Shown: piece after piece, positions 1-53,046 of the stretch | Position numbering within the stretch: the stretch's first letter is position 1 | Layout: the number at the start of each line of letters is the position of its first letter | Program-made: the position numbers and the translations under genes | IMG/VR virus record: IMGVR_UViG_3300032117_001271 | Location: 1 to 53,046 of that record | Reading direction: 5' to 3' (one strand) | Source: a virus | Length of the DNA stretch: 53,046 nucleotides | Notes under the pieces: model-generated | Seen by the model: the letters and a program-made list of their open reading frames with translations, nothing else | Told to the model about the DNA's origin: nothing | Database searches by the model: none

Positions 1-427
1 CTCTTAACATCCAGCTATGCTTTTTATGTGCATCTTGACGGTCGGCTAAGAAATTGCTTAATCCATGATCGCCATTTTGTTCTGCCATTTCAAAAGTAAT
101 ACGGAAAATATTAGCCATTTTTTCGCTATCTTCTAGTAATTCACGCAACATTGTTTGAAAATCTGGAACTTCGTTTTCGTCACGAACATTAGTTAGCATA
201 CTAAACTTTTGTAAACTTGCAGGTGTGTATATTTGTAATGCACGTAATTGTTCTGCAAATGTATCTATGCTTCCGTATACTTCTTCGTATATAGTTCCGA
301 ATAATCCGTGTAGTTGTGTGAACAACGGACCTTCTACGTTCCAGTGGAAGTTATGTGCCTTTAGATAAAAACTAAATTCACTAGCAAATGCTGTTTTAAG
401 AGCTAAATGATACTTGTTATGTTCCAT
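1..427 (-). CDS. dps: Dps-like miniferritin (3' end outside window)
   Basis: Read by eye from the ATG at 427; the frame is open to the window edge, giving about 142 residues. It begins MEHNKYHLALKTAF and contains HNFHWNVEGPLF followed by LHGLFG and SIDTFAEQL. The spacing His28, His40, Asp55, Glu59 reproduces the two-His, Asp, Glu ferroxidase set of Dps (His51, His63, Asp78, Glu82 in E. coli), so the di-iron site looks intact. Family role: dodecameric cage that oxidises Fe(II) with peroxide and shields DNA. It is the last visible gene of a minus-strand operon and its ATG overlaps the stop of the gene before it (TAATG). It carries no capsid-targeting-like N-terminus, unlike its three upstream neighbours, so it probably acts in the infected cell. 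Family call is firm; the C-terminus is unseen. Confidence 0.88.
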   Translation of the reverse strand, partial: MEHNKYHLALKTAFASEFSFYLKAHNFHWNVEGPLFTQLHGLFGTIYEEVYGSIDTFAEQLRALQIYTPASLQKFSMLTNVRDENEVPDFQTMLRELLEDSEKMANIFRITFEMAEQNGDHGLSNFLADRQDAHKKHSWMLR

Positions 428-897
428 TATATACCGTATTTGTTTCTTTTAGGTTTAGCCACTGGGCTTACTGTATTATTTTGTCCAGGTTCATCGCTAG
501 TAGGAGTTCCTAGTCTATCAACTTTAAGTCCATGTCGTTTAGCCTGTTGTACAACATAGTCGTGTTCTATAGGACTAAATGGCATGATCAGACCTTCTTG
601 ACCTAAACGGTCTTTACCTGGAATATTACGATCGCCTGCCGCAATACTAACACCTAAACGATACATACCGTAAGGGTTATTATCGATTTCAACACCGATC
701 GGTCCTGGCATAGCATTGAACTGTTCTGGATTTAGTTTATCTCGAGCACTTCCGTATTCTGTGTTACCTTCTGAACGGCTGTGAACATCATGCGGATCTC
801 CGTCGTTAGGCACTCCTAACTTTCCGTGAGTGTGATCTTTGGCCTTGTATATAACTTTTTGGCCTTTGTTTTCAGAAATAAATTCTTTTGCTCTCAT
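427..897 (-). CDS. Putative capsid-packaged internal protein, 156 aa
   Basis: No known enzymatic fold recognised. The N-terminus MRAKEFISEN fits the T4 internal-protein pattern (basic start, E-F-I/L, then I/L-x-E cut site), with predicted cleavage after Glu9. The rest is paralogous to the last ~130 residues of the 1154-residue protein encoded just upstream: both carry a PY-x-x-YR-[FL]-G segment, an Asp/Glu-rich helix ending in QQA and the C-terminal tail SPVAKxKRNKYG. Start ATG at 897 overlaps the upstream stop (TAATG), with no clear Shine-Dalgarno, so translation is probably coupled. Inference: a virion internal protein injected with DNA; function unknown. Confidence is high that it is a gene, moderate for packaging. 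Confidence 0.75.
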   Translation of the reverse strand: MRAKEFISENKGQKVIYKAKDHTHGKLGVPNDGDPHDVHSRSEGNTEYGSARDKLNPEQFNAMPGPIGVEIDNNPYGMYRLGVSIAAGDRNIPGKDRLGQEGLIMPFSPIEHDYVVQQAKRHGLKVDRLGTPTSDEPGQNNTVSPVAKPKRNKYGI

Positions 898-3800
898 TAT
901 ACACCATACTTGTTGCGTTTTACTTTTGCAACAGGACTAATTTTATTTGTATCGGCTACTTCTTCGCTACGCATACTGCTTAATTTTTTAATTGGACCAG
1001 CTAGCGTATCTTTAGCGGCCTGTTGGATTATTTCGTATTCTTCATCTGTGAATACTGATAGCAAAGGATCTCCAGCCATAGGTCCTGCTGGAGGAATGTG
1101 GTTAGTGCCTTTACCGTCTGCAACAGCCATAGCAATACCAAAGCGATAACCTTGATAAGGACTTCCGTTAGATTTGTTTTGACTAATGCCTGGTATACTT
1201 AATCCGCCCTTGATAGCGGCAGAAGCGGCATCGGTATCCATCTTTGTAAAGTCAGCGTGTATATCACCCTCGTTAATAAAGTCTCTAGCTCTCATTTTTC
1301 TAATCCAATAATTTGCTTCTTTTATATTTAGCGGTTCTTCGGCAGGCGGATTATGAGCTGGGTGTTTAGGTTTAGCCAGACCTTTAGGACCATAATTGAT
1401 AGCATAGTCGTCATCTTTTGGACTCATATTAGTACGAACTCCGCTAGGAGAAGTGTGCGGTTTAGCAATCCCCATGCCTTTACGTGTTATGTCCATTAAA
1501 TGTAAAATCCATTCGCGACCTAATTTTTTAACATCGAACCCTTTTTCCCATAACGCTAGTTGTTGTTGTGGTGTAGCTTTAGGATCTTTAAGAATATTTC
1601 TTAATTGACTAAAACTCATACCAGTGCCGCGTGGAGTAGCTTCTAAACTAACTTTAACGTGTTCGTAGCCTTGGAATTTATTAACAGATTTCATTAATGC
1701 ATTGGCAATATTCATGCCTGCTTGATCTTCACCGACCATAATAATAATATTATCGTAACGTGGAGGTTTTCCTGGCAACGGATTAATTAATTCATGCTTA
1801 ATCTTTTGCATTAATGTACCGCCTTCGTGCGTAACAGTACTAATCTGTTTTGCATATTGCGGATACATTTTATGCCATGTTTGTACTTTTACACTTGTTG
1901 GTATTGGATCATTTTTACCTTCAGCATTTCCAATAAACAAGTATGGATCACCACCTACTTCTTGTGCTTTTTTAATCGTATAATCAAATAACTGTTCGTG
2001 TCCAATATGTCCAACAAAAGACCCGATGGCTACTACTGCTGTTTTGTTAGAATTTTCGCGAGGACGCTCTTGTCTTGCACTTGCCTTAGCGGCTAGTTTA
2101 GCACTAATAACATCTCGCTGTTCTTGACTAGTAATTTTAATAGGACCTAATCGACTATTAATAACAATACCTTCATAGTCTTTACCTAACAAGTCTTTAC
2201 CAACGATATTTGGATCGTTGATAATTGCTTTTTCTAATTCTAATTTAACAGGAGCTAGTTTTTCTTCAACTTCTTTTCTTAATTGTACACTAGCACGGTC
2301 ACGTTTGCCGTGTGTATCTGAAACAATGCGTTTAAGTTCATCAATATTATCTAGAACATTGATAATTTCAGTTACATCTAAAGGTTTATTTTGTGTAAGT
2401 GAATTACTAATGAACATTACACTTCCTTGCTGTCCAATGCTAGTAATAGTTTTAATAATCTTGCCAGCATCTGGAACATCTTCACCAGTAGTTGCATCTG
2501 CTACACGGAATGGTACTAGTGCTAATTGTACACCTTTAGGAAGTTTGTCGTAGTGTATACCTACAAATTTTAATTTGCCTTCTGGAGTTTCTGTGGCAAA
2601 TGGTAAAAACAATACTTCGCAAGTTACTTGCTTATTCATAAGCAACTCTGGGCCTGCGGCATCGTCGACTAGTTTAACTGCTTTAATCATTTCGTTAAAC
2701 AAGTCGTCAAACATTTTAGCACGGCCTAAGATTTCAGGATCTTGCGTACCTTTAGCTTGATGATATTTTAAAAAACTTGCTTCATATCGAGGAGCAGTAT
2801 TACTAGTACCCATGAAAGGCTTGCCTTCTGAGTCTTTACCAAAACGTCCACCGAATCCGTCTACTTTAACGTTTAACGGAATATTTTTTAAATGGAATTG
2901 TCCGTTACCTTGATGTAATTCGTCTACTAGATCTAAGAAGTCAATAGCTTTTAGATCTTTCATATGAGGCATATTTTTTCTAAGTTGAGCTTTAACTTCT
3001 GCCTCATTAATTTGTTCAGTTGGTTGAGCTGGACTTCTCCAGTCTGGCCACGTACCTGCGGCAATTGCGTCTTTTCTATGCTTGCCGTATTGTAACTTCT
3101 TACCAGCTTGATCTTGTGTTGGCTGATATTCACGTTTGAATTTTTCTAAATCTAAAAATTCGCCTTCATATTCTTTTGCCATTTCAACAGCAATTGGTCT
3201 TAGATTTTGTAATCCAAGTTTTTCTAACATCTGATCAACGGCAGAAAACTTAATTGCGGCATCGCCCTGTGGATCGTCACGTTCAATCATTTGAGCACCT
3301 GGCTCAAATAAAATTTCAAAGAAACGTTGTACTGTTTCTTGTTGTTCTTTTTGATTTAGATATTTTCCTATTAAATCAACAGTACCTAAAAAACTCCATT
3401 GTAATTTTAAATCTTCTGGACTAGGCTCTGCGTTAGGATTGTGTCTTAAAAACAGTTTTTTAAACTGACTTGCTAAATTTTGGTCGTATGCTCGTTCTGG
3501 TGCGGCTACTGGTTGCACCACCGGTAATTGTTGTTGCGGATTTTCTGGATGAGGTAATGTCTGGGGTTCACCAGTTTTTTCGTCATCTGCCGGTCCGTAA
3601 GGTTCGCTTAGACCACCGCCTTGCTTACCTGATACACCAAACGAATATTTTGAAACATGATCTGGTGCTACGTTTGTGACCTTAGCCTTACCACGTCCAG
3701 CAGAAGTTTTAACATGAGCGTGTACTTTAATCGCACCTGCTAATGCTCGATAAAGATATTTGTGAAATACACCTTTGACATTGTTAGTTACATCGCTCCA

Positions 3801-4361
3801 TTCAGAACTGTGACTAAACTTGAACCAATCATTAGGAACTCCGTTTTCGTATCCTCCAAATTCAAAGTCGATTTGAATTTTAATTGGAGGATTAGCAAAC
3901 TGGAATAGACCGTTATATTGTTCGTTACCTGCACCAAACCCTAAAAAAGTTGTATCGCCTATTTTTTTATTTGTATGTTTTGTTAAAAAATCTTTAACTA
4001 ATGGCTCTAAATCTCTATCGCATTGTGTATCGATGTCGCCAACTTTTGGTTTATGTTTAGCAAACTCTTCGTCACTAATACCTTCTGTATTAAAAAAGTG
4101 TAAACTACTTCCGCTTAGGAATTCTTTACTAGATAGTAGTTTAGGTTCCCATAAATTCTTTTTAGTTTGTTTATGGAACGCCGCATTAATGTCGTGTAGC
4201 AACTTATTTAGAAGTCCAACCATGTATGTACGGTTATGTACTTCTAAATTAATTTTATCTGCGTAGTGTACTGGCTCGCCTTTTTCTGCATCGCCGATAC
4301 TTAGGTTGCCGCCTTCATTGATAGCAGATGATTGACGAAAAAATAGCTCTCTTAAAAACAC
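897..4361 (-). CDS. Putative packaged polyprotein with three nucleotidyltransferase-like modules, 1154 aa
   Basis: Starts with GTG at 4361, preceded by AAGGA. N-terminus MFLRELFF then I14-N15-E16|G17, a T4-prohead-protease-like site. Module 1 (about 80-235): GSS at 84-86, D109-I-D111 and D165, like a pol-beta/MNT nucleotidyltransferase. Pro/Gln-rich linker 265-290. A second site, I451-N-E453|A, precedes module 2 (about 490-750): K499-V-D-G502, E730-G-I-V and K742, motifs I, IV and V of ATP-dependent DNA/RNA ligases. Module 3 (about 773-930): H785-I-G-H788 and a Ser-rich S-x-x-x-R segment near 916-921, like NMN/cytidylyl transferases. A third start-like segment, MRARDFINE|G (1023-1032), precedes a copy of the downstream 156-aa protein. 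Individual fold calls rest on motifs only. Possible role: RNA/DNA end modification or NAD-type chemistry immediately after injection. Confidence 0.7.
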   Translation of the reverse strand: MFLRELFFRQSSAINEGGNLSIGDAEKGEPVHYADKINLEVHNRTYMVGLLNKLLHDINAAFHKQTKKNLWEPKLLSSKEFLSGSSLHFFNTEGISDEEFAKHKPKVGDIDTQCDRDLEPLVKDFLTKHTNKKIGDTTFLGFGAGNEQYNGLFQFANPPIKIQIDFEFGGYENGVPNDWFKFSHSSEWSDVTNNVKGVFHKYLYRALAGAIKVHAHVKTSAGRGKAKVTNVAPDHVSKYSFGVSGKQGGGLSEPYGPADDEKTGEPQTLPHPENPQQQLPVVQPVAAPERAYDQNLASQFKKLFLRHNPNAEPSPEDLKLQWSFLGTVDLIGKYLNQKEQQETVQRFFEILFEPGAQMIERDDPQGDAAIKFSAVDQMLEKLGLQNLRPIAVEMAKEYEGEFLDLEKFKREYQPTQDQAGKKLQYGKHRKDAIAAGTWPDWRSPAQPTEQINEAEVKAQLRKNMPHMKDLKAIDFLDLVDELHQGNGQFHLKNIPLNVKVDGFGGRFGKDSEGKPFMGTSNTAPRYEASFLKYHQAKGTQDPEILGRAKMFDDLFNEMIKAVKLVDDAAGPELLMNKQVTCEVLFLPFATETPEGKLKFVGIHYDKLPKGVQLALVPFRVADATTGEDVPDAGKIIKTITSIGQQGSVMFISNSLTQNKPLDVTEIINVLDNIDELKRIVSDTHGKRDRASVQLRKEVEEKLAPVKLELEKAIINDPNIVGKDLLGKDYEGIVINSRLGPIKITSQEQRDVISAKLAAKASARQERPRENSNKTAVVAIGSFVGHIGHEQLFDYTIKKAQEVGGDPYLFIGNAEGKNDPIPTSVKVQTWHKMYPQYAKQISTVTHEGGTLMQKIKHELINPLPGKPPRYDNIIIMVGEDQAGMNIANALMKSVNKFQGYEHVKVSLEATPRGTGMSFSQLRNILKDPKATPQQQLALWEKGFDVKKLGREWILHLMDITRKGMGIAKPHTSPSGVRTNMSPKDDDYAINYGPKGLAKPKHPAHNPPAEEPLNIKEANYWIRKMRARDFINEGDIHADFTKMDTDAASAAIKGGLSIPGISQNKSNGSPYQGYRFGIAMAVADGKGTNHIPPAGPMAGDPLLSVFTDEEYEIIQQAAKDTLAGPIKKLSSMRSEEVADTNKISPVAKVKRNKYGV

Positions 4362-4363
4362 AT

Positions 4364-4738
4364 TTAGTCCTTATAACGTCCGTTAGAATGATGTGTTGTA
4401 TGTTCGTCATACAATTTTTCACATGCCTGGCTAAGTGTATCTTCGTTTATGTCGTCTGGAAGTTCACGAATAGGAAATTTTTTAATATAAACTTTATAAG
4501 ACTCTTCAACAGCCTTTTTAAAGATTTCGGGTTTAGGATCTTTCTTACCTTCTTTTAAATCTAAAAATTCACTTAAAGCTGGGTACAAATAACGACGATA
4601 GCAATGATCATCGTTTTCCATGAAATGTACTAGGTCTTCTGCAAGGTCATAGTTAATCTCACGGGAGCCATCTTCTCTTGGCATTACAAAGTCAGAATCT
4701 TTAAAAAAAGAACCTTCAAATAGTTCACGTATACGCAT
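4364..4738 (-). CDS. Putative capsid-packaged small acidic protein, 124 aa
   Basis: Not a recognised family. N-terminus MRIRELFEGSFF matches the capsid-targeting pattern with L6-F7-E8|G9 as predicted cut site, and resembles the start of T4 Alt. The body is acidic, Asp/Glu-rich and predicted helical, with no Cys-rich or membrane segment. ATG at 4738; a GATAAATA late-type box lies about 46 nt upstream. It is the first gene of the late unit that continues into the 1154-aa polyprotein (next start lies 2 nt past this stop, with AAGGA inside the 3' end). The location supports late expression and packaging; function is unknown. Confidence 0.7.
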   Translation of the reverse strand: MRIRELFEGSFFKDSDFVMPREDGSREINYDLAEDLVHFMENDDHCYRRYLYPALSEFLDLKEGKKDPKPEIFKKAVEESYKVYIKKFPIRELPDDINEDTLSQACEKLYDEHTTHHSNGRYKD

Positions 4739-4784
4739 TTTTAAGCCCGTTAAAATAAATCAGCAGAAAACTCTGCGGTTAGAG

Positions 4785-4792
4785 TATTTATC
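4785..4792 (-). promoter_or_regulatory. T4-type late promoter box (GATAAATA)
   Basis: GATAAATA on the minus strand, one mismatch from the T4 late consensus TATAAATA, in the only non-coding gap (69 nt) between the clpA-operon tail and the packaged-protein genes. A GCAGA/TCTGC hairpin lies between box and start. Confidence 0.55.
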
Positions 4793-4807
4793 GCTTTTAC
4801 TACGAGT

Positions 4808-5410
4808 TTATTTTTTAACAATGCGCTCTACTTTAGCAATACTGCCGCCCAAGTGCATTTTTGCTAGTAAAAGATTGTTGTTACCTGTGATATAGAAGTG
4901 TTTTCCACCCCATGTGCGCGGTCTTAGCAAGTCCTTAATGCAACTCTTAGTGAGTTTAACTTTAGGATTTGTCTCAGCCCATTCGATAAATGCACTATGT
5001 TCTTGCGTAGTTTTGCCCAATGTAACTCTGAATTCAAAGTCCATCTTAGGCATTAGCACCGTTCCTTCTTCTAAATTACCGGCAGGAACACTGATATATT
5101 TCACATTATCTTCGCTAATCTTTGCTAGTACTTCTGTATCTTTTTTGTTGTTAGTATAGATACTGATCCAAGGACTTTCGACACGAACATCTATGTCTTT
5201 CATTTTGCTTAATGCATTATGTAGTTTAAATGCGTAGTCCAAGTCCTCTTGAGTCTTAATATGGTGAGATTTAGCAGTTAATGTAATCTTTTTTAAGGTA
5301 TCAAGCGCACTATCCAGGTCATTTCTAAAATAACTCGCGCCGGAACATACCAACACAATCTTGTATTGGTATTTTCCTCTAAATAAGCGTGTAGTGGTCT
5401 TATACTCCAT
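4808..5410 (-). CDS. Conserved-looking phage protein of unknown function, 200 aa
   Basis: No family recognised. Soluble, mixed alpha/beta, Lys-rich, with hydrophobic strands (KIVLVCSG near residue 17, KYISVPAG near 105) and a basic C-terminus. Cys residues are few and not arranged as a metal site. It is the last gene of the dnaJ-def-clpA operon; its start overlaps the end of clpA by 11 nt, so translation is coupled to ClpA. That position might suggest an adaptor or partner for the Clp machinery, but nothing in the sequence shows this. It does not resemble ClpS. Confidence 0.65.
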   Translation of the reverse strand: MEYKTTTRLFRGKYQYKIVLVCSGASYFRNDLDSALDTLKKITLTAKSHHIKTQEDLDYAFKLHNALSKMKDIDVRVESPWISIYTNNKKDTEVLAKISEDNVKYISVPAGNLEEGTVLMPKMDFEFRVTLGKTTQEHSAFIEWAETNPKVKLTKSCIKDLLRPRTWGGKHFYITGNNNLLLAKMHLGGSIAKVERIVKK

Positions 5411-7688
5411 CTGGCAATGTAACTAGTTCTATAGTTGAATCAACAGTTAATAGCGGAACTTTGGGTTCTTTAGCTTTAGCAACAATAACCAACTTATCGT
5501 TATCAACTGTAATAGTAGCCCAACCACCTGATTTTAAATCGCCGAACAACATGAGTTTAGCAAGGTCACGTTTAATTTCCTTGTCAATAACACGTTGCAA
5601 TGGGCGAGCACCCATTTTGCTATCAAATCCTTTTTCAATTAACCATTCGATAGCATCTTTGTTAATCTTAATACGAATACCTTTATCTTTAACTTGATCT
5701 TTAAGCTCATCAACAAACTTGTTAACAATTTTAACCATTGTATCTTTGCCAAGTTTATTAAATGTAATAACACCGTCTAGACGATTACGGAATTCTGGAG
5801 TTAAAAACTTCTTCAAGTCTGCATCGCTGTAGTCTTTATCTTGTTTACCAAAGCCAATTGCGTTCTTCTCAGCACTTTGAGCACCAGCATTAGTAGTAAG
5901 AATAAGGATAATGTTACGGCAGTCTGCTTTCTTACCATTGCTTCCGGTAATAAAACCATTGTCCATTAATTGTAACAACACAGTCATTACATCTGGATGT
6001 GCTTTTTCAACTTCGTCTAACAACAATACAGCATTAGGAGCTTCTTGAACTTGTGTAATCAACTGTCCAGCATCTTCTTCAAAGCCAACATATCCTGGTG
6101 GGCTACCAATTAACTTACTAATACTGTGTTTCTCTTGATATTCACTCATATCAAAACGCAATAGTTTAACACCCAAGTGTTTAGCAAGCGATTTAGCTGT
6201 CTCAGTCTTACCAGTTCCAGTAGGCCCCATGAATACAAAGCTACCGACTGGTTTATTTTCAGTCTTAAGACCAGCTTGTGCAACCATAATCTTATCAACA
6301 ACTTCAGTCAATGCAAGCTCTTGCCCATAAACTTCCTTGTTTAGATTATCTTGTAGCGAAGACAAGTTGGAACTTTCTGTTTCCATAATCTTTTCTTCGG
6401 GCATGTTAACAATTTTAGAAAGTTCGTATTGAATTTCACGTTCAGTGATAATACGATCCTCTGAAAGTTTCAAATTAAAACGACTGCATGCCAAGTCGAT
6501 TAGGTCAATTGCCTTATCTGGTAACTTTTTATCTGTTTGATACTTAACTGACAATTTAATTGCGGCTTGCAATGCATCGTCTTTAATCTTAGTATTATGG
6601 AATTGTTCATAATACTTCTTAATACCTTTAAGAATTTGTAGTGTTACTTCTTGTGTAGGCTCGTCAACAGTAATGCGTTGGAATCGACGCATCAACGCAC
6701 GATCCTTTTCGAAGTGTTTACGATATTCTTCCCATGTTGTACTAGCAACAACTTTAATATTGCCCTTAGACAACGCAGGCTTCATCATATTAGCAAGGTC
6801 GTTGGCACTATTGCTTGCACTACCAGCACCGCTGATCATGTGTGCTTCATCGATAAACAAGACAGTTTTGCCCTTCTTAGCCAAAGCCTTTAGAACCATT
6901 TTAAATCGTTCTTCAAAGTCTCCACGGTACTTGCTACCTGCTAACATAGCACTGATGTCCAAGTTATAAACAGTATAATCCTTGAGGAAATCTGGAACTG
7001 CGCCCTTAACTATGTTGTATGCTAGACCTTCGGCTATAGCCGTCTTGCCTACACCAGGATCTCCAACAAGGATTACGTTGTTTTTACTACGACGCCCCAT
7101 TGCAAGTGCAATATTTTCTAATTCGTCTACTCGTCCAATCACTGGATCGATTTTATTCTTCTTAACTGCTTCGTTAAGGTTAGTTGTAAACGATGCAAGT
7201 GCTCGTCCACTACCAGCATCTCCCGGTGCTGGATCATTGCTTGCTTCGTCTTCCTCGACTGTATTGTTTAAATAGTCAGCAAACTTATCTTTATCAATGC
7301 CAGCTTGGTGAATATAAAAATATGCCCAACTACGTTTCTCGCCCATCATGGCAATAAACACATCTGTAGGTTCAATACGCTGACGTCCGTTAAACAAAAC
7401 CTGTGTAAATGCACGGTTAAGTACACGTTCGACAGCTTGCGTCTTTTTAGGTTTGATTACAACATCTTGTACAGTAATTTCTGCACATTTATTTTGTAGA
7501 TAATCTTGTAAATTAGTTTTGAGAGCATCTACGTTGCTTCCAAATCCTTTAATAATACCATTAAAATTATCTTCGCCCAACATTGCAAACAATAAATGTT
7601 CAATTGTTAAGTATTCGTGATGTAATTTTTTAGCACTATCGATAGCATTTTCGAAAACTGCTTGTAAGTTATCACTTGGTTCGACCAT
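5400..7688 (-). CDS. clpA: ClpA-type AAA+ unfoldase of Clp protease, 762 aa
   Basis: Hexameric ATP-driven unfoldase that feeds substrates to ClpP. Domain order is that of ClpA: N-domain (1-145), D1 with Walker A GDPGVGKT (209-216) and Walker B VLFIDEAH (276-283), D2 with Walker A GPTGTGKT (488-495), Walker B LLLDEVEKAH (555-564) and a PEFRNRLD box. No ClpB-type middle coiled coil. I611-G-F613 sits where the ClpP-docking IGL/IGF loop belongs, and a ClpP is encoded at 51582-52202. Length is close to E. coli ClpA (758). ATG at 7688 overlaps the end of def by 17 nt. Likely role: phage-directed proteolysis of host or phage proteins. Strong call. Confidence 0.96.
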   Translation of the reverse strand: MVEPSDNLQAVFENAIDSAKKLHHEYLTIEHLLFAMLGEDNFNGIIKGFGSNVDALKTNLQDYLQNKCAEITVQDVVIKPKKTQAVERVLNRAFTQVLFNGRQRIEPTDVFIAMMGEKRSWAYFYIHQAGIDKDKFADYLNNTVEEDEASNDPAPGDAGSGRALASFTTNLNEAVKKNKIDPVIGRVDELENIALAMGRRSKNNVILVGDPGVGKTAIAEGLAYNIVKGAVPDFLKDYTVYNLDISAMLAGSKYRGDFEERFKMVLKALAKKGKTVLFIDEAHMISGAGSASNSANDLANMMKPALSKGNIKVVASTTWEEYRKHFEKDRALMRRFQRITVDEPTQEVTLQILKGIKKYYEQFHNTKIKDDALQAAIKLSVKYQTDKKLPDKAIDLIDLACSRFNLKLSEDRIITEREIQYELSKIVNMPEEKIMETESSNLSSLQDNLNKEVYGQELALTEVVDKIMVAQAGLKTENKPVGSFVFMGPTGTGKTETAKSLAKHLGVKLLRFDMSEYQEKHSISKLIGSPPGYVGFEEDAGQLITQVQEAPNAVLLLDEVEKAHPDVMTVLLQLMDNGFITGSNGKKADCRNIILILTTNAGAQSAEKNAIGFGKQDKDYSDADLKKFLTPEFRNRLDGVITFNKLGKDTMVKIVNKFVDELKDQVKDKGIRIKINKDAIEWLIEKGFDSKMGARPLQRVIDKEIKRDLAKLMLFGDLKSGGWATITVDNDKLVIVAKAKEPKVPLLTVDSTIELVTLPDGV

Positions 7689-8178
7689 TATAGTTCCTTA
7701 TCTTTTGTTGTTTCTTACGGGCCATTGCTAATTTTAGCATACTTGTTTTTTCTGTAAAACAGATACCATCTAAGTGATCCAGTTCATGTAAAAAGCATCT
7801 AGCTGTAATACCTGTTAATGTCATTTTACACTCTTGTGCATTTTTGTCAAGAAACTCGACATCAATTGTTTTTGGACGATTAACAGTTATGAACAAATCT
7901 GGAAAACTCAAACAGCCTTCTTCGTCTGTTTGTTGTTCTTCGCTGGCTGAAACAACACGAGGATTAAACATTGCCAATCTACGACCGTTTTCTAATTTAA
8001 TAACAAAAACTCTTTTTAGCAAACCAACTTGATTTGCCGCAAGTCCTATTCCGTTATTTGCAATCATAATATCGATCATTTCGTCTTCGACTTGATCGGC
8101 ATTGGCGTCTAAGCCGAAGTCCCAATCTTCGGCACGTTGTTTTAATATGGGATCAGGTTCTTTGACTAATTTTAGCAT
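7672..8178 (-). CDS. def: Peptide deformylase, 168 aa
   Basis: Removes the N-formyl group from new proteins; a metal (usually Fe2+) hydrolase. All three signature motifs are present: GIGLAANQVG (43-52), EGCLS (87-91, metal-ligand Cys89) and HELDH (131-135, two His ligands and catalytic Glu). Length matches bacterial type I enzymes, and the Lys/Arg-rich C-terminal tail is short. Its start lies inside the end of dnaJ (26-nt overlap) and its end inside clpA, so the three are one tightly coupled unit. Phage deformylases are known from cyanophages; here it sits in an early proteostasis operon. Confidence 0.96.
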   Translation of the reverse strand: MLKLVKEPDPILKQRAEDWDFGLDANADQVEDEMIDIMIANNGIGLAANQVGLLKRVFVIKLENGRRLAMFNPRVVSASEEQQTDEEGCLSFPDLFITVNRPKTIDVEFLDKNAQECKMTLTGITARCFLHELDHLDGICFTEKTSMLKLAMARKKQQKIRNYNGRTK

Positions 8179-9028
8179 CTATATCTTTCAGTTGAGCTAC
8201 GATAACTGGATCAATAACAGGTGTTCCTTTAATTTTCACAGTTGTAACAAACCGTCCTCTGTACCCAGTATTTACATTTGGAAAGCCATTGCCACCGCTT
8301 GCAAATTCAGTTTCATGTTCTATACCTGCTCGTATTTCTAAATCTAACATTTGCCCTGCTAAATTGCTAACTTGTTTTTTACAACCAACCATAGCTTCGA
8401 TTGGAGTAATTTCTACAGCGTGATAAATGTCATCACCTCTACGTTCGTATCTGTGATCTGCTTGAACTAAAACAGTAACATTAAGATTACCGCGAGGTGC
8501 ACCTGGCAAACTATCGTCACCTAGTCCTGGATAACGAATGGTATCTCCGTTATTCACACCTGGCGGAATATTAATAACTACATTCTGGTTCTTTCCACTT
8601 GGTAATCGATAGTTGGCTTCTACTTGTTTACCGTTATAAGAATCTAAAAAACTTATTGTGCATTGAATGTTCAGATCTCTATTACGTTGTGGTTGTCTAA
8701 ATCCGCCCTGACGTCCGAAAATATGTTCAAATGGATGTCCTTGAGGAAATGCTCCGGCAAACGCACCTCCAAACGGATCAAAACCGCCTTGGAATGGATT
8801 CCCTGTATTAAAGTGAAATTGTTGTCCACCATACTGACGTTGATGGTCGTACTCTGCTTTCTTTTGTGCATCGCTTAAAGTTTCGTATGCAACACTAATA
8901 TCTTTGAATTTGGCTTGATCCCCACCTTTGTCGGGGTGATGCTGATTAGCCAATTTTCTATAGGCTTTTTTAATTTCGTCTGGGCTAGCAGTTTCGCTAA
9001 CACCTAGTGTTTGGTAGTAATCAGTCAT
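8153..9028 (-). CDS. dnaJ: DnaJ/CbpA-type J-domain co-chaperone, 291 aa
   Basis: Stimulates the Hsp70 (DnaK) ATPase and delivers substrates. J-domain at 1-65 with the essential HPD at 31-33; Gly/Phe-rich linker about 68-115; C-terminal beta-barrel substrate domains about 115-285. The four CxxCxGxG zinc repeats of full DnaJ are absent, so it is the class B/CbpA layout. First gene of the dnaJ-def-clpA-unknown operon, behind a consensus sigma70 promoter at 9059-9087. No DnaK or GrpE is seen, so it presumably recruits host DnaK. Confidence 0.94.
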   Translation of the reverse strand: MTDYYQTLGVSETASPDEIKKAYRKLANQHHPDKGGDQAKFKDISVAYETLSDAQKKAEYDHQRQYGGQQFHFNTGNPFQGGFDPFGGAFAGAFPQGHPFEHIFGRQGGFRQPQRNRDLNIQCTISFLDSYNGKQVEANYRLPSGKNQNVVINIPPGVNNGDTIRYPGLGDDSLPGAPRGNLNVTVLVQADHRYERRGDDIYHAVEITPIEAMVGCKKQVSNLAGQMLDLEIRAGIEHETEFASGGNGFPNVNTGYRGRFVTTVKIKGTPVIDPVIVAQLKDIDAKISQRT

Positions 9029-9058
9029 AGTCGTAAAAAAGCTCCAAATAATATAGTA

Positions 9059-9087
9059 ATTATACTATCTTAAATGAAGCCTGTCAA
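9059..9087 (-). promoter_or_regulatory. Consensus sigma70 promoter for dnaJ operon
   Basis: Minus-strand TTGACA (9087-9082), 17-nt spacer, TATAAT (9064-9059): both boxes perfect. The -10 lies inside an inverted repeat ATAGTA-ATTA-TACTAT (9053-9068) and inside the 16-mer AATATAGTAATTATAC (9050-9065, plus strand), which recurs with one change at the queD promoter. About 31 nt from -10 to the dnaJ ATG. Confidence 0.9.
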
Positions 9088-9096
9088 GATTTTGAA

Positions 9097-9270
9097 TTAC
9101 TTTTTCTTTGTCGGAATTGCTTCGCCTTCGAATTTTTTGTGATGTTTAACTTCTTTTTTGGCCGGAGCCTTCTTTGCGGCTACTGGTTTTTTAGCTGGTT
9201 CTGCATGTGCTACTTCGAAACATACAATACTCCAAACTACAATGTTTAACGCAATTAAAAACTTTTTCAT
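9097..9270 (-). CDS. Small exported Lys-rich protein, 57 aa
   Basis: Found by reading the gap between dnaJ and holin. ATG at 9270 behind AAGGA. Residues 1-23 are a clear signal peptide (two Lys, hydrophobic core, cleavage expected after AHA), followed by a strongly basic mature peptide of about 34 residues rich in Lys, Ala and Pro, with two adjacent His and an end in KKK. No lipobox Cys. It directly follows the holin gene (10-nt gap) and ends just before the dnaJ promoter, so it belongs to the lysis transcript. A periplasmic cationic peptide could aid outer-membrane or murein disruption; this is inference only. Confidence 0.75.
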   Translation of the reverse strand: MKKFLIALNIVVWSIVCFEVAHAEPAKKPVAAKKAPAKKEVKHHKKFEGEAIPTKKK

Positions 9271-9280
9271 TTCAATTTCC

Positions 9281-9775
9281 TTATAGTGCTGGTTGTGGGC
9301 TTGCTGGGAATACTTTGTGCCCTGTACTACTAAAAGTTGGTGCTGGTACCGAACTAGTTGGTGCAGTTACAGCAGGAGCAGGTGTTGCTACTGGTGTTGG
9401 AGTTACTACAGGAGCAGGAGTTGCTACTGGAGTTATTGGTGCAGGTGGAGTATATGTTGTTCCAGCATTAGTTGGCATACTTAACCCGCCATTGTTAGCG
9501 CCATTTAATTTTTCTTGTGTACGTCCGTATGCACTTACACCAATAATTGCACCCATCGCAACGTGGAATAAACCGGCACCTTGAAGTGTTAACGGTTGCC
9601 ACTGACTATTAACTTGTCCATGCGACATCGCTTGTAACAAACTCCATAGGATTGGAAATCCTACAAAGTCCATAGTACAGACTAGCATATACATCCAGCC
9701 CATCATCGGACGCCATTTACTGTTCATCCAATCTTCTTTTTTCTTTTCGCTTTGACTCATGTGTTCTTCTGACAT
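9281..9775 (-). CDS. Holin, GTA three-helix type with Pro/Ala/Thr tail, 164 aa
   Basis: Residues 12-85 match the GTA_holin_3TM layout: a DWMNSKWRP lead-in, then three hydrophobic segments (about 24-50, 60-82 and a weaker one). Residues about 105-150 are a repetitive PAP/VATPAP-type low-complexity tail, unusual for a holin and probably outside the membrane. ATG at 9775 follows AGGAG; an AATAAATA late-type box lies 23 nt upstream. It is the fourth gene of the lysis cassette (endolysin, Rz, Rz1, holin). Role: timed permeabilisation of the inner membrane to release the endolysin. Confidence 0.85.
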   Translation of the reverse strand: MSEEHMSQSEKKKEDWMNSKWRPMMGWMYMLVCTMDFVGFPILWSLLQAMSHGQVNSQWQPLTLQGAGLFHVAMGAIIGVSAYGRTQEKLNGANNGGLSMPTNAGTTYTPPAPITPVATPAPVVTPTPVATPAPAVTAPTSSVPAPTFSSTGHKVFPASPQPAL

Positions 9776-9798
9776 GCTCGCTCCTAATTTTATACTAC

Positions 9799-9806
9799 TA
9801 TTTATT
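9799..9806 (-). promoter_or_regulatory. Possible late promoter box (AATAAATA) for holin
   Basis: Minus-strand AATAAATA, one mismatch from TATAAATA, 23 nt upstream of the holin ATG and overlapping the last codons of Rz1. Would let the holin be expressed separately from the other lysis genes. Confidence 0.4.
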
Positions 9807-10071
9807 TGACGCTATCAAATATCTTTTGTTGGGTACTATACCACTCGATCCATGCATCTATTTTAACTCTGCACTCATTGTAACTTCCATAGTTTTCACT
9901 AATTACTTCAACTGCTTCGCTCAATTTGGTAGTTCCAGGCGGAATTAATTTTATTTCTGGACAATTTTGTTTCATATCTTCTGGTACGTCTGGAAAATGA
10001 CGTTGTACAGGAACGGCCGTACTGCATCCTGCAAGTATAACAATAGACAAAATAATTAATAAACGCTTCAT
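9802..10071 (-). CDS. Rz1: Rz1-like outer-membrane spanin lipoprotein, 89 aa
   Basis: ATG at 10071. Signal peptide with lipobox: MKRLLIILSIVILAGC, lipid-modified Cys16. The mature part is short with Pro residues, as in o-spanins, and ends in a predicted helix. Its start overlaps the Rz stop (ATGA), the classic separated-but-adjacent spanin pair. Role: pairs with the inner-membrane Rz protein to fuse inner and outer membranes in the last step of lysis, which implies a Gram-negative host. Confidence 0.85.
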   Translation of the reverse strand: MKRLLIILSIVILAGCSTAVPVQRHFPDVPEDMKQNCPEIKLIPPGTTKLSEAVEVISENYGSYNECRVKIDAWIEWYSTQQKIFDSVK

Positions 10072-10532
10072 TTTACATCGCCTATTTTGTTTGATGCGGC
10101 TTCGTTGAGATCTTTAACTGCTTCTGGTGCAAGTTTACATTCTGCATCTATTACTGAAGCATCATGTACAATATGTTCTTTAACAACAACTTGCACATCA
10201 TGGATCACTTTAGTTTTTCCTTTTAATGCATTGTTTAATTGTTCGTTAGCATCTTTACTTTTTTGTTCAGACACGGCTACTTTAGATTCAAGATCAGCCG
10301 CTTTCGCTTTCCATGCCATTTCGACATCATACCCGCCACGTAACCATACGCCTAAAATTACTAATGCAATTCCAATAGGTTTTAATATTCCTGCGTATTT
10401 GCCGTAGAATGGAATTAGTCTTCCAACCCAACTTGCAATCATACCTGTAAGACCTACGGCAATTATAGCCCAGTAGATCCAATTTAAAATCGCATCAGGA
10501 ATAAGACTTAACATCCATTGAAATTGCCACAT
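10068..10532 (-). CDS. Rz: Rz-like inner-membrane spanin, about 154 aa
   Basis: Two N-terminal hydrophobic helices (about 10-35 and 45-65) followed by a long charged coiled-coil region (about 70-125) and a C-terminal DAECKLAPEAV segment like that of Rz proteins. ATG at 10532 chosen; an in-frame GTG three codons earlier (10541), overlapping the endolysin end, is an alternative. Two membrane helices rather than one is unusual for an i-spanin, so a fused holin-like role is possible. The gene order (endolysin, this gene, lipoprotein) supports the spanin call. Confidence 0.8.
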   Translation of the reverse strand: MWQFQWMLSLIPDAILNWIYWAIIAVGLTGMIASWVGRLIPFYGKYAGILKPIGIALVILGVWLRGGYDVEMAWKAKAADLESKVAVSEQKSKDANEQLNNALKGKTKVIHDVQVVVKEHIVHDASVIDAECKLAPEAVKDLNEAASNKIGDVK

Positions 10533-10533
10533 A

Positions 10534-11166
10534 TTAAGCACCTAGTACTTGTAATGCATGTTGTGTATGATTTGTACGTTCTGCTAGACCCAATGTACCA
10601 CCATTAATTTTTTTAGTTAATGCTAGTGTATCATTTGCATCTGCAAGTGCATTTAGGTTGTTAGCTTCCCAGAACCAGCAAGCTGATTGAATAGCACCTT
10701 CAAAAGTGCTTAAAAATTCTGGAACTTGATCTAGCGGTGTATCGATACTTTCGGCAAAACGACTATAATTGTCCTTACCAGTAATCTGAATTAGACCGCG
10801 ACCACAAAACTTCCAACCATCGCCTGACTCTTCAGGACCATTGCCCATACGATTAGCGTATGCTCTGTTAGCAATCTTTTCTGGTTGATGGCCATACTGG
10901 TTAGCTATTTCCATTGTTGGGAAATAGTGAGGCCATACTTTCATTAATGTTTCTGGACGATAGTTTAAATTCTCTTGAATTGCAGTATAGCCCGCTGATT
11001 CAACCATTGTTTGTCCTAAGAAATGTGCTACACGCATCTTGCTTGTAATATCATAATCAGGCAATACTTTGCATAACGCTTCGTGCCAATGATCAGCATA
11101 GGGGTTACGCAATACAATTTCTGAAAATTGTTGTAGTGTAAAATCGAAATCAAATGAATCTGCCAT
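10534..11166 (-). CDS. Endolysin, GH19 chitinase-like muramidase, 210 aa
   Basis: Glycoside hydrolase family 19 fold: HFLGQTMVESAGY with catalytic-type Glu56, then ENLNYRPETL with Glu65 and the GDGWKFCGRGLIQITG substrate-cleft segment near 110-125, typical of phage GH19 endolysins. No signal peptide, so holin-dependent export. The frame opens upstream to 11193, but the ATG at 11166 (overlapping the previous stop as TAATG) gives the normal family N-terminus MADSFDF. First gene of the lysis cassette. Confidence 0.92.
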   Translation of the reverse strand: MADSFDFDFTLQQFSEIVLRNPYADHWHEALCKVLPDYDITSKMRVAHFLGQTMVESAGYTAIQENLNYRPETLMKVWPHYFPTMEIANQYGHQPEKIANRAYANRMGNGPEESGDGWKFCGRGLIQITGKDNYSRFAESIDTPLDQVPEFLSTFEGAIQSACWFWEANNLNALADANDTLALTKKINGGTLGLAERTNHTQHALQVLGA

Positions 11167-11897
11167 TATTTCCTCTCTAGTGCAACAGCCCAATCGCCGT
11201 TTTCAAATATAAATGTATCTTTGACTTTAACTATGTTATAGTTTCCGATAACTTTTGTTAAGAACATGACTTCTGCCATGTCCTTGCTTTCTAATAAAAC
11301 TGGACCTTTAATTGTGCTATGTATTACTGCTTTAGGTCCGCTTTCTAATATGTTAAATGTTACTTCACCGCTGAATTTTCTTTTAAATGTAATGCTTTCA
11401 TCAAGAACAACAATACTATCTGCAAAACTACGTTTAAAGAATTCGCTAAAATTATTTAAAGGATGTTCTTGGCTTGCTACTTTATAAGAATTTTTATCTT
11501 TAGGAACAGCCGCACTTAAATTTTCAAGGGTAGCTGGTTCGCTTTTAAAGTTTTTAAAATAGCGAAAGCGCATGTCTTCCATGCCTGTTAGTTTTTTAAC
11601 ACCTTCAATTAATTCAAAAATCTGTTTACCAATGTGACGAGTTCTTTCAAGTTCGACATAAACACGATATTTGCCGTCATCCAACTCACCAGGAGTTACA
11701 TCTGAATCTAAAACAAATGGGTAACCCATTTCAAAGAAATTTTCTAAATCTTTGGCAGGTTCTTCTGTGTCAACAGTGAAACTTAAAACACAAATGTCTT
11801 CGTCTTCACCAATTTTACTTTTGTAGGCATCGATGTCAAAAACTTTTTTAACTAAGTTTCTTAAATCACCTGCTCTTAAATTTTCATCTAACTTCAT
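11166..11897 (-). CDS. Conserved T4-like phage protein of unknown function, 243 aa
   Basis: Not assigned. Soluble alpha/beta protein with clustered acidic stretches; central PGELDDGKYRVYVELER segment and a predicted C-terminal beta region. The style is familiar from hypothetical proteins of marine T4-like phages, but I cannot name a function. Start ATG at 11897 overlaps the end of the preceding gene by 4 nt (ATGA) and its stop overlaps the endolysin start, so the pair of unknowns and the lysis genes may be cotranscribed. No signal peptide or membrane segment. Confidence 0.7.
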   Translation of the reverse strand: MKLDENLRAGDLRNLVKKVFDIDAYKSKIGEDEDICVLSFTVDTEEPAKDLENFFEMGYPFVLDSDVTPGELDDGKYRVYVELERTRHIGKQIFELIEGVKKLTGMEDMRFRYFKNFKSEPATLENLSAAVPKDKNSYKVASQEHPLNNFSEFFKRSFADSIVVLDESITFKRKFSGEVTFNILESGPKAVIHSTIKGPVLLESKDMAEVMFLTKVIGNYNIVKVKDTFIFENGDWAVALERK

Positions 11898-12505
11898 GCC
11901 ACTGCTCCGCCTGGTGCTCCACCTGGAGTTGTTCCGCCTGGTGCTCCACCTGCTGGTGCTCCGCCTGGTGCAGGTGCTCCAGCAGGTGCTGGCGCTGGTG
12001 CTGGAGCCGGTGCTTGTTGTGTTTGAGCGGACTGATGACCTTTATCGTTAGTCAACATCTTGTCATCGCTCTTACCTTTCATCTTATGCATATAACCTTG
12101 ATAAATTTCAAATGCAATATGTTTAGGCATTTGTACTTCAACAATCCAAATAGGCTTGCGATCTAATTTACCCTTCTTACTATTAGGACGTAAATCTTGT
12201 GGGCTCTTAATTTTACGTGGTTCTAACAAATGGCTTTTTTGATATGTTACTTTGCAACCTAATTCCATTAAACGCTTACCTGCAACAGGATTAGGCATCT
12301 TATCTTTAGGCCACATAAAGCCAGCTGTGATCCAATGACGGTCTACTTTAGGGCCATATGCTAATTCACCATCGATCCAGTTTTCATATACGTATACGTC
12401 CATCTCTTCGAAAACACGTTCAAAGTCCTTTAAAACCGCAAGGCTACTGTTGTTTTCGTATAGTTCTTGTATGTTTTTAATAACATCTAATATGTCGTGG
12501 TGCAT
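11894..12505 (-). CDS. Unknown phage protein with Pro/Ala/Gly-rich tail, 203 aa
   Basis: Residues 1-140 form a compact domain with YVYENWIDGELAYGP, ITAGFMWP and PIWIVEVQMP segments; residues about 155-203 are a disordered low-complexity tail of alternating Pro-Ala then Gly-Gly-Ala-Pro repeats (nucleotides about 11897-12020). Such tails are common as flexible linkers on structural proteins. No catalytic motif seen. ATG at 12505; a weak late-like GCTAAATA box lies at 12532-12539. Coupled by overlap to the next gene. Function unknown; a virion or structural role is only a guess. Confidence 0.7.
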   Translation of the reverse strand: MHHDILDVIKNIQELYENNSSLAVLKDFERVFEEMDVYVYENWIDGELAYGPKVDRHWITAGFMWPKDKMPNPVAGKRLMELGCKVTYQKSHLLEPRKIKSPQDLRPNSKKGKLDRKPIWIVEVQMPKHIAFEIYQGYMHKMKGKSDDKMLTNDKGHQSAQTQQAPAPAPAPAPAGAPAPGGAPAGGAPGGTTPGGAPGGAVA

Positions 12506-12543
12506 TTGTCAATCCTAGAGTCTTCTACACTTATTTAGCTGGT

Positions 12544-12571
12544 TTGAAATCATACAGTATCAGTTTATTAT
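12544..12571 (+). promoter_or_regulatory. Sigma70-like promoter for phoH
   Basis: TTGAAA (12544-12549), 16-nt spacer, TATTAT (12566-12571): each box one mismatch from consensus. Predicted start near 12578 gives a leader of about 90 nt before the phoH ATG, which contains the paired hairpins at 12596-12659. Confidence 0.6.
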
Positions 12572-12595
12572 TTTAGGAATACGTTAAATAATAGT

Positions 12596-12659
12596 GTAGG
12601 ACCTCTGTAGTTATCAAAGGCGGTCACTACAAGTCCTACTTTTACAGTAAGAGTAGGAG
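12596..12659 (+). promoter_or_regulatory. phoH leader with mutually exclusive hairpins (candidate translational switch)
   Basis: Hairpin A: GTAGGAC (12596-12602) pairs with GTCCTAC (12633-12639), with an inner stem TGTAGT (12606-12611)/ACTACA (12626-12631) and a 14-nt loop. Hairpin B: TCCTACTTTTA (12634-12644) pairs with TAAGAGTAGGA (12648-12658), 11 bp with one G-U and a 3-nt loop. The arms share 12634-12639, so only one can form. Hairpin B buries the ribosome binding site AGGAG (12655-12659), 9 nt before the ATG; hairpin A frees it. No U-run follows B, so control would act on translation rather than termination. Confidence 0.6.
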
Positions 12660-12668
12660 CACAACTAG

Positions 12669-13388
12669 ATGAGTAAACAACGAGTGAAAAAGCGTTTTAC
12701 ATCAGAAGTTAACATTGTCGATTTTCCGCAATACCTTCCCCAAAAGAAGCATCGCGTGAGTTTACACCCACGAAATGCTAATCAAGCAACTTATATCCAG
12801 AAACTACAAGACGATAGTAAAAGCATAGTTTTTGCTATTGGTCCAGCCGGCACGGGTAAAACCATGCTAGCAGTTCAGCACGGTATTAAGATGTACCAAG
12901 ATGGTATCGTTGACAAAATCGTCGTGACAAGACCCGCCGTTTCCGTAGATGAAGATTTAGGATTTTTACCAGGTGACTTAAATGAAAAGATGGCACCATG
13001 GACAAGACCTATATTTGACGTCTTCTTGGATTATTATCAACAAAAAGACATTAACAAAATGCTGGAGGATGGAGTTATTGAGATAAGCCCACTTGCGTAC
13101 ATGCGTGGACGCACATTCAAAAACGCATACATCGTAGCAGATGAAATGCAAAATGCCACAGTAAATCAAATGAAGATGCTACTGACCCGTTTAGGAGAAG
13201 GGTCTAAGATGGTAGTGACAGGCGATTTAGCTCAAGCTGATAGATTAAAAGATAATGGCTTGATTGATTTTTGTAAATTATTAGATGGACATCCTGTACT
13301 AAAACATCTTGACATAGTACAATTTGATGCCAAGGACATTGAACGCCATAACGCAGTGAAGGAGGTGTTAGCTGTGTATGGAGATTGA
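12669..13388 (+). CDS. phoH: PhoH-like P-loop ATPase, 239 aa
   Basis: PhoH family NTPase, common in phages of aquatic bacteria; members are RNA-helicase-like or RNase-associated ATPases whose phage role is unsettled. Walker A GPAGTGKT (58-65), the TRPAV segment, Walker B AYIVADEMQN (about 150-160), sensor VVTGDLAQAD. Full length for the short phage form. It is a lone plus-strand gene between minus-strand operons, with its own promoter and structured leader, and ends at a strong bidirectional terminator. A perfect 14-bp palindrome GATAGTTAACTATC (13387-13400) overlaps the stop codon. Confidence 0.95.
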   Translation: MSKQRVKKRFTSEVNIVDFPQYLPQKKHRVSLHPRNANQATYIQKLQDDSKSIVFAIGPAGTGKTMLAVQHGIKMYQDGIVDKIVVTRPAVSVDEDLGFLPGDLNEKMAPWTRPIFDVFLDYYQQKDINKMLEDGVIEISPLAYMRGRTFKNAYIVADEMQNATVNQMKMLLTRLGEGSKMVVTGDLAQADRLKDNGLIDFCKLLDGHPVLKHLDIVQFDAKDIERHNAVKEVLAVYGD

Positions 13389-13410
13389 TAGTTAACTATC
13401 CAGTCCAGTA

Positions 13411-13434
13411 AAAACCGCCTCAAGGGGCGGTTTT
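13411..13434. terminator. Bidirectional intrinsic terminator between phoH and convergent gene
   Basis: AAAACCGCC (13411-13419) and GGCGGTTTT (13426-13434) form a GC-rich stem with a 6-nt loop, with a T-run on either strand. It ends phoH (+) and overlaps the stop of the minus-strand gene at 13434. Confidence 0.92.
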
Positions 13435-14105
13435 CATTTTGAGTAATGAGAAAATTGTAAGTAAGGACCAAACCCTGCTGTATCAATCCTAATTTCTAAT
13501 CTACGTTTTGCTATACAAATATAAGTACGACCAAATGTTGGATCTATCATAGGAATAGATACACTACGTCCGGCATGCTGTGTCATTTCTGATAAGAATT
13601 GTGCTTCGTCTAATGGATTAGTTTCTGCTTTTAATAAACCATAATGAACTCCAAGATCATCTTTAGTTCGGACAACAACTAGCAAGTGTAAATTTTTTGT
13701 ATCTTTATGTTTACCTTCTAGTGGATCGACAAAAATCTTTTTAAGAGTAACCCAATCTCTATTAGCCCATGCAGTACTATATCCGTCTGCACCTTTTGCT
13801 AAATTTTGTAAAAAACTTGCCTCTGTAGTTTCCTTACCTAATTTAGAACAACTCAGCCCTTTAACATCCAAGTCTGCCGTGGGTGCCTTAACATCGACAA
13901 CACTATTACCAGAACCTTTCCAATCGGCTCCCGGAATACTATCTGCAACACCATACTCCCAAGTTTCTTTAGCTAGCTGTATTTTACGGTTCTTTTTGAT
14001 GAAAGGAGCATAATACTCCTTCATCTCTATTTCAAAATTTGAATTAAAATCTTTGCCTAATATCGAATCGTGATCCGTAATAGGTACAGGGTAATACTTG
14101 ATCAT
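13434..14105 (-). CDS. Unknown protein, possibly nuclease-like, 223 aa
   Basis: No family recognised with confidence. A D-x(n)-D-V-K pattern (GADWKGSG, then VVDVKAP and DLDVKGLS, about residues 58-85), followed later by a hydrophobic strand LHLLVVVRT, has the look of a PD-(D/E)xK nuclease core. This is motif reading only. It starts on the stop of the clamp loader (TAATG), the place where T4 and relatives encode gp62, the small clamp-loader subunit, but it is longer and does not look like gp62. Ends at the terminator shared with phoH. Confidence 0.65.
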   Translation of the reverse strand: MIKYYPVPITDHDSILGKDFNSNFEIEMKEYYAPFIKKNRKIQLAKETWEYGVADSIPGADWKGSGNSVVDVKAPTADLDVKGLSCSKLGKETTEASFLQNLAKGADGYSTAWANRDWVTLKKIFVDPLEGKHKDTKNLHLLVVVRTKDDLGVHYGLLKAETNPLDEAQFLSEMTQHAGRSVSIPMIDPTFGRTYICIAKRRLEIRIDTAGFGPYLQFSHYSK

Positions 14106-15019
14106 TACAGATGACTTAATCTAACTAGTGTAGCGGCTAGGTTAATTTCTGGATCAATACATAATGTATGATCAGTTGCTCCAGCTTTGATATGCAATAT
14201 GGCTTTTTCTTGTGTAGCATCGTCACCAAAGATTTCGATGTTGTCATACAACCAGCGATAAATTTCTTCCATTTCTTCTGGACGCACTTGACCACAAATT
14301 AGTTTTCTCGCTTCGCTAATCTTGCCTGCCTTAAACAATTCAACCATTTGAATCTTATAATCAGCTTGTCCAGTGTCTCCTTTTTCAGGACTGTGCAATT
14401 TACCATCCATACTATTCATCTGTACGGTATTGATACATTTACGCAAGTCTGGATAAGTTCCTTTGACAAAAGAATCTAGTGTATCTAAATCGAAATCAAT
14501 ATTTTCTTCTACTAGGATAGTAGCAACACGAGCAGTAAACTCTGTAATGTCCACCCTTTCAATATGAAATCCTTGACATCTACTATGTAAGGCAGGAATA
14601 ATACGATTAGGATAGTTGCAAGTAAGAATAAAACGTGCAGTAGTGTGATACTCTTCCATAACTCCACGCAATGCCGCTTGAGCATTTGGAGACAAATAAT
14701 CTGCTTCATCTAGTAAGACAATCTTAAAATCACCAAACGGAATCATTTGGACAAAGTTTACAATTTTATCACGCACATCTTCAACTGAGTTAGTACGACT
14801 TGCGTTAATTTCTAAAATATCTAAATCGTTAATTTCTAATTCATTAAAGAGAATCTTAGCCAAGGTAGTTTTACCAATACCTGCATTACCGCTTAACAAT
14901 AAATGCGGAATGCTTTTATCTTTAATCCACTTTTCAATTTGTTCTTTTTGATGTGCATCTCTAAAAACATAACCGTCTATTGTTTTAGGACGATATTTTT
15001 CTACCCATAATTCTTTCAT
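14105..15019 (-). CDS. 44: Sliding-clamp loader large subunit (T4 gp44/RFC small-subunit type), 304 aa
   Basis: AAA+ ATPase that loads the gp45 clamp for replication and, in T4-like phages, for late transcription. N-terminal EKYRPKTIDGY, Walker A GNAGIGKT (44-51), Walker B LLDEADYL with DEAD at 104-107, sensor 1 TCNY, then the SRC arginine-finger motif, all in the expected order; length close to T4 gp44 (319). Own promoter at 15040-15068, whose -35 lies inside the terminator hairpin of the groES unit. The sliding clamp and gp62 are not identified in the window. Confidence 0.95.
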   Translation of the reverse strand: MKELWVEKYRPKTIDGYVFRDAHQKEQIEKWIKDKSIPHLLLSGNAGIGKTTLAKILFNELEINDLDILEINASRTNSVEDVRDKIVNFVQMIPFGDFKIVLLDEADYLSPNAQAALRGVMEEYHTTARFILTCNYPNRIIPALHSRCQGFHIERVDITEFTARVATILVEENIDFDLDTLDSFVKGTYPDLRKCINTVQMNSMDGKLHSPEKGDTGQADYKIQMVELFKAGKISEARKLICGQVRPEEMEEIYRWLYDNIEIFGDDATQEKAILHIKAGATDHTLCIDPEINLAATLVRLSHL

Positions 15020-15039
15020 AAGATTCCTTAGTTTTCTTT

Positions 15040-15068
15040 ATTGTACAGGTGAAAACAGGACTAGTCAA
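15040..15068 (-). promoter_or_regulatory. Sigma70-type promoter for clamp loader
   Basis: Minus-strand TTGACT (15068-15063), 17-nt spacer, TACAAT (15045-15040): one mismatch in each box. The -35 lies within the loop and arm of the hairpin at 15055-15077. Confidence 0.8.
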
Positions 15069-15077
15069 TAGTCCTGT
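15055..15077 (-). terminator. Hairpin with U-tract after groES unit, overlapping the next promoter
   Basis: Perfect 9-bp stem (ACAGGACTA with TAGTCCTGT) and 5-nt loop; on the minus strand it is followed by TTTTC. It lies 20 nt past the groES-like stop. Moderate GC and a short U-run make it a weak to moderate terminator. Confidence 0.6.
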
Positions 15078-15096
15078 AATAGTTTGGTGAATTTAA

Positions 15097-15534
15097 TTAA
15101 AACTGCGGACCGGAGAACTGTGCAGGATCCCATTCTTGGTGTTGAACTTTTGAATGAGCACCATATGTATTCATATAGTTCTCGCCGGGCTTTTCATCGC
15201 TAACCATTAGAATGGCATTGATATCTGCACGACGAACAGTAATTTCTGAACCATCTTCTTCAACTACAGTAATACCACGTGTCCAACGACCGTGTTCTAG
15301 TAAGATCCAATCGCCGACTTTAACATCTTTTTGTTCAGGACCGATTGCATAAACACGACCCCAACGATGGCGAACACCTTCGCTCTTACCATCATCGCTT
15401 GGTAATACAAACATACCAAGTTTTCTTTCACCGAATTCCATATCGGTAATAAGAACGTTGTCACGGATTGGGATTAGTTTGCCTGTTACTTTAGGCTTGA
15501 TGCCTTCCCAACCTACACCTTTTGATTCAGCCAT
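15097..15534 (-). CDS. groES: GroES-like co-chaperonin (T4 gp31 analogue), 145 aa
   Basis: Cpn10-type beta-barrel: KLIPIRDNVLIT opening strand, a mobile-loop region about 30-52 (FGERKLGMFVLPSDDGKSEG), then GRVYAIGP and KVGDWILLEHG. T4 gp31 replaces GroES to let GroEL fold the major capsid protein; the same use is likely. It is longer than GroES (97) and gp31 (111), with an N-terminal extension and a C-terminal extension rich in aromatic and polar residues (about 115-145) of unknown purpose. Start overlaps the stop of the upstream small gene (TAATG). Confidence 0.88.
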   Translation of the reverse strand: MAESKGVGWEGIKPKVTGKLIPIRDNVLITDMEFGERKLGMFVLPSDDGKSEGVRHRWGRVYAIGPEQKDVKVGDWILLEHGRWTRGITVVEEDGSEITVRRADINAILMVSDEKPGENYMNTYGAHSKVQHQEWDPAQFSGPQF

Positions 15535-15824
15535 TACTCATTTCCTTCCGGATCTTGATTTGCAATATTCTTCTTTGTAGAAGCAGGTGCGGGTGTAGGT
15601 GTTGGTTCTGGACGAACGTTTACTTGGTTTGGAATGCCAGAGCCTGCGCCTTCTGCAATAATTTCTTCTCTGCGTTTGACAATTTGTCCGCCTGGGCCTA
15701 GTTTATCGCCACGGGCATTTACTTTTGCATTTCCTACAGCAACGGCCATTTCATTTTGCTTAACAAGTTTAATCATGTCGACTTCCTTGCCTCTTGCTGT
15801 TTTATAAATTTGTTTACTTGCCAT
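15534..15824 (-). CDS. Small conserved-looking phage protein, 96 aa
   Basis: No function assigned. Basic N-terminal half with ARGKEVDMIKLVKQNE and KLGPGGQIVKRREE segments, then a Pro/Thr-rich disordered C-terminus. Similar small proteins occur in marine T4-like phages as hypotheticals. ATG at 15824 with a good GAGGAG ribosome binding site. A TATAAT-like -10 (15843-15838) lies just upstream but lacks a clear -35. Translationally coupled to the groES-like gene, so possibly a co-chaperonin partner; this is inference from position only. Confidence 0.65.
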   Translation of the reverse strand: MASKQIYKTARGKEVDMIKLVKQNEMAVAVGNAKVNARGDKLGPGGQIVKRREEIIAEGAGSGIPNQVNVRPEPTPTPAPASTKKNIANQDPEGNE

Positions 15825-15850
15825 TTTAATCTCCTCGATTATAGTACTAC

Positions 15851-16360
15851 TTATCTCAGGAATTCCTGCCAGTCTAAATTATATTTGACTGAATCTATTT
15901 GATGAACACCCAATAAGAATAATACAAAGCTCGCCACACTAGATCCGCGGCCTACACCCCAAACTATACCATTTTCATTACAAGTATCTACAAAATGTTT
16001 GCACCATTGCAACAACGGAAGCATACCGCGTTCATTATAAGCCGCCATTTCGTCTCGAACACGATTACGTTGCTCGTCTGTAGTACAGCGTTGCAAGCAC
16101 CAATCTTCTACATCAAAATCTCTGTACTCGGCAGGCATAAACCAATCACTTTGAAGTGCTTGATCGAAGTCTGCAATATCGATAGATTCCAACTGCTCGT
16201 TAAATCTTTGGAAAGTAAATCCAGCAGTTTGCTCTAACTGCTCAATATCCTCAGTATAATCTACTGTAAGATCTTTGAGATTGGTTAATTTACCCTGATA
16301 GAGGGCTTTGAATATATCTAATGAATTAAAAATAGGATTACCGAATTTATCTAGGCGCAT
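15851..16360 (-). CDS. DnaE/PolC-like fragment lacking catalytic Asp motif, 169 aa
   Basis: The last 40 residues (GIVWGVGRGSSVASFVL, then LLGVHQIDSVKYNLDWQEFLR at the C-terminus) match the segment of bacterial Pol III alpha that runs from the conserved G-x-GRGS through LG-I-x-D-P-x-x-Y to FERFL. In DnaE this is followed at once by PDIDID with the catalytic aspartates; here the protein stops cleanly after FLR, and the next gene's ribosome binding site follows. The N-terminal part is acidic and Trp/Tyr-rich, unassigned. It is therefore not an active polymerase alone; it could bind DNA, nucleotide or a host replisome part. ATG at 16360 preceded by AGG. Confidence 0.75.
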   Translation of the reverse strand: MRLDKFGNPIFNSLDIFKALYQGKLTNLKDLTVDYTEDIEQLEQTAGFTFQRFNEQLESIDIADFDQALQSDWFMPAEYRDFDVEDWCLQRCTTDEQRNRVRDEMAAYNERGMLPLLQWCKHFVDTCNENGIVWGVGRGSSVASFVLFLLGVHQIDSVKYNLDWQEFLR

Positions 16361-16370
16361 AGCCTGTAGT

Positions 16371-16601
16371 TTACTTGACGTTGATTAGTTTGTCAAGACT
16401 TTTATCACGGTTAGCCATCATCTTTTCCAAAGCAAGACGTTGACGCTTGCGTTGTTCTTCGCGATATGTCTCCAAAACGCTAACCATTTGAGCTTGGAGA
16501 CCAGGATTCCTAGTCATAAAATATTTTTGAGTAAGATCATTGATCTTAGCATCGATTTCGGAATCCTTCATTTCCTGTAAATCATTAACTAACGGATGCA
16601 T
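16371..16601 (-). CDS. Small helical phage protein, 76 aa
   Basis: Unassigned. Almost entirely charged helix: MHPLVNDLQEMKDSEID start, then TQKYFMTRNPGLQAQM and an Arg/Glu-rich EEQRKRQRLALEKMM stretch, likely coiled coil. The open frame extends to 16655, but the ATG at 16601 overlaps the stop of the tail protein upstream (TAATG) and gives the natural start. Similar small helical proteins sit beside tail genes in marine T4-like phages; a scaffold, chaperone or regulatory role cannot be told from sequence. Confidence 0.7.
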   Translation of the reverse strand: MHPLVNDLQEMKDSEIDAKINDLTQKYFMTRNPGLQAQMVSVLETYREEQRKRQRLALEKMMANRDKSLDKLINVK

Positions 16602-18196
16602 TAGTATTGTCCCATGTAACGTAGATAAACATTCGCTCCGCCATTGATGGTCCACGCTTGAACCATTTGAGTTTTTAGTTGTGTACCGCTAGTTAAAATA
16701 GCAGTAGCTTGTCCAAGAGTACCACCGCCGCCTGTAACACTAACAGTCGGTGCAACAGAAGTATAGCCATCGCCTGGGTTAGTAACAGTAATTGCACCTA
16801 ATCCGCAATTTACAGCTAGCCTTGCTCCAGAACCAGCACCTGTTAATGTAATAAATGAACGTAGGCCAGACACAGGGGTTGCTAAAGTGCCTGTTGGGAA
16901 TGAACTTAGTGTTCCGATTGGTCCTGTATTGCTAGTGTATGTAACTACAATACTACCAGAACTTGTAATAGTAGCCTGGTTACTCATAATAATCGAACCT
17001 GGGAAGCCTATGTTAATTGTTGAAATAGTAGTATTTGATGGAATACCAACACCATTAATGGCCATACCAGTGACTAAGTTAGTGAAATTGTAAATATTAT
17101 TTAAAGTAGCACTAGAAGATGTGGTTGTTGCTGTGAATGTTGTTGCCAAAGTTTCAACACTAAAGATAACACTAGTATTAGAACTTAATGCAACTAAGTC
17201 ATTGAGGGCATATCCGTTACCAGCAACACCTCCAGATATTGTTCCAGCAACACTTTGACTACCTGCCGCAGTACTAGCATAGCTTACTGAGTTATATGTA
17301 CAAGCAGTAACAATAAATGTACCGTTATAGGTAGTTGGAGTAACACCTGAAACAACAATAGTTTGTCCAACAGCGTATGGTGGTACGTTAGTTGATTGAG
17401 TATTTGCAAATGTCAATGTAGCAGTAGCGCCTGTCCCGCTTGCACCGGTTGTAGCAATAGTAGGACTTAGTGTAGAAGCCGCAGTAAAAATTCCTAAGTT
17501 AGTTGCACTTGCACCAACAACTGTATATGAAGCAGTAGCAGTTGGAGCAATAGCATTAGTTAAAGGACTTCCACCACTAAAACTAATTGTAACTAAACTT
17601 GTGTAGCCTGATCCAGCATTGGATACTGCAACAGACGCCAGACTTTCACCACCAACATTGATACCCGGTGTTCCAGTACTTGGATTAATTGGAAAACTTG
17701 TATCGTAACCAATTGTACCGCCTGTGGTAGCAAAGGTTGGAGTATAAACACCTGTGCCATCGCTTTGAATTAAAATAATTGCACTACTGTAAACTGCTGG
17801 AACACCTGTGTAGTTTGGAAAACCAGTAGTAGAACCAGTAGTTGCAAATGTTAATGTTGTGTTTCCAGACAATGTAAATTTCTGAACAGCACCTTGACTT
17901 AGGTCAATGTTAACTGCACCGCTAACTCCGCTTGCAGTATACATTGTTCCTGAAAACAATTGATATAAACCATTGCTGATAGTGCTTCCAAGTAAGTTAT
18001 TAACAACCGGAGTTGATTGTGTAGCCAAATCAGCTTTTAATAACGCTACAGATTGTAGTGCAGAAATTTCTGAAGCCGCAGTTGTAAAATTGCTAGCGAT
18101 TGCACCAAAATTGGTACGAAATCCTTGGCTTGGATTATCCTGTCCTTCTACTGGAAAGTTTGCTGAAATGGTGTTTGGTGTTATTGCACTTGTCAT
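16601..18196 (-). CDS. Tail-fibre-like repetitive structural protein, 531 aa
   Basis: N-terminus MTSAITPNTISANFP then a GFRTNFGAIASNF segment, a variant of the attachment module seen in the next three tail genes (NDGTGD-x-LRTAF-x-KVN-x-NF). The rest is Thr/Ser/Gly/Ala-rich beta-structure with irregular repeats such as GSGYTSLVTISFSGG and GDGYTSVAPTVSVTGGG, typical of fibre shafts. Ends LRYMGQY. ATG at 18196 overlaps the preceding stop (ATGA); GATAAATA late-type box at 18227-18234. Likely part of the tail or baseplate fibre complex. Confidence 0.8.
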   Translation of the reverse strand: MTSAITPNTISANFPVEGQDNPSQGFRTNFGAIASNFTTAASEISALQSVALLKADLATQSTPVVNNLLGSTISNGLYQLFSGTMYTASGVSGAVNIDLSQGAVQKFTLSGNTTLTFATTGSTTGFPNYTGVPAVYSSAIILIQSDGTGVYTPTFATTGGTIGYDTSFPINPSTGTPGINVGGESLASVAVSNAGSGYTSLVTISFSGGSPLTNAIAPTATASYTVVGASATNLGIFTAASTLSPTIATTGASGTGATATLTFANTQSTNVPPYAVGQTIVVSGVTPTTYNGTFIVTACTYNSVSYASTAAGSQSVAGTISGGVAGNGYALNDLVALSSNTSVIFSVETLATTFTATTTSSSATLNNIYNFTNLVTGMAINGVGIPSNTTISTINIGFPGSIIMSNQATITSSGSIVVTYTSNTGPIGTLSSFPTGTLATPVSGLRSFITLTGAGSGARLAVNCGLGAITVTNPGDGYTSVAPTVSVTGGGGTLGQATAILTSGTQLKTQMVQAWTINGGANVYLRYMGQY

Positions 18197-20748
18197 ACGG
18201 TTATCCTATCGTCTCTGAATATAAGGTATTTATCGCTTGTGTAACCGGTGACAGCAGAGATTGTAAATCTGTCTACGGTATAATCTAGCGTGTTAAAATT
18301 GAACCCGCTAAATTGGATGTTTGTTAAAATAGTGCTACTTGTACCTGGTTTACAGAAGCAAAGTGGTACACACAGCACATATCCTAGTTGAGCTTTTTCG
18401 CCGGATGGTATACTACGCATCCATAACGGTAAGTAATTGCGTTCAGTTAACCCTACATTACTTAATCTTTCTTGCCAATTAGTAATACTACTTGGGAAAT
18501 ATGTATCGGTATTTGGATTACTAGCTTGGTATCCGCTACTATCTACTGTAATTTCATACAAAGGTCTTGCATTTAGAATACTTTCGTCGACAGTAATCGT
18601 ATCTGATTCGGTACTGTTAGTTTTAAAACTTAAAGGTAAATGTTTGCCGTTTCTTTCTAACGGATCTATCATTTGTACATATACAACTTCGTAGATACTT
18701 TCTCCGGTAACAGGATCAACAGCGGTAGCAGTTTTTAATTCGCCAAATTTAAATTGTTTGCGTTTAAATCCCAATCCCATTGCACCGACATAGGCCGCGG
18801 CCACTTCGGTTTCAATCCCTGCATACACTAACATTGTTAAACTAGTCTGTACTCCAAAATTTGGATCACTAATTCTGTAAACATCACTAGGTGTAAAGAT
18901 AGTTGAATCATTAATAAATGCCTTCCATGCACTACGTTGTGTTGGTGCTAGGAACGGTTGTGTTGTAATGTTGCTATAAGGAACACTATTAGGCGCACTT
19001 AATGAAATTGTAAAAGTCTTTGGTAAAGAACTATACTGATATTGATCACTAGCAGTTACAGTAAAGGTATAAGTTGTATCTACAGTTGTTTCACCGTAGT
19101 CGAATACACACGTACCGCCGTCAAATGTTGTTAATCCTAGTTCGCCAGTACTTGGATTATAATACTGATTAGGTGTTCCTACAATTTCGCCATCTAAACT
19201 TAGTGTTAGTCCTGGAGGTAAACTTCCGCTAGTCAGTGTATAAAGAATAGTGCTGTTAGGCACATTCGTAGTTGCAGTCACACGTAAATTTGAAATGTAT
19301 GCGGCAGGAATAGTTCCTAAATTATTAGGACTAGTCCATGTAATTTGACTGGTAACACTACCAAGAACTGTAATTGTAAATGTTTTATGATTTACAACTT
19401 CGTCGTTGACGTTTGCACTTAATCTTGTAGCAGTGATAGTAAATGTATAAACTTTAGTGATAGCTGGTTGATAAGGAACTGTACCATATACTTCACCGGT
19501 GTTGATATCAAATTGTGTACCTTGGGGTAATTCACTTAGGGTACCAATATAAAATGCTATAAGATCTGGCAAACTAATTGCCAATGGGGTAGAAATTGTT
19601 AATCTATAATAACCATCGTTTAAGTTTGTAACACTGGCAATCTGATATGTTTGACTAGTTGCATTTTCAACGTAGTTATCGAATGTAAAATATTGTCCAA
19701 TACTCGGAGTAGTTGACAAATTTGTAACAGTTACGGTATAACTTCCAGCAATATTATCAGCCAATGACACACGTTTTGTTACAGCATAAACTTCACAGTT
19801 AGTTGTTTCTAAACGAAATAAAACATCTGTGTTGTCATATAGTAATACTGGAACTGTTAGATAATTATTAGCTCTAAAAATACCTAAACTAGTATCGCTT
19901 AACCAAACTGGTGTTCTTAAAAATGTGGAGTCTGCTGTAAAGTTACCTGCAAAGCCGTCATAACTTGTACTGTCTGCACGGAATTGATCACTACCGATAA
20001 CAAATATACTGAATACTCTTTGTGCAAATGCAACGCCATCTGTTACAGTAACTCTAAACTGATAATTTGCATTTAGACTTTTTGGTAATGTACTTGGCAA
20101 ATTGTAATCAAAGAATACATCATCGTATTGATAGCTATCAAAACCATCAGTAGGAATTAAAGCAAAGTCAAATCCAGCATTATCGTAATATGCTTGGTCA
20201 AATTCACCAGTACCTGCTTCTGGGGTTAAGATTAGTTGTGGTTCGACGTATCCGCTAATTAAACCTGTATTGCTTAGTGTAAGTCCTTTTGGCAATGCAC
20301 CGTCGCCAGATGCAATAAAATATTTTAAATTACTACCCAATGCTATGTTAAGATCGAACGCTTCGATTTGATAACTGACGTATGTGCTATCCAATGCATA
20401 TAATTGTTTTGAAGGACCAATTGGAAGTTTTCCAGCACTGGTTAAAAATGTTGGAGGATTTGTTCCATTTATTTTTAAATTAAATGTGCGGTCAGCAAAA
20501 TCCGTACCTTTAGTTGCTCTAATACAAAATTGATAATTTGTTGCACTACTAACTGCAAACGGATTTCCTTTAATATGATTACCGACAATTTGTAATCCGC
20601 CAGGCAAACTACCCGAAATTACAGAGTAAGTTACACCGGTATCATTAACAACCGGTAATGCAATATTCAACGCAACTTGTTCTAAAAATGGTTGCCCATT
20701 ATTACTAAATGTGTATCCAGAAGGTTGAGTCCAGATTGTTAATGGCAT
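18193..20748 (-). CDS. Virion protein with repeated putative-Ig (He_PIG-like) domains, 851 aa
   Basis: At least three copies of the He_PIG signature (Y-x-x-x-x-G-x-L-P-x-G-L-x-[IL]-x-x-x-G-x-I-x-G): YSVISGSLPGGLQI near residue 40, GALPKGLTLSNTGLISGY near 150 and YTLTSGSLPPGLTLSLDGE near 505, with related strands near 390-440. Such domains occur on phage surfaces and bind carbohydrates weakly or act as spacers. The C-terminal ~250 residues (from about 600) differ, are richer in charged residues and may be the receptor or assembly end. ATG at 20748 with GGAG upstream. Confidence 0.82.
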   Translation of the reverse strand: MPLTIWTQPSGYTFSNNGQPFLEQVALNIALPVVNDTGVTYSVISGSLPGGLQIVGNHIKGNPFAVSSATNYQFCIRATKGTDFADRTFNLKINGTNPPTFLTSAGKLPIGPSKQLYALDSTYVSYQIEAFDLNIALGSNLKYFIASGDGALPKGLTLSNTGLISGYVEPQLILTPEAGTGEFDQAYYDNAGFDFALIPTDGFDSYQYDDVFFDYNLPSTLPKSLNANYQFRVTVTDGVAFAQRVFSIFVIGSDQFRADSTSYDGFAGNFTADSTFLRTPVWLSDTSLGIFRANNYLTVPVLLYDNTDVLFRLETTNCEVYAVTKRVSLADNIAGSYTVTVTNLSTTPSIGQYFTFDNYVENATSQTYQIASVTNLNDGYYRLTISTPLAISLPDLIAFYIGTLSELPQGTQFDINTGEVYGTVPYQPAITKVYTFTITATRLSANVNDEVVNHKTFTITVLGSVTSQITWTSPNNLGTIPAAYISNLRVTATTNVPNSTILYTLTSGSLPPGLTLSLDGEIVGTPNQYYNPSTGELGLTTFDGGTCVFDYGETTVDTTYTFTVTASDQYQYSSLPKTFTISLSAPNSVPYSNITTQPFLAPTQRSAWKAFINDSTIFTPSDVYRISDPNFGVQTSLTMLVYAGIETEVAAAYVGAMGLGFKRKQFKFGELKTATAVDPVTGESIYEVVYVQMIDPLERNGKHLPLSFKTNSTESDTITVDESILNARPLYEITVDSSGYQASNPNTDTYFPSSITNWQERLSNVGLTERNYLPLWMRSIPSGEKAQLGYVLCVPLCFCKPGTSSTILTNIQFSGFNFNTLDYTVDRFTISAVTGYTSDKYLIFRDDRITV
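18227..18234 (-). promoter_or_regulatory. T4-type late promoter box (GATAAATA)
   Basis: Minus-strand GATAAATA 30 nt upstream of the 531-aa tail gene, within the 3' end of the 851-aa gene. Confidence 0.45.
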
Positions 20749-20764
20749 TAATTATGCTCCATTA

Positions 20765-22129
20765 TTAGTTTCTGTACCAAGTAGTTGTACTTGCACGATA
20801 TACATATTGATATACTGTTCCTGATGTCACGTTATTAGTACCTGTAAATGGAGGTATAACTGTTGGACCGGCAGTCATGTTAAGTGTTGATATAGTATTA
20901 GATGCAACGGTAAAGCTACATAGTTGTTGGTCAACTGGACTTGGAGGCATAGTTACAGTTACAGTTAACCCTGTAGCACTTACTACTAGCACATTGTAAC
21001 TGGTTGTAGTACTCACTGCATACGTATTTGTGCTACCAACTGCAATGAAATTAACATTTCTTAATGTTAATCCAGATGTCGATATGTTAGTAAATGCCGC
21101 AGTTCCAGAAAACGATGGTCCATTGTTAAAAACAATATTACCGCTACCAGTTGCACCAGTTAACGTAACACCGCCAATAACAGGACTACCTGTTAACGAT
21201 GGCGAATTTAATGTAGCAGTATTTGAAAATACTAAGTTACCTGTACCAGTTGCGCCAGTACTAGTTATACCTTCTATAGTAGGATGTCCAGTTAACGTAG
21301 GAGCACTAATAGTAGGACTAGTAGCAAAAACAAGACTACCAGTACCGGTAGGATCTGTCATAATGCTGTACAATCCTAAACTAGTAGTATTGGCAAATTG
21401 TCCTAGGCTATTTCCTAAAGATGCAATAGTACCAGTTTGTGGTAATGTTAATTGAGAATTAGCTGAAACAGTTAATGTAAGATTATGGCCACCTGATAGT
21501 GTAAGGTTACCTGTTAACGATAATTGATGATCCTTAGCGTCTTGAATAGGATCGGAGCTAGTGTATGTTCCAAAATTAATCTTATTGTTGATTAAAGAAA
21601 ATCCAGATCCAAAATCCCAGCTATATCCGCCACTACCACCACTTGTGTAAGTAACAACAGGATTAGTTTCGTAACCAGTTGGAGAATTAAATGTACCCAT
21701 ATCAACTGTTAAGTTGTTGGTATCCATTAATAATTCTAATAATACAGTATCAACACGAGGATCATATCCGTATACAGTAGTTTTTGTATCACCGCCAAAT
21801 ATGTAATGATTGTTTAAATTGATATTACCACCAGCAGTTGGGGAAGTATCGTTAGATAATTTTGTACTTGATTCTAAATTAACGGTTGTACTTGTACTAG
21901 TAATTGCAACGCTATTACCAGTACTAGTTAGACTTTTAAATTCTAAGTTTAATAAATTCTTATCGGCCCAAATGCCAACACCTGATCCTACGTTTGTCGC
22001 GCCTGCGATTCCAGAATCAGTTTGTAATAATGCAAAATTGCTGTTAACTTTGTTAAATGCGGTACGTAAGTCATCTCCTGTGCCATCATTTGCATACGAT
22101 CCGATGTTGATTGTTTGAATTGTTGTCAT
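20765..22129 (-). CDS. Tail fibre protein with triple tandem repeat, 454 aa
   Basis: N-terminal module INIGSYANDGTGDDLRTAF, KVNSNF (residues 5-33), shared with the two genes that precede it in transcription order. Residues about 265-350 hold three ~33-residue repeats of the type TGATGTGNLVFSNTATLNSP + SLTGSPVIGGV (nucleotides about 21070-21360), a known shaft motif of phage fibres. The C-terminus is short and beta-rich. ATG at 22129; a weak late-like GGTAAATA at 22149-22156. Structural role in the distal tail is likely. Confidence 0.85.
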   Translation of the reverse strand: MTTIQTINIGSYANDGTGDDLRTAFNKVNSNFALLQTDSGIAGATNVGSGVGIWADKNLLNLEFKSLTSTGNSVAITSTSTTVNLESSTKLSNDTSPTAGGNINLNNHYIFGGDTKTTVYGYDPRVDTVLLELLMDTNNLTVDMGTFNSPTGYETNPVVTYTSGGSGGYSWDFGSGFSLINNKINFGTYTSSDPIQDAKDHQLSLTGNLTLSGGHNLTLTVSANSQLTLPQTGTIASLGNSLGQFANTTSLGLYSIMTDPTGTGSLVFATSPTISAPTLTGHPTIEGITSTGATGTGNLVFSNTATLNSPSLTGSPVIGGVTLTGATGSGNIVFNNGPSFSGTAAFTNISTSGLTLRNVNFIAVGSTNTYAVSTTTSYNVLVVSATGLTVTVTMPPSPVDQQLCSFTVASNTISTLNMTAGPTVIPPFTGTNNVTSGTVYQYVYRASTTTWYRN

Positions 22130-22151
22130 ATTTGCCGCTCTCTTTTAGTAT

Positions 22152-22415
22152 TTACCAAGTTCCGCTTGGATATGTTTGTCGCACCCAAATATTAGCTGTT
22201 CCTGTGGTATAAGATGCTGTGCAATAGTAGATATAAGTTCCATCGAACGCCATCATACCAGCAGTATCTCCAGATTTACCTATACTGTGTGTAGGAGGTG
22301 TGGTCTGAGGATACAAATCATTAAAGTTGTTGTTTACTTTACTGAACGCAGTACGTAAAGGATCGCCTTTGCCATCGTTGGCTGTAGTTCCTAAATTGAT
22401 TGTTTGTTGTGCCAT
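22152..22415 (-). CDS. Mini tail protein with shared N-terminal module, 87 aa
   Basis: Residues 1-36 are the shared module (INLGTTANDGKGDPLRTAF, KVNNNFNDLYP); residues 40-87 form a small domain with a GDTAGMMAFDGTYIYYCTA strand pair ending PSGTW. It is thus an attachment module plus a short head, without a shaft: perhaps a decoy or plug for an unused fibre site or a remnant of a larger fibre. The ATG at 22415 overlaps the stop of the giant fibre gene (TAATG), so expression is coupled. Confidence 0.8.
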   Translation of the reverse strand: MAQQTINLGTTANDGKGDPLRTAFSKVNNNFNDLYPQTTPPTHSIGKSGDTAGMMAFDGTYIYYCTASYTTGTANIWVRQTYPSGTW

Positions 22416-25400
22416 TAATTTCTCCCTACAGCAACTTCAATGATTCCGGCTTCACCGTAATCTTTATCTTCTAGTGCCTTACCAATGATAGCACCTAGTG
22501 TTGGATTTAGTGCTTTAACAGCATAACCAGCTGTAGCACTTGTTGTTAACATGTCGCCTTTCTTAACACGACCAACAACCTTACATGGAACACGTCCGGC
22601 TAGTGCAACGAGATTTTTCAATCCTGGACAATCGCTATACATGACATAGGCCGCTTTTTCTGTGCTACTTACGACACCAGCTAATGCTGTATCATTGATA
22701 GTTGTTGTAGTAGTAATTTCTTTATCACCACCAAAGATAACAACAGTACCAACATCATACTCTGCATCGCCTTCGTAGTATTCTGCCAAGTCAGCTGAGT
22801 ATGTGGCAATCATTGTAGATCCACCAACTAGACTAAACTGTCCTTCGAATGTTGCCTTACCATATACACTACCAGCGTTTCCTGTTCCGCCTGGAGCAAC
22901 AGGGTTACTACTTGGGTTGGCACCACCAGCAACTATTGAGTTAACAAACAAACCACTACTTGATGATGTGTCAATGTAACCACCTGAACCAAGTTGGATA
23001 GTACCACTTGGATTAGATGAACCGCTTACACTCATGTATTGCCAGTTGTATGAACCTGGGGTAGTAAAGAATACACCAGTTGTACCACTTAATGACACAG
23101 TTGGATAACTGTTTAAATTCAAACCAGCAACGTCGATAGTGCCATCGGTACCAGTTTGAACAATACTACTTGCGGCGTGTGGATTAGAACCACCCGACTG
23201 TGTAATATTTGTTGTTGTGTAATGGTTACCTAATCCAGATACTGTCGAACCGTTGAATGTTCCTGTTGAAACACTACTAACAGTCATAATACCTGTTGAA
23301 GTAAACCATTGGTTAGTAACAGCATTACCGTTTGTTACAATATTAGCAAACGAAATTGGTTGTGGATATGTTGGATTTGCATTACCAGCAACACCTGTTA
23401 AATTACCAAGTACTGTACCTGCCGACATGAACTGTAATGCAGTTTGCGGAATACCAGTTTTGTAATTACCTGTGCCATCTCCGTTAGCATTAGAAGCATT
23501 TTGTAAGTTTACCCAACCGTTTGTTTGTGTAAACACCGCACTATTGAAACTTGCTAGGCCGTTTGCGGCCTGTATCTGTTGCGGAGTTCCTGTAGGATAT
23601 GAGCTTAGTGTAGTACCATTACTAATTACAGTTGGACTTGCACTAGCCGCAGTACTTTCAACAGTTGTTGTGTAAGTAGCGCCCGGAACATTTAACAATA
23701 ACTTACTTTGTTGGATATTAGCAGTACTAATAACCATTGAATCAACAATACTATTACTATTAATTTCACTAGTTAACGAACCACCAGCACCGCCATTATA
23801 ACTGATTGAAACACTATTACCAATGATTGTACCGTATGCAGTTAATGAACCACTTGAGTAACTGTTTGCAAATGACACACTACCTGCACTTGCGGCAGTA
23901 ACAGTAAAGATACCATTGTATGTAATTGGTACACAACCAGTTATAACTACAGTTGACCCAATTGGAAATAGTGTTGAACCTGAAGTGTAAGTAATTGTTG
24001 CAGTACCGGCAGTTGTTGAACCGCCAGTAACAGCCGAACTACCAGTACCTTGAGGAACTAAAATATTTCTCCAACGACTTGAAGTCCAAGTAAATCCACC
24101 TGAACCGCCTGTATAGTTTGCAGTAACAGCAAAAGTAGATCCATCTAATGCGGCACTTACTGTGATATTATTACCAGAAATGCCTGTAATATAATAAGTT
24201 CCGTTAGTTACACCACCTTGTGAAGTACCGGCAAATATAATAGTATCACCAACTTCTAATGTTGAAACAGTACTATTTGCACTTGCTACTAAAGTAATTG
24301 TGTTCACACCTGTAGCAGTTGCTGAAACATAACCAGTAGTTGTATCGTAAACAAGAATATTTCCAGGTACTGGATTATTGATGTTTACATCTTTTTGTTG
24401 TGCAAGATAGTTAATTGCATCAACATACTGTTTGTTTGTTGCATCAGTTGCATTGATTGGCAATCCAACGTTGTTAATAGTATTATTACCCAAGTTCAAG
24501 TTTGCACTCATTGGCAAAATACCATTCAACGGTAAGAAACCTGGTTTAATTAAGTTAGCGGCTGATACAGGAGCACCACTTTGTGTTACACCCAAACGAT
24601 AATCGACGTAACTTCGAATTGCACTTTGAACTGGAACAATACTTGTCGAGTTATCGTTCATTGTTGCGTCAGTTGAGAACTGAGTAACAACAACACCTTG
24701 TTTAAATCCTAACCCGGACAAATTACTCAACGCAATTGACGCTGAGAATGTAACAGTACCAGTACCTTGGTCAACTGTAAAGAATCGACCTACACGGAAG
24801 ATACCATTTTCGTCTGTACTTACATAGAATACACGACCCACAGTTTCTTCTAATACTTGGTTAGCAGGGTTAGCAGACAATGAAGGTGGTCCGTAAATTG
24901 TATTTGGATAGTTAGTTGTATTATAACCACCGGTACCGATACCTAAGAAGTCGTGTCCTGTTACACGGCAAGTACTAATATTAACAATAATTTGTCCAGT
25001 AGTACCAGCACTACAACCCACACGAAGTGAATTGTTTGCAGTTAAACTAAATGGTCTACCAATACCTAGTGTTGAACTAGAGCTTGTAGTTGTTTCTAGT
25101 GCTACATAAGCTGTGCCAGTGAATGATCCAGGATTACTTGGATATGTTAAAACAATAGTGTTTACACCAGTGTTAGTTGTGCTAGTACAAGGCCATGTTC
25201 CATTGAACAACGGATTACTGCTACCATAGACACGATAATAAGAACCGTTAACTACATTCATTGATGCAACAGTAAATGTTACAGCGTATGTACTTGTTCC
25301 TGAACCCGATGCACTTGCGGCACTAATTGCAAATGGAGTACCAAATGTAAACGCAGTAGCACTAAAGTTCATAGTACCAGTAGCAGTTCCAGTTGATAAC

Positions 25401-28400
25401 GGACTGAATACTGTGCCGTTTTGTGTTCCACTGATTGTAATAGAACCAACACCTACACTTAAAATGTAGTAAGGTGTTCCTGACACAAGATTACCCAATG
25501 CACTTCCATTTACCGGAGTAGTAAAGATAATTTGGTTGCCAACAGATAATCCAGAAGAACTACTTAATGTAATTACATTGCCGCTTGCCGCAACAGCAGT
25601 TGCAGTTCCAGTAATTGTATTAGATAATGTAGCAGGATATGCAACAGTAACTTGATTTACTGTACTAATTGCATTACCTGTTTCTGCGGTAATTGTCTGA
25701 CTGAATACAGTATTGCTTGATAATACTGCAAGGAATGTAGCAGTACCATAACTTGCTGTAACAGTTGGAACACCAGTATATCCAGTACCACCGTTAATTA
25801 ATGTTAGTAACGGACCGTTAACATAACCATTAGTTACAGTAGCAGTAGCAGTAGCTTGAACACCGCCATTTCCTGGAGACGCAATAGTAATAGTTGGAGC
25901 AGTTGCATATTCACCAGCACCAGCATTGATAACTTGAATACTTGCAACAGTTGTTGGGAATTGAGCAGTAATGTTTCCACCTGATGGAATCCAAACTGCT
26001 GGACTTACAGTAAATGTATAAGTGTCTAAACTTACTGATTGAACAATACAGTTAGGAGGAATAATAGCATTAGGCGTTGTACTAGATACAATCATACCTA
26101 CTGCTAATCCAGCTGTACTTGGAACTTGAATAGTTGTAACGCTAATTGCACCAACTACTTGTACCGGTAAATTAATATTATACGCATTTGTATTATTAAA
26201 TGGAGCAGATGAGCTACCACTAATTGTTAACCAGCTGTCTACGGGAGGTAAGACTGGAGTTGGAGCCGCATTGGTTTGTGTATTAGGTACATTATATGTT
26301 ACAAATTCATAACTAGTTCCATTTACACTTGTTTGTGCTCCTGCAAAAGTTAGAGCCGCAGGAGTTAAACCGTTAGACGCTAAATTAAGTGTTGAGTTTG
26401 GATCAATAATTAAATAAGCATTTGATGCAACAGGCAATCCTGTTACTGAACTTACAACTTGTGAGAAGTAGATAGTACCAGTTTGAGTTCCAGCAATGTT
26501 AGCTGTAGCACTCAATGTAATGGTTGTTTGGCCTGTTAATGAATTGTATACAGGTGTACCAACAACAGTTTGACCAGCAGTATAACCGCCGCTACTATAA
26601 ACTACCATTCCAGCAATAATAGTTCCGCCTACACTAGATACTACCAATGTAGTTGGGCTACCGCTAGTTGATGTACCACCGCTTACATAAGTTGCAGTTG
26701 CAGTTGATAACGGTCCAACATAACCCGTAATTCTGTGAACACGACCACCCCATGTAGTTACATATGATCCGTTATTGATTTGACTGATAGTTGCACTATT
26801 TGCAATAGATGTGATAGCAATCTTATTATCGCCAATAGTTGCACCTTGTGTGTAGTTAGTGAACCAAATTGGAACACCTGCCACTGGAGGTGTTGTAGTG
26901 TTTGCGGCCTTGCTTAAGGTAACAGTATAGTTACCGCCACTTGGTCCAGATACAGTTGCAACAATGTTCCCGTTTAATCCTAAACCACCAACTACTTGGC
27001 CAACAACTGGTGCTGTTGACATTGCTACAACTAATGTATAAGTTGGGCCAGCACTTACAGTATAGCTAACACAAGTGCCTTTTGCATATCCAGAAGAGTA
27101 TGCAGTTGGATCAGCGTTGATAACGTTTGCTGGGTCACTAGATAATTGGAAATAGTTAAATGAACTATCTGTTTGAATAATTGAAGTAGTTAGTGTCTGA
27201 GCTTGGAATGTATATGTTTGTCCAATAGGATTCGATCCAGGCGGACTTGTTAATGTAACTGCATAAGTTGTTCCACTTACTAGTGTTACAGCATAGACAG
27301 TATATGTACCATTTAATCCAGAACCAGTTACTAACTGGCCTATTGCAATAGTTCCAGTAGGGTTAGTTACTTGAATAACAGAACTTGATGTACTACCTGC
27401 AGAAACAACAGCAATGAAAGGAGTTCCTAAACCAACTAAAGTTTCACCTGTTGATTCGCTTAGGTTATAAGTGATAATACGATAGATACTTGCTAAGTTA
27501 CTTGAATATTGTAAACTTGTACTTGGTCGAGTTGGATGAACTGTTGCAACATTCAATACTTTCTGATTTTGAAGTACACGAATAGTTACTTGTTGTCCGT
27601 CGTAAACAGCATATTGTAAACCGGTAGCACTTGACTGACCAGTTGTACTAAATGTCAGTTGTAGTACATCCTGGCTTGTTCCGTTAACTAAAACTTCAAT
27701 GCCAGTATGTTGAATTGATGAAACTAGATATCTTGTAACGCCACCGCCTTGTAACGTATGGTCAATCTCAACTTCCGAATTGTTGTAAGGAGTATATTTG
27801 TAACCAGTTACCCAAATGCTCAATGCAGGAACACTACTAGTTGGGGTCATATAAGACAAAGTAATACCTTGTTTGTAAATTCTAGCAGTTTGCACTTGGT
27901 CATTTGCAAGAGTAACAATGTTTGGCAACTGTGTTAAATCGTAACCAGATGCACGTAAACCATAGTCACCTTGAGCGTTTGAACCAGCTACAGAGCGAAT
28001 TTGAGCACCATTCAATGCCCAATATGCAGTATGGCAATAGTATGTAAATGTTGAAACTTGTTCAGTTAAACCGTTGTTAGTAGCAAGTACACCATAACCC
28101 AAGTCGTTAACTTGTGTAAAGTCGTTAGCCAACATACTACGGTTACCAGCAGTTTCAAAATTGATTAGTAAGTTGCCACCATTAGAAATGTATGTTACAG
28201 TTGGTGTTACTAATGCAGTTGAAGCATTGCCAGTAATAGTTGTAAAGTCGGTGACAAGACCTGATGTTTGACTTGTGTAAGTAGGAACATTTCGAGTTAC
28301 AGAACCCCATGAACCAGAACTTACATAGCTACTCAATTGACTTACTAGTGTAGAAATTCTTGAAACTTCAGTAGAACTTGCCGCAGTTAAGTTTGTAATT

Positions 28401-31400
28401 TGAGCAACGTTATTACCAGCAGTTGGAGTAACTGGTGTGTTTAATAAAATTGCTTGTAGTACTGTGCTTAGACGAGCATAAGAGGCAACACAAATTGACT
28501 GTGTACCAGTTAATAACGATGTACCACTACTATAAAAACTCATAGCAGTATCGTAAGTCATACTGTTACTGTTACCACTTGAGTTATTGTACATGATGTC
28601 ATAAGTCAATGCATCGATGATATAACCAATATCGCGTTGTGATTTTGCGGCACTATAGTATGTGTTTGTACTTACATTGTAGTTTGCATTAATCCAAGCA
28701 GTAATTTCTTGTTGTACGAATGCTTTGTTTGCTTGTAAGATATTTTTAGCATTAACTTGGTAAGCAGTATTATAAGAAGTTGTTACTGGAGATGTCCAAG
28801 TAATAGTAGGAACTGCGGCAACACCATTGTTAAGAATATTAAGGATTGTACTAATATTATTTGCAACAGATGTTTGGCCGTTTGAACTAACACTTGGGCT
28901 AGTCAATCCAGCAATTAATGATCCAGTATAAGATATAGACTGTAACAACAATGCTAATTGTAAACCAGTGTAAGAATACTGAGGTTGTAATAATGTTAGA
29001 GCTTGTTTAACACTTTGATAATTTGTACTAAACACGTTATCATATGCCAATGCATTGATAAGATTGTTTAAAATTGTCTGTAATGTTGAAAAACTTCCAC
29101 CAAACGCAGTTAATGGATAGAATGGAGTTGAATTATCTAATGTAACAGTTACTTGTGGAACACTGAATGTATAAGTTCCAGCGGCTTGTGCAATTAAATT
29201 AGTAGTCAACTGAATTGTTGTACTGCCTGCTGTGTAATTTGGACTTACGTATGTCCAAGCAGGTACTCCAGTACCAGTGACTAATTGACCAGCAACAATG
29301 TTGTTTGCACTTGCAACAACAATAGTACTTGCACCACTTGCACCGCCACTTACATAAGTTGTTGTTGCAACAGTTACACTTTGTGAATAACTTGCAACAT
29401 CGTTAACTTGATAACGAATACCTTGAATAAAGAAACTGCAAGGTACTTGTGGTTTACGAACATCTAAACCAGTGTTAGCTGAACCTTGTACAGTTAAACT
29501 TGTACCGTTAGTACCAGATGCATTGGCACCAATGCTAATAATGTTACCATATAAACGACCAGAGAAACCGTCAATAAACTGTCCACCAGCAAATCTTGGC
29601 TCATTAATACTGCCACTAAAGCTAGCAGATTCTTGAGCATATGGTGATTTGGTCTTAATCTGCCCTTCGGCATCAAGTACCATCATGAATCCACCATGAC
29701 CTTGGCCGGTAATCAACTTAACGCGAGTAGCATCGTTTACCAAGAACATATCGATTTGTTTGTTGTTCAATGGTGTTGAATAGAAGTTACTTGGGTCGGT
29801 CAAGTAATGACGTCCATAAGGTAAACCGTTGTACAAGTGCCATGAACCGCCTGCTAGTACATTTGGACTTACATTAGAATTTGCAAAAGGATAACCCTGT
29901 AATACTGTACAATATAAAATATTACCACTAACGTTAGTAACAACAGCCTTGGCCGCAGTACCATACGGGTCGCTAGTTGCTACCATTAAGATTAAACCAA
30001 TCCAACTTGTTAACGCATTTGTTGTTGACAAGGTAGCTGTAATATAACCTGTTGTTGCACTGATTGTAATCGAATCACTAGATGCATAATCAACACCGCC
30101 GCGATTTAAACTTGGGAAGTTGATTTGTCCAACTAGTAAGTTATCAACAACAACATCTCTGTAGAAGAACGCACTACGCCAGTTACTTTGACTGATACGA
30201 TTTAACGGACGAATAATTGTACGACGGAAGTCATCGCCGCGAATTGTAACGTTTGCTGGAATCTTAATTGGGAAATCTTCGTAGTAAATACCGCTTTCTA
30301 CAAAAATAGTAATATTAAGATTAGCAACTGTTTCGCCAAAGTCTAATGTTTCGTTAGCTACAAAGAAACCAGGCTGTGTCATCTTAACATAGATAGTATC
30401 ATAGCTTTGTGTAGTACCAGGTGTGTATGAAACAATAACACCTTGTGCTCCACTAGTTCCGCCGATTAAAATCTTACCTGGAAGAATGTGTACGTCGCCT
30501 GGAGTACCTTGGTCAACGTAACCGCGACCACCGTTACTAAATTGAATTTGATATAGTCCATCTCCATAATTAGGAGTAGCAGGCGCACTACCATAACCAT
30601 TAGTAATAATACTGTAGAATGTGTTGTAGTTTCCAGTAATGTTTGTTATTGCACCAACTGCCGATGTCTTTGTAGAATCATAAGGTGTTTGTGTGACAGC
30701 TGATTGATAACGTAATGCTTGTGTTTGATTTAACACTTGTAGCATCAATTGAAATGAAAAGTTCAGACCATCTAATGTTTCTACTCGTTGTGTACCAATT
30801 GCAATAGTTTGTGCAGAAGCATTTTTATAATATGCTTTACCAGCGTTTACACTTTGGAAGTTAGCTGTAATACCAGCGTTTGAATCACTAGTAATAGCAT
30901 CAATAACTAATGCATCAACCAAATAGCCAACATCACGATAGCATAGCGATTGGTTGTAGTTAAATCCGCCAGTGTATTTTCCATTTAAGTAACTTACAAC
31001 TGAGCTAGCAATGGTAGCATCGTTTGATTCAATAATTAAGAATGCAGGATAAAATTCAACATTGGTGTAACTTAATACGCTTGGGAGTGCAGGAGTTGTA
31101 CTACCTGAACTGTTAATAATATTTTCAGCAATAGTTAGCAATGCACCAATTTGAGTAGAAGCATTGCTACTACCAGTAGAAGAAGTTTGTGTGTTCGTAT
31201 ATGTATATCCAGGAACTAATCCTAATACACCAGAAATACTTTGACCAGAAGCAATATCAGACACAACGTAAGACATACGATTCTTAATAGTCAAATACAT
31301 GTATGTAGCTTCTGTGCTTCCACTTGTATATAACAATGCTTGTTGTGCCGCAAATACAGTTGCCGCAGTTGAATTAACATTGCTATTTGTATATGTTATA

Positions 31401-34045
31401 TCATAAGCAATCGCTTCTGCAATATACTTCATTGCATTTTGGAATTGTGTTGCACCGATACTAGGTGCACCATATTGACTAACAAAATAGTGCCATGCAT
31501 CTTCTGCAATGAACGCAACATTTAAGTTAATAGCAGTAGCGGCCGCAACATATCCAGTAATTGCACCTAATGGTGTACTCGATAATGTTGGAGTCGGACG
31601 AGATGGGCTTCCTGTAATGGTAGTTCCGTTAGGACCATATGTTAACAATGTATTAAGTGTTGTAAACAATGTATTAAGTGTACTGGTAACGTTGGTATCG
31701 TTAATAACTGTAAAGTTTGGACTTACTAAGTCTGCACTAATTGTTAAACCACTAAATGGAACACTTGAATTTTGACTTATAATTGCATTGTAAGCAAGAA
31801 ATAATTCTGTACCACTGCCTAAGAAACTAATACTTGGGTTTGATAAATTTGCATTGTAGTAAGTTTGTGCAATAGCTTCTGATGAATCACTGATAATTGT
31901 TTGAATAGAAGCAATATTAGCAATAACACTATTAACTAAAGTATCACCAGATGTTACACCAGTTAATGTTTTGTTGATGTATTGTGGAATTGTTGTTTGA
32001 TACAATGTAGTATTAGCTGTAGTACCTAACGGACTATTGATGACAATATTATTAACAAGAGTCTTAAGGTAATTAACCGCATTAATTGTCGCAGTTAATT
32101 CAGTACTTTGAATTTGTAAAGTACCGTTGGTATAGTTGTAACCCCAGTACTGCATACCTGCGTATAAACTTTGGCTATTACCACCGTACATTACATCATA
32201 CACTAAAGACCATACAATGTATTGTACGTCACGTTGGCATGTTGTTTGACTATAAGATAAACTTGAATAGTTAGCTGTTAGATATCCAACAATTTCAGCT
32301 TGAATAAATGAAATATTGTTTAACAATAATTGTTTAATAACAACTTGCTCGGCAGTTGTATTTGAATTAGAAGGATAGGTCGGAGTACTAGCACTAACAC
32401 CACTTACTAAATTCTTAATAAGTGCAATGTTGGCTGTAATCGAATTAGCCGCATCTGGATATGCTGTTGCAAAGTTACTAGAGCCGACGGTGATTGCTAA
32501 AATTCTAGTTTGTAATTTTGTTAATGCATAGGTAATTTCAGCAGTATTCAGACCAGTACCGTAGTGGGCAAAGTTTAAACCAACCATTGTACTTTGGAAG
32601 TTGCTACCGATGGCTAGGTCGTTTTCTAATGCTGTAACAACTTGATTAATATATTTTTGAACTAGGCTACTGCTATAAGAATAAGTTCCAATCTGTGTTT
32701 GAATGTAACCAATAGCATCTGTAATTTGTGCTAATTGATTTTGAATTATGTTTTGGTTAGCAAGTGTTGGATTGAACAATGAGCTAACTTGAGTAATACT
32801 TTGGAAGTTAGAACCTAACAACAAGTCATACCCGACAGCATCGATAATATTTTTAAGAATGCTGTAGTAACCTGTACTACTGAATGTGTTAACGTACTTG
32901 CTATTGATATATGCAATAGTTTCTTGTTGAATAAATGTTCTATTTGATTCTAATAAACTTTGTGCATTAGTGTATACAGTATTGGCACTATTACCGCCAG
33001 TAGCAGTTGCAGATGTCACTAACGACTGAGTCTGACTTTGATTGATAGTATATGTAATTGTTTGGCGATATGGACCTGCTTCTAATTGTGACAAGCTGAT
33101 TAAGTTTTGTGCTTGTAATGCGGCCGCACCAACAGTCTTATAAGCATACTGCCACCCGCGTCCATTACGTCCAGCTGGTACATGAACTTGAGAATCGTCA
33201 CCACTAGTACTTACATACAAGTTTACGTTACTATAATATGTGCTATTATCTACATAATATTTTGTAGCGGCTTGCAAATCACTGCTGGTATTAATAAGTC
33301 CTTGTCCTGACAACGGTGTTGGATGGTCGCTTAGTTCTAACGGACCAGTCATTGTATCGCCGCCTCTGTATACAACATCTTTACGTTGCATAACTTCGGT
33401 AGCTAGGTAGTTACTGGTTAAACTTGAGTTATAATCTGCATCTCCAGTTTGTGGTAAACTAGGTTGAGCTCGAGTTTTCAAAGCGGCTGATACTGTGTAT
33501 GTTCCTGCTTTTGTACTATTAACACCTGATCCAACAGATACTGTTGACAAATTACTTGCTACACCGGCAACGTAATGATTAATACCATAATTAACTGTAA
33601 CTGGAAGTTGGCCAAATGAAGTATTATCAGCAGTGTATAAATTATTAAATGAATTAACAACTGCTGGGCTTGGATCTACAAAGTTACCAACATAGTTGTG
33701 CGCCACGTTCATAGACGCATTTAATGTTGGACTTGTGTCAGAAACTAATTTAGCGGCGGTAGTTGATAAGTTAATACCTGTCGAAGTAAACGCAATATTA
33801 ACAGTTCTGTCATTACTAGTTAATGTTCTTGCACTTAATTTAGTTCCGTCGGTGCTACCTGCAATCAATTGATTAGCAGTATATACTGTACCATCTGACA
33901 AACTTCCAAGAGTTAAAGCACCACCTAGACCGAAAACAGCATAAAGTTCTGTAAAATTCTGGTTAACCTTGATAAAAGATTCGCGGATACTATCGCCGGT
34001 ACCGTCATTTCCTTGGATACCTGTATTAATTACTTTTTGTGTCAT
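22415..34045 (-). CDS. Giant tail fibre, 3876 aa
   Basis: N-terminal module INTGIQGNDGTGDSIRESF, KVNQNFTELY (5-36). A region encoded at about 29.4-30.6 kb holds GIYYEDFPIKIPANVTIRGD, GDDFRRTIIRP and related pectate-lyase-like beta-helix strands. Several ~150-residue helical repeats with the core RD-[VI]-x-Y-[IL]-V-x-[AS]-L-x-[YI]-D flank it (28.4-33.2 kb). A Thr/Ser-rich beta shaft follows, then a C-terminal domain with DLAEYYEGDAEYDVGTVV and GRVPCKVVGRVKKGDML, a conserved fibre terminus in related phages that may cap or be cleaved during trimerisation. Cotranscribed with iscA (3-nt gap). Likely receptor-binding or long tail fibre. Confidence 0.9.
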   Translation of the reverse strand: MTQKVINTGIQGNDGTGDSIRESFIKVNQNFTELYAVFGLGGALTLGSLSDGTVYTANQLIAGSTDGTKLSARTLTSNDRTVNIAFTSTGINLSTTAAKLVSDTSPTLNASMNVAHNYVGNFVDPSPAVVNSFNNLYTADNTSFGQLPVTVNYGINHYVAGVASNLSTVSVGSGVNSTKAGTYTVSAALKTRAQPSLPQTGDADYNSSLTSNYLATEVMQRKDVVYRGGDTMTGPLELSDHPTPLSGQGLINTSSDLQAATKYYVDNSTYYSNVNLYVSTSGDDSQVHVPAGRNGRGWQYAYKTVGAAALQAQNLISLSQLEAGPYRQTITYTINQSQTQSLVTSATATGGNSANTVYTNAQSLLESNRTFIQQETIAYINSKYVNTFSSTGYYSILKNIIDAVGYDLLLGSNFQSITQVSSLFNPTLANQNIIQNQLAQITDAIGYIQTQIGTYSYSSSLVQKYINQVVTALENDLAIGSNFQSTMVGLNFAHYGTGLNTAEITYALTKLQTRILAITVGSSNFATAYPDAANSITANIALIKNLVSGVSASTPTYPSNSNTTAEQVVIKQLLLNNISFIQAEIVGYLTANYSSLSYSQTTCQRDVQYIVWSLVYDVMYGGNSQSLYAGMQYWGYNYTNGTLQIQSTELTATINAVNYLKTLVNNIVINSPLGTTANTTLYQTTIPQYINKTLTGVTSGDTLVNSVIANIASIQTIISDSSEAIAQTYYNANLSNPSISFLGSGTELFLAYNAIISQNSSVPFSGLTISADLVSPNFTVINDTNVTSTLNTLFTTLNTLLTYGPNGTTITGSPSRPTPTLSSTPLGAITGYVAAATAINLNVAFIAEDAWHYFVSQYGAPSIGATQFQNAMKYIAEAIAYDITYTNSNVNSTAATVFAAQQALLYTSGSTEATYMYLTIKNRMSYVVSDIASGQSISGVLGLVPGYTYTNTQTSSTGSSNASTQIGALLTIAENIINSSGSTTPALPSVLSYTNVEFYPAFLIIESNDATIASSVVSYLNGKYTGGFNYNQSLCYRDVGYLVDALVIDAITSDSNAGITANFQSVNAGKAYYKNASAQTIAIGTQRVETLDGLNFSFQLMLQVLNQTQALRYQSAVTQTPYDSTKTSAVGAITNITGNYNTFYSIITNGYGSAPATPNYGDGLYQIQFSNGGRGYVDQGTPGDVHILPGKILIGGTSGAQGVIVSYTPGTTQSYDTIYVKMTQPGFFVANETLDFGETVANLNITIFVESGIYYEDFPIKIPANVTIRGDDFRRTIIRPLNRISQSNWRSAFFYRDVVVDNLLVGQINFPSLNRGGVDYASSDSITISATTGYITATLSTTNALTSWIGLILMVATSDPYGTAAKAVVTNVSGNILYCTVLQGYPFANSNVSPNVLAGGSWHLYNGLPYGRHYLTDPSNFYSTPLNNKQIDMFLVNDATRVKLITGQGHGGFMMVLDAEGQIKTKSPYAQESASFSGSINEPRFAGGQFIDGFSGRLYGNIISIGANASGTNGTSLTVQGSANTGLDVRKPQVPCSFFIQGIRYQVNDVASYSQSVTVATTTYVSGGASGASTIVVASANNIVAGQLVTGTGVPAWTYVSPNYTAGSTTIQLTTNLIAQAAGTYTFSVPQVTVTLDNSTPFYPLTAFGGSFSTLQTILNNLINALAYDNVFSTNYQSVKQALTLLQPQYSYTGLQLALLLQSISYTGSLIAGLTSPSVSSNGQTSVANNISTILNILNNGVAAVPTITWTSPVTTSYNTAYQVNAKNILQANKAFVQQEITAWINANYNVSTNTYYSAAKSQRDIGYIIDALTYDIMYNNSSGNSNSMTYDTAMSFYSSGTSLLTGTQSICVASYARLSTVLQAILLNTPVTPTAGNNVAQITNLTAASSTEVSRISTLVSQLSSYVSSGSWGSVTRNVPTYTSQTSGLVTDFTTITGNASTALVTPTVTYISNGGNLLINFETAGNRSMLANDFTQVNDLGYGVLATNNGLTEQVSTFTYYCHTAYWALNGAQIRSVAGSNAQGDYGLRASGYDLTQLPNIVTLANDQVQTARIYKQGITLSYMTPTSSVPALSIWVTGYKYTPYNNSEVEIDHTLQGGGVTRYLVSSIQHTGIEVLVNGTSQDVLQLTFSTTGQSSATGLQYAVYDGQQVTIRVLQNQKVLNVATVHPTRPSTSLQYSSNLASIYRIITYNLSESTGETLVGLGTPFIAVVSAGSTSSSVIQVTNPTGTIAIGQLVTGSGLNGTYTVYAVTLVSGTTYAVTLTSPPGSNPIGQTYTFQAQTLTTSIIQTDSSFNYFQLSSDPANVINADPTAYSSGYAKGTCVSYTVSAGPTYTLVVAMSTAPVVGQVVGGLGLNGNIVATVSGPSGGNYTVTLSKAANTTTPPVAGVPIWFTNYTQGATIGDNKIAITSIANSATISQINNGSYVTTWGGRVHRITGYVGPLSTATATYVSGGTSTSGSPTTLVVSSVGGTIIAGMVVYSSGGYTAGQTVVGTPVYNSLTGQTTITLSATANIAGTQTGTIYFSQVVSSVTGLPVASNAYLIIDPNSTLNLASNGLTPAALTFAGAQTSVNGTSYEFVTYNVPNTQTNAAPTPVLPPVDSWLTISGSSSAPFNNTNAYNINLPVQVVGAISVTTIQVPSTAGLAVGMIVSSTTPNAIIPPNCIVQSVSLDTYTFTVSPAVWIPSGGNITAQFPTTVASIQVINAGAGEYATAPTITIASPGNGGVQATATATVTNGYVNGPLLTLINGGTGYTGVPTVTASYGTATFLAVLSSNTVFSQTITAETGNAISTVNQVTVAYPATLSNTITGTATAVAASGNVITLSSSSGLSVGNQIIFTTPVNGSALGNLVSGTPYYILSVGVGSITISGTQNGTVFSPLSTGTATGTMNFSATAFTFGTPFAISAASASGSGTSTYAVTFTVASMNVVNGSYYRVYGSSNPLFNGTWPCTSTTNTGVNTIVLTYPSNPGSFTGTAYVALETTTSSSSTLGIGRPFSLTANNSLRVGCSAGTTGQIIVNISTCRVTGHDFLGIGTGGYNTTNYPNTIYGPPSLSANPANQVLEETVGRVFYVSTDENGIFRVGRFFTVDQGTGTVTFSASIALSNLSGLGFKQGVVVTQFSTDATMNDNSTSIVPVQSAIRSYVDYRLGVTQSGAPVSAANLIKPGFLPLNGILPMSANLNLGNNTINNVGLPINATDATNKQYVDAINYLAQQKDVNINNPVPGNILVYDTTTGYVSATATGVNTITLVASANSTVSTLEVGDTIIFAGTSQGGVTNGTYYITGISGNNITVSAALDGSTFAVTANYTGGSGGFTWTSSRWRNILVPQGTGSSAVTGGSTTAGTATITYTSGSTLFPIGSTVVITGCVPITYNGIFTVTAASAGSVSFANSYSSGSLTAYGTIIGNSVSISYNGGAGGSLTSEINSNSIVDSMVISTANIQQSKLLLNVPGATYTTTVESTAASASPTVISNGTTLSSYPTGTPQQIQAANGLASFNSAVFTQTNGWVNLQNASNANGDGTGNYKTGIPQTALQFMSAGTVLGNLTGVAGNANPTYPQPISFANIVTNGNAVTNQWFTSTGIMTVSSVSTGTFNGSTVSGLGNHYTTTNITQSGGSNPHAASSIVQTGTDGTIDVAGLNLNSYPTVSLSGTTGVFFTTPGSYNWQYMSVSGSSNPSGTIQLGSGGYIDTSSSSGLFVNSIVAGGANPSSNPVAPGGTGNAGSVYGKATFEGQFSLVGGSTMIATYSADLAEYYEGDAEYDVGTVVIFGGDKEITTTTTINDTALAGVVSSTEKAAYVMYSDCPGLKNLVALAGRVPCKVVGRVKKGDMLTTSATAGYAVKALNPTLGAIIGKALEDKDYGEAGIIEVAVGRN
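28400..33200 (-). repeat. Degenerate ~150-residue helical repeats inside the giant fibre
   Basis: Recognised cores (approximate positions): IIDALTYDIMYNNS 28.61 kb, NALAYDNVFSTNYQS 29.04 kb, RDVGYLVDALVIDAIT 30.91 kb, KYIAEAIAYDITYTNSN 31.41 kb, RDVQYIVWSLVYDVMYGG 32.21 kb, VTALENDLAIGSNFQS 32.61 kb, IIDAVGYDLLLGSNFQS 32.84 kb. Most are preceded by LL-x-x-N-x-x-F-[IV]-Q-x-E-I-x-x-[YW]. Unit limits are approximate. Confidence 0.7.
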
Positions 34046-34048
34046 TTA

Positions 34049-34372
34049 TTAAACTCCGAAGCTGGAACCACAGCCGCATGTTGTTGTTGCGTTAGGATTC
34101 TTTATAGTAAAACTACTGCCCATTAATTCTTCTTTATAATCTATCTCTGCACCTTGCAGATATTGCATGCTCATACTGTCTACTAGAACGCGAAATTCGT
34201 CTAAAGGAATTTCAAAATCGTCTTCGTTGACTTCTTCGTCAATGGTAAAACCGTAGCTAAATCCGCTACAGCCACCGCCTTGTACAAAAGTACGTAGTGC
34301 TACTTTGGGATTGTTTTCTTCTAGTAGAATATCTTTGATTTTTGTCTTTGCAGATTCGGAAATAGTAATCAT
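34049..34372 (-). CDS. iscA: A-type Fe-S cluster carrier (IscA/ErpA/HesB-like), 107 aa
   Basis: Binds and transfers Fe-S clusters or iron. The three ligand cysteines are present: Cys35 in [11 protein letters not shown] and Cys99/Cys101 in CGCGSSF. Full family length. The frame extends upstream to a TTG at 34399, but the ATG at 34372 has a GAGGG ribosome binding site and gives the standard MITISESA start; a GATAAATA box (34390-34397) sits 17 nt upstream, inside the would-be extension. It is the first gene of the unit that continues into the giant fibre, so this Fe-S carrier appears to be expressed late with tail proteins. Confidence 0.93.
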
Positions 34373-34389
34373 AATTGCCCTCGATATGA

Positions 34390-34397
34390 TATTTATC
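34390..34397 (-). promoter_or_regulatory. T4-type late promoter box for iscA-fibre unit (GATAAATA)
   Basis: Minus-strand GATAAATA, 17 nt upstream of the iscA ATG and followed by GAGGG. Position and spacing are those of a T4 late promoter. Confidence 0.6.
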
Positions 34398-34431
34398 AAA
34401 GGTATTTTATAACCTTAATGTAAATACAATT

Positions 34432-34719
34432 ATGTATATTGGTACTGAATTCCGTGAAAACTTCTATGTGCGTACCAGTAAAAAGGGTAACGTACATACA
34501 TATAACCGCAAAAAAAGAGTGGTAATCTTTCGTTGTGATAGTTGCCAGGAAGTGTTTCACCGCGACAAAGGGGCGATGGATCCTAATCGTTTAAACAACA
34601 ATTATTATCATGTTTGTGGGTGCTGTGATGTTAAAAAATTTGCCCAATCAAAGGGCGTAGAATCTCGAAAAGTTTGGGATATGCCAGCAAGCAGTCTTAA
34701 GACACTTGACCAACTTTAG
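34432..34719 (+). CDS. Small zinc-ribbon-like protein, 95 aa
   Basis: Contains CDSC (35-38) and CGCC (near 62-65) separated by a basic, polar stretch with FHRDKG and LNNNYYH: a treble-clef or zinc-ribbon arrangement similar to small HNH-like phage proteins, but the full His-Asn-His triad is not obvious. Probably binds DNA or RNA. A lone plus-strand gene between two minus-strand units; the stop overlaps the convergent stop at 34716 by 4 nt. A TGTAAATA sequence at 34419-34426 is a weak promoter candidate. Function unknown. Confidence 0.7.
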   Translation: MYIGTEFRENFYVRTSKKGNVHTYNRKKRVVIFRCDSCQEVFHRDKGAMDPNRLNNNYYHVCGCCDVKKFAQSKGVESRKVWDMPASSLKTLDQL

Positions 34720-35528
34720 CTTTTATAATCCGGATCGCCCGGATGTATTTGACTATATCCACGCTTCCATTCTTTTCTATATTGATCAGCTGGAATAAGT
34801 CCAGAAAAATCCAATTTCTTAGCAACTCTATCTTTGAGTTGCGGGTAAAGTTTTTGTATATACGCTTTATCTTTACTGCGAGGACCTATCAAGGTATAAC
34901 TTCCCGGCTCAGTTTCATAACCTACAAACCACTCGGTAGGTGCAGTCTTTCTTGGAGGATTACCGCTGGTATATCCGTTGTCATGTATTTGTAATTTTTT
35001 AGGATCTGTATAATCGTTCTGCGGTTGGGGACCAGTATCATCAGTCGATTGAGCTAAGGGATTTTTACCTTCCTTGCGCCACGGTGTAATTTTTACACCT
35101 GTCGCACGAGCATGATCAAAAAAACCTCTGGGGATTTTTAAGTCAGGATCATATTGGATTTCGACTACAAATGGTGATTTTATAGGAATAGGTTTAAATA
35201 CCTGTTCTTCTGTTTCATATTTGTAATGCATCATAGCACCGACTTTAGGAACTACTTTGTAGCCGTGCTTACGTAAAGCATTTTTATCTATAACAAATTG
35301 AGCCACACCATGCCCGTAGGGAAAATGCAAGTATTGATTACGAGTTAGACTTATGCGTGGAATAGATTCTTCACCATTTTCTTGATCCATGTCTTGATCA
35401 AAGTCAAAGGGCTCTTGAGGTTTTAAAGCACCACTTTTTAATATCTTCATCATAGTAGGACCGTCTGGCACTCCGTGATATAAGAATTGATCGTTTACAC
35501 CCTCGTTTAATAGTTCCCAGATTTTCAT
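34716..35528 (-). CDS. Putative packaged ADP-ribosyltransferase-like protein, 270 aa
   Basis: N-terminus MKIWELLNEG matches the capsid-targeting pattern: L7-N8-E9|G10. Residues 15-135 have the layout of ART/DarT/KptA-like folds: FLYHGVPDGPTM with a candidate His, ILKSGALKP, ISLTRNQ (the S-T/Y-x-x region), FVIDKNAL, and a later E-rich segment YETEEQVFKP where the catalytic Glu would fall. Fold assignment is from motif order only. The C-terminal 90 residues form a second small domain (WFVGYETEPGSYTLIGPR). T4 Alt is a packaged ART that modifies host RNA polymerase at injection, a direct precedent. Starts 8 nt after the SOD stop. Confidence 0.7.
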   Translation of the reverse strand: MKIWELLNEGVNDQFLYHGVPDGPTMMKILKSGALKPQEPFDFDQDMDQENGEESIPRISLTRNQYLHFPYGHGVAQFVIDKNALRKHGYKVVPKVGAMMHYKYETEEQVFKPIPIKSPFVVEIQYDPDLKIPRGFFDHARATGVKITPWRKEGKNPLAQSTDDTGPQPQNDYTDPKKLQIHDNGYTSGNPPRKTAPTEWFVGYETEPGSYTLIGPRSKDKAYIQKLYPQLKDRVAKKLDFSGLIPADQYRKEWKRGYSQIHPGDPDYKS

Positions 35529-35533
35529 AGCAA

Positions 35534-35541
35534 TATTTATA
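35534..35541 (-). promoter_or_regulatory. Perfect late promoter box (TATAAATA) before ART-like gene
   Basis: Exact TATAAATA on the minus strand, overlapping the SOD stop codon and ending only 5 nt before the next ATG. A transcript from it would be leaderless or nearly so; chance match near a coupled start is the alternative. Confidence 0.45.
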
Positions 35542-36103
35542 CGGTTCTAGCTAAACCAATCCTACTTGAGATAATATTCCAGTTCATAATTTTCCACTGG
35601 TTATTGAGATATGATTTTTTGTCACTTCCGTAATCGAATTGAAAAGAATGTTCCCACCAATCAACCAACAGTATAATGTCCATCTTAATTTCGTGATTTT
35701 TAATTGTTTTAATCTTGCCATCACGGGCTAGATATACCCATCCACTACCTTGTATTTTCATAGCTTCTTTTTCAAAAGCCTCTTTAAATCTATCAAAAGT
35801 TTTAAAATGTTTGGTAATAAATTCGCCAGCAGATCCATCCGGAGTGTTGGAAGAGCTAGGTTTCTGAAATTGTGTAAAGTACAAATCGTGTAAGAACGCA
35901 CCTGCTTCATTAAAGTCGGCGTCGCCTTCGCCATCGTTAAATTTATCTACATAGGCTTTGTATAATTTGCCATAATGATAACGTATAGTATCTTCGCTAA
36001 TACTAGGGTCTAAAGCATCTTTAGCATAAGGCAATTTAGTTTGCACCAGGGTTTTAGGTGTTTTGCCTTCATTAAGGGTAATATGCTTGATAAAATTGAA
36101 CAT
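35537..36103 (-). CDS. sod: Putative capsid-packaged Fe/Mn superoxide dismutase, 188 aa
   Basis: Converts superoxide to oxygen and peroxide. The four metal ligands are conserved: His43 (RYHYGK), His72 (GAFLHDLYF), Asp148 and His152 (DWWEHSFQFDYG), plus gateway Tyr51 and GSGWVYL. Position 68 is Gly, as in Mn enzymes, where Fe enzymes have Gln; the matching second-shell Gln of Mn enzymes seems to be His137 here, so metal choice is open. N-terminal extension MFNFIKHITLNEG precedes the usual LPYAKDAL and ends in L10-N11-E12|G13, a prohead-protease-like site. Two late-type genes follow one another here (SOD, ART-like). No Shine-Dalgarno is visible. Confidence 0.9.
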   Translation of the reverse strand: MFNFIKHITLNEGKTPKTLVQTKLPYAKDALDPSISEDTIRYHYGKLYKAYVDKFNDGEGDADFNEAGAFLHDLYFTQFQKPSSSNTPDGSAGEFITKHFKTFDRFKEAFEKEAMKIQGSGWVYLARDGKIKTIKNHEIKMDIILLVDWWEHSFQFDYGSDKKSYLNNQWKIMNWNIISSRIGLARTV

Positions 36104-36107
36104 AGTG

Positions 36108-36115
36108 TATTTATC
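36108..36115 (-). promoter_or_regulatory. Late promoter box (GATAAATA) before SOD
   Basis: GATAAATA on the minus strand overlapping the stop codon of the glycosyltransferase gene, 4 nt before the SOD ATG. Same unusual closeness as at the ART-like gene. Confidence 0.45.
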
Positions 36116-37016
36116 TGTACTTTATTAAGTAGTTTTTTCTATAATCTAAAAAATTAGGATTCAATTGGTAGCTTCTAAGTTTAGAACAAAGCTGTTTATA
36201 CTGATCGTCACTCATGTCTCCCCAACTCCTATGGTTAGCACTTACCCATACATGGGGTGCATGTTCTCCGATAAAATTAAAAAAGCTATCAAAATCTTGA
36301 TTAAATGTATTGCTATCTCGCAAATATGGACTTGCCCATTCTTTAGATTTGTAATGATATCGTTCTAAGCCGCCATTTTTCTCTGCCCATAGCAGGTATA
36401 AAATGAATTCACTTTTACCCGGAATAGTTTTAAACCACTTGGCAAATTCGTATAATCCTCCAAAGTAGTCAATTAACGAATTTACTAGGTTAGTGTTTAG
36501 AAAAATAGGTGTACATATAGCCATGGTATTATCATCAGGCATGCCTATATCAATTCCTAAACATTTAGAATATGTTTCCCAAGTTGATAATGGCATGACA
36601 AATTTTCCGCTGTTGTAAGGAAGTTTCTCTCCCGATACACTACAAGTCCAAGATGAAATTAAGAAATTTTGAGTATCAAGTATAAAGTATCCTATAGATG
36701 AAATGTGATGTGCTATTGCTAATTTTAATATTTGTTGTGTTTCCCATCCGCTAGACCAATGATTAGTAAAACCTGGTCTCCAATCGGACCATGGTGCATC
36801 GAAATCTGATCTATGAAATACATGTAAATTTTGGTATTCGTAATACGGTGCAATTCTATTATCGAATGTTGAATGCCATTCCGAAGGGTCGGCTTCGTTT
36901 ACAACCAGATAAACATCGTGCCCTGGTGTTAAATGTTTGTAAATACTTTGTGCTTGCAGTTCAAGTAGCGCCAAATCCCTACAACATGTGACAGTAACTA
37001 AAGGTATTTTCTGCAT
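36111..37016 (-). CDS. Putative glycosyltransferase (GT-A-like, DUF6492-like), 301 aa
   Basis: Opens with PLVTVTCCRDLALLELQAQS, the first beta-alpha unit of GT-A-like transferases, followed by DVYLVVNEADP and a GYFILDTQNFL segment where a D-x-D-like metal site would be expected (Asp-Thr-Gln here, so degenerate or variant). Trp-rich middle, basic C-terminus ending LIKYR. Substrate unknown: could glycosylate host surface, phage DNA or virion proteins. ATG at 37016. Divergent from the plus-strand operon at 37056. Fold call is moderate. Confidence 0.6.
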   Translation of the reverse strand: MQKIPLVTVTCCRDLALLELQAQSIYKHLTPGHDVYLVVNEADPSEWHSTFDNRIAPYYEYQNLHVFHRSDFDAPWSDWRPGFTNHWSSGWETQQILKLAIAHHISSIGYFILDTQNFLISSWTCSVSGEKLPYNSGKFVMPLSTWETYSKCLGIDIGMPDDNTMAICTPIFLNTNLVNSLIDYFGGLYEFAKWFKTIPGKSEFILYLLWAEKNGGLERYHYKSKEWASPYLRDSNTFNQDFDSFFNFIGEHAPHVWVSANHRSWGDMSDDQYKQLCSKLRSYQLNPNFLDYRKNYLIKYR

Positions 37017-37028
37017 GCATTATATATC

Positions 37029-37036
37029 GATAAATA
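37029..37036 (+). promoter_or_regulatory. Late promoter box (GATAAATA) for plus-strand unit
   Basis: GATAAATA 19 nt before the ATG at 37056, followed by ATGGAGAA with a GGAG ribosome binding site. Normal T4 late spacing. Confidence 0.6.
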
Positions 37037-37055
37037 TCGTCTATGGAGAACTATT

Positions 37056-37337
37056 ATGGTAATCAAACATATTAAAAAACTACTTGGTATTAAACCAGCA
37101 GAAGTAACACCGGAAGCACCTTATAAAGTGGAAGTACCACCGGTACCAGCTGGAACGCCTTTAGTAAATGATGCAGGTAAGGTTGTTGCTATTGCAGACG
37201 GCAAGCCAGCTAAAGGTCCAAAAGTAACCTCAGCTAAAAAGACATCTAAAAAGAAAACAGTTGAAGCGCCAGTGGCAGAAACACCGGCTCCTAAAAAGCC
37301 ACGTGCTCCGAGAAAACCAAAAACAACTAATGAGTGA
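37056..37337 (+). CDS. Basic Lys/Pro/Ala-rich protein, 93 aa
   Basis: Short hydrophobic-basic start MVIKHIKKLLGIK, then a disordered Pro/Ala/Lys-rich chain with KKTSKKKT and a KKPRAPRKPK tail, resembling histone-H1-like or AlgP-like DNA-binding tails. Likely binds nucleic acid or the acidic surface of another protein. Good GGAG ribosome binding site and late box upstream. Its 3' end overlaps the next ATG by 8 nt (ATGAGTGA). It could be a DNA-condensing internal protein, but it lacks the (I/L)-x-E N-terminal site. Confidence 0.75.
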   Translation: MVIKHIKKLLGIKPAEVTPEAPYKVEVPPVPAGTPLVNDAGKVVAIADGKPAKGPKVTSAKKTSKKKTVEAPVAETPAPKKPRAPRKPKTTNE

Positions 37338-38013
37338 TATCCGAATAGTAGATGATTTTTACGAAGATCCTAATGAGATCCTCGAACTACTAAAAGGCGA
37401 TTATCCTATAACTGGTTGTGGAAGTGGCAAACGTAGCGTCGGGCTACAGGATTTATCTTTGGCTCATTTTTGGAAATTCAGAAAAGCTATCTATAACATG
37501 CATGGTTTAGATGGCAAAAATCTTCACATGTATACTTTCTTCATGCAACACGAATACAACCCTATTGAAGTGTTTAATCATAATTGGGTACACATTGACG
37601 GAAAGAATCCCGATGCTTGTAGATTAACTACAGAAGATTACAAACTAGTTTTATGTGGCCAAGTATTTTTAACACCCGATCCTGACCCGGATTGTGATAT
37701 AGAAATATGCCGTGTAAAACCTGGATTGAATTGGAGCCGTCAAGAATTGATAGATAGAACTATTAATGATTATACGAATCCAAAAGAAGATTTACAAGCA
37801 GGTCGAATTACACAAGAAGAGTTTGAAAAATTGCATGACGAGTATCACGACAATTTTGTAACAACTGAAATAGTTAAAAATAAATTTAACAGACTAGTAA
37901 CTTGGCCAGCAGGTACGTTGCACGGTGCAAGAATGAATAAAAATATGCAACGTCGACTTACACAGTTTTTCTTTATACAAAGTACAGGACCGTTAGACAC
38001 ATGGCCGGAATAA
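37330..38013 (+). CDS. 2OG-Fe(II)-oxygenase-like protein (DUF6445-like), 227 aa
   Basis: The double-stranded beta-helix pattern is suggested by NHNWVHIDGK (His-x-Asp iron ligands), LVLCGQVFLTPDP, and a distal WPAGTLHGARMNKNMQRRLTQ with the third His and the Arg that would bind 2-oxoglutarate. ATG at 37330 chosen because it overlaps the previous stop; the frame extends to 37261 inside the basic gene but without a ribosome binding site. Substrate unknown. Followed at once by a second oxygenase of a different subfamily. Confidence 0.7.
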   Translation: MSDIRIVDDFYEDPNEILELLKGDYPITGCGSGKRSVGLQDLSLAHFWKFRKAIYNMHGLDGKNLHMYTFFMQHEYNPIEVFNHNWVHIDGKNPDACRLTTEDYKLVLCGQVFLTPDPDPDCDIEICRVKPGLNWSRQELIDRTINDYTNPKEDLQAGRITQEEFEKLHDEYHDNFVTTEIVKNKFNRLVTWPAGTLHGARMNKNMQRRLTQFFFIQSTGPLDTWPE

Positions 38014-38501
38014 CTGTAATACCAAATCTTGCAACACCAGAAGAGATCAAGTCTTTAATAGACGATATGCTTCCATTGGCTAGCGAAAACAACATGGTAT
38101 ATTTTGCATCTACTGGTGTGAAGGACGGAATCAAAAAAGTTAATTGTAATGATCATCCTACAGTAACAGTCTTATTAAATCGATTGTCTATAGATAAAAG
38201 CAGTTTAGACATTGCAAACTTTTTATGTTACCCGGCAGGATCTTTTAACCAAGCTCACGCCGATAATTCGATAATGGATAACGGGCAAGTAAAACGCATC
38301 AAGCCGTGGACACATACGGCTATTGTATTTTTAAATAAAGATTTTGCCGGTGGAGAACTAGTTTACCCAAATCAAGGATGTACTTTTACACCCACAGTTG
38401 GTACTTATGTCCTAGCACCGGCAGACATCGACTATGTACATCATGTCAATAAAGTACGTATAGGTGAACGCTATACGCTAGTTCTTAGATTGATTATATA
38501 A
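38001..38501 (+). CDS. 2OG-Fe(II) oxygenase, prolyl-4-hydroxylase-like, 166 aa
   Basis: Typical small phage P4H-like enzyme: FLCYPAGSFNQAHADNS holds the His-x-Asp iron pair, FLNKDFAGGELVYPN is the conserved strand, then PADIDYVHHVNKVRIGERYTL supplies the distal His and the Arg/Lys for 2-oxoglutarate. Full length for the family. Starts inside the previous gene (13-nt overlap), and its end overlaps the convergent UV endonuclease gene by 24 nt. Target unknown: protein side chain or modified base are possibilities. Confidence 0.88.
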   Translation: MAGITVIPNLATPEEIKSLIDDMLPLASENNMVYFASTGVKDGIKKVNCNDHPTVTVLLNRLSIDKSSLDIANFLCYPAGSFNQAHADNSIMDNGQVKRIKPWTHTAIVFLNKDFAGGELVYPNQGCTFTPTVGTYVLAPADIDYVHHVNKVRIGERYTLVLRLII

Positions 38502-39491
38502 TTCGAAGCTAGCAATATTCTTGCCTTTGCTTTCGCACATAATATCAAAATTATCCCAGAACGATAAGGCCCATTTATTCGTTGCTCGATTCCAGTAAAA
38601 GTCTGAATGTGCTCTGAGCTTTTGCTTTTTGTAGCCGTCTAGAATGAGTTGGGCATGAACAGGTGCGGTAGTCCTGTCATGTTCCACGAGATAGTCTTCA
38701 CGAGATACGCTATAATGCATAGTAGGACGAAGACCACGCCAACTGTCAACAACTCGCTTAACACGGTCGTCTCCAGGCTGAATGTACTCTCCTTCACGAA
38801 TCCAATGATGATGTATATCGAGGACAATAGGAATAGTATCTGTAAGAGTGAGACAATCATTTAACCCCCATGCGTTTTCTTCGTTTTCGATAGTAATACA
38901 ATTACGTGCTTCAGGGCTTAATCTCTGGTAGGCATTGAGGATGCCTTGTGGACCTTGTTTACCGCTGATGTGGACGTTGATTTTGAAGTCTTGGAACTTT
39001 TGTCCGTAGCCCATCCATCTTGCCATGTCTGTGTGGTATTCGAACTCTTGAATTGATCTGTCGACAATGCCTGGGTTATCGCTTGCCAAGACTGTAAACT
39101 GGCCAGGGTGCATAGACAACCGAACATTGCTATTGCGAGCAATGTCGCCCACTCTCTTAAAATGGGTTTCGGCGTATGATACAACGTCAGGTTTACGCCA
39201 ATAATCAGCAAAGTCAGCGTGAGTATAAGCAGGGAGAATATCACTGCTAATCCTAACCATCCGAAGAGGAGCATCGAGGGTGCTGACACGTTCAACCAAC
39301 CGCCTTGTTGCTTCGATATTGCCTACCATTAGGTCCCATAACTTTTGCTCCGCGACATCTCTTGACTGTCTATTTAACCAAGAAATAGTAGTTGTGCCTG
39401 TGTTGTATTGTTTGGCATCGTCATCTTTGCCAATACCGTCTGTTTGATGTGGATGATCGATCCATTTACATGCGAAGCCTATACGTTTCAT
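38478..39491 (-). CDS. uvsE: UV damage endonuclease UvdE/UVDE, 337 aa
   Basis: TIM-barrel, metal-dependent endonuclease that nicks 5' to UV photoproducts and abasic sites. Recognised by MKRIGFACKWID, MVRISSDILP, RLSMHPGQFTVLAS, INVHISGK, ITIENEENAWG, IVLDIHHHW and SREDYLVEHD-type segments that supply the metal-binding His, Glu and Asp ligands. The frame runs up to 39569, but the ATG at 39491 gives the family N-terminus and overlaps the stop of the small upstream gene (TAATG). Fits a phage of sunlit waters, taking the place of T4 DenV. Confidence 0.93.
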   Translation of the reverse strand: MKRIGFACKWIDHPHQTDGIGKDDDAKQYNTGTTTISWLNRQSRDVAEQKLWDLMVGNIEATRRLVERVSTLDAPLRMVRISSDILPAYTHADFADYWRKPDVVSYAETHFKRVGDIARNSNVRLSMHPGQFTVLASDNPGIVDRSIQEFEYHTDMARWMGYGQKFQDFKINVHISGKQGPQGILNAYQRLSPEARNCITIENEENAWGLNDCLTLTDTIPIVLDIHHHWIREGEYIQPGDDRVKRVVDSWRGLRPTMHYSVSREDYLVEHDRTTAPVHAQLILDGYKKQKLRAHSDFYWNRATNKWALSFWDNFDIMCESKGKNIASFELYNQSKN

Positions 39492-39691
39492 TACCAATGC
39501 CTTATGACGCCTAAGATTATAAAAGTGTTTGTAAGTACATATGATAACACAATTAAGGTACGAATGCAAGCAATTCGGTCCGATTCCTTGTCCGTATTGC
39601 CTGCTTTTTCACCTAATGCTTTAGCCCAAAGGCGCCAAAAATAATTAGCCTTCGTACGTAGCCGAGTTTGCACCGTGTTCAAATACTTCAA
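39491..39691 (-). CDS. Small single-pass membrane protein, about 66 aa
   Basis: Fills the gap between queD and uvsE. N-terminal basic amphipathic part with WRLWAKALGEKAG and DKESDRIACIRT, then one hydrophobic helix (about 47-62) ending GVIRHW. Start is probably TTG at 39691 with AAGGG about 9 nt upstream; GTG at 39673 is an alternative. The first 47 nt overlap the end of queD in another frame. The stop overlaps the uvsE ATG. Looks like small conserved hypotheticals of T4-like phages; function unknown. Confidence 0.65.
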   Translation of the reverse strand: MKYLNTVQTRLRTKANYFWRLWAKALGEKAGNTDKESDRIACIRTLIVLSYVLTNTFIILGVIRHW

Positions 39692-40172
39692 CTGATTTGA
39701 CCCTTACTGTTGGGTTGATAGGATAGCGCATATTACCAGACGCTAAAAGTTCAGCCATTTTATCGTATGCCATTTTGGCAAACATTTCACAGCCTACGGC
39801 AGGCACAATTCGTAAATCGCAAACTCCTTGTCTGCGATATGGCTCTACTTGTACACGTTCTGGATTGTTATCATGTTCTGGATTTGAACTCCAACCTGAC
39901 ATTAATTTGAATCGATCTAACATTGGATCATCTTCGGCAATTACCAAAGTGTGATCAAACATATAGTCTGCCCATGTTTTGAATTCTTTGAGTCCGCCAA
40001 AGTCCATGCACCAGTTTTTGTCATCTAGTGTATCACATTCGAAGATTAGTTTAATGCCGATTGAATAACCATGTAATGTCGAGCAGTGGCTATGCGTGGC
40101 ACGCCATTGTCTAAAACAGCATGATAAGCCACGGTCGTTTCCGTAAGTTTTTGTTGAGTAAAATTTTGCCAT
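39645..40172 (-). CDS. queD: 6-carboxy-tetrahydropterin synthase (QueD/PTPS family), 175 aa
   Basis: Converts dihydroneopterin triphosphate to 6-carboxy-tetrahydropterin, the second step to 7-deazaguanines. THSHCSTLHGYS supplies zinc-ligand His residues and the active-site Cys; MDFGGLK, MFDHTLV and VEVFEHGANSATY are the other family blocks. Larger than E. coli QueD (121), with an insert near 85-125 (PNPEHDNN to PYRRQGVCD region). No queE, queC, folE or DNA transglycosylase is in the window, so whether the product ends in tRNA or in modified phage DNA cannot be judged. Own promoter at 40247-40274. Confidence 0.9.
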   Translation of the reverse strand: MAKFYSTKTYGNDRGLSCCFRQWRATHSHCSTLHGYSIGIKLIFECDTLDDKNWCMDFGGLKEFKTWADYMFDHTLVIAEDDPMLDRFKLMSGWSSNPEHDNNPERVQVEPYRRQGVCDLRIVPAVGCEMFAKMAYDKMAELLASGNMRYPINPTVRVKSVEVFEHGANSATYEG

Positions 40173-40246
40173 TGTCTTCTCCTAAAAGTAGCAATGACAC
40201 GCAGAGTTTATAATGCGGGATGAGCGTCTAAGTCCGCAATATAGTT

Positions 40247-40274
40247 ATTATACAGATTTATTTAGCGAAGTCAA
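40247..40274 (-). promoter_or_regulatory. Sigma70-type promoter for queD
   Basis: Minus-strand TTGACT (40274-40269), 16-nt spacer, TATAAT (40252-40247). Lies just past the stop of the 474-aa tail gene. Shares the 16-mer AATATAGTTATTATAC (40238-40253) with the dnaJ promoter. Leaves a leader of about 70 nt with a TGCGG/CCGCA hairpin. Confidence 0.8.
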
Positions 40275-40276
40275 AC

Positions 40277-41701
40277 TTAGTGAGCGGCAATTTGTCCAAA
40301 GCCTGCCCATTGACCAGGAGTACCGCTAGCAATACATACCCAACCAATTACACCGCCTGGATTTGGAGCAACGTTCCAGCAAATGTCTCCAATTTGATAA
40401 ACACCAGTAGCAGGAGGCATACCGCCGTTTGTAAAACGCTTGCCGCCAATATTAACATCTCCGTTTACACTAAATTGTAATGTAGGATCTGGATTAACAA
40501 TGTTAACGCTCAATGGGCCAAATACACGAAGTGGATTACTTTGAATAACTGGATCACCGATAGTTATTTGTGTAGTATCAACATCTAGTATTTTTTGAGT
40601 TCCTAGTTTGAATGAGAAGTTGTTTGTACCTAACAATCCACCACTTGTAACTTGTAAAGTTTGTGTGCCGCCTAACTGGTCTGTAAATGTTTGTTTCTTT
40701 AATGTAACGTTAGTTAAACTTGTATCGCCTGCAACTGATAGTTGTCGTAGTGTACCAACTGATTGTAAGTTACTGTTAACAATAGTAGGTCCTAAATCAT
40801 TTGTACTCAATACAGGAAGTCCATTTAGATAGTAGCTACGTCCTGGACCGATATCGATATGCTCGCTTGTCCATAAACGATCTGGATTGCTTTGCATAAT
40901 CAACTGACGTGTTGCACCAGTGCCAGACCATGTTAGTCCTAGACCATAAATTGCATTGTCAGTGCTTGCATTGAACTGTAAAGGACTACTACGAGTAATA
41001 CGTGTATCAGTTTGAATACTTTGTGCATATACTGTACCATATACATTTAATACACCACCGCCGTTAATTGGGTCACCGATATTAACTACACCGGTTGATT
41101 TAACAGTAATGCGTGGCAAGTTGTCTGAAATAATAGCAAAATCGTGACTGGTATATGTTCCAATACTACCAACATTAGTTACTCTACTACCAATATCTAC
41201 TTGCACACCATTTGTTACAACACTGATACTATCTGTAGGTTCAGCAGTATTAACACCAATACGATTTGCGCTGTCATTAACGAAAGCAAATCCGCCAAAA
41301 CTAGCTGAGCCTGCAACTTGCAACGCATGTAATACGCCTAATTGTTGTAAGTTACTCTTTGTAATTGTACTACCTAGTTGGCTAGCACTTAAAACTGGAA
41401 TATTATCAATGCTATAGCTAGACGTTGCTTGCAAATCGATGTTACCATTTGTCCACAAACGTCCGCCAGTACGATAAACTAACTGGGTTAAACCTTCACT
41501 GTAACCCCAACTAAACCCTTTACCGTTCAAATCGGATTCATGTCCATACGCCCATTGCCCTACGGAACTCAATGCTCCGTTAGGTGTAACTAGGTTTTGA
41601 ACATTAAAAGTGTTGGTTGTGATAGTGCCAGTTACGTACAAATTGCTATCAACTTGTACATTACCAGTAACTTCTAGGTTATCATTAATTTCGTAGGCCA
41701 T
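40277..41701 (-). CDS. Tail/fibre structural protein, 474 aa
   Basis: Starts MAYEINDNLEVTGNVQVDSN at the ATG at 41701, with a late box GATAAATA (41721-41728) 19 nt upstream; the longer open frame to 41980 is antisense to the opposite gene. Repetitive beta-structure: NLYVTGTITTNTF, two copies of an L-x-S-x-x-[QD]-LG-x-TI-x-x-SNLQ-x-[LV]-G segment (about 105-125 and 295-320) and LNVYGTVYAQS. The C-terminal region has GVYQIGDICWNVAPNPGG, a tip-like motif of phage fibres (GD-x-x-W-N). Probable tail fibre or baseplate spike. Confidence 0.82.
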   Translation of the reverse strand: MAYEINDNLEVTGNVQVDSNLYVTGTITTNTFNVQNLVTPNGALSSVGQWAYGHESDLNGKGFSWGYSEGLTQLVYRTGGRLWTNGNIDLQATSSYSIDNIPVLSASQLGSTITKSNLQQLGVLHALQVAGSASFGGFAFVNDSANRIGVNTAEPTDSISVVTNGVQVDIGSRVTNVGSIGTYTSHDFAIISDNLPRITVKSTGVVNIGDPINGGGVLNVYGTVYAQSIQTDTRITRSSPLQFNASTDNAIYGLGLTWSGTGATRQLIMQSNPDRLWTSEHIDIGPGRSYYLNGLPVLSTNDLGPTIVNSNLQSVGTLRQLSVAGDTSLTNVTLKKQTFTDQLGGTQTLQVTSGGLLGTNNFSFKLGTQKILDVDTTQITIGDPVIQSNPLRVFGPLSVNIVNPDPTLQFSVNGDVNIGGKRFTNGGMPPATGVYQIGDICWNVAPNPGGVIGWVCIASGTPGQWAGFGQIAAH

Positions 41702-41720
41702 GGATGAACTCTCTTTTAAG

Positions 41721-41728
41721 TATTTATC
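41721..41728 (-). promoter_or_regulatory. Late promoter box (GATAAATA), minus strand
   Basis: 19 nt upstream of the ATG at 41701. Back-to-back with the plus-strand box at 41744. Confidence 0.55.
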
Positions 41729-41743
41729 CTTGCTCAAAATTAA

Positions 41744-41751
41744 AATAAATA
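41744..41751 (+). promoter_or_regulatory. Late promoter box (AATAAATA), plus strand
   Basis: 17 nt before the ATG at 41769, with AAGGA ribosome binding site between. Forms a divergent late promoter pair in a 67-nt gap. Confidence 0.5.
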
Positions 41752-41768
41752 GTACAAAAGGACAGCAA

Positions 41769-42266
41769 ATGGCACTAGTTATCACCGATGCTTTTAGGAA
41801 TTTCAACGTAAACGGCACTATAATACCGGCTTCACAAACAGTTGATACATTATATGTAAACCCGGGCCCGGGTATGACACTTACAGTATCGGGACAAACT
41901 GTTACTGTAAATGCTGTTCCAACTAGTTCATCTACTACCACTGCATCAAGTTCTGGATATTTAGGCACACCAATCAACACTCAATCGGGCAGTTATACAC
42001 TAGCATACTCTGATCAAGGCGGAACAATTTATTCAAGCGGTAATATTACAATTCCTGCCAACGGAACTACCCCGTTGCCAGTTGGAACAATTATTAATAT
42101 AATAGCTAGTGCAGTCATTACAGTTTCAATAACAAGTGACACACTACAATGGGGCGGACAATCTACAAGCCAAACTGGAACACGCACCCTAGCACAATAC
42201 GCTATGGCTACATTAATTAAAGTAGCTTCTACTACATGGTATATTAGCGGCACTGGAGTTACCTAA
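41769..42266 (+). CDS. Small tail-associated beta-rich protein, 165 aa
   Basis: MALVITDAFRNFNVNGTII start; Thr/Ser/Gly-rich, no charged clusters. The second half (SGSYTLAYSDQGGTIYSSGN, then INIIASAVITVSI and TLIKVASTTWYISGTG) resembles C-terminal knob domains of phage fibres, which also occur in the 454-aa fibre here (ending in TWYRN). ATG at 41769 has AAGGA upstream; the longer frame from 41700 would overlap the opposite gene's start. Its last base is the first of the next ATG (TAATG), so it is coupled to the LamG adhesin. Confidence 0.75.
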   Translation: MALVITDAFRNFNVNGTIIPASQTVDTLYVNPGPGMTLTVSGQTVTVNAVPTSSSTTTASSSGYLGTPINTQSGSYTLAYSDQGGTIYSSGNITIPANGTTPLPVGTIINIIASAVITVSITSDTLQWGGQSTSQTGTRTLAQYAMATLIKVASTTWYISGTGVT

Positions 42267-44365
42267 TGTCCGGCGCTTTATCTTTTATATCCGGTGTGCT
42301 AAATGGTTCCACCGGAGGTGGCGGCGGCGGCGGAAGTGGCACTGGCGGTAGCCTAGTAGTCAATGCATCGACATCTACATATCTAAGCATACCTGCCAAC
42401 TCAGCATTTACTCTTGGTACAAATAATCACACTATTGAATTTTGGATGTATCAAACAGCTCGTGGGCTTTATGATACAGTTTGGAACTACAACTCTACTG
42501 CAAGTACTCATGCTGTAAACCAGTATTATTTTAATACAGGGACTAGTCAGTTTTATGTAATCATTGGTAACGGTGCCGCATTTTTAACAGGTACCAACCT
42601 TGCTTCCTCTCCGCCACCGATGTTTTTCTGGCATCATTATGCTATTGTTCGTAATGGTAGCACTATTACTCTGTACATTGACGGAGTAGCTCAAGCCGGA
42701 CCAATTACAGTAAACTCTCAAAATATTACAGCTCAGAATGGAGCCATGTGGATCAACGGACCTTATAATACTCAAAGTGTATCGGGATATATTACTAATT
42801 TTAGAATTGTTAATGGCACGGCAGTATATACAAGTAATTTTACACCACCGACACAACCATTAACTGCAATTACCAATACTGTATTGCTAATGTCAGAAAC
42901 AACGAGTGGTGGATTATTAACAGACTCGAGTAGTAATAATTGGACTGTAACTAGCAATAGTTCTAGTTCAAGTTTTAATGGCACAAGTTCTTATTGTACA
43001 CTTGCATATTCTACTTCTAAATTCGATTGGTTTACTACCAATTATAATTTTACTATAGAGTGTTGGGTGTATCCGACTTCATTTACAGGCTGGTATTCAG
43101 CTGGCCAAGGTCCTGCACTTGTAGGTAACATGGCCTACAACAGTAACACTCAGTATTGGGGCTTTGGACCAAACGCTAGCGGACAAATCGTATTTTATTA
43201 TATTAGTCAGTCTGCAAATTATGTAACTAGTACTGCTACAATATCTACTGGAAGTTGGAGCCATATTGCTATGACTCGTACTGGTACAACTATAACATTA
43301 TATGTAAACGGTGTTAAAGATACGCAAGCAACTATTAGCGGAACTCCGCAGTCGAGTACTGGTACAACTTTAACTATCGGTGCATACAACAGTAACTACA
43401 TAACAGGTTATGTAAGTAACTTAAGAGTTGTTAATAGTGCAACAGCAGAAAATCCATCTCCTGTTTATGTAAACACATTTACACCGCCGACTGTGCCATT
43501 AATAAGACTAACAAACAATTATAACTATACAACATTGTTGTTGCCTTTCAACTTTAATGCAGGAGGAGTGTATGATACTAGTGCATTCGCTGTCACAGTA
43601 ACTAGTTCGAACATAACCAGCGTATCAAGTACACCGTTCCCAATCAGATACAACAGTCTAACACCGTTTGCTACTACTCCTCCTTCACGTGTAACTACAG
43701 GTTTGCTTTTTAATTTAGACATGCAAAACTATGTATCGGGCAATAACTGGCCTGATACTGGACCTAATAACTATACATTTACATGGTACAACGGAGCGAC
43801 AGCCAACTCGCCGCCTACTGTAACTAACTCGGGAACTAGTACAGCGTATTTTACTACCAGTAGCAATTATTGGGCTTGGTGTAAATCCGGAGCCATAATG
43901 CCTACCGGCAGTTACACTAAGGGAATTGTAATTCGAGGTAACGGATCAACTTCTGCTCCGTTTGGATCTTACTTTTTTGGTAGTGCAGAATCTTATGACA
44001 CATTTTGGGCCAATAACGGCGGCAATATTATAACTGCTGGTAATCATCAAAACGGTTCTGGTAGTTACTGGGACGTAACTCAAACTCAAGGAAACGAAAC
44101 GAACTTGTTGTGGTATTACCTTAGTGTAAGTTGCGATACAGTCAACGGTTGGTCGTTGTATGTAAATGGACAGTTAGTTGGACAAAGCCCACCGACAGCT
44201 AGTAAACCTGCCAGCACTCCGGTAATTGGTGCTACTGGTACGAGTCCTGGCGCTAATGCTAGCATAGCCGCGGCACATACTTACAATATTGTACTAACTC
44301 CTGCACAACATTTACAAAATGCACAGTATTGGTTGAGCCGCTATAGCGGCTCAACTCCTGCTTAG
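42266..44365 (+). CDS. LamG/concanavalin-like adhesin, 699 aa
   Basis: After a short N-terminus and a Gly-rich hinge (GGGGGGSGTGG, about residues 18-28) come two laminin-G/ConA-like domains of about 190 residues each (about 30-215 and 240-430). Each has the signature [TI]-I-E-[FC]-W-[MV]-Y, W-x-H-[YI]-A-[IM]-x-R-x-G-x-T-I-T-L-Y-[IV]-[DN]-G-V and G-Y-[IV]-[ST]-N-[LF]-R-[IV]-V-N, ending T-x-T-P-P-T-x-P-L. A third, more diverged domain (about 470-690) has WYYLSVSCDTVNGWSLYVNG. Such domains bind glycans, so this is a candidate receptor-binding or accessory adhesin. It shares its late promoter with the 165-aa gene. Confidence 0.85.
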   Translation: MSGALSFISGVLNGSTGGGGGGGSGTGGSLVVNASTSTYLSIPANSAFTLGTNNHTIEFWMYQTARGLYDTVWNYNSTASTHAVNQYYFNTGTSQFYVIIGNGAAFLTGTNLASSPPPMFFWHHYAIVRNGSTITLYIDGVAQAGPITVNSQNITAQNGAMWINGPYNTQSVSGYITNFRIVNGTAVYTSNFTPPTQPLTAITNTVLLMSETTSGGLLTDSSSNNWTVTSNSSSSSFNGTSSYCTLAYSTSKFDWFTTNYNFTIECWVYPTSFTGWYSAGQGPALVGNMAYNSNTQYWGFGPNASGQIVFYYISQSANYVTSTATISTGSWSHIAMTRTGTTITLYVNGVKDTQATISGTPQSSTGTTLTIGAYNSNYITGYVSNLRVVNSATAENPSPVYVNTFTPPTVPLIRLTNNYNYTTLLLPFNFNAGGVYDTSAFAVTVTSSNITSVSSTPFPIRYNSLTPFATTPPSRVTTGLLFNLDMQNYVSGNNWPDTGPNNYTFTWYNGATANSPPTVTNSGTSTAYFTTSSNYWAWCKSGAIMPTGSYTKGIVIRGNGSTSAPFGSYFFGSAESYDTFWANNGGNIITAGNHQNGSGSYWDVTQTQGNETNLLWYYLSVSCDTVNGWSLYVNGQLVGQSPPTASKPASTPVIGATGTSPGANASIAAAHTYNIVLTPAQHLQNAQYWLSRYSGSTPA
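44333..44354. terminator. Perfect 22-nt palindrome at convergent gene ends
   Basis: An uninterrupted inverted repeat with centre CTATAG, inside the last codons of the LamG gene and 8 nt before the overlapping stops of two convergent genes. GC-rich hairpin but no T-run on either side, so a weak terminator or a barrier to read-through or decay. Confidence 0.5.
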
Positions 44366-45552
44366 GCTACCTTAAGAAGAATAGTTTCTTCGTTAATGCG
44401 TCCATTCATTTTAGTGTCTGTAGCATTAATGTCTTCCAAGAACTTGCGTAGTTGTACTTTGCCTGCGGCTTTGAACTCTTTGAGTTTTTCTTCTGGCTTG
44501 CGAAGTGTTTTACAAATACTTTGATGCTCGTTAAAGCCGGTAATTGTAGTACCCTTAACACCCAAATCGTTAAACTCAGCGGCTACATACTTGCCCAATT
44601 TACGAGTTTTAGTGTTAAACACCCACAACTCTTTTGAGCCAATAATGTCAGCAGGATTAATCGAAACCAATTTCAAAGGCTCGTTTGATTTCATGTACTT
44701 GAGCTTGGCAACCAATTTGTCCTTAGGTACAACTTTGGTTTTACGTGGCTTACGATTAACTTTGGCTTCCTGGGCAAGCATGTCGCAAGCACTCATAATC
44801 TCTTGGTAAAACGCAATCAAATTACGAATTTGCTTTTTGGTACGGTGGCTATAGCCCTCTTTAAGCTGTTCATCTGCTTGTCCGCTAGCTAACTCTTCAA
44901 GTTCAGCTAAATCCCTGCTGTAGAGGGTTTTAATAAGTCTAGCATGTGCGGCTTTGACTTGTTTGCCCTTGAGCAAGTTAAGCACTTTGAACGCTTTTGG
45001 ATCAAAGTTTTCTGGATCATTTTGGAAACCTTCAATGGCATCTTCCAATTCTTCAGTCATACGGTAAGCGGCTTCTTTGACACGATCCTGAATGCTTGGC
45101 TGTACTACTAAGGGTTTAGTTTCTACAACTTCATCTTCGTCTTTGTCGTTTTTGCCAGCTTCAATAACTTCTACAATCTGTTCACGCAACCATGCGGCAG
45201 TGTCTCGACCTTGATTAAAGTCTGCGCGAACTGCGGGCATACCACGCAATAGGCATGACGCAATAGCACCCATTGTAGTGTTGCAACGATTGTCTTTGGT
45301 TTTCTTAAAAGCCGCAATGTCTTCTTTGGTACAGCCAACACTAGTCATCCATTTGACGACTGCGGGCTTCAAATCTTTACCGCTAAATTCCAAACGGTAG
45401 TAAGACATAGCGTTGTGCCAGTGACGCTGAAATTGTTCAGCATCCATTTGTTCCACGTTTTCCCAAACTGGACTGTGATCTTTTACAGCCTTTGTGCGAT
45501 GTGCAATAACTTGCTTTTTGGTTACACGGGTTTTAGTTGCTGTTTTAGCCAA
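44362..45552 (-). CDS. Unknown basic T4-like phage protein, 396 aa
   Basis: Not assigned. Lys/Arg-rich N-terminus (TKTRVTKKQVIAHRTK), helical middle with DEDEVVETK linker near 130-140, a region rich in KPRKTKVVPKDKL near 270 and a C-terminal half with SKELWVFNTKTRKLGKY. Starts with TTG at 45552, with AGGAG 6 nt upstream. Behind a perfect sigma70 promoter, so early. Charge pattern suggests nucleic-acid binding. Its stop overlaps the convergent LamG stop. Likely an early, non-structural protein; function unknown. Confidence 0.7.
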   Translation of the reverse strand: MAKTATKTRVTKKQVIAHRTKAVKDHSPVWENVEQMDAEQFQRHWHNAMSYYRLEFSGKDLKPAVVKWMTSVGCTKEDIAAFKKTKDNRCNTTMGAIASCLLRGMPAVRADFNQGRDTAAWLREQIVEVIEAGKNDKDEDEVVETKPLVVQPSIQDRVKEAAYRMTEELEDAIEGFQNDPENFDPKAFKVLNLLKGKQVKAAHARLIKTLYSRDLAELEELASGQADEQLKEGYSHRTKKQIRNLIAFYQEIMSACDMLAQEAKVNRKPRKTKVVPKDKLVAKLKYMKSNEPLKLVSINPADIIGSKELWVFNTKTRKLGKYVAAEFNDLGVKGTTITGFNEHQSICKTLRKPEEKLKEFKAAGKVQLRKFLEDINATDTKMNGRINEETILLKVA

Positions 45553-45583
45553 TTTCTGCTCCTGTTTTGTTTAACATGTATAT

Positions 45584-45612
45584 ATTATAGCGCCAAACTG
45601 GCCGCATGTCAA
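45584..45612 (-). promoter_or_regulatory. Consensus sigma70 promoter
   Basis: Minus-strand TTGACA (45612-45607), 17-nt spacer, TATAAT (45589-45584): perfect in both boxes. The -35 overlaps the stop codon of the SGNH gene. Drives the 396-aa unknown. Confidence 0.9.
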
Positions 45613-46418
45613 CCAGGTAAGTTAGCTAGTATTTTGGTGTTGCAGTCCAAAATGCCTTTATCAATATACGTTTGATACTGCTTTTTTGTAGTAATTTTAC
45701 TTATATTTCGAGTTTTGAACTGTTTGTAAGTAATATTACTTACATTTTTTTTCAAAATTGCTGTTTCTAATAAGTCAGCTAAAAGTTTTAAATTTGGTAA
45801 AGTTAAATGATTAGCTCTTGGATCTTCTTTGGTAAACTCGATCCAATTGAAATAATCAAAATTGTCACCAACTTCGTCGTGTGAAATCTTATAAAAGTTA
45901 ATTTCAGCTCTCAAAAAATTCTCAGGTGCAGTTCCATTCATAATGTTTGTTTGTGTTTGGAAAGCAGGTAATACTAAAAATGTACAATCGGGTCTAGCTA
46001 ATGCATAATTTTTTATCAGCTGTATGTATGCTTCGTGATTTAATTTTAACAGTTGATCATCACAATTAAGTAACCACCATTCGATATGATGTTTATTATT
46101 CCAATACCATGGATGTTCACCTTCCAAAGTTAAATTTGGATCGTGCAAATAGTTGCTGGCAGTTTCAGGATGATCTTTTTGGTATGTAAAATGTAATCTT
46201 CCAGTATGACTAGGAACATAAATTATAACATCGCCCTTTTTAATAACTCCATTATGTAAATCGGTTGTTAAAGTTTTGATAGCGTATTCGGTACTGCTAC
46301 CTTTTACAGCCTTATTATCCAAATGCATATAAAGCTGATCTGCTAATAATGTAGGCCAAGTCTTTTGATCGACTTCGGGCGCCGCAAAACTATCACCATA
46401 AACTCTTAGGCAAGACAT
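45609..46418 (-). CDS. SGNH/GDSL-like hydrolase, 269 aa
   Basis: Block I RVYGDSFAAP with nucleophile-type Ser10, an N-rich block with KGSSTEYAIK, and a distal DPRANHLTLPN with the Asp-x-x-x-x-His pair expected of block V (about residues 195-210). This suggests an esterase or acyl hydrolase; many SGNH proteins act on O-acetylated sugars. A Lys-rich C-terminal 40 residues follow. It overlaps the end of the radical SAM gene by 13 nt and closes that operon. Could edit cell-surface or modified polysaccharide, or simply be a diverged relative. Confidence 0.7.
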   Translation of the reverse strand: MSCLRVYGDSFAAPEVDQKTWPTLLADQLYMHLDNKAVKGSSTEYAIKTLTTDLHNGVIKKGDVIIYVPSHTGRLHFTYQKDHPETASNYLHDPNLTLEGEHPWYWNNKHHIEWWLLNCDDQLLKLNHEAYIQLIKNYALARPDCTFLVLPAFQTQTNIMNGTAPENFLRAEINFYKISHDEVGDNFDYFNWIEFTKEDPRANHLTLPNLKLLADLLETAILKKNVSNITYKQFKTRNISKITTKKQYQTYIDKGILDCNTKILANLPG

Positions 46419-47779
46419 AGATTATAAAACTCTTTCATATTAGGAAATGTATTAAGGAAATCGGTTCCTCTGCGTTTGTCATGCTCACGCATAAACAATG
46501 CAAAGTCCTTACGCCATACTTCTAATTCTTGAATTGGTTTGTCTAACAAGGATGCGAACAAGTCATAAACTCGTTGCATACGGTCAATTTCGTAGTTTGT
46601 ATAATAACCTTTGTTGTCCCGCATGTACTCTAAACTAGCGAGTGTTATCGGTAAAAAGTCTGCCGTCAGTACTCCAACAGTCATCCATTCTGGATTACGT
46701 AAGTATGGAATATCTATGCCTACCCAACGCTCGGGTGTTACATATTTTTTCTTAATTTCTAAAAAGTCTGATAAAAATTCAGTATAAGAATTAACCGAAA
46801 GTGCATTGTATGTCGACATTACAATTAACCTAGTCTTAGGACTTTCGCTTAATAATAAATTACAATTTTCAATCCATTCGTTGTAATTTAATCCAAAACG
46901 AATATATTCTGCCTGAGAACCTTTAGCTTCGCAACTTGTATAAATGGTTAGGTCTTTAACTGCATTTGTATCATGAATAATTTTTATTTTATTAATAAAT
47001 TCATTAATGAGCTTTTTTGGAACTCCTAAATTACTATTAATGCCAAGTTCTAATTTAGGGTTAGGGTTAGCAATGATATAATCTAATACCTTGAATGTGT
47101 GCTTGGTCATTAAAGGTTCTCCGCCAGTAATGCGGAATGTATGTAAATTTGGATAAAGCTCGGGCCACCATTCCCAAAATGCATCTACATAGGGATTGTC
47201 TTCTCGTTCTGGGATGGGCATCTTACTGTCATCTTCAAACATTTTTAAATGATTATAACTTAGATGGGTTGGATACGCACCGTACTGTTGTATTTCTTCC
47301 ATCCACTTACTGCTAATTTCAGGACTACAATAACTACATTTAAAATTACATCCGTAGCTAAAACTAACTTCCAAATAGCTAGGGGCAATATCTTTTTCCC
47401 ATCCTGCATCTATAACTTCTTTGAAATGAGGTAACGCCCAAGGATCTGCACTTTTATGTATTCTATCACTAAATTCTTTAGTGTTATCTTCTACATTCCA
47501 ACAGTATTGGCATTCTGCGGGACGACCTCCGGTCATCATTTGTTTACGTAAAGTCTTTTTAAATTCTGTGTTATGCAACGCACTAGGATTGCGTTTAATT
47601 TCTTCAATAGGTATTACATGAGTTTTAGGATGATGGCAACTATGAGTATGCCCTGTCGGCAAGTGGACAGTCACTTGTTTCCATTTAGCTAAACACATAC
47701 CCGGACCAAACCTGTCTAACTCGGCCTGAGTATGTATTAGCGTTTTTGTTAAACGATCTACTTTTTTAAATTTAAACAT
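46406..47779 (-). CDS. Radical SAM enzyme with extra cysteines (twitch-like), 457 aa
   Basis: C144-x3-C148-x2-C151 (SYGCNFKCSYCSPE) is the radical SAM [4Fe-4S] motif; FRITGGEPLM supplies the GGE SAM-binding motif. Additional N-terminal Cys29, Cys48, Cys90 and Cys93 (ECQYC) could hold an auxiliary cluster. C-terminal part is helical. Not QueE (too long, wrong motif spacing). ATG at 47779 overlaps the preceding stop (TAATG); a GTG three codons earlier is less likely. Substrate unknown; the neighbouring oxygenase and unknown gene suggest a small modification pathway. Confidence 0.88.
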   Translation of the reverse strand: MFKFKKVDRLTKTLIHTQAELDRFGPGMCLAKWKQVTVHLPTGHTHSCHHPKTHVIPIEEIKRNPSALHNTEFKKTLRKQMMTGGRPAECQYCWNVEDNTKEFSDRIHKSADPWALPHFKEVIDAGWEKDIAPSYLEVSFSYGCNFKCSYCSPEISSKWMEEIQQYGAYPTHLSYNHLKMFEDDSKMPIPEREDNPYVDAFWEWWPELYPNLHTFRITGGEPLMTKHTFKVLDYIIANPNPKLELGINSNLGVPKKLINEFINKIKIIHDTNAVKDLTIYTSCEAKGSQAEYIRFGLNYNEWIENCNLLLSESPKTRLIVMSTYNALSVNSYTEFLSDFLEIKKKYVTPERWVGIDIPYLRNPEWMTVGVLTADFLPITLASLEYMRDNKGYYTNYEIDRMQRVYDLFASLLDKPIQELEVWRKDFALFMREHDKRRGTDFLNTFPNMKEFYNLCLA

Positions 47780-48606
47780 TAAGTCCACAAACCTTGACGA
47801 ACTTTGATAAGACGAATCATCATAGCTTCGTCTTCTGCTTCGTAAGCCTCTTCCATCTTGTGCATTTTGTCCATAGCAACCTTGCTCATCTCAGCAAGCT
47901 CGGGACTTTTGTCTTTACTAAAACTTAGTCGACCACCATTGGCTAGACGTGCGGCTTCACAATACGCAGTCCAGCCACTTGCTTCCATTGGCTCAGGACG
48001 ATTGCGATATACAGTAGTCCACCAGAGGTAAAGCTCTTTAATTTCATTAGCAGTATTGGCTTGGAAAGTTGGAACGGCTTCGTGTTTTTTATCATCGTCG
48101 AGAAACTCTGCATTAGTAAGAGTACTGGCCCAATCTAAGTAAGCAAGGCCCGCTTCTGGACTACGCCATGTCCGCCAACGCAACCAACCACTACGGTACC
48201 AGGGAACATTGTACTTCTTCTGTTCTTCGCTGTTCCACATTACATAGTGCCACGCTTGTTCGATTTCAACAAAGTCCACAAGTTCGTTAAAAAGACAAGG
48301 GAGAAACCGATTACCAACGTCACTCCAACGGCCAGGGCGGATATCACGAGGGTGGGCAGTAAGAGCATGACTCTTAGAAACCCAACGATTGTTGATGTAG
48401 TAGCGGACGTCATTTAGTCTCTCCGGTATGTAAAGGAAAAAACCTTGAATAGCATCAAGTAGTTCTTCCGCAATCCAATAGCGCACAGGATTGTATTGTT
48501 CGGCTTCGGTTCGCCAAGCATCCCAATCTTCACTGGTTTTTGCGCCACCCTTAGGTGTACCACGAACCCAGTCTGCAAATTTTGTACATGACCAATAATT
48601 ACGCAT
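47779..48606 (-). CDS. Unknown Trp-rich phage protein, 275 aa
   Basis: Not recognised. Very rich in Trp and Tyr (WLRWRTWRSPEAG, LYLWWTTVYRN), soluble, mostly helical. Only three or so Cys, not motif-like. Acidic C-terminal helix (EEAYEAEDEAMM). Similar hypotheticals occur in marine T4-like phages. It lies between the third oxygenase and the radical SAM protein with TAATG and near-adjacent junctions, so the three are cotranscribed and may work together. Function unknown. Confidence 0.7.
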   Translation of the reverse strand: MRNYWSCTKFADWVRGTPKGGAKTSEDWDAWRTEAEQYNPVRYWIAEELLDAIQGFFLYIPERLNDVRYYINNRWVSKSHALTAHPRDIRPGRWSDVGNRFLPCLFNELVDFVEIEQAWHYVMWNSEEQKKYNVPWYRSGWLRWRTWRSPEAGLAYLDWASTLTNAEFLDDDKKHEAVPTFQANTANEIKELYLWWTTVYRNRPEPMEASGWTAYCEAARLANGGRLSFSKDKSPELAEMSKVAMDKMHKMEEAYEAEDEAMMIRLIKVRQGLWT

Positions 48607-48607
48607 T

Positions 48608-49192
48608 TCAATTCCTTAAATAGGCTTTATAGTTAATCCAGCCTGTTATGATATACTTTTCTTCCGTAGGGCTTACTTCGCCTCTATGTGTAAATGTCCA
48701 ATCAGGTGGCCAAATAAGTGTTAGTCCTTTTTCTGCTTTGATCTTTAATCCTTGATACATGAATTCGGTTCCACCACCGTCTTCTACAGTATTTAAGAAT
48801 GTCATAAAAACCAAGTGCCTAGTTACAATGGGCCAATCCAACCCTTGTTTTTCCATGTGCCATACTTTAAATCCTCCACCTGGCGGATAGTATTGTATTT
48901 GAGTTTGCTCCATGATGTCAATAGCATCTACTTTAGCATAGGGATATTTCAGGTAATAGGCATTCAAACATTTGAATAAATGTTTCAAATAGTAGTATGG
49001 AACTTTACCTGTTTCAATCATCAAGTCCATGGAATCTTTTAGATCCTTATGCACACCTTTGTCTACGCCATACATGCCTTCGACAACATCTGGACTGTTT
49101 TTATGCAAATCTATAAGTTTATCACATACTGCTGGATCAATATACCAGCCCATGATAAAGTTATTTTGCGAATTTATATTGTGTTCTTCCAT
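48608..49192 (-). CDS. 2OG-Fe(II) oxygenase, third in window, 194 aa
   Basis: Beta-helix oxygenase pattern: QIQYYPPGGGFKVWHMEKQ carries a His-x-Glu iron pair (Glu in place of Asp, still an allowed ligand), FMTFLNTVEDGGGTEF is the conserved strand with the GGT-x-F turn, and WPPDWTFTHRGEVSP holds the distal His and Arg. Residues 1-70 form a helical N-domain. Subfamily differs from both enzymes at 37.3-38.5 kb. Substrate unknown. Overlaps the small membrane protein gene upstream by 19 nt. Confidence 0.85.
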   Translation of the reverse strand: MEEHNINSQNNFIMGWYIDPAVCDKLIDLHKNSPDVVEGMYGVDKGVHKDLKDSMDLMIETGKVPYYYLKHLFKCLNAYYLKYPYAKVDAIDIMEQTQIQYYPPGGGFKVWHMEKQGLDWPIVTRHLVFMTFLNTVEDGGGTEFMYQGLKIKAEKGLTLIWPPDWTFTHRGEVSPTEEKYIITGWINYKAYLRN

Positions 49193-49422
49193 GAATTTAC
49201 TGGTTCCGTTTTAATATCTTCTTCTTCACAACCCACAGGTTTTCCAGAACGATCTAAAAAAGTAGTCCCCCAAACTTTTCCATCATGTTCGAACTCAACA
49301 AACTCTTGTCCATACGCACAGAATTTTCTAGTATGAATGTCGTTGTCACTGGCTAGCCAATAGAACAGGCCTACAAACAATACAACAAAAATCCAAAACT
49401 TATGAATAGTAATTCTTATCAA
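49174..49422 (-). CDS. Small single-pass membrane protein, 82 aa
   Basis: One N-terminal membrane helix (about 8-25, HKFWIFVVLFVGLFYWLA), then a 55-residue polar, probably periplasmic part with two Cys (positions about 34 and 65) that could form a disulphide. No lipobox. Start is TTG at 49422, overlapping the ligase stop (TTGA); no in-frame ATG exists. Function unknown; lysis inhibition or superinfection exclusion are typical jobs of such proteins in T4-like phages, but nothing here proves it. Confidence 0.65.
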   Translation of the reverse strand: MIRITIHKFWIFVVLFVGLFYWLASDNDIHTRKFCAYGQEFVEFEHDGKVWGTTFLDRSGKPVGCEEEDIKTEPVNSWKNTI

Positions 49423-50747
49423 ATCTTTTCCCCAGGAACAAATCCCCTAAAGCCTTTGAATCTTGGGAACCGTAAACTATATGTTCCATCTTGATTCTGT
49501 GTTACTGCATCTGCACGTACTTCTACTATCTGACCAGGTAAACGATCACGTGAGTCCCAAAAGCTAATACGGTCGTTATCAGAAAAACCTGAACCCACGT
49601 TAACTTGTATTTCTTTTCCGTCATCTGTCCCCGAGCATACAATCGCTCCAAGTCGTCCAATATTCTTTCCTGTTCCTTCTTCGACATCCACAACCTCCAA
49701 AGATACTTCGATGAATGGTTTCAACTTCAACCATGCAACACTACGCTTACATTCATACGGAGCCAACGGTTCCTTAATCATAATACCTTCGTAACCGCCA
49801 TCAATTGCTTTTTGGTTAATTGCTTTAAAACGCTTTTGACCTGCTTTAGTATCCAAGTCAACTAGTTCGTTTGCAACATAGGTAACATTGGGCAATAAAG
49901 ACTGATTAGTCTCTACCCAGAACTTAACCATTTGACTACGTGTAGTTTGGTCTTTGTTATAGATACCTTTTTCAAAATCTTCTAAAGGCAACACATCAAA
50001 CAAGTTAAGTATCGCGTCATCGCTTTGTACATCACTCTTACGATGCACTTGTTTCATCAAGTCTTGGAAACTACTAGACATAATTTCTCCGTCTAGTACA
50101 ACATCCATATTCTTGTTTGTCCCTTCTGTCTTAATTACATTACTAATCTGTTCTACAATATGTGGAAAGTTGTTAAGCTCTTTGCCGTTACGACTAAACA
50201 TATCAACACGGCCGTCGGCACGGACAACTGTAATAACTCGTACTCCGTCAAGTTTGACTTCGATAAGTTTCTTTCCAGATACCTTAGTCTCATGATTAGC
50301 GGAATCATGAGCAAGCTGGCACCCAAAAACAGGAATACTATAGTCAGCATACTTCTTCTCCACTACTTTGTTGATTGTTTTTTCGCTTACGCCGCAACGC
50401 AAGTCTTTAATAAGGATGCGACGATACCAGCCATTCCATTCTTTCTTGGTGGCTGATTTCATCATAGTTTCAATCATAGTCCTTGCTGTATTACCGGTGA
50501 CATTGCGAGTAATGAAACCAGTAAGAGCGAGAGTAAAACTGTCCCAAGGTAAGCCAGGGCCGTCTTCATCTGTTTTCTCCGGTATTTGTTTAAGGCCAAA
50601 AGTAATCATTGGATCGAGAGCTAGGCGACAACCTTCGAAGAATTCCTTATTACCCATTTCAGCTTGTGCTAAAATGATAGCTTCTTTGTTCAAACGACTA
50701 GGATGATCTTCCAAAGAACTAATAACGCTGTAGCAAGGATCGCTCAT
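49419..50747 (-). CDS. 30: ATP-dependent DNA ligase (T4 gp30-like), 442 aa
   Basis: Seals nicks using ATP. Adenylation motif I K165-L-D-G-V-R, then DGEIMS-type motif III, DGGYEGIMIK (motif IV) and WLKLKPF (motif V), in the order of T4 ligase; the N-terminal 150 residues form the helical DNA-binding domain. Length is close to T4 gp30 (487) but shorter. Own early promoter at 50780-50808, overlapped by an inverted repeat. Distinct from the ligase-like module in the 1154-aa protein, so the phage has two KxDG enzymes. Confidence 0.95.
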   Translation of the reverse strand: MSDPCYSVISSLEDHPSRLNKEAIILAQAEMGNKEFFEGCRLALDPMITFGLKQIPEKTDEDGPGLPWDSFTLALTGFITRNVTGNTARTMIETMMKSATKKEWNGWYRRILIKDLRCGVSEKTINKVVEKKYADYSIPVFGCQLAHDSANHETKVSGKKLIEVKLDGVRVITVVRADGRVDMFSRNGKELNNFPHIVEQISNVIKTEGTNKNMDVVLDGEIMSSSFQDLMKQVHRKSDVQSDDAILNLFDVLPLEDFEKGIYNKDQTTRSQMVKFWVETNQSLLPNVTYVANELVDLDTKAGQKRFKAINQKAIDGGYEGIMIKEPLAPYECKRSVAWLKLKPFIEVSLEVVDVEEGTGKNIGRLGAIVCSGTDDGKEIQVNVGSGFSDNDRISFWDSRDRLPGQIVEVRADAVTQNQDGTYSLRFPRFKGFRGFVPGEKI

Positions 50748-50764
50748 GTTGACTCCAATGATTA

Positions 50765-50789
50765 ACTGTATAAGTGTATATTATACAGT
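50765..50789. repeat. 9-bp inverted repeat over ligase -10 box (operator candidate)
   Basis: ACTGTATAA (50765-50773) and TTATACAGT (50781-50789) are perfect inverted copies with a 7-nt gap; the -10 (50780-50785) lies in one arm. Typical position for a repressor or activator site. Confidence 0.6.
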
Positions 50790-50808
50790 CTAGTTATCAA
50801 TAAGTCAA
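50780..50808 (-). promoter_or_regulatory. Sigma70-type promoter for DNA ligase
   Basis: Minus-strand TTGACT (50808-50803), 17-nt spacer, TATAAT (50785-50780). The -35 overlaps the 3' end of the metalloprotease-like gene. The ligase ATG follows with GGAG ribosome binding site. Confidence 0.85.
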
Positions 50809-51522
50809 GTGGTTGTTGGTCTTAAATGGCTTGCCCAAGTAGGCATTTTCGAGTTGTGTAAGAATTTTACGTTTCATTCTTACAATAATTGGATGGTTGT
50901 GATTCCAATTAAAAGTTTTCAAATAGTTATACCACCAGGTATTTTTATGACGCTTACACTCATTTGAGTCCATGTACTTGCCAATTATATTTGGATAGTA
51001 CCCAAAACGATCAAGTAGTTCGCAGGCAGTATTAAATGCAAACGCACCCATCTCATCAGTATCACCGTAATACTCTTGTTCCTTACGGTCCTTGGCTAGT
51101 TCTGCTGTACTTTGATATCCAGGAATGTTTTTAAAGTTTCTAGCACGAAACTGTCGCATGTGTATCATTTCATGTAGCATTACATCTGCAAAACGAATGC
51201 TCATACGTTGCCAGCGATACTTAGTAATCTTAAGTTTTTTATCTGTAGGATTGTAATTGAAGTTGACTTCTATAGCAGGTTTACCTTTTTGGTCTAACTC
51301 ACTATAGTACACCCCGCCCATAAAAATATGTTTTTTAGTAGTCGGAGCATGAATACACTTTCTAATTTTGATAGGCAAGTGTTCTTTTACGTGTGCTGAA
51401 ATATGTTTTTGAATCTGTGTAGGAGTCAATTCTTTGCCCACTAGCTCGGTATTAAGCGAGTAGAACATAGAATACAGGGTACTTCTATCAAGTTCGGACC
51501 AGTTAAATGGTGCTTGGGCCAT
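50797..51522 (-). CDS. SprT-like/HExxH metalloprotease-like protein, 241 aa
   Basis: VMLHEMIHMRQF carries the HExxH zinc motif (about residues 115-119), followed by a third acidic or His ligand region (EYYGDTDEMGAFA near 148-160). The layout (alpha-beta core, then helix, then basic tail) recalls SprT/SPRTN-type proteases, which act on DNA-protein crosslinks, but it lacks a C-terminal zinc ribbon. Basic throughout. Preceded by a perfect late box TATAAATA (51543-51550). Likely cytosolic; substrate unknown. Confidence 0.72.
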   Translation of the reverse strand: MAQAPFNWSELDRSTLYSMFYSLNTELVGKELTPTQIQKHISAHVKEHLPIKIRKCIHAPTTKKHIFMGGVYYSELDQKGKPAIEVNFNYNPTDKKLKITKYRWQRMSIRFADVMLHEMIHMRQFRARNFKNIPGYQSTAELAKDRKEQEYYGDTDEMGAFAFNTACELLDRFGYYPNIIGKYMDSNECKRHKNTWWYNYLKTFNWNHNHPIIVRMKRKILTQLENAYLGKPFKTNNHLTY

Positions 51523-51542
51523 AGTATACTCCTAGACATATC

Positions 51543-51550
51543 TATTTATA
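51543..51550 (-). promoter_or_regulatory. Perfect late promoter box (TATAAATA)
   Basis: Exact T4 late consensus on the minus strand, 20 nt before the ATG at 51522, in a 59-nt non-coding gap. Flanked by two copies of the palindrome AGTATACT (51523-51530 and 51550-51557). Confidence 0.7.
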
Positions 51551-51581
51551 GTATACTACGGCTACCAATTATATACGCACT

Positions 51582-52202
51582 TTATGGGCGTTTTTCGATG
51601 ACTTTATCAGCCAGCCCATATTTTACAGCTTCGTCTGCGCTCAAAAATGTATCAAATTTCATATCTGAAAACATTTCATCGTAGGTTTTGCCCGCAGTAT
51701 TGTGCTTAACATACAGTTGAGTTAGGCGCTCATTCAAACGCTGGCTTTCTTCAAAACTACGCTTTGCGTCTTCAAACTGTAATTCTTGCACGTGAACACT
51801 ACCACGTGTGCCTGGAGTACCTGAACTAACACGGTGAATCATTGTACGGCTTTCTGGAAGTACAAATCGTTTACCAGCGGCACCTGCTTGTGCTAGGAAA
51901 CTGCCCATGCTACAGGCTTGACCCATAACATAAGTGGCTACATCAGGCTTGATAAATTGCATGGTGTCGTAAATAGCCAAGCCCGCAGTAACAGAACCGC
52001 CAGGACTATTAATGAAAAAAGTAATGTCCTCATTTCCTTGACTTTCTAAAAATAACAACTGTGCAACAATCAAACTAGATGTATGTTCATTAACATCAGT
52101 GTCTAGCATAACGATGCGATCTTTGAGCAAGCGACTATAAATGTCATATGCACGTTCGCCCTTAGGCTCGTTTTCTACTACCATTGGTACCAAATTAGGC
52201 AT
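51582..52202 (-). CDS. clpP: ClpP protease subunit, 206 aa
   Basis: Tetradecameric serine protease chamber. Catalytic triad: Ser98 (GQACSMGS), His123 (TMIHR) and Asp184 (KFDTFLSA); oxyanion region SPGGSVTAG at 66-74. Ser-His spacing equals E. coli ClpP (25), but His-Asp is 61 rather than 49, so about 12 residues are inserted in the handle helix region (about 125-170), which controls ring-ring contacts. No long propeptide. Partner for the phage ClpA at 5400-7688. Late in an operon of MazG-like and small genes; its start overlaps the 48-aa gene. Confidence 0.95.
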
Positions 52203-52341
52203 GTTTTTCCTCTATAAAATCGATCCCGTAGAAACTTTGGAAAGGTGTTTTGTACACTGAATAATCCAATGCATCATGCAATGATTCAAAATACTTTACC
52301 ATTAGTTGTCCGGTTGTTGAATAATATCTTAACTTATACAT
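52195..52341 (-). CDS. Small conserved-looking protein, 48 aa
   Basis: Found by reading the gap between the MazG-like gene and clpP. ATG at 52341 overlaps the upstream stop (ATGTATAA) and its stop overlaps the clpP start region in another frame, the same tight coupling used elsewhere. Starts [18 protein letters not shown] and ends FIEEKHA; Tyr/Phe-rich, soluble, small alpha-beta. Similar short proteins accompany clpP-type genes in some marine phages, in my recollection; function unknown. Confidence 0.65.
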
Positions 52342-52705
52342 CTTTCTTTGTAAATGGTTCTAAATTTGGCGGAACCCACCCAATTGGCTTCAACACCTTG
52401 CCGTCTTCACGCTTACGCACAAGTCCAGTTCCTTTATCAATCTTAGCAAAGTTGGTGCCCATAACTTCTCGCCAACCACCTTCGCCATCAAAGCCAGCAC
52501 TATGGATAGCACCAATAGTAACGACTAAAATGTCTTCTAATGCATCAAGAGTCTCTACCATATCATTATTATTGATAGCTTCTTTGAGCTCTTTAAATTC
52601 TTCTTCGATTAAATTTACATAAAGTGCAAACTGCTCTTTATTAAAAGTATCTACTGTTTGCCCGCAGGCCTTCATAAATTTTTCTTGATCTCTAAACGGA
52701 TTCAT
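52334..52705 (-). CDS. MazG-like NTP pyrophosphohydrolase, 123 aa
   Basis: All-alpha NTP-PPase pattern: LIEEEFKELKEAI (E-E-x-x-E) at about 32-44 and ETLDALEDILVV (D-x-x-D) at about 51-62, the Mg2+-binding sites of MazG/HisE-like enzymes. Length suits the single-domain form. Role: cleaves non-canonical or excess NTPs, or lowers ppGpp in the infected host as proposed for cyanophage MazG. The C-terminal 30 residues (PIGWVPPNLEPF) are an added tail. ATG at 52705 overlaps the preceding stop (ATGA). Confidence 0.82.
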   Translation of the reverse strand: MNPFRDQEKFMKACGQTVDTFNKEQFALYVNLIEEEFKELKEAINNNDMVETLDALEDILVVTIGAIHSAGFDGEGGWREVMGTNFAKIDKGTGLVRKREDGKVLKPIGWVPPNLEPFTKKDV

Positions 52706-52857
52706 TTTGCCAACCTTATATTAACCCAAACGAAAAATGCATTAATTGCCGCCCAAAGATAATCTCTTGTGGTAAGACAATCGATAGTAGCTAAAGCACA
52801 CCACCCTGCAATAAAAAAACTAATTTCGTATTGCCAACGCTTAAACCATTCAAGCAT
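52702..52857 (-). CDS. Small membrane protein with two helices, 51 aa
   Basis: MLEWFKRWQYEI start, then two hydrophobic segments (about 13-29 and 34-48) around a short polar turn (TTRDY). The frame continues up to 52890, but the strong GAGGAGG ribosome binding site supports the ATG at 52857. It overlaps the previous stop by 8 nt and the MazG-like start by 4 nt. Function unknown. Confidence 0.65.
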   Translation of the reverse strand: MLEWFKRWQYEISFFIAGWCALATIDCLTTRDYLWAAINAFFVWVNIRLAK

Positions 52858-53046
52858 TTTCTTCCTCCTCGATGCCTTCATATTGGGCAAGTTGTTTTTG
52901 GAAAGTTTTTAACTGTTCGATCAAATTAGTAATACCGCCATGATTCATAGTAATAGCACTATAGCCCATTTTGAACTCTAGCCTGTTATCACTGTTCATT
53001 CCTAGACTATAATAAGTTACGGCAGGTTTCTTTGGTTCGGGAGTAT
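52850..53046 (-). CDS. C-terminal part of an unknown phage protein (start outside window)
   Basis: Open from the window edge to TGA at 52850-52852, about 65 residues. Contains YYSLGMNSDNRLEFKMGYS, ITMNHGGI and a coiled-coil-like QLKTFQKQLAQ, then an acidic EEEENA end. The style matches hypothetical proteins of marine T4-like phages. Overlaps the next small membrane gene by 8 nt. Confidence 0.7.
   Translation of the reverse strand, partial: TPEPKKPAVTYYSLGMNSDNRLEFKMGYSAITMNHGGITNLIEQLKTFQKQLAQYEGIEEEENA

Follow-up and report, generated by a model that had tools for sequence, protein, structure and literature searches.

Little is known about what large phages deliver into the cell along with their DNA. 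In phage T4, the internal proteins IPI-III and Alt, which are cut by gp21, carry at the N-terminus a short leader that ends in [IL]xE, as do the proteins described here; IPII and IPIII read MKTYQEFIAE↓A (↓ marks a known or predicted cut). Polyvalent proteins, according to the accessible part of Iyer et al. (2017; PMC5512222), combine many unrelated domains, as here, and are predicted to enter the host together with the DNA. For phiKZ and SPN3US, the available portions of PMC5694885 and PMC7411985 describe a set of head proteins that a prohead protease cuts, as well as ejection proteins that pass into the cell. Two cyanophage virion proteomes obtained by mass spectrometry were reported to contain nucleotidyltransferases (PMC3037559; PMC10665884, both available in part).

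The DNA considered here, referred to as the window, is the whole stretch of 53,046 nucleotides that was analysed (IMG/VR record IMGVR_UViG_3300032117_001271). Its phage is a freshwater relative of phage T4. The preliminary description of this DNA pointed out five capsid-targeting-like N-termini, the sequences of which were confirmed exactly as given there. The five proteins are probably internal head cargo, and the 1154-aa protein among them is probably a cargo polyprotein cut by a gp21-type prohead protease. From the directly observed sequences, their conservation, the placement of sites at junctions, the exchange of leaders and modules, and the protease of some relatives, we infer cleavage, packaging and injection of the five proteins.

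Five candidate leaders

The leaders and the proteins other than the 1154-aa chain are as follows.

871..897, minus strand: leader MRAKEFISE↓N, N-terminus of the 156-aa protein (ORF 427..897)
427..870, minus strand: body of the 156-aa protein, a relative of the C-terminal domain of the 1154-aa chain
4314..4361, minus strand: leader MFLRELFFRQSSAINE↓GGN, aa 1-16, GTG start, N-terminus of the 1154-aa ORF 897..4361
4364..4738, minus strand: 124-aa protein, candidate cargo of no assigned function, with N-terminal leader MRIRELFE↓G
35502-35528, minus strand: leader MKIWELLNE↓G, N-terminus of the ART-like protein
34716..35528, minus strand: 270-aa ART-like protein
36068-36103, minus strand: leader MFNFIKHITLNE↓G, N-terminus of superoxide dismutase
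35537..36103, minus strand: Fe/Mn superoxide dismutase (Pfam Sod_Fe_C E=1e-21, Sod_Fe_N E=4e-12)

In six relatives and the window together, a CTS-like regular expression matched 50 of the 1188 called N-termini, versus 35 of 4312 internal-Met controls. In the window only, the counts were 3/51 and 3/218 (p=0.084), and the three matches cover only two of the five N-termini. In the first 100 kb of T4, 11 of 155 CDS matched, three of them known internal proteins. As the remaining 8 are unrelated T4 CDS, from among the 152 not known to encode internal proteins, the motif taken by itself is imprecise and is little proof of cargo status. That the N-termini go beyond chance is thus weakly supported by the motif and strongly supported by comparison, and the case appears to be carried by site conservation, leader swapping and the placement of sites at domain junctions. 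CTS-positive genes were also found to be enriched less than 10 kb from the polyprotein (18/179 versus 25/1002, p=1.5e-5), a distance picked post hoc. Among S-CREM2 virion proteins, no enrichment was observed with the expression set beforehand (p=0.375), and four looser patterns gave p=0.0015, 0.0045, 0.046 and 0.074. The matches in unrelated T4 genes and the S-CREM2 result would suit the view that these N-termini, amphipathic and with Glu, arose by chance or are a general trait, and that the proteins are ordinary intracellular enzymes of a metabolic-gene-rich phage. This is nevertheless quite unlikely, given the clustering near the polyprotein, the relatives detected by mass spectrometry, the site conservation, the leader swap at the cut and the M-GGN homologues described below.

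Late-type boxes had also been claimed at several genes. Exact matching of both strands of the window found TATAAATA twice on the minus strand and never on the plus strand, the first copy upstream of an unrelated gene and the other preceding the ART-like start by no more than a few bases. The claim is thus unsupported, and the late-promoter argument for the cargo reading fails.

Conservation and exchange of the leaders

Both domains of the superoxide dismutase score above Pfam cut-offs; H, H, D and H in YHYGK, FLHDLYF and VDWWEH were taken by eye to be the candidate metal ligands. Its P1 Glu (E12) is present in 55/55 distinct homologues, and [ILV]xE[GNSA] in 50/55, with 5/55 deviating. The ART-like family comprises 10 distinct full-length sequences in 13 loci. 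In two of these (L252/L253), the leader MKIWELL(N/D)E↓G is swapped for MRAEEFILE↓A at the predicted cut, and the body is conserved. As to the ART identity, KptA/Tpt1 were the best Foldseek matches, but with E of at least 0.11, so the assignment is weak; the protein had no Pfam or NCBIfam match, and its model has a pLDDT of 53.

The 156-aa protein shares 29% identity with the C-terminal domain of the polyprotein (BLASTP E=2e-13), and its family occurs in relatives as standalone and tandem copies. In the 14-member alignment A2, where it shows 28-51% identity to the other members, leader positions M1 and E5 are invariant and R2 and F6 nearly so. For the 124-aa protein, the leader form MR(I/L)xEL(F/L)E(G/N) was found in 13/13 distinct BLAST matches (42-100% identity), which include the window's own near-identical contig. 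Counting against it, the genes at the same place in G001, G002 and G003 have no clear early [ILV]xE.

The 1154-aa polyprotein

The 1154-aa protein had been described as a single cargo protein. The cargo reading was retained, but the chain, consisting of three nucleotidyltransferase-type modules and a fourth domain, has the appearance of a polyprotein with cut sites inside it.

3162..4313, minus strand: module 1, ~aa 17-400, nucleotidyltransferase-like, SGSS...GDID motif (phrog_19290, E=5e-25)
3003..3011, minus strand: candidate internal site INE↓A, aa 451-453, within the linker that joins module 1 to module 2a
2082..2984, minus strand: module 2a, ~aa 460-760, KxDG ligase-like nucleotidyltransferase, KVDG and EGI conserved
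1464..2051, minus strand: module 2b, aa 771-966, GHxGH nucleotidylyltransferase (PPAT/NMNAT-type fold; phrog_3041/395)
1269..1295, minus strand: internal leader-like MRARDFINE↓GD, aa 1023-1031, preceding the C-terminal domain
900..1268, minus strand: module 3, aa 1032-1154, relative of ORF 427..897

In alignment A1 (25 rows), invariant residues were found in each of the first three modules. Module 1 (G84 S85 and G108 D109 I110 D111) contains a GS...DxD motif that we take to be of the Pol-beta-type nucleotidyltransferases; Foldseek matched DNA polymerase beta only at E=0.018, and the module is standalone in Campylobacter and Vibrio phages. Module 2a (K499, D501, G502, E730 G731) has a KxDG motif that is presumably that of an ATP-dependent ligase or covalent nucleotidyltransferase, with Foldseek matches to DNA ligases only at E=0.018-0.029. 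In Xanthomonas phage X1, each module type has a gene of its own; their order is the same, save for an additional gene in between, and the 2a type, with WKLDG, is one of these nearby genes. Module 2b (G784 H785 G787 H788) belongs to the HxGH nucleotidylyltransferase superfamily, having both the GHxGH motif and the NTase fold (structure match with Z 13.1, rmsd 3.0, 149 aligned). Module 3 is often missing or replaced in relatives.

At the N-terminus, [ILV]xE directly precedes G[GS]N in 41/41 of the relatives' rows that have an N-terminus, and E16, G17 and N19 are invariant in A1. The leader is 12 to 18 residues long, save in three relatives (L020, L027, L043) in which a ~115-aa HExxH domain is inserted between leader and cut site. 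This insertion and the ART-like leader swap show that leaders can be exchanged and do not depend on the cargo behind them. The module 1 homologues of Vibrio phage Va1 and of X1 have an annotated start M-GGN and no leader; upstream, Va1 has no in-frame start codon, and X1 has three in-frame starts and no Glu before GGN. The homologue of Campylobacter phage CP220 starts MKLSELMFILE↓GGN. Against the cargo reading count the P-HM2 homologue, with neither leader nor upstream start, and Campylobacter phage IBB_35, for which its authors found predicted and observed protein masses mostly to agree.

Internally, sites of the leader's type were found at E453↓A, E1015↓A and E1031↓G. The protein contains 14 [ILV]xE sites, and the four followed by G/A/S/N all lie in regions with pLDDT<50 (P=0.0007); in the structure model, such regions include aa 1-18, aa 443-460 around E453, and aa 1019-1052. 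The exact E453 column is Glu in 37/43 rows and in 25/25 of A1, and the E1031 column in only 9/24 rows having a residue there. At [ILV]xE↓G/A junctions, relatives have inserted or exchanged modules, or arrays of unrelated ones. The Pfam search of the 1154-aa protein gave no convincing peptidase domain, only a sub-threshold Peptidase_S48 (E=0.13).

The leaders could be real and the internal sites uncut flexible tethers, the protein being packaged and injected whole as a polyvalent protein. Linkers of multidomain proteins are often Glu/Ala-rich, the leader evidence stands without internal cutting, and a scan of the 1154-aa protein found no [ILV]xE↓G/A-type site between modules 2a and 2b. According to the available part of Iyer et al. 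(PMC5512222), the N4 virion RNAP is packaged unprocessed. However, [ILV]xE is kept in 43/43 rows of the otherwise variable linker between modules 1 and 2a, MRARDFINE↓G has the form of a leader, standalone copies (L022, L023, L028) bear a similar MRAxEF leader at their N-terminus, and the modules of relatives differ at these internal sites. Packaging as an uncut chain is unlikely, and internal cutting is preferred.

GVAE linkers and module arrays

Many modules in relatives are joined via a DNA-conserved linker, AAGGTGTGGCGGA, encoding GVAE↓G. In 191/193 matches to the linker 15-mer, no other frame stays open for as long as that of GVAE. In 12 pairs of homologous internal modules, the neighbours differ on both sides in 10 and on one side in 2. 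Since the linker is nearly fixed in the DNA of many relatives, one sequence would serve as both protease site and cassette joining point. Whether the cargo is combinatorial in this sense, with one leader, a chain of unrelated modules, prohead-protease cuts at a DNA-fixed GVAE↓G linker and cassette exchange, is in our judgement evenly balanced.

The DNA identity might instead stem solely from recent duplication or from the edge of a mobile element, without any role as a protease site. Conservation beyond protein need would fit: among 290 GVAE of 163 ORFs, in loci mostly selected through the DNA pattern, Ala is encoded by GCG far more often than by any other codon, yet GCG makes up 10% of Ala codons there, and an amino-acid search for GVAE[GA] in relatives gave GCG in 38/38, redundant copies counted. 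Such an origin alone is improbable in view of the open GVAE frame, the agreement of VAE with the [ILV]xE rule, one linker reading GVAE↓SASAGATSSASIAS that resembles the head-protein region, and the enrichment of leader-type sites at array-ORF starts (47/113 versus 103/1001 control windows, two 1154-type polyproteins and GVAE itself being left out of the count). The protease and DNA-boundary roles can be compatible.

Prohead protease and virion proteins

A gp21-type protease, proposed as a check on the cargo reading, was found in part of the material. A profile search for Peptidase_S77 (PF03420) gave none in the 53-kb window and a match in 3/12 relative records (G002, G003, G004), two of the three longest among them; it is missing from the other nine, including the 192-kb G001, all possibly incomplete. 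In all three protease-bearing relatives, the major head protein (phrog_138) is encoded close to the PF03420 gene. The head-protein pattern [LIV]xE↓SATAG-like, composed after the head-protein region had been seen, matched 6 of 1188 proteins, namely three head proteins and three cargo candidates, versus a mean of 0.67 and a maximum of 4 over 60 rounds of shuffling.

Alternatively, the leader could be a signal or anchor to the tail, a membrane or a compartment built by the phage, and some other Glu-specific protease could remove it; a ClpP-like protease was noted by eye in the window (ORF 51582..52202). Such a destination is very unlikely, since the T4 IPII/IPIII leader has the same form and the signature shared by head proteins and cargo candidates resembles a cut region.

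Among cyanophage virion proteins, T4-GC190 of S-SM1 starts MKKFSAFLNE↓A and the cytidylyltransferase ORF154 of S-CREM2 starts MKNFSSFLTE↓A. Module 2b matched them by BLASTP at E=3e-6 and E=8e-8, respectively. They thus resemble the present case in leader, MK(K/N)FS(A/S)FL(N/T)E↓A, and in module 2b kinship, but are standalone proteins, unlike the 1154-aa chain. The accessible portions of PMC3037559 and PMC10665884 make no comment on this leader.

Proposed mechanism

Capsid-targeted cargo cut after [ILV]xE remains the best explanation of the five N-termini, resting on conservation, the leader swap, the relatives' protease and the cyanophage virion proteins, with the late-promoter argument dropped; comparison with relatives makes it likely. 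A short amphipathic leader would place each protein in the scaffold core of the prohead, and a gp21-type prohead protease would cut after [ILV]xE and take off the leader, so that the mature protein stays beside the DNA, ready for injection. In the polyprotein, one leader would load four modules (three nucleotidyltransferase types and one unassigned), at least some of which the same protease would free in the head by cutting disordered linkers at [ILV]xE↓G/A. Modules of relatives are added, replaced or lined up in long arrays at sites of this kind, many of them via GVAE↓G; with exchange at cut sites, a phage could therefore alter its injected toolkit by cassette swap. In the host, the enzymes may possibly act in RNA/NAD repair and in counteracting oxidative stress or defence.

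Comparison with known systems

If this is true, leaders and [ILV]xE linkers would allow injected effectors to be read from uncultured-phage sequence, the DNA-conserved linker would point to an exchange route for modules, and candidates for host takeover and anti-defence could be drawn from the module catalogue. The leader prediction is testable in existing mass-spectrometry data, and would help account for the nucleotidyltransferases in cyanophage virions.

Among known systems, polyvalent proteins and the T4 internal proteins with Alt come nearest. Three nucleotidyltransferase types and module 3 in one chain constitute several biochemically unrelated domains, as in polyvalent proteins, and HD, GNAT and HExxH domains, also known from those, occur in relatives or array ORFs. 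For polyvalent proteins, release by embedded peptidase domains was proposed, whereas the sites here suit an external prohead protease, a term confined to the reference list in the available text of PMC5512222. phiKZ and SPN3US are likened here by description, not sequence, and the accessible text of PMC5694885 and PMC7411985 does not mention division of a polyprotein into enzymes. Nor is a polyprotein with one leader and internal sites described in the available parts of PMC3012670 and PMC9026906. The present case, if correct, would represent a prokaryotic-virus polyprotein, its composition reshuffled among phages, delivered ready-made into the host. As in T4 IPI-III and Alt, divergent bodies stand behind a conserved leader and the cargo is variable. 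Unlike in T4, the cargo includes a superoxide dismutase and a nucleotidyltransferase chain, there are several leader types, and several modules with internal sites share a single leader. A polyprotein split by the head-maturation protease would thus extend the simple internal-protein scheme of T4 to a modular one.

Gene content and layout of the window

The window (53,046 bases, 38% GC) is a fragment. Its gene content, read by eye as a ClpA-type ATPase, DnaJ, deformylase, PhoH, a clamp-loader subunit, a GroES-like protein, ClpP and large tail-type proteins, fits a T4-like myovirus, for which we infer a freshwater origin. The five N-termini claimed in the preliminary description to carry capsid-targeting-like leaders are all present, in the following genes:

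427..897, minus strand: 156-aa protein
897..4361, minus strand: 1154-aa protein (a probable polyprotein, called the polyprotein below)
4364..4738, minus strand: 124-aa protein
34716..35528, minus strand: ART-like protein
35537..36103, minus strand: SOD

The run from 4738 to 427 is tight and encodes the 124-aa, 1154-aa and 156-aa proteins in that order, the start of the 156-aa protein gene overlapping the stop of the 1154-aa protein gene by one base; the ART-like protein and SOD genes form a second pair. The late-type promoter boxes once cited for a cargo reading were rejected as support. An ART fold for the 34716..35528 ORF is tentative, the model being poor (pLDDT 53) and the structure matches weak. 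Adjoining this pair is a gene (34049..34399) for a short protein with CGCGSSF and an 11-residue motif, judged by eye to be iron-sulphur A-type carrier-like, a counterpart of which lies near the polyprotein in the relative G002. The window also contains a 3876-aa ORF (22415..34045) and, at 44362..45552, a gene whose 396-aa product has no confident Pfam match.

Statistics of the leader motif

A capsid-targeting sequence (CTS) is a short leader predicted to be cut by a gp21-type prohead protease after [ILV]xE (a bar marks the predicted cut). In six relatives plus the window, a CTS-like regex matched 50/1188 called N-termini vs 35/4312 internal-Met controls. Per genome, p<0.05 was obtained in four of seven, the exceptions being G004, G006 and the window, where 3/51 matches vs 3/218 in controls (p=0.084) included two of the five proteins. 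The pattern [FL][ILVMF].E gave p<0.05 in one of the seven only (G002), and an earlier, looser scan showed little enrichment. Matches were concentrated near the polyprotein, at 18/179 genes within 10 kb vs 25/1002 elsewhere (p=1.5e-5; polyproteins not counted). When virion proteins of the cyanophage S-CREM2 were tested for enrichment within 218 CDS of this phage (gp83 left out), the regex fixed beforehand gave p=0.375, and four further patterns gave p=0.0015, 0.0045, 0.046 and 0.074, the best corresponding to 6/28 vs 5/166.

In T4, the regex matched 11 of 155 CDS, only three of them internal proteins (CDS of the first 100 kb, without some that were split, cut off or very short or that had an internal start); the concern that the pattern is equally common at unrelated early genes thus holds in part, for the bare motif. 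The T4 gene 61.1 product (L341, 18966..19130) begins MKTFKEFIKED, a close likeness to the T4 internal-protein leader. By itself, the N-terminal motif is only modestly above chance, and the T4 matches together with the pattern-dependent S-CREM2 enrichment rule out motif statistics as the main proof. It is comparison that has to carry the case for cargo.

Conservation and exchange at the predicted cut sites

Relatives of the 1154-aa protein are encoded at 55 IMG/VR loci. Several loci share the same or near-identical contigs (e.g. L034/L035/L036, L045-L048), so that counts over loci, here and below, are not independent. Forty-three distinct chains with a length of 700 aa or more, including the window's own, entered the comparison; shorter chains and identical copies were left out. 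[ILV]xE immediately precedes G[GS]N in 41/41 chains (the 43 minus two lacking the N-terminus), while leader length and sequence vary. At three loci (L020, L027, L043), a domain of ~115 residues with HExxH, metallopeptidase-like to judge by eye from this motif, lies between leader and GGN site (aa about 15-140). The module 1 homologues of Vibrio phage Va1 and Xanthomonas phage X1 start, as annotated, M-GGN, which is the predicted mature end; upstream, Va1 has no in-frame start codon, and X1 has three possible starts and no Glu before GGN. The homologue of Campylobacter phage CP220 reads MKLSELMFILE|GGN.

The other four proteins were compared likewise. For the ART-like protein, the 13 full-length loci of 19 (one 100% identical to the window's; six partial loci left out) gave ten distinct sequences, most reading MKIWELL(N/D)E|GVNDQFLYHGVPDG; two loci (L252/L253) instead carry another leader, MRAEEFILE|AVGGNYLYHGVPDG, attached at the point of the predicted cut. 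For SOD (best 80 of 143 loci, 79 with an N-terminus used), Glu12 is kept in 55/55 distinct homologues and [ILV]xE[GNSA] in 50/55. The leader form of the 124-aa protein is kept in 13/13 distinct BLAST hits; genes in its place in three relatives start MLLNEFF (G001), MLLKEMW (G002) and MKLTEFF (G003), with no clear early [ILV]xE. The 156-aa protein, for which no relative was found in the isolate-phage collection, is one of a family of paralogues, frequently in tandem, that are 28-51% identical to it and have a near-constant MRAKEF leader.

Architecture of the proposed polyprotein

Modules of the 1154-aa polyprotein (1, 2a and 2b are putative nucleotidyltransferase types)
Module 1: about aa 17-400; phrog_19290 match; invariant GS...GDID
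Module 2a: invariant KxDG
Module 2b: GHxGH; matches PPAT/NMNAT structures (Z 13.1, rmsd 3.0, 149 aligned)
Module 3: the 156-aa protein is a relative (29% identity, E=2e-13)

The fold assignments of modules 1 and 2a are motif-based because matches to module 2b filled the whole-protein structure search. In X1, module 1, a ligase-like protein and a nucleotidylyltransferase are separate genes in the same order, with one further gene between. The predicted structure contains low-confidence stretches at aa 1-18, 443-460, 969-1017 and 1019-1052, which are probably disordered, and of 14 [ILV]xE sites all four that precede G/A/S/N (E16, E453, E1015, E1031) fall within them (P=0.0007). [ILV]xE is found in the middle linker of 43/43 chains; there, Glu occupies the strict alignment column in only 37/43 because linker length varies. 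No site of the [ILV]xE|G/A/S/N type was found between modules 2a and 2b. The module 3 site (MRARDFINE|G) resembles the leaders of standalone module 3 relatives; its Glu is present in 9/24 rows and is not universal, because the C-terminal end is the most exchanged part.

GVAE-linked module arrays

In other relatives there are long C-terminal chains (to 1919 aa) in which QGVAE|G/A links unrelated modules; no GVAE-linked array is present in the window. The junction is conserved as DNA: where relatives matched GVAE[GA] at the amino-acid level, Gly was encoded by GGT in 38/38 and Ala by GCG in 38/38 (redundant copies counted), and a DNA scan of IMG/VR with AAGGTGTGGCGGARG found at least 120 loci, the GVAE frame being the longest open one in 191/193 matches listed. 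Among 290 GVAE copies in 163 ORFs, most of which were selected through the linker DNA pattern itself, the linker Ala is usually encoded by GCG, a codon that makes up 10% of Ala codons overall. GVAE occurs ten times in six relatives plus the window, in the form GGTGT(G/A)GCGGA in 4/5 copies in cargo-type genes (the exception is in G003) and 0/5 in other genes.

Twelve homologous internal-module pairs from different ORFs, all modules clustered, differed in both neighbours in ten cases and shared one side in two; a first tally, in which all 17 recurring modules had different neighbours, was dropped because its end modules were unclustered. Where the 5' end of an array ORF is complete, aa 4-30 contain [ILV]xE[GASN] in 47/113 ORFs vs 103/1001 control windows (p=2e-15). 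An 865-aa ORF (L017:10252-12846; P0001) has seven pattern copies of the linker AAGGTGTGGCGGA(A/G)G between small unrelated modules, and no relative of it was found in the isolate-phage collection. Arrays with this linker were also seen in L156, L182, L226 and further loci. Among the recognised modules are a GNAT domain (L182 array) and an HD domain (C-terminal chain of L031; Pfam HD_4, E=2e-17), the latter possibly acting on alarmone-type nucleotides. Bacterial genomes (GTDB set) contained no two-copy linker pattern with 130-160 bases between copies, and no mention of the string 'QGVAEG' was found in the open-access literature searched.

Prohead protease and major head protein

A gp21-type protease was expected from the preliminary description. 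The family (PF03420) was found in 3/12 relative records (G002, G003, G004) and not in the 53-kb window; the profile search was also without match in control genomes, yet matched in relatives. For the G003 protein, phrog_207 (head maturation protease) is a further match. In all three relatives, the major head protein (phrog_138) lies two genes on; the intervening gene, whose product in G003, the one genome tested, matches a family of no assigned function, is taken as the scaffold by position only.

At residue 41, a putative cut site, the head proteins read [LIV]xE|SA(T/S)AG(S/A)TSAGN(I/V)ATL-like. A signature pattern written after seeing this sequence (shuffling average 0.67, at most 4) matched six of 1188 proteins, of which three are the head proteins and the others cargo candidates, one with GVAE|SASAGATSSASIAS. 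In G005, the 192-aa product of 82844..83422 is a cargo candidate whose leader reads MKIKELLE|G and in which an internal GVAE|SASAGATSSASIAS looks like the region in the major head proteins.

Leaders of cyanophage virion proteins

The cytidylyltransferase T4-GC190, reported in the S-SM1 virion (Sullivan et al., PMC3037559), begins MKKFSAFLNE|A, and that of the S-CREM2 virion proteome (three unique peptides; PMC10665884) begins MKNFSSFLTE|A; module 2b is a relative of both (E=3e-6 and E=8e-8, single comparisons). The homologue in P-HM2 is without leader. Sequences in further S-CREM2 virion proteins are MKDFDSFLEE (SAM hydrolase), VKRFDAFLTE (kinase), MKDLHSFLTE (hypothetical protein, one peptide) and RFASFMAE|A, which lies close to the N-terminus of a Cas9-like nuclease (L238, 7704..10313, minus strand) and is similar to a capsid-targeting leader. 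Another protein detected, ORF160, contains segments resembling, by eye, those of array ORFs. The S-CREM2 authors cautioned that such virion proteins might be contaminants (PMC10665884).

Proposed mechanism and relation to known systems

The observations comprise sequence features, their conservation, exchange at the sites and a protease in some relatives. We infer from sequence that the cargo would be cleaved, located in the head, injected and functional. The leader would guide the precursor into the scaffold core, the prohead protease would cleave after [ILV]xE during maturation, and mature proteins and separated modules would remain with the DNA and then be injected. Going by the domain types, a plausible but speculative role would be to mend RNA or nucleotide cofactors quickly and to counter host responses that are oxidative or directed at NAD/RNA.

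No description of leader-tagged, prohead-protease-divided cargo polyproteins in T4-like phages was found in the open-access literature searched. T4 internal proteins and Alt are described as packaged and cut likewise, as single cargoes (PMC3012670, PMC9026906), and polyvalent proteins as multidomain and injected, with embedded peptidases proposed as releasing agents (PMC5512222). The system proposed here joins both ideas, and differs from polyvalent proteins in that the protease would be external and that a fixed linker occurs in many relatives.
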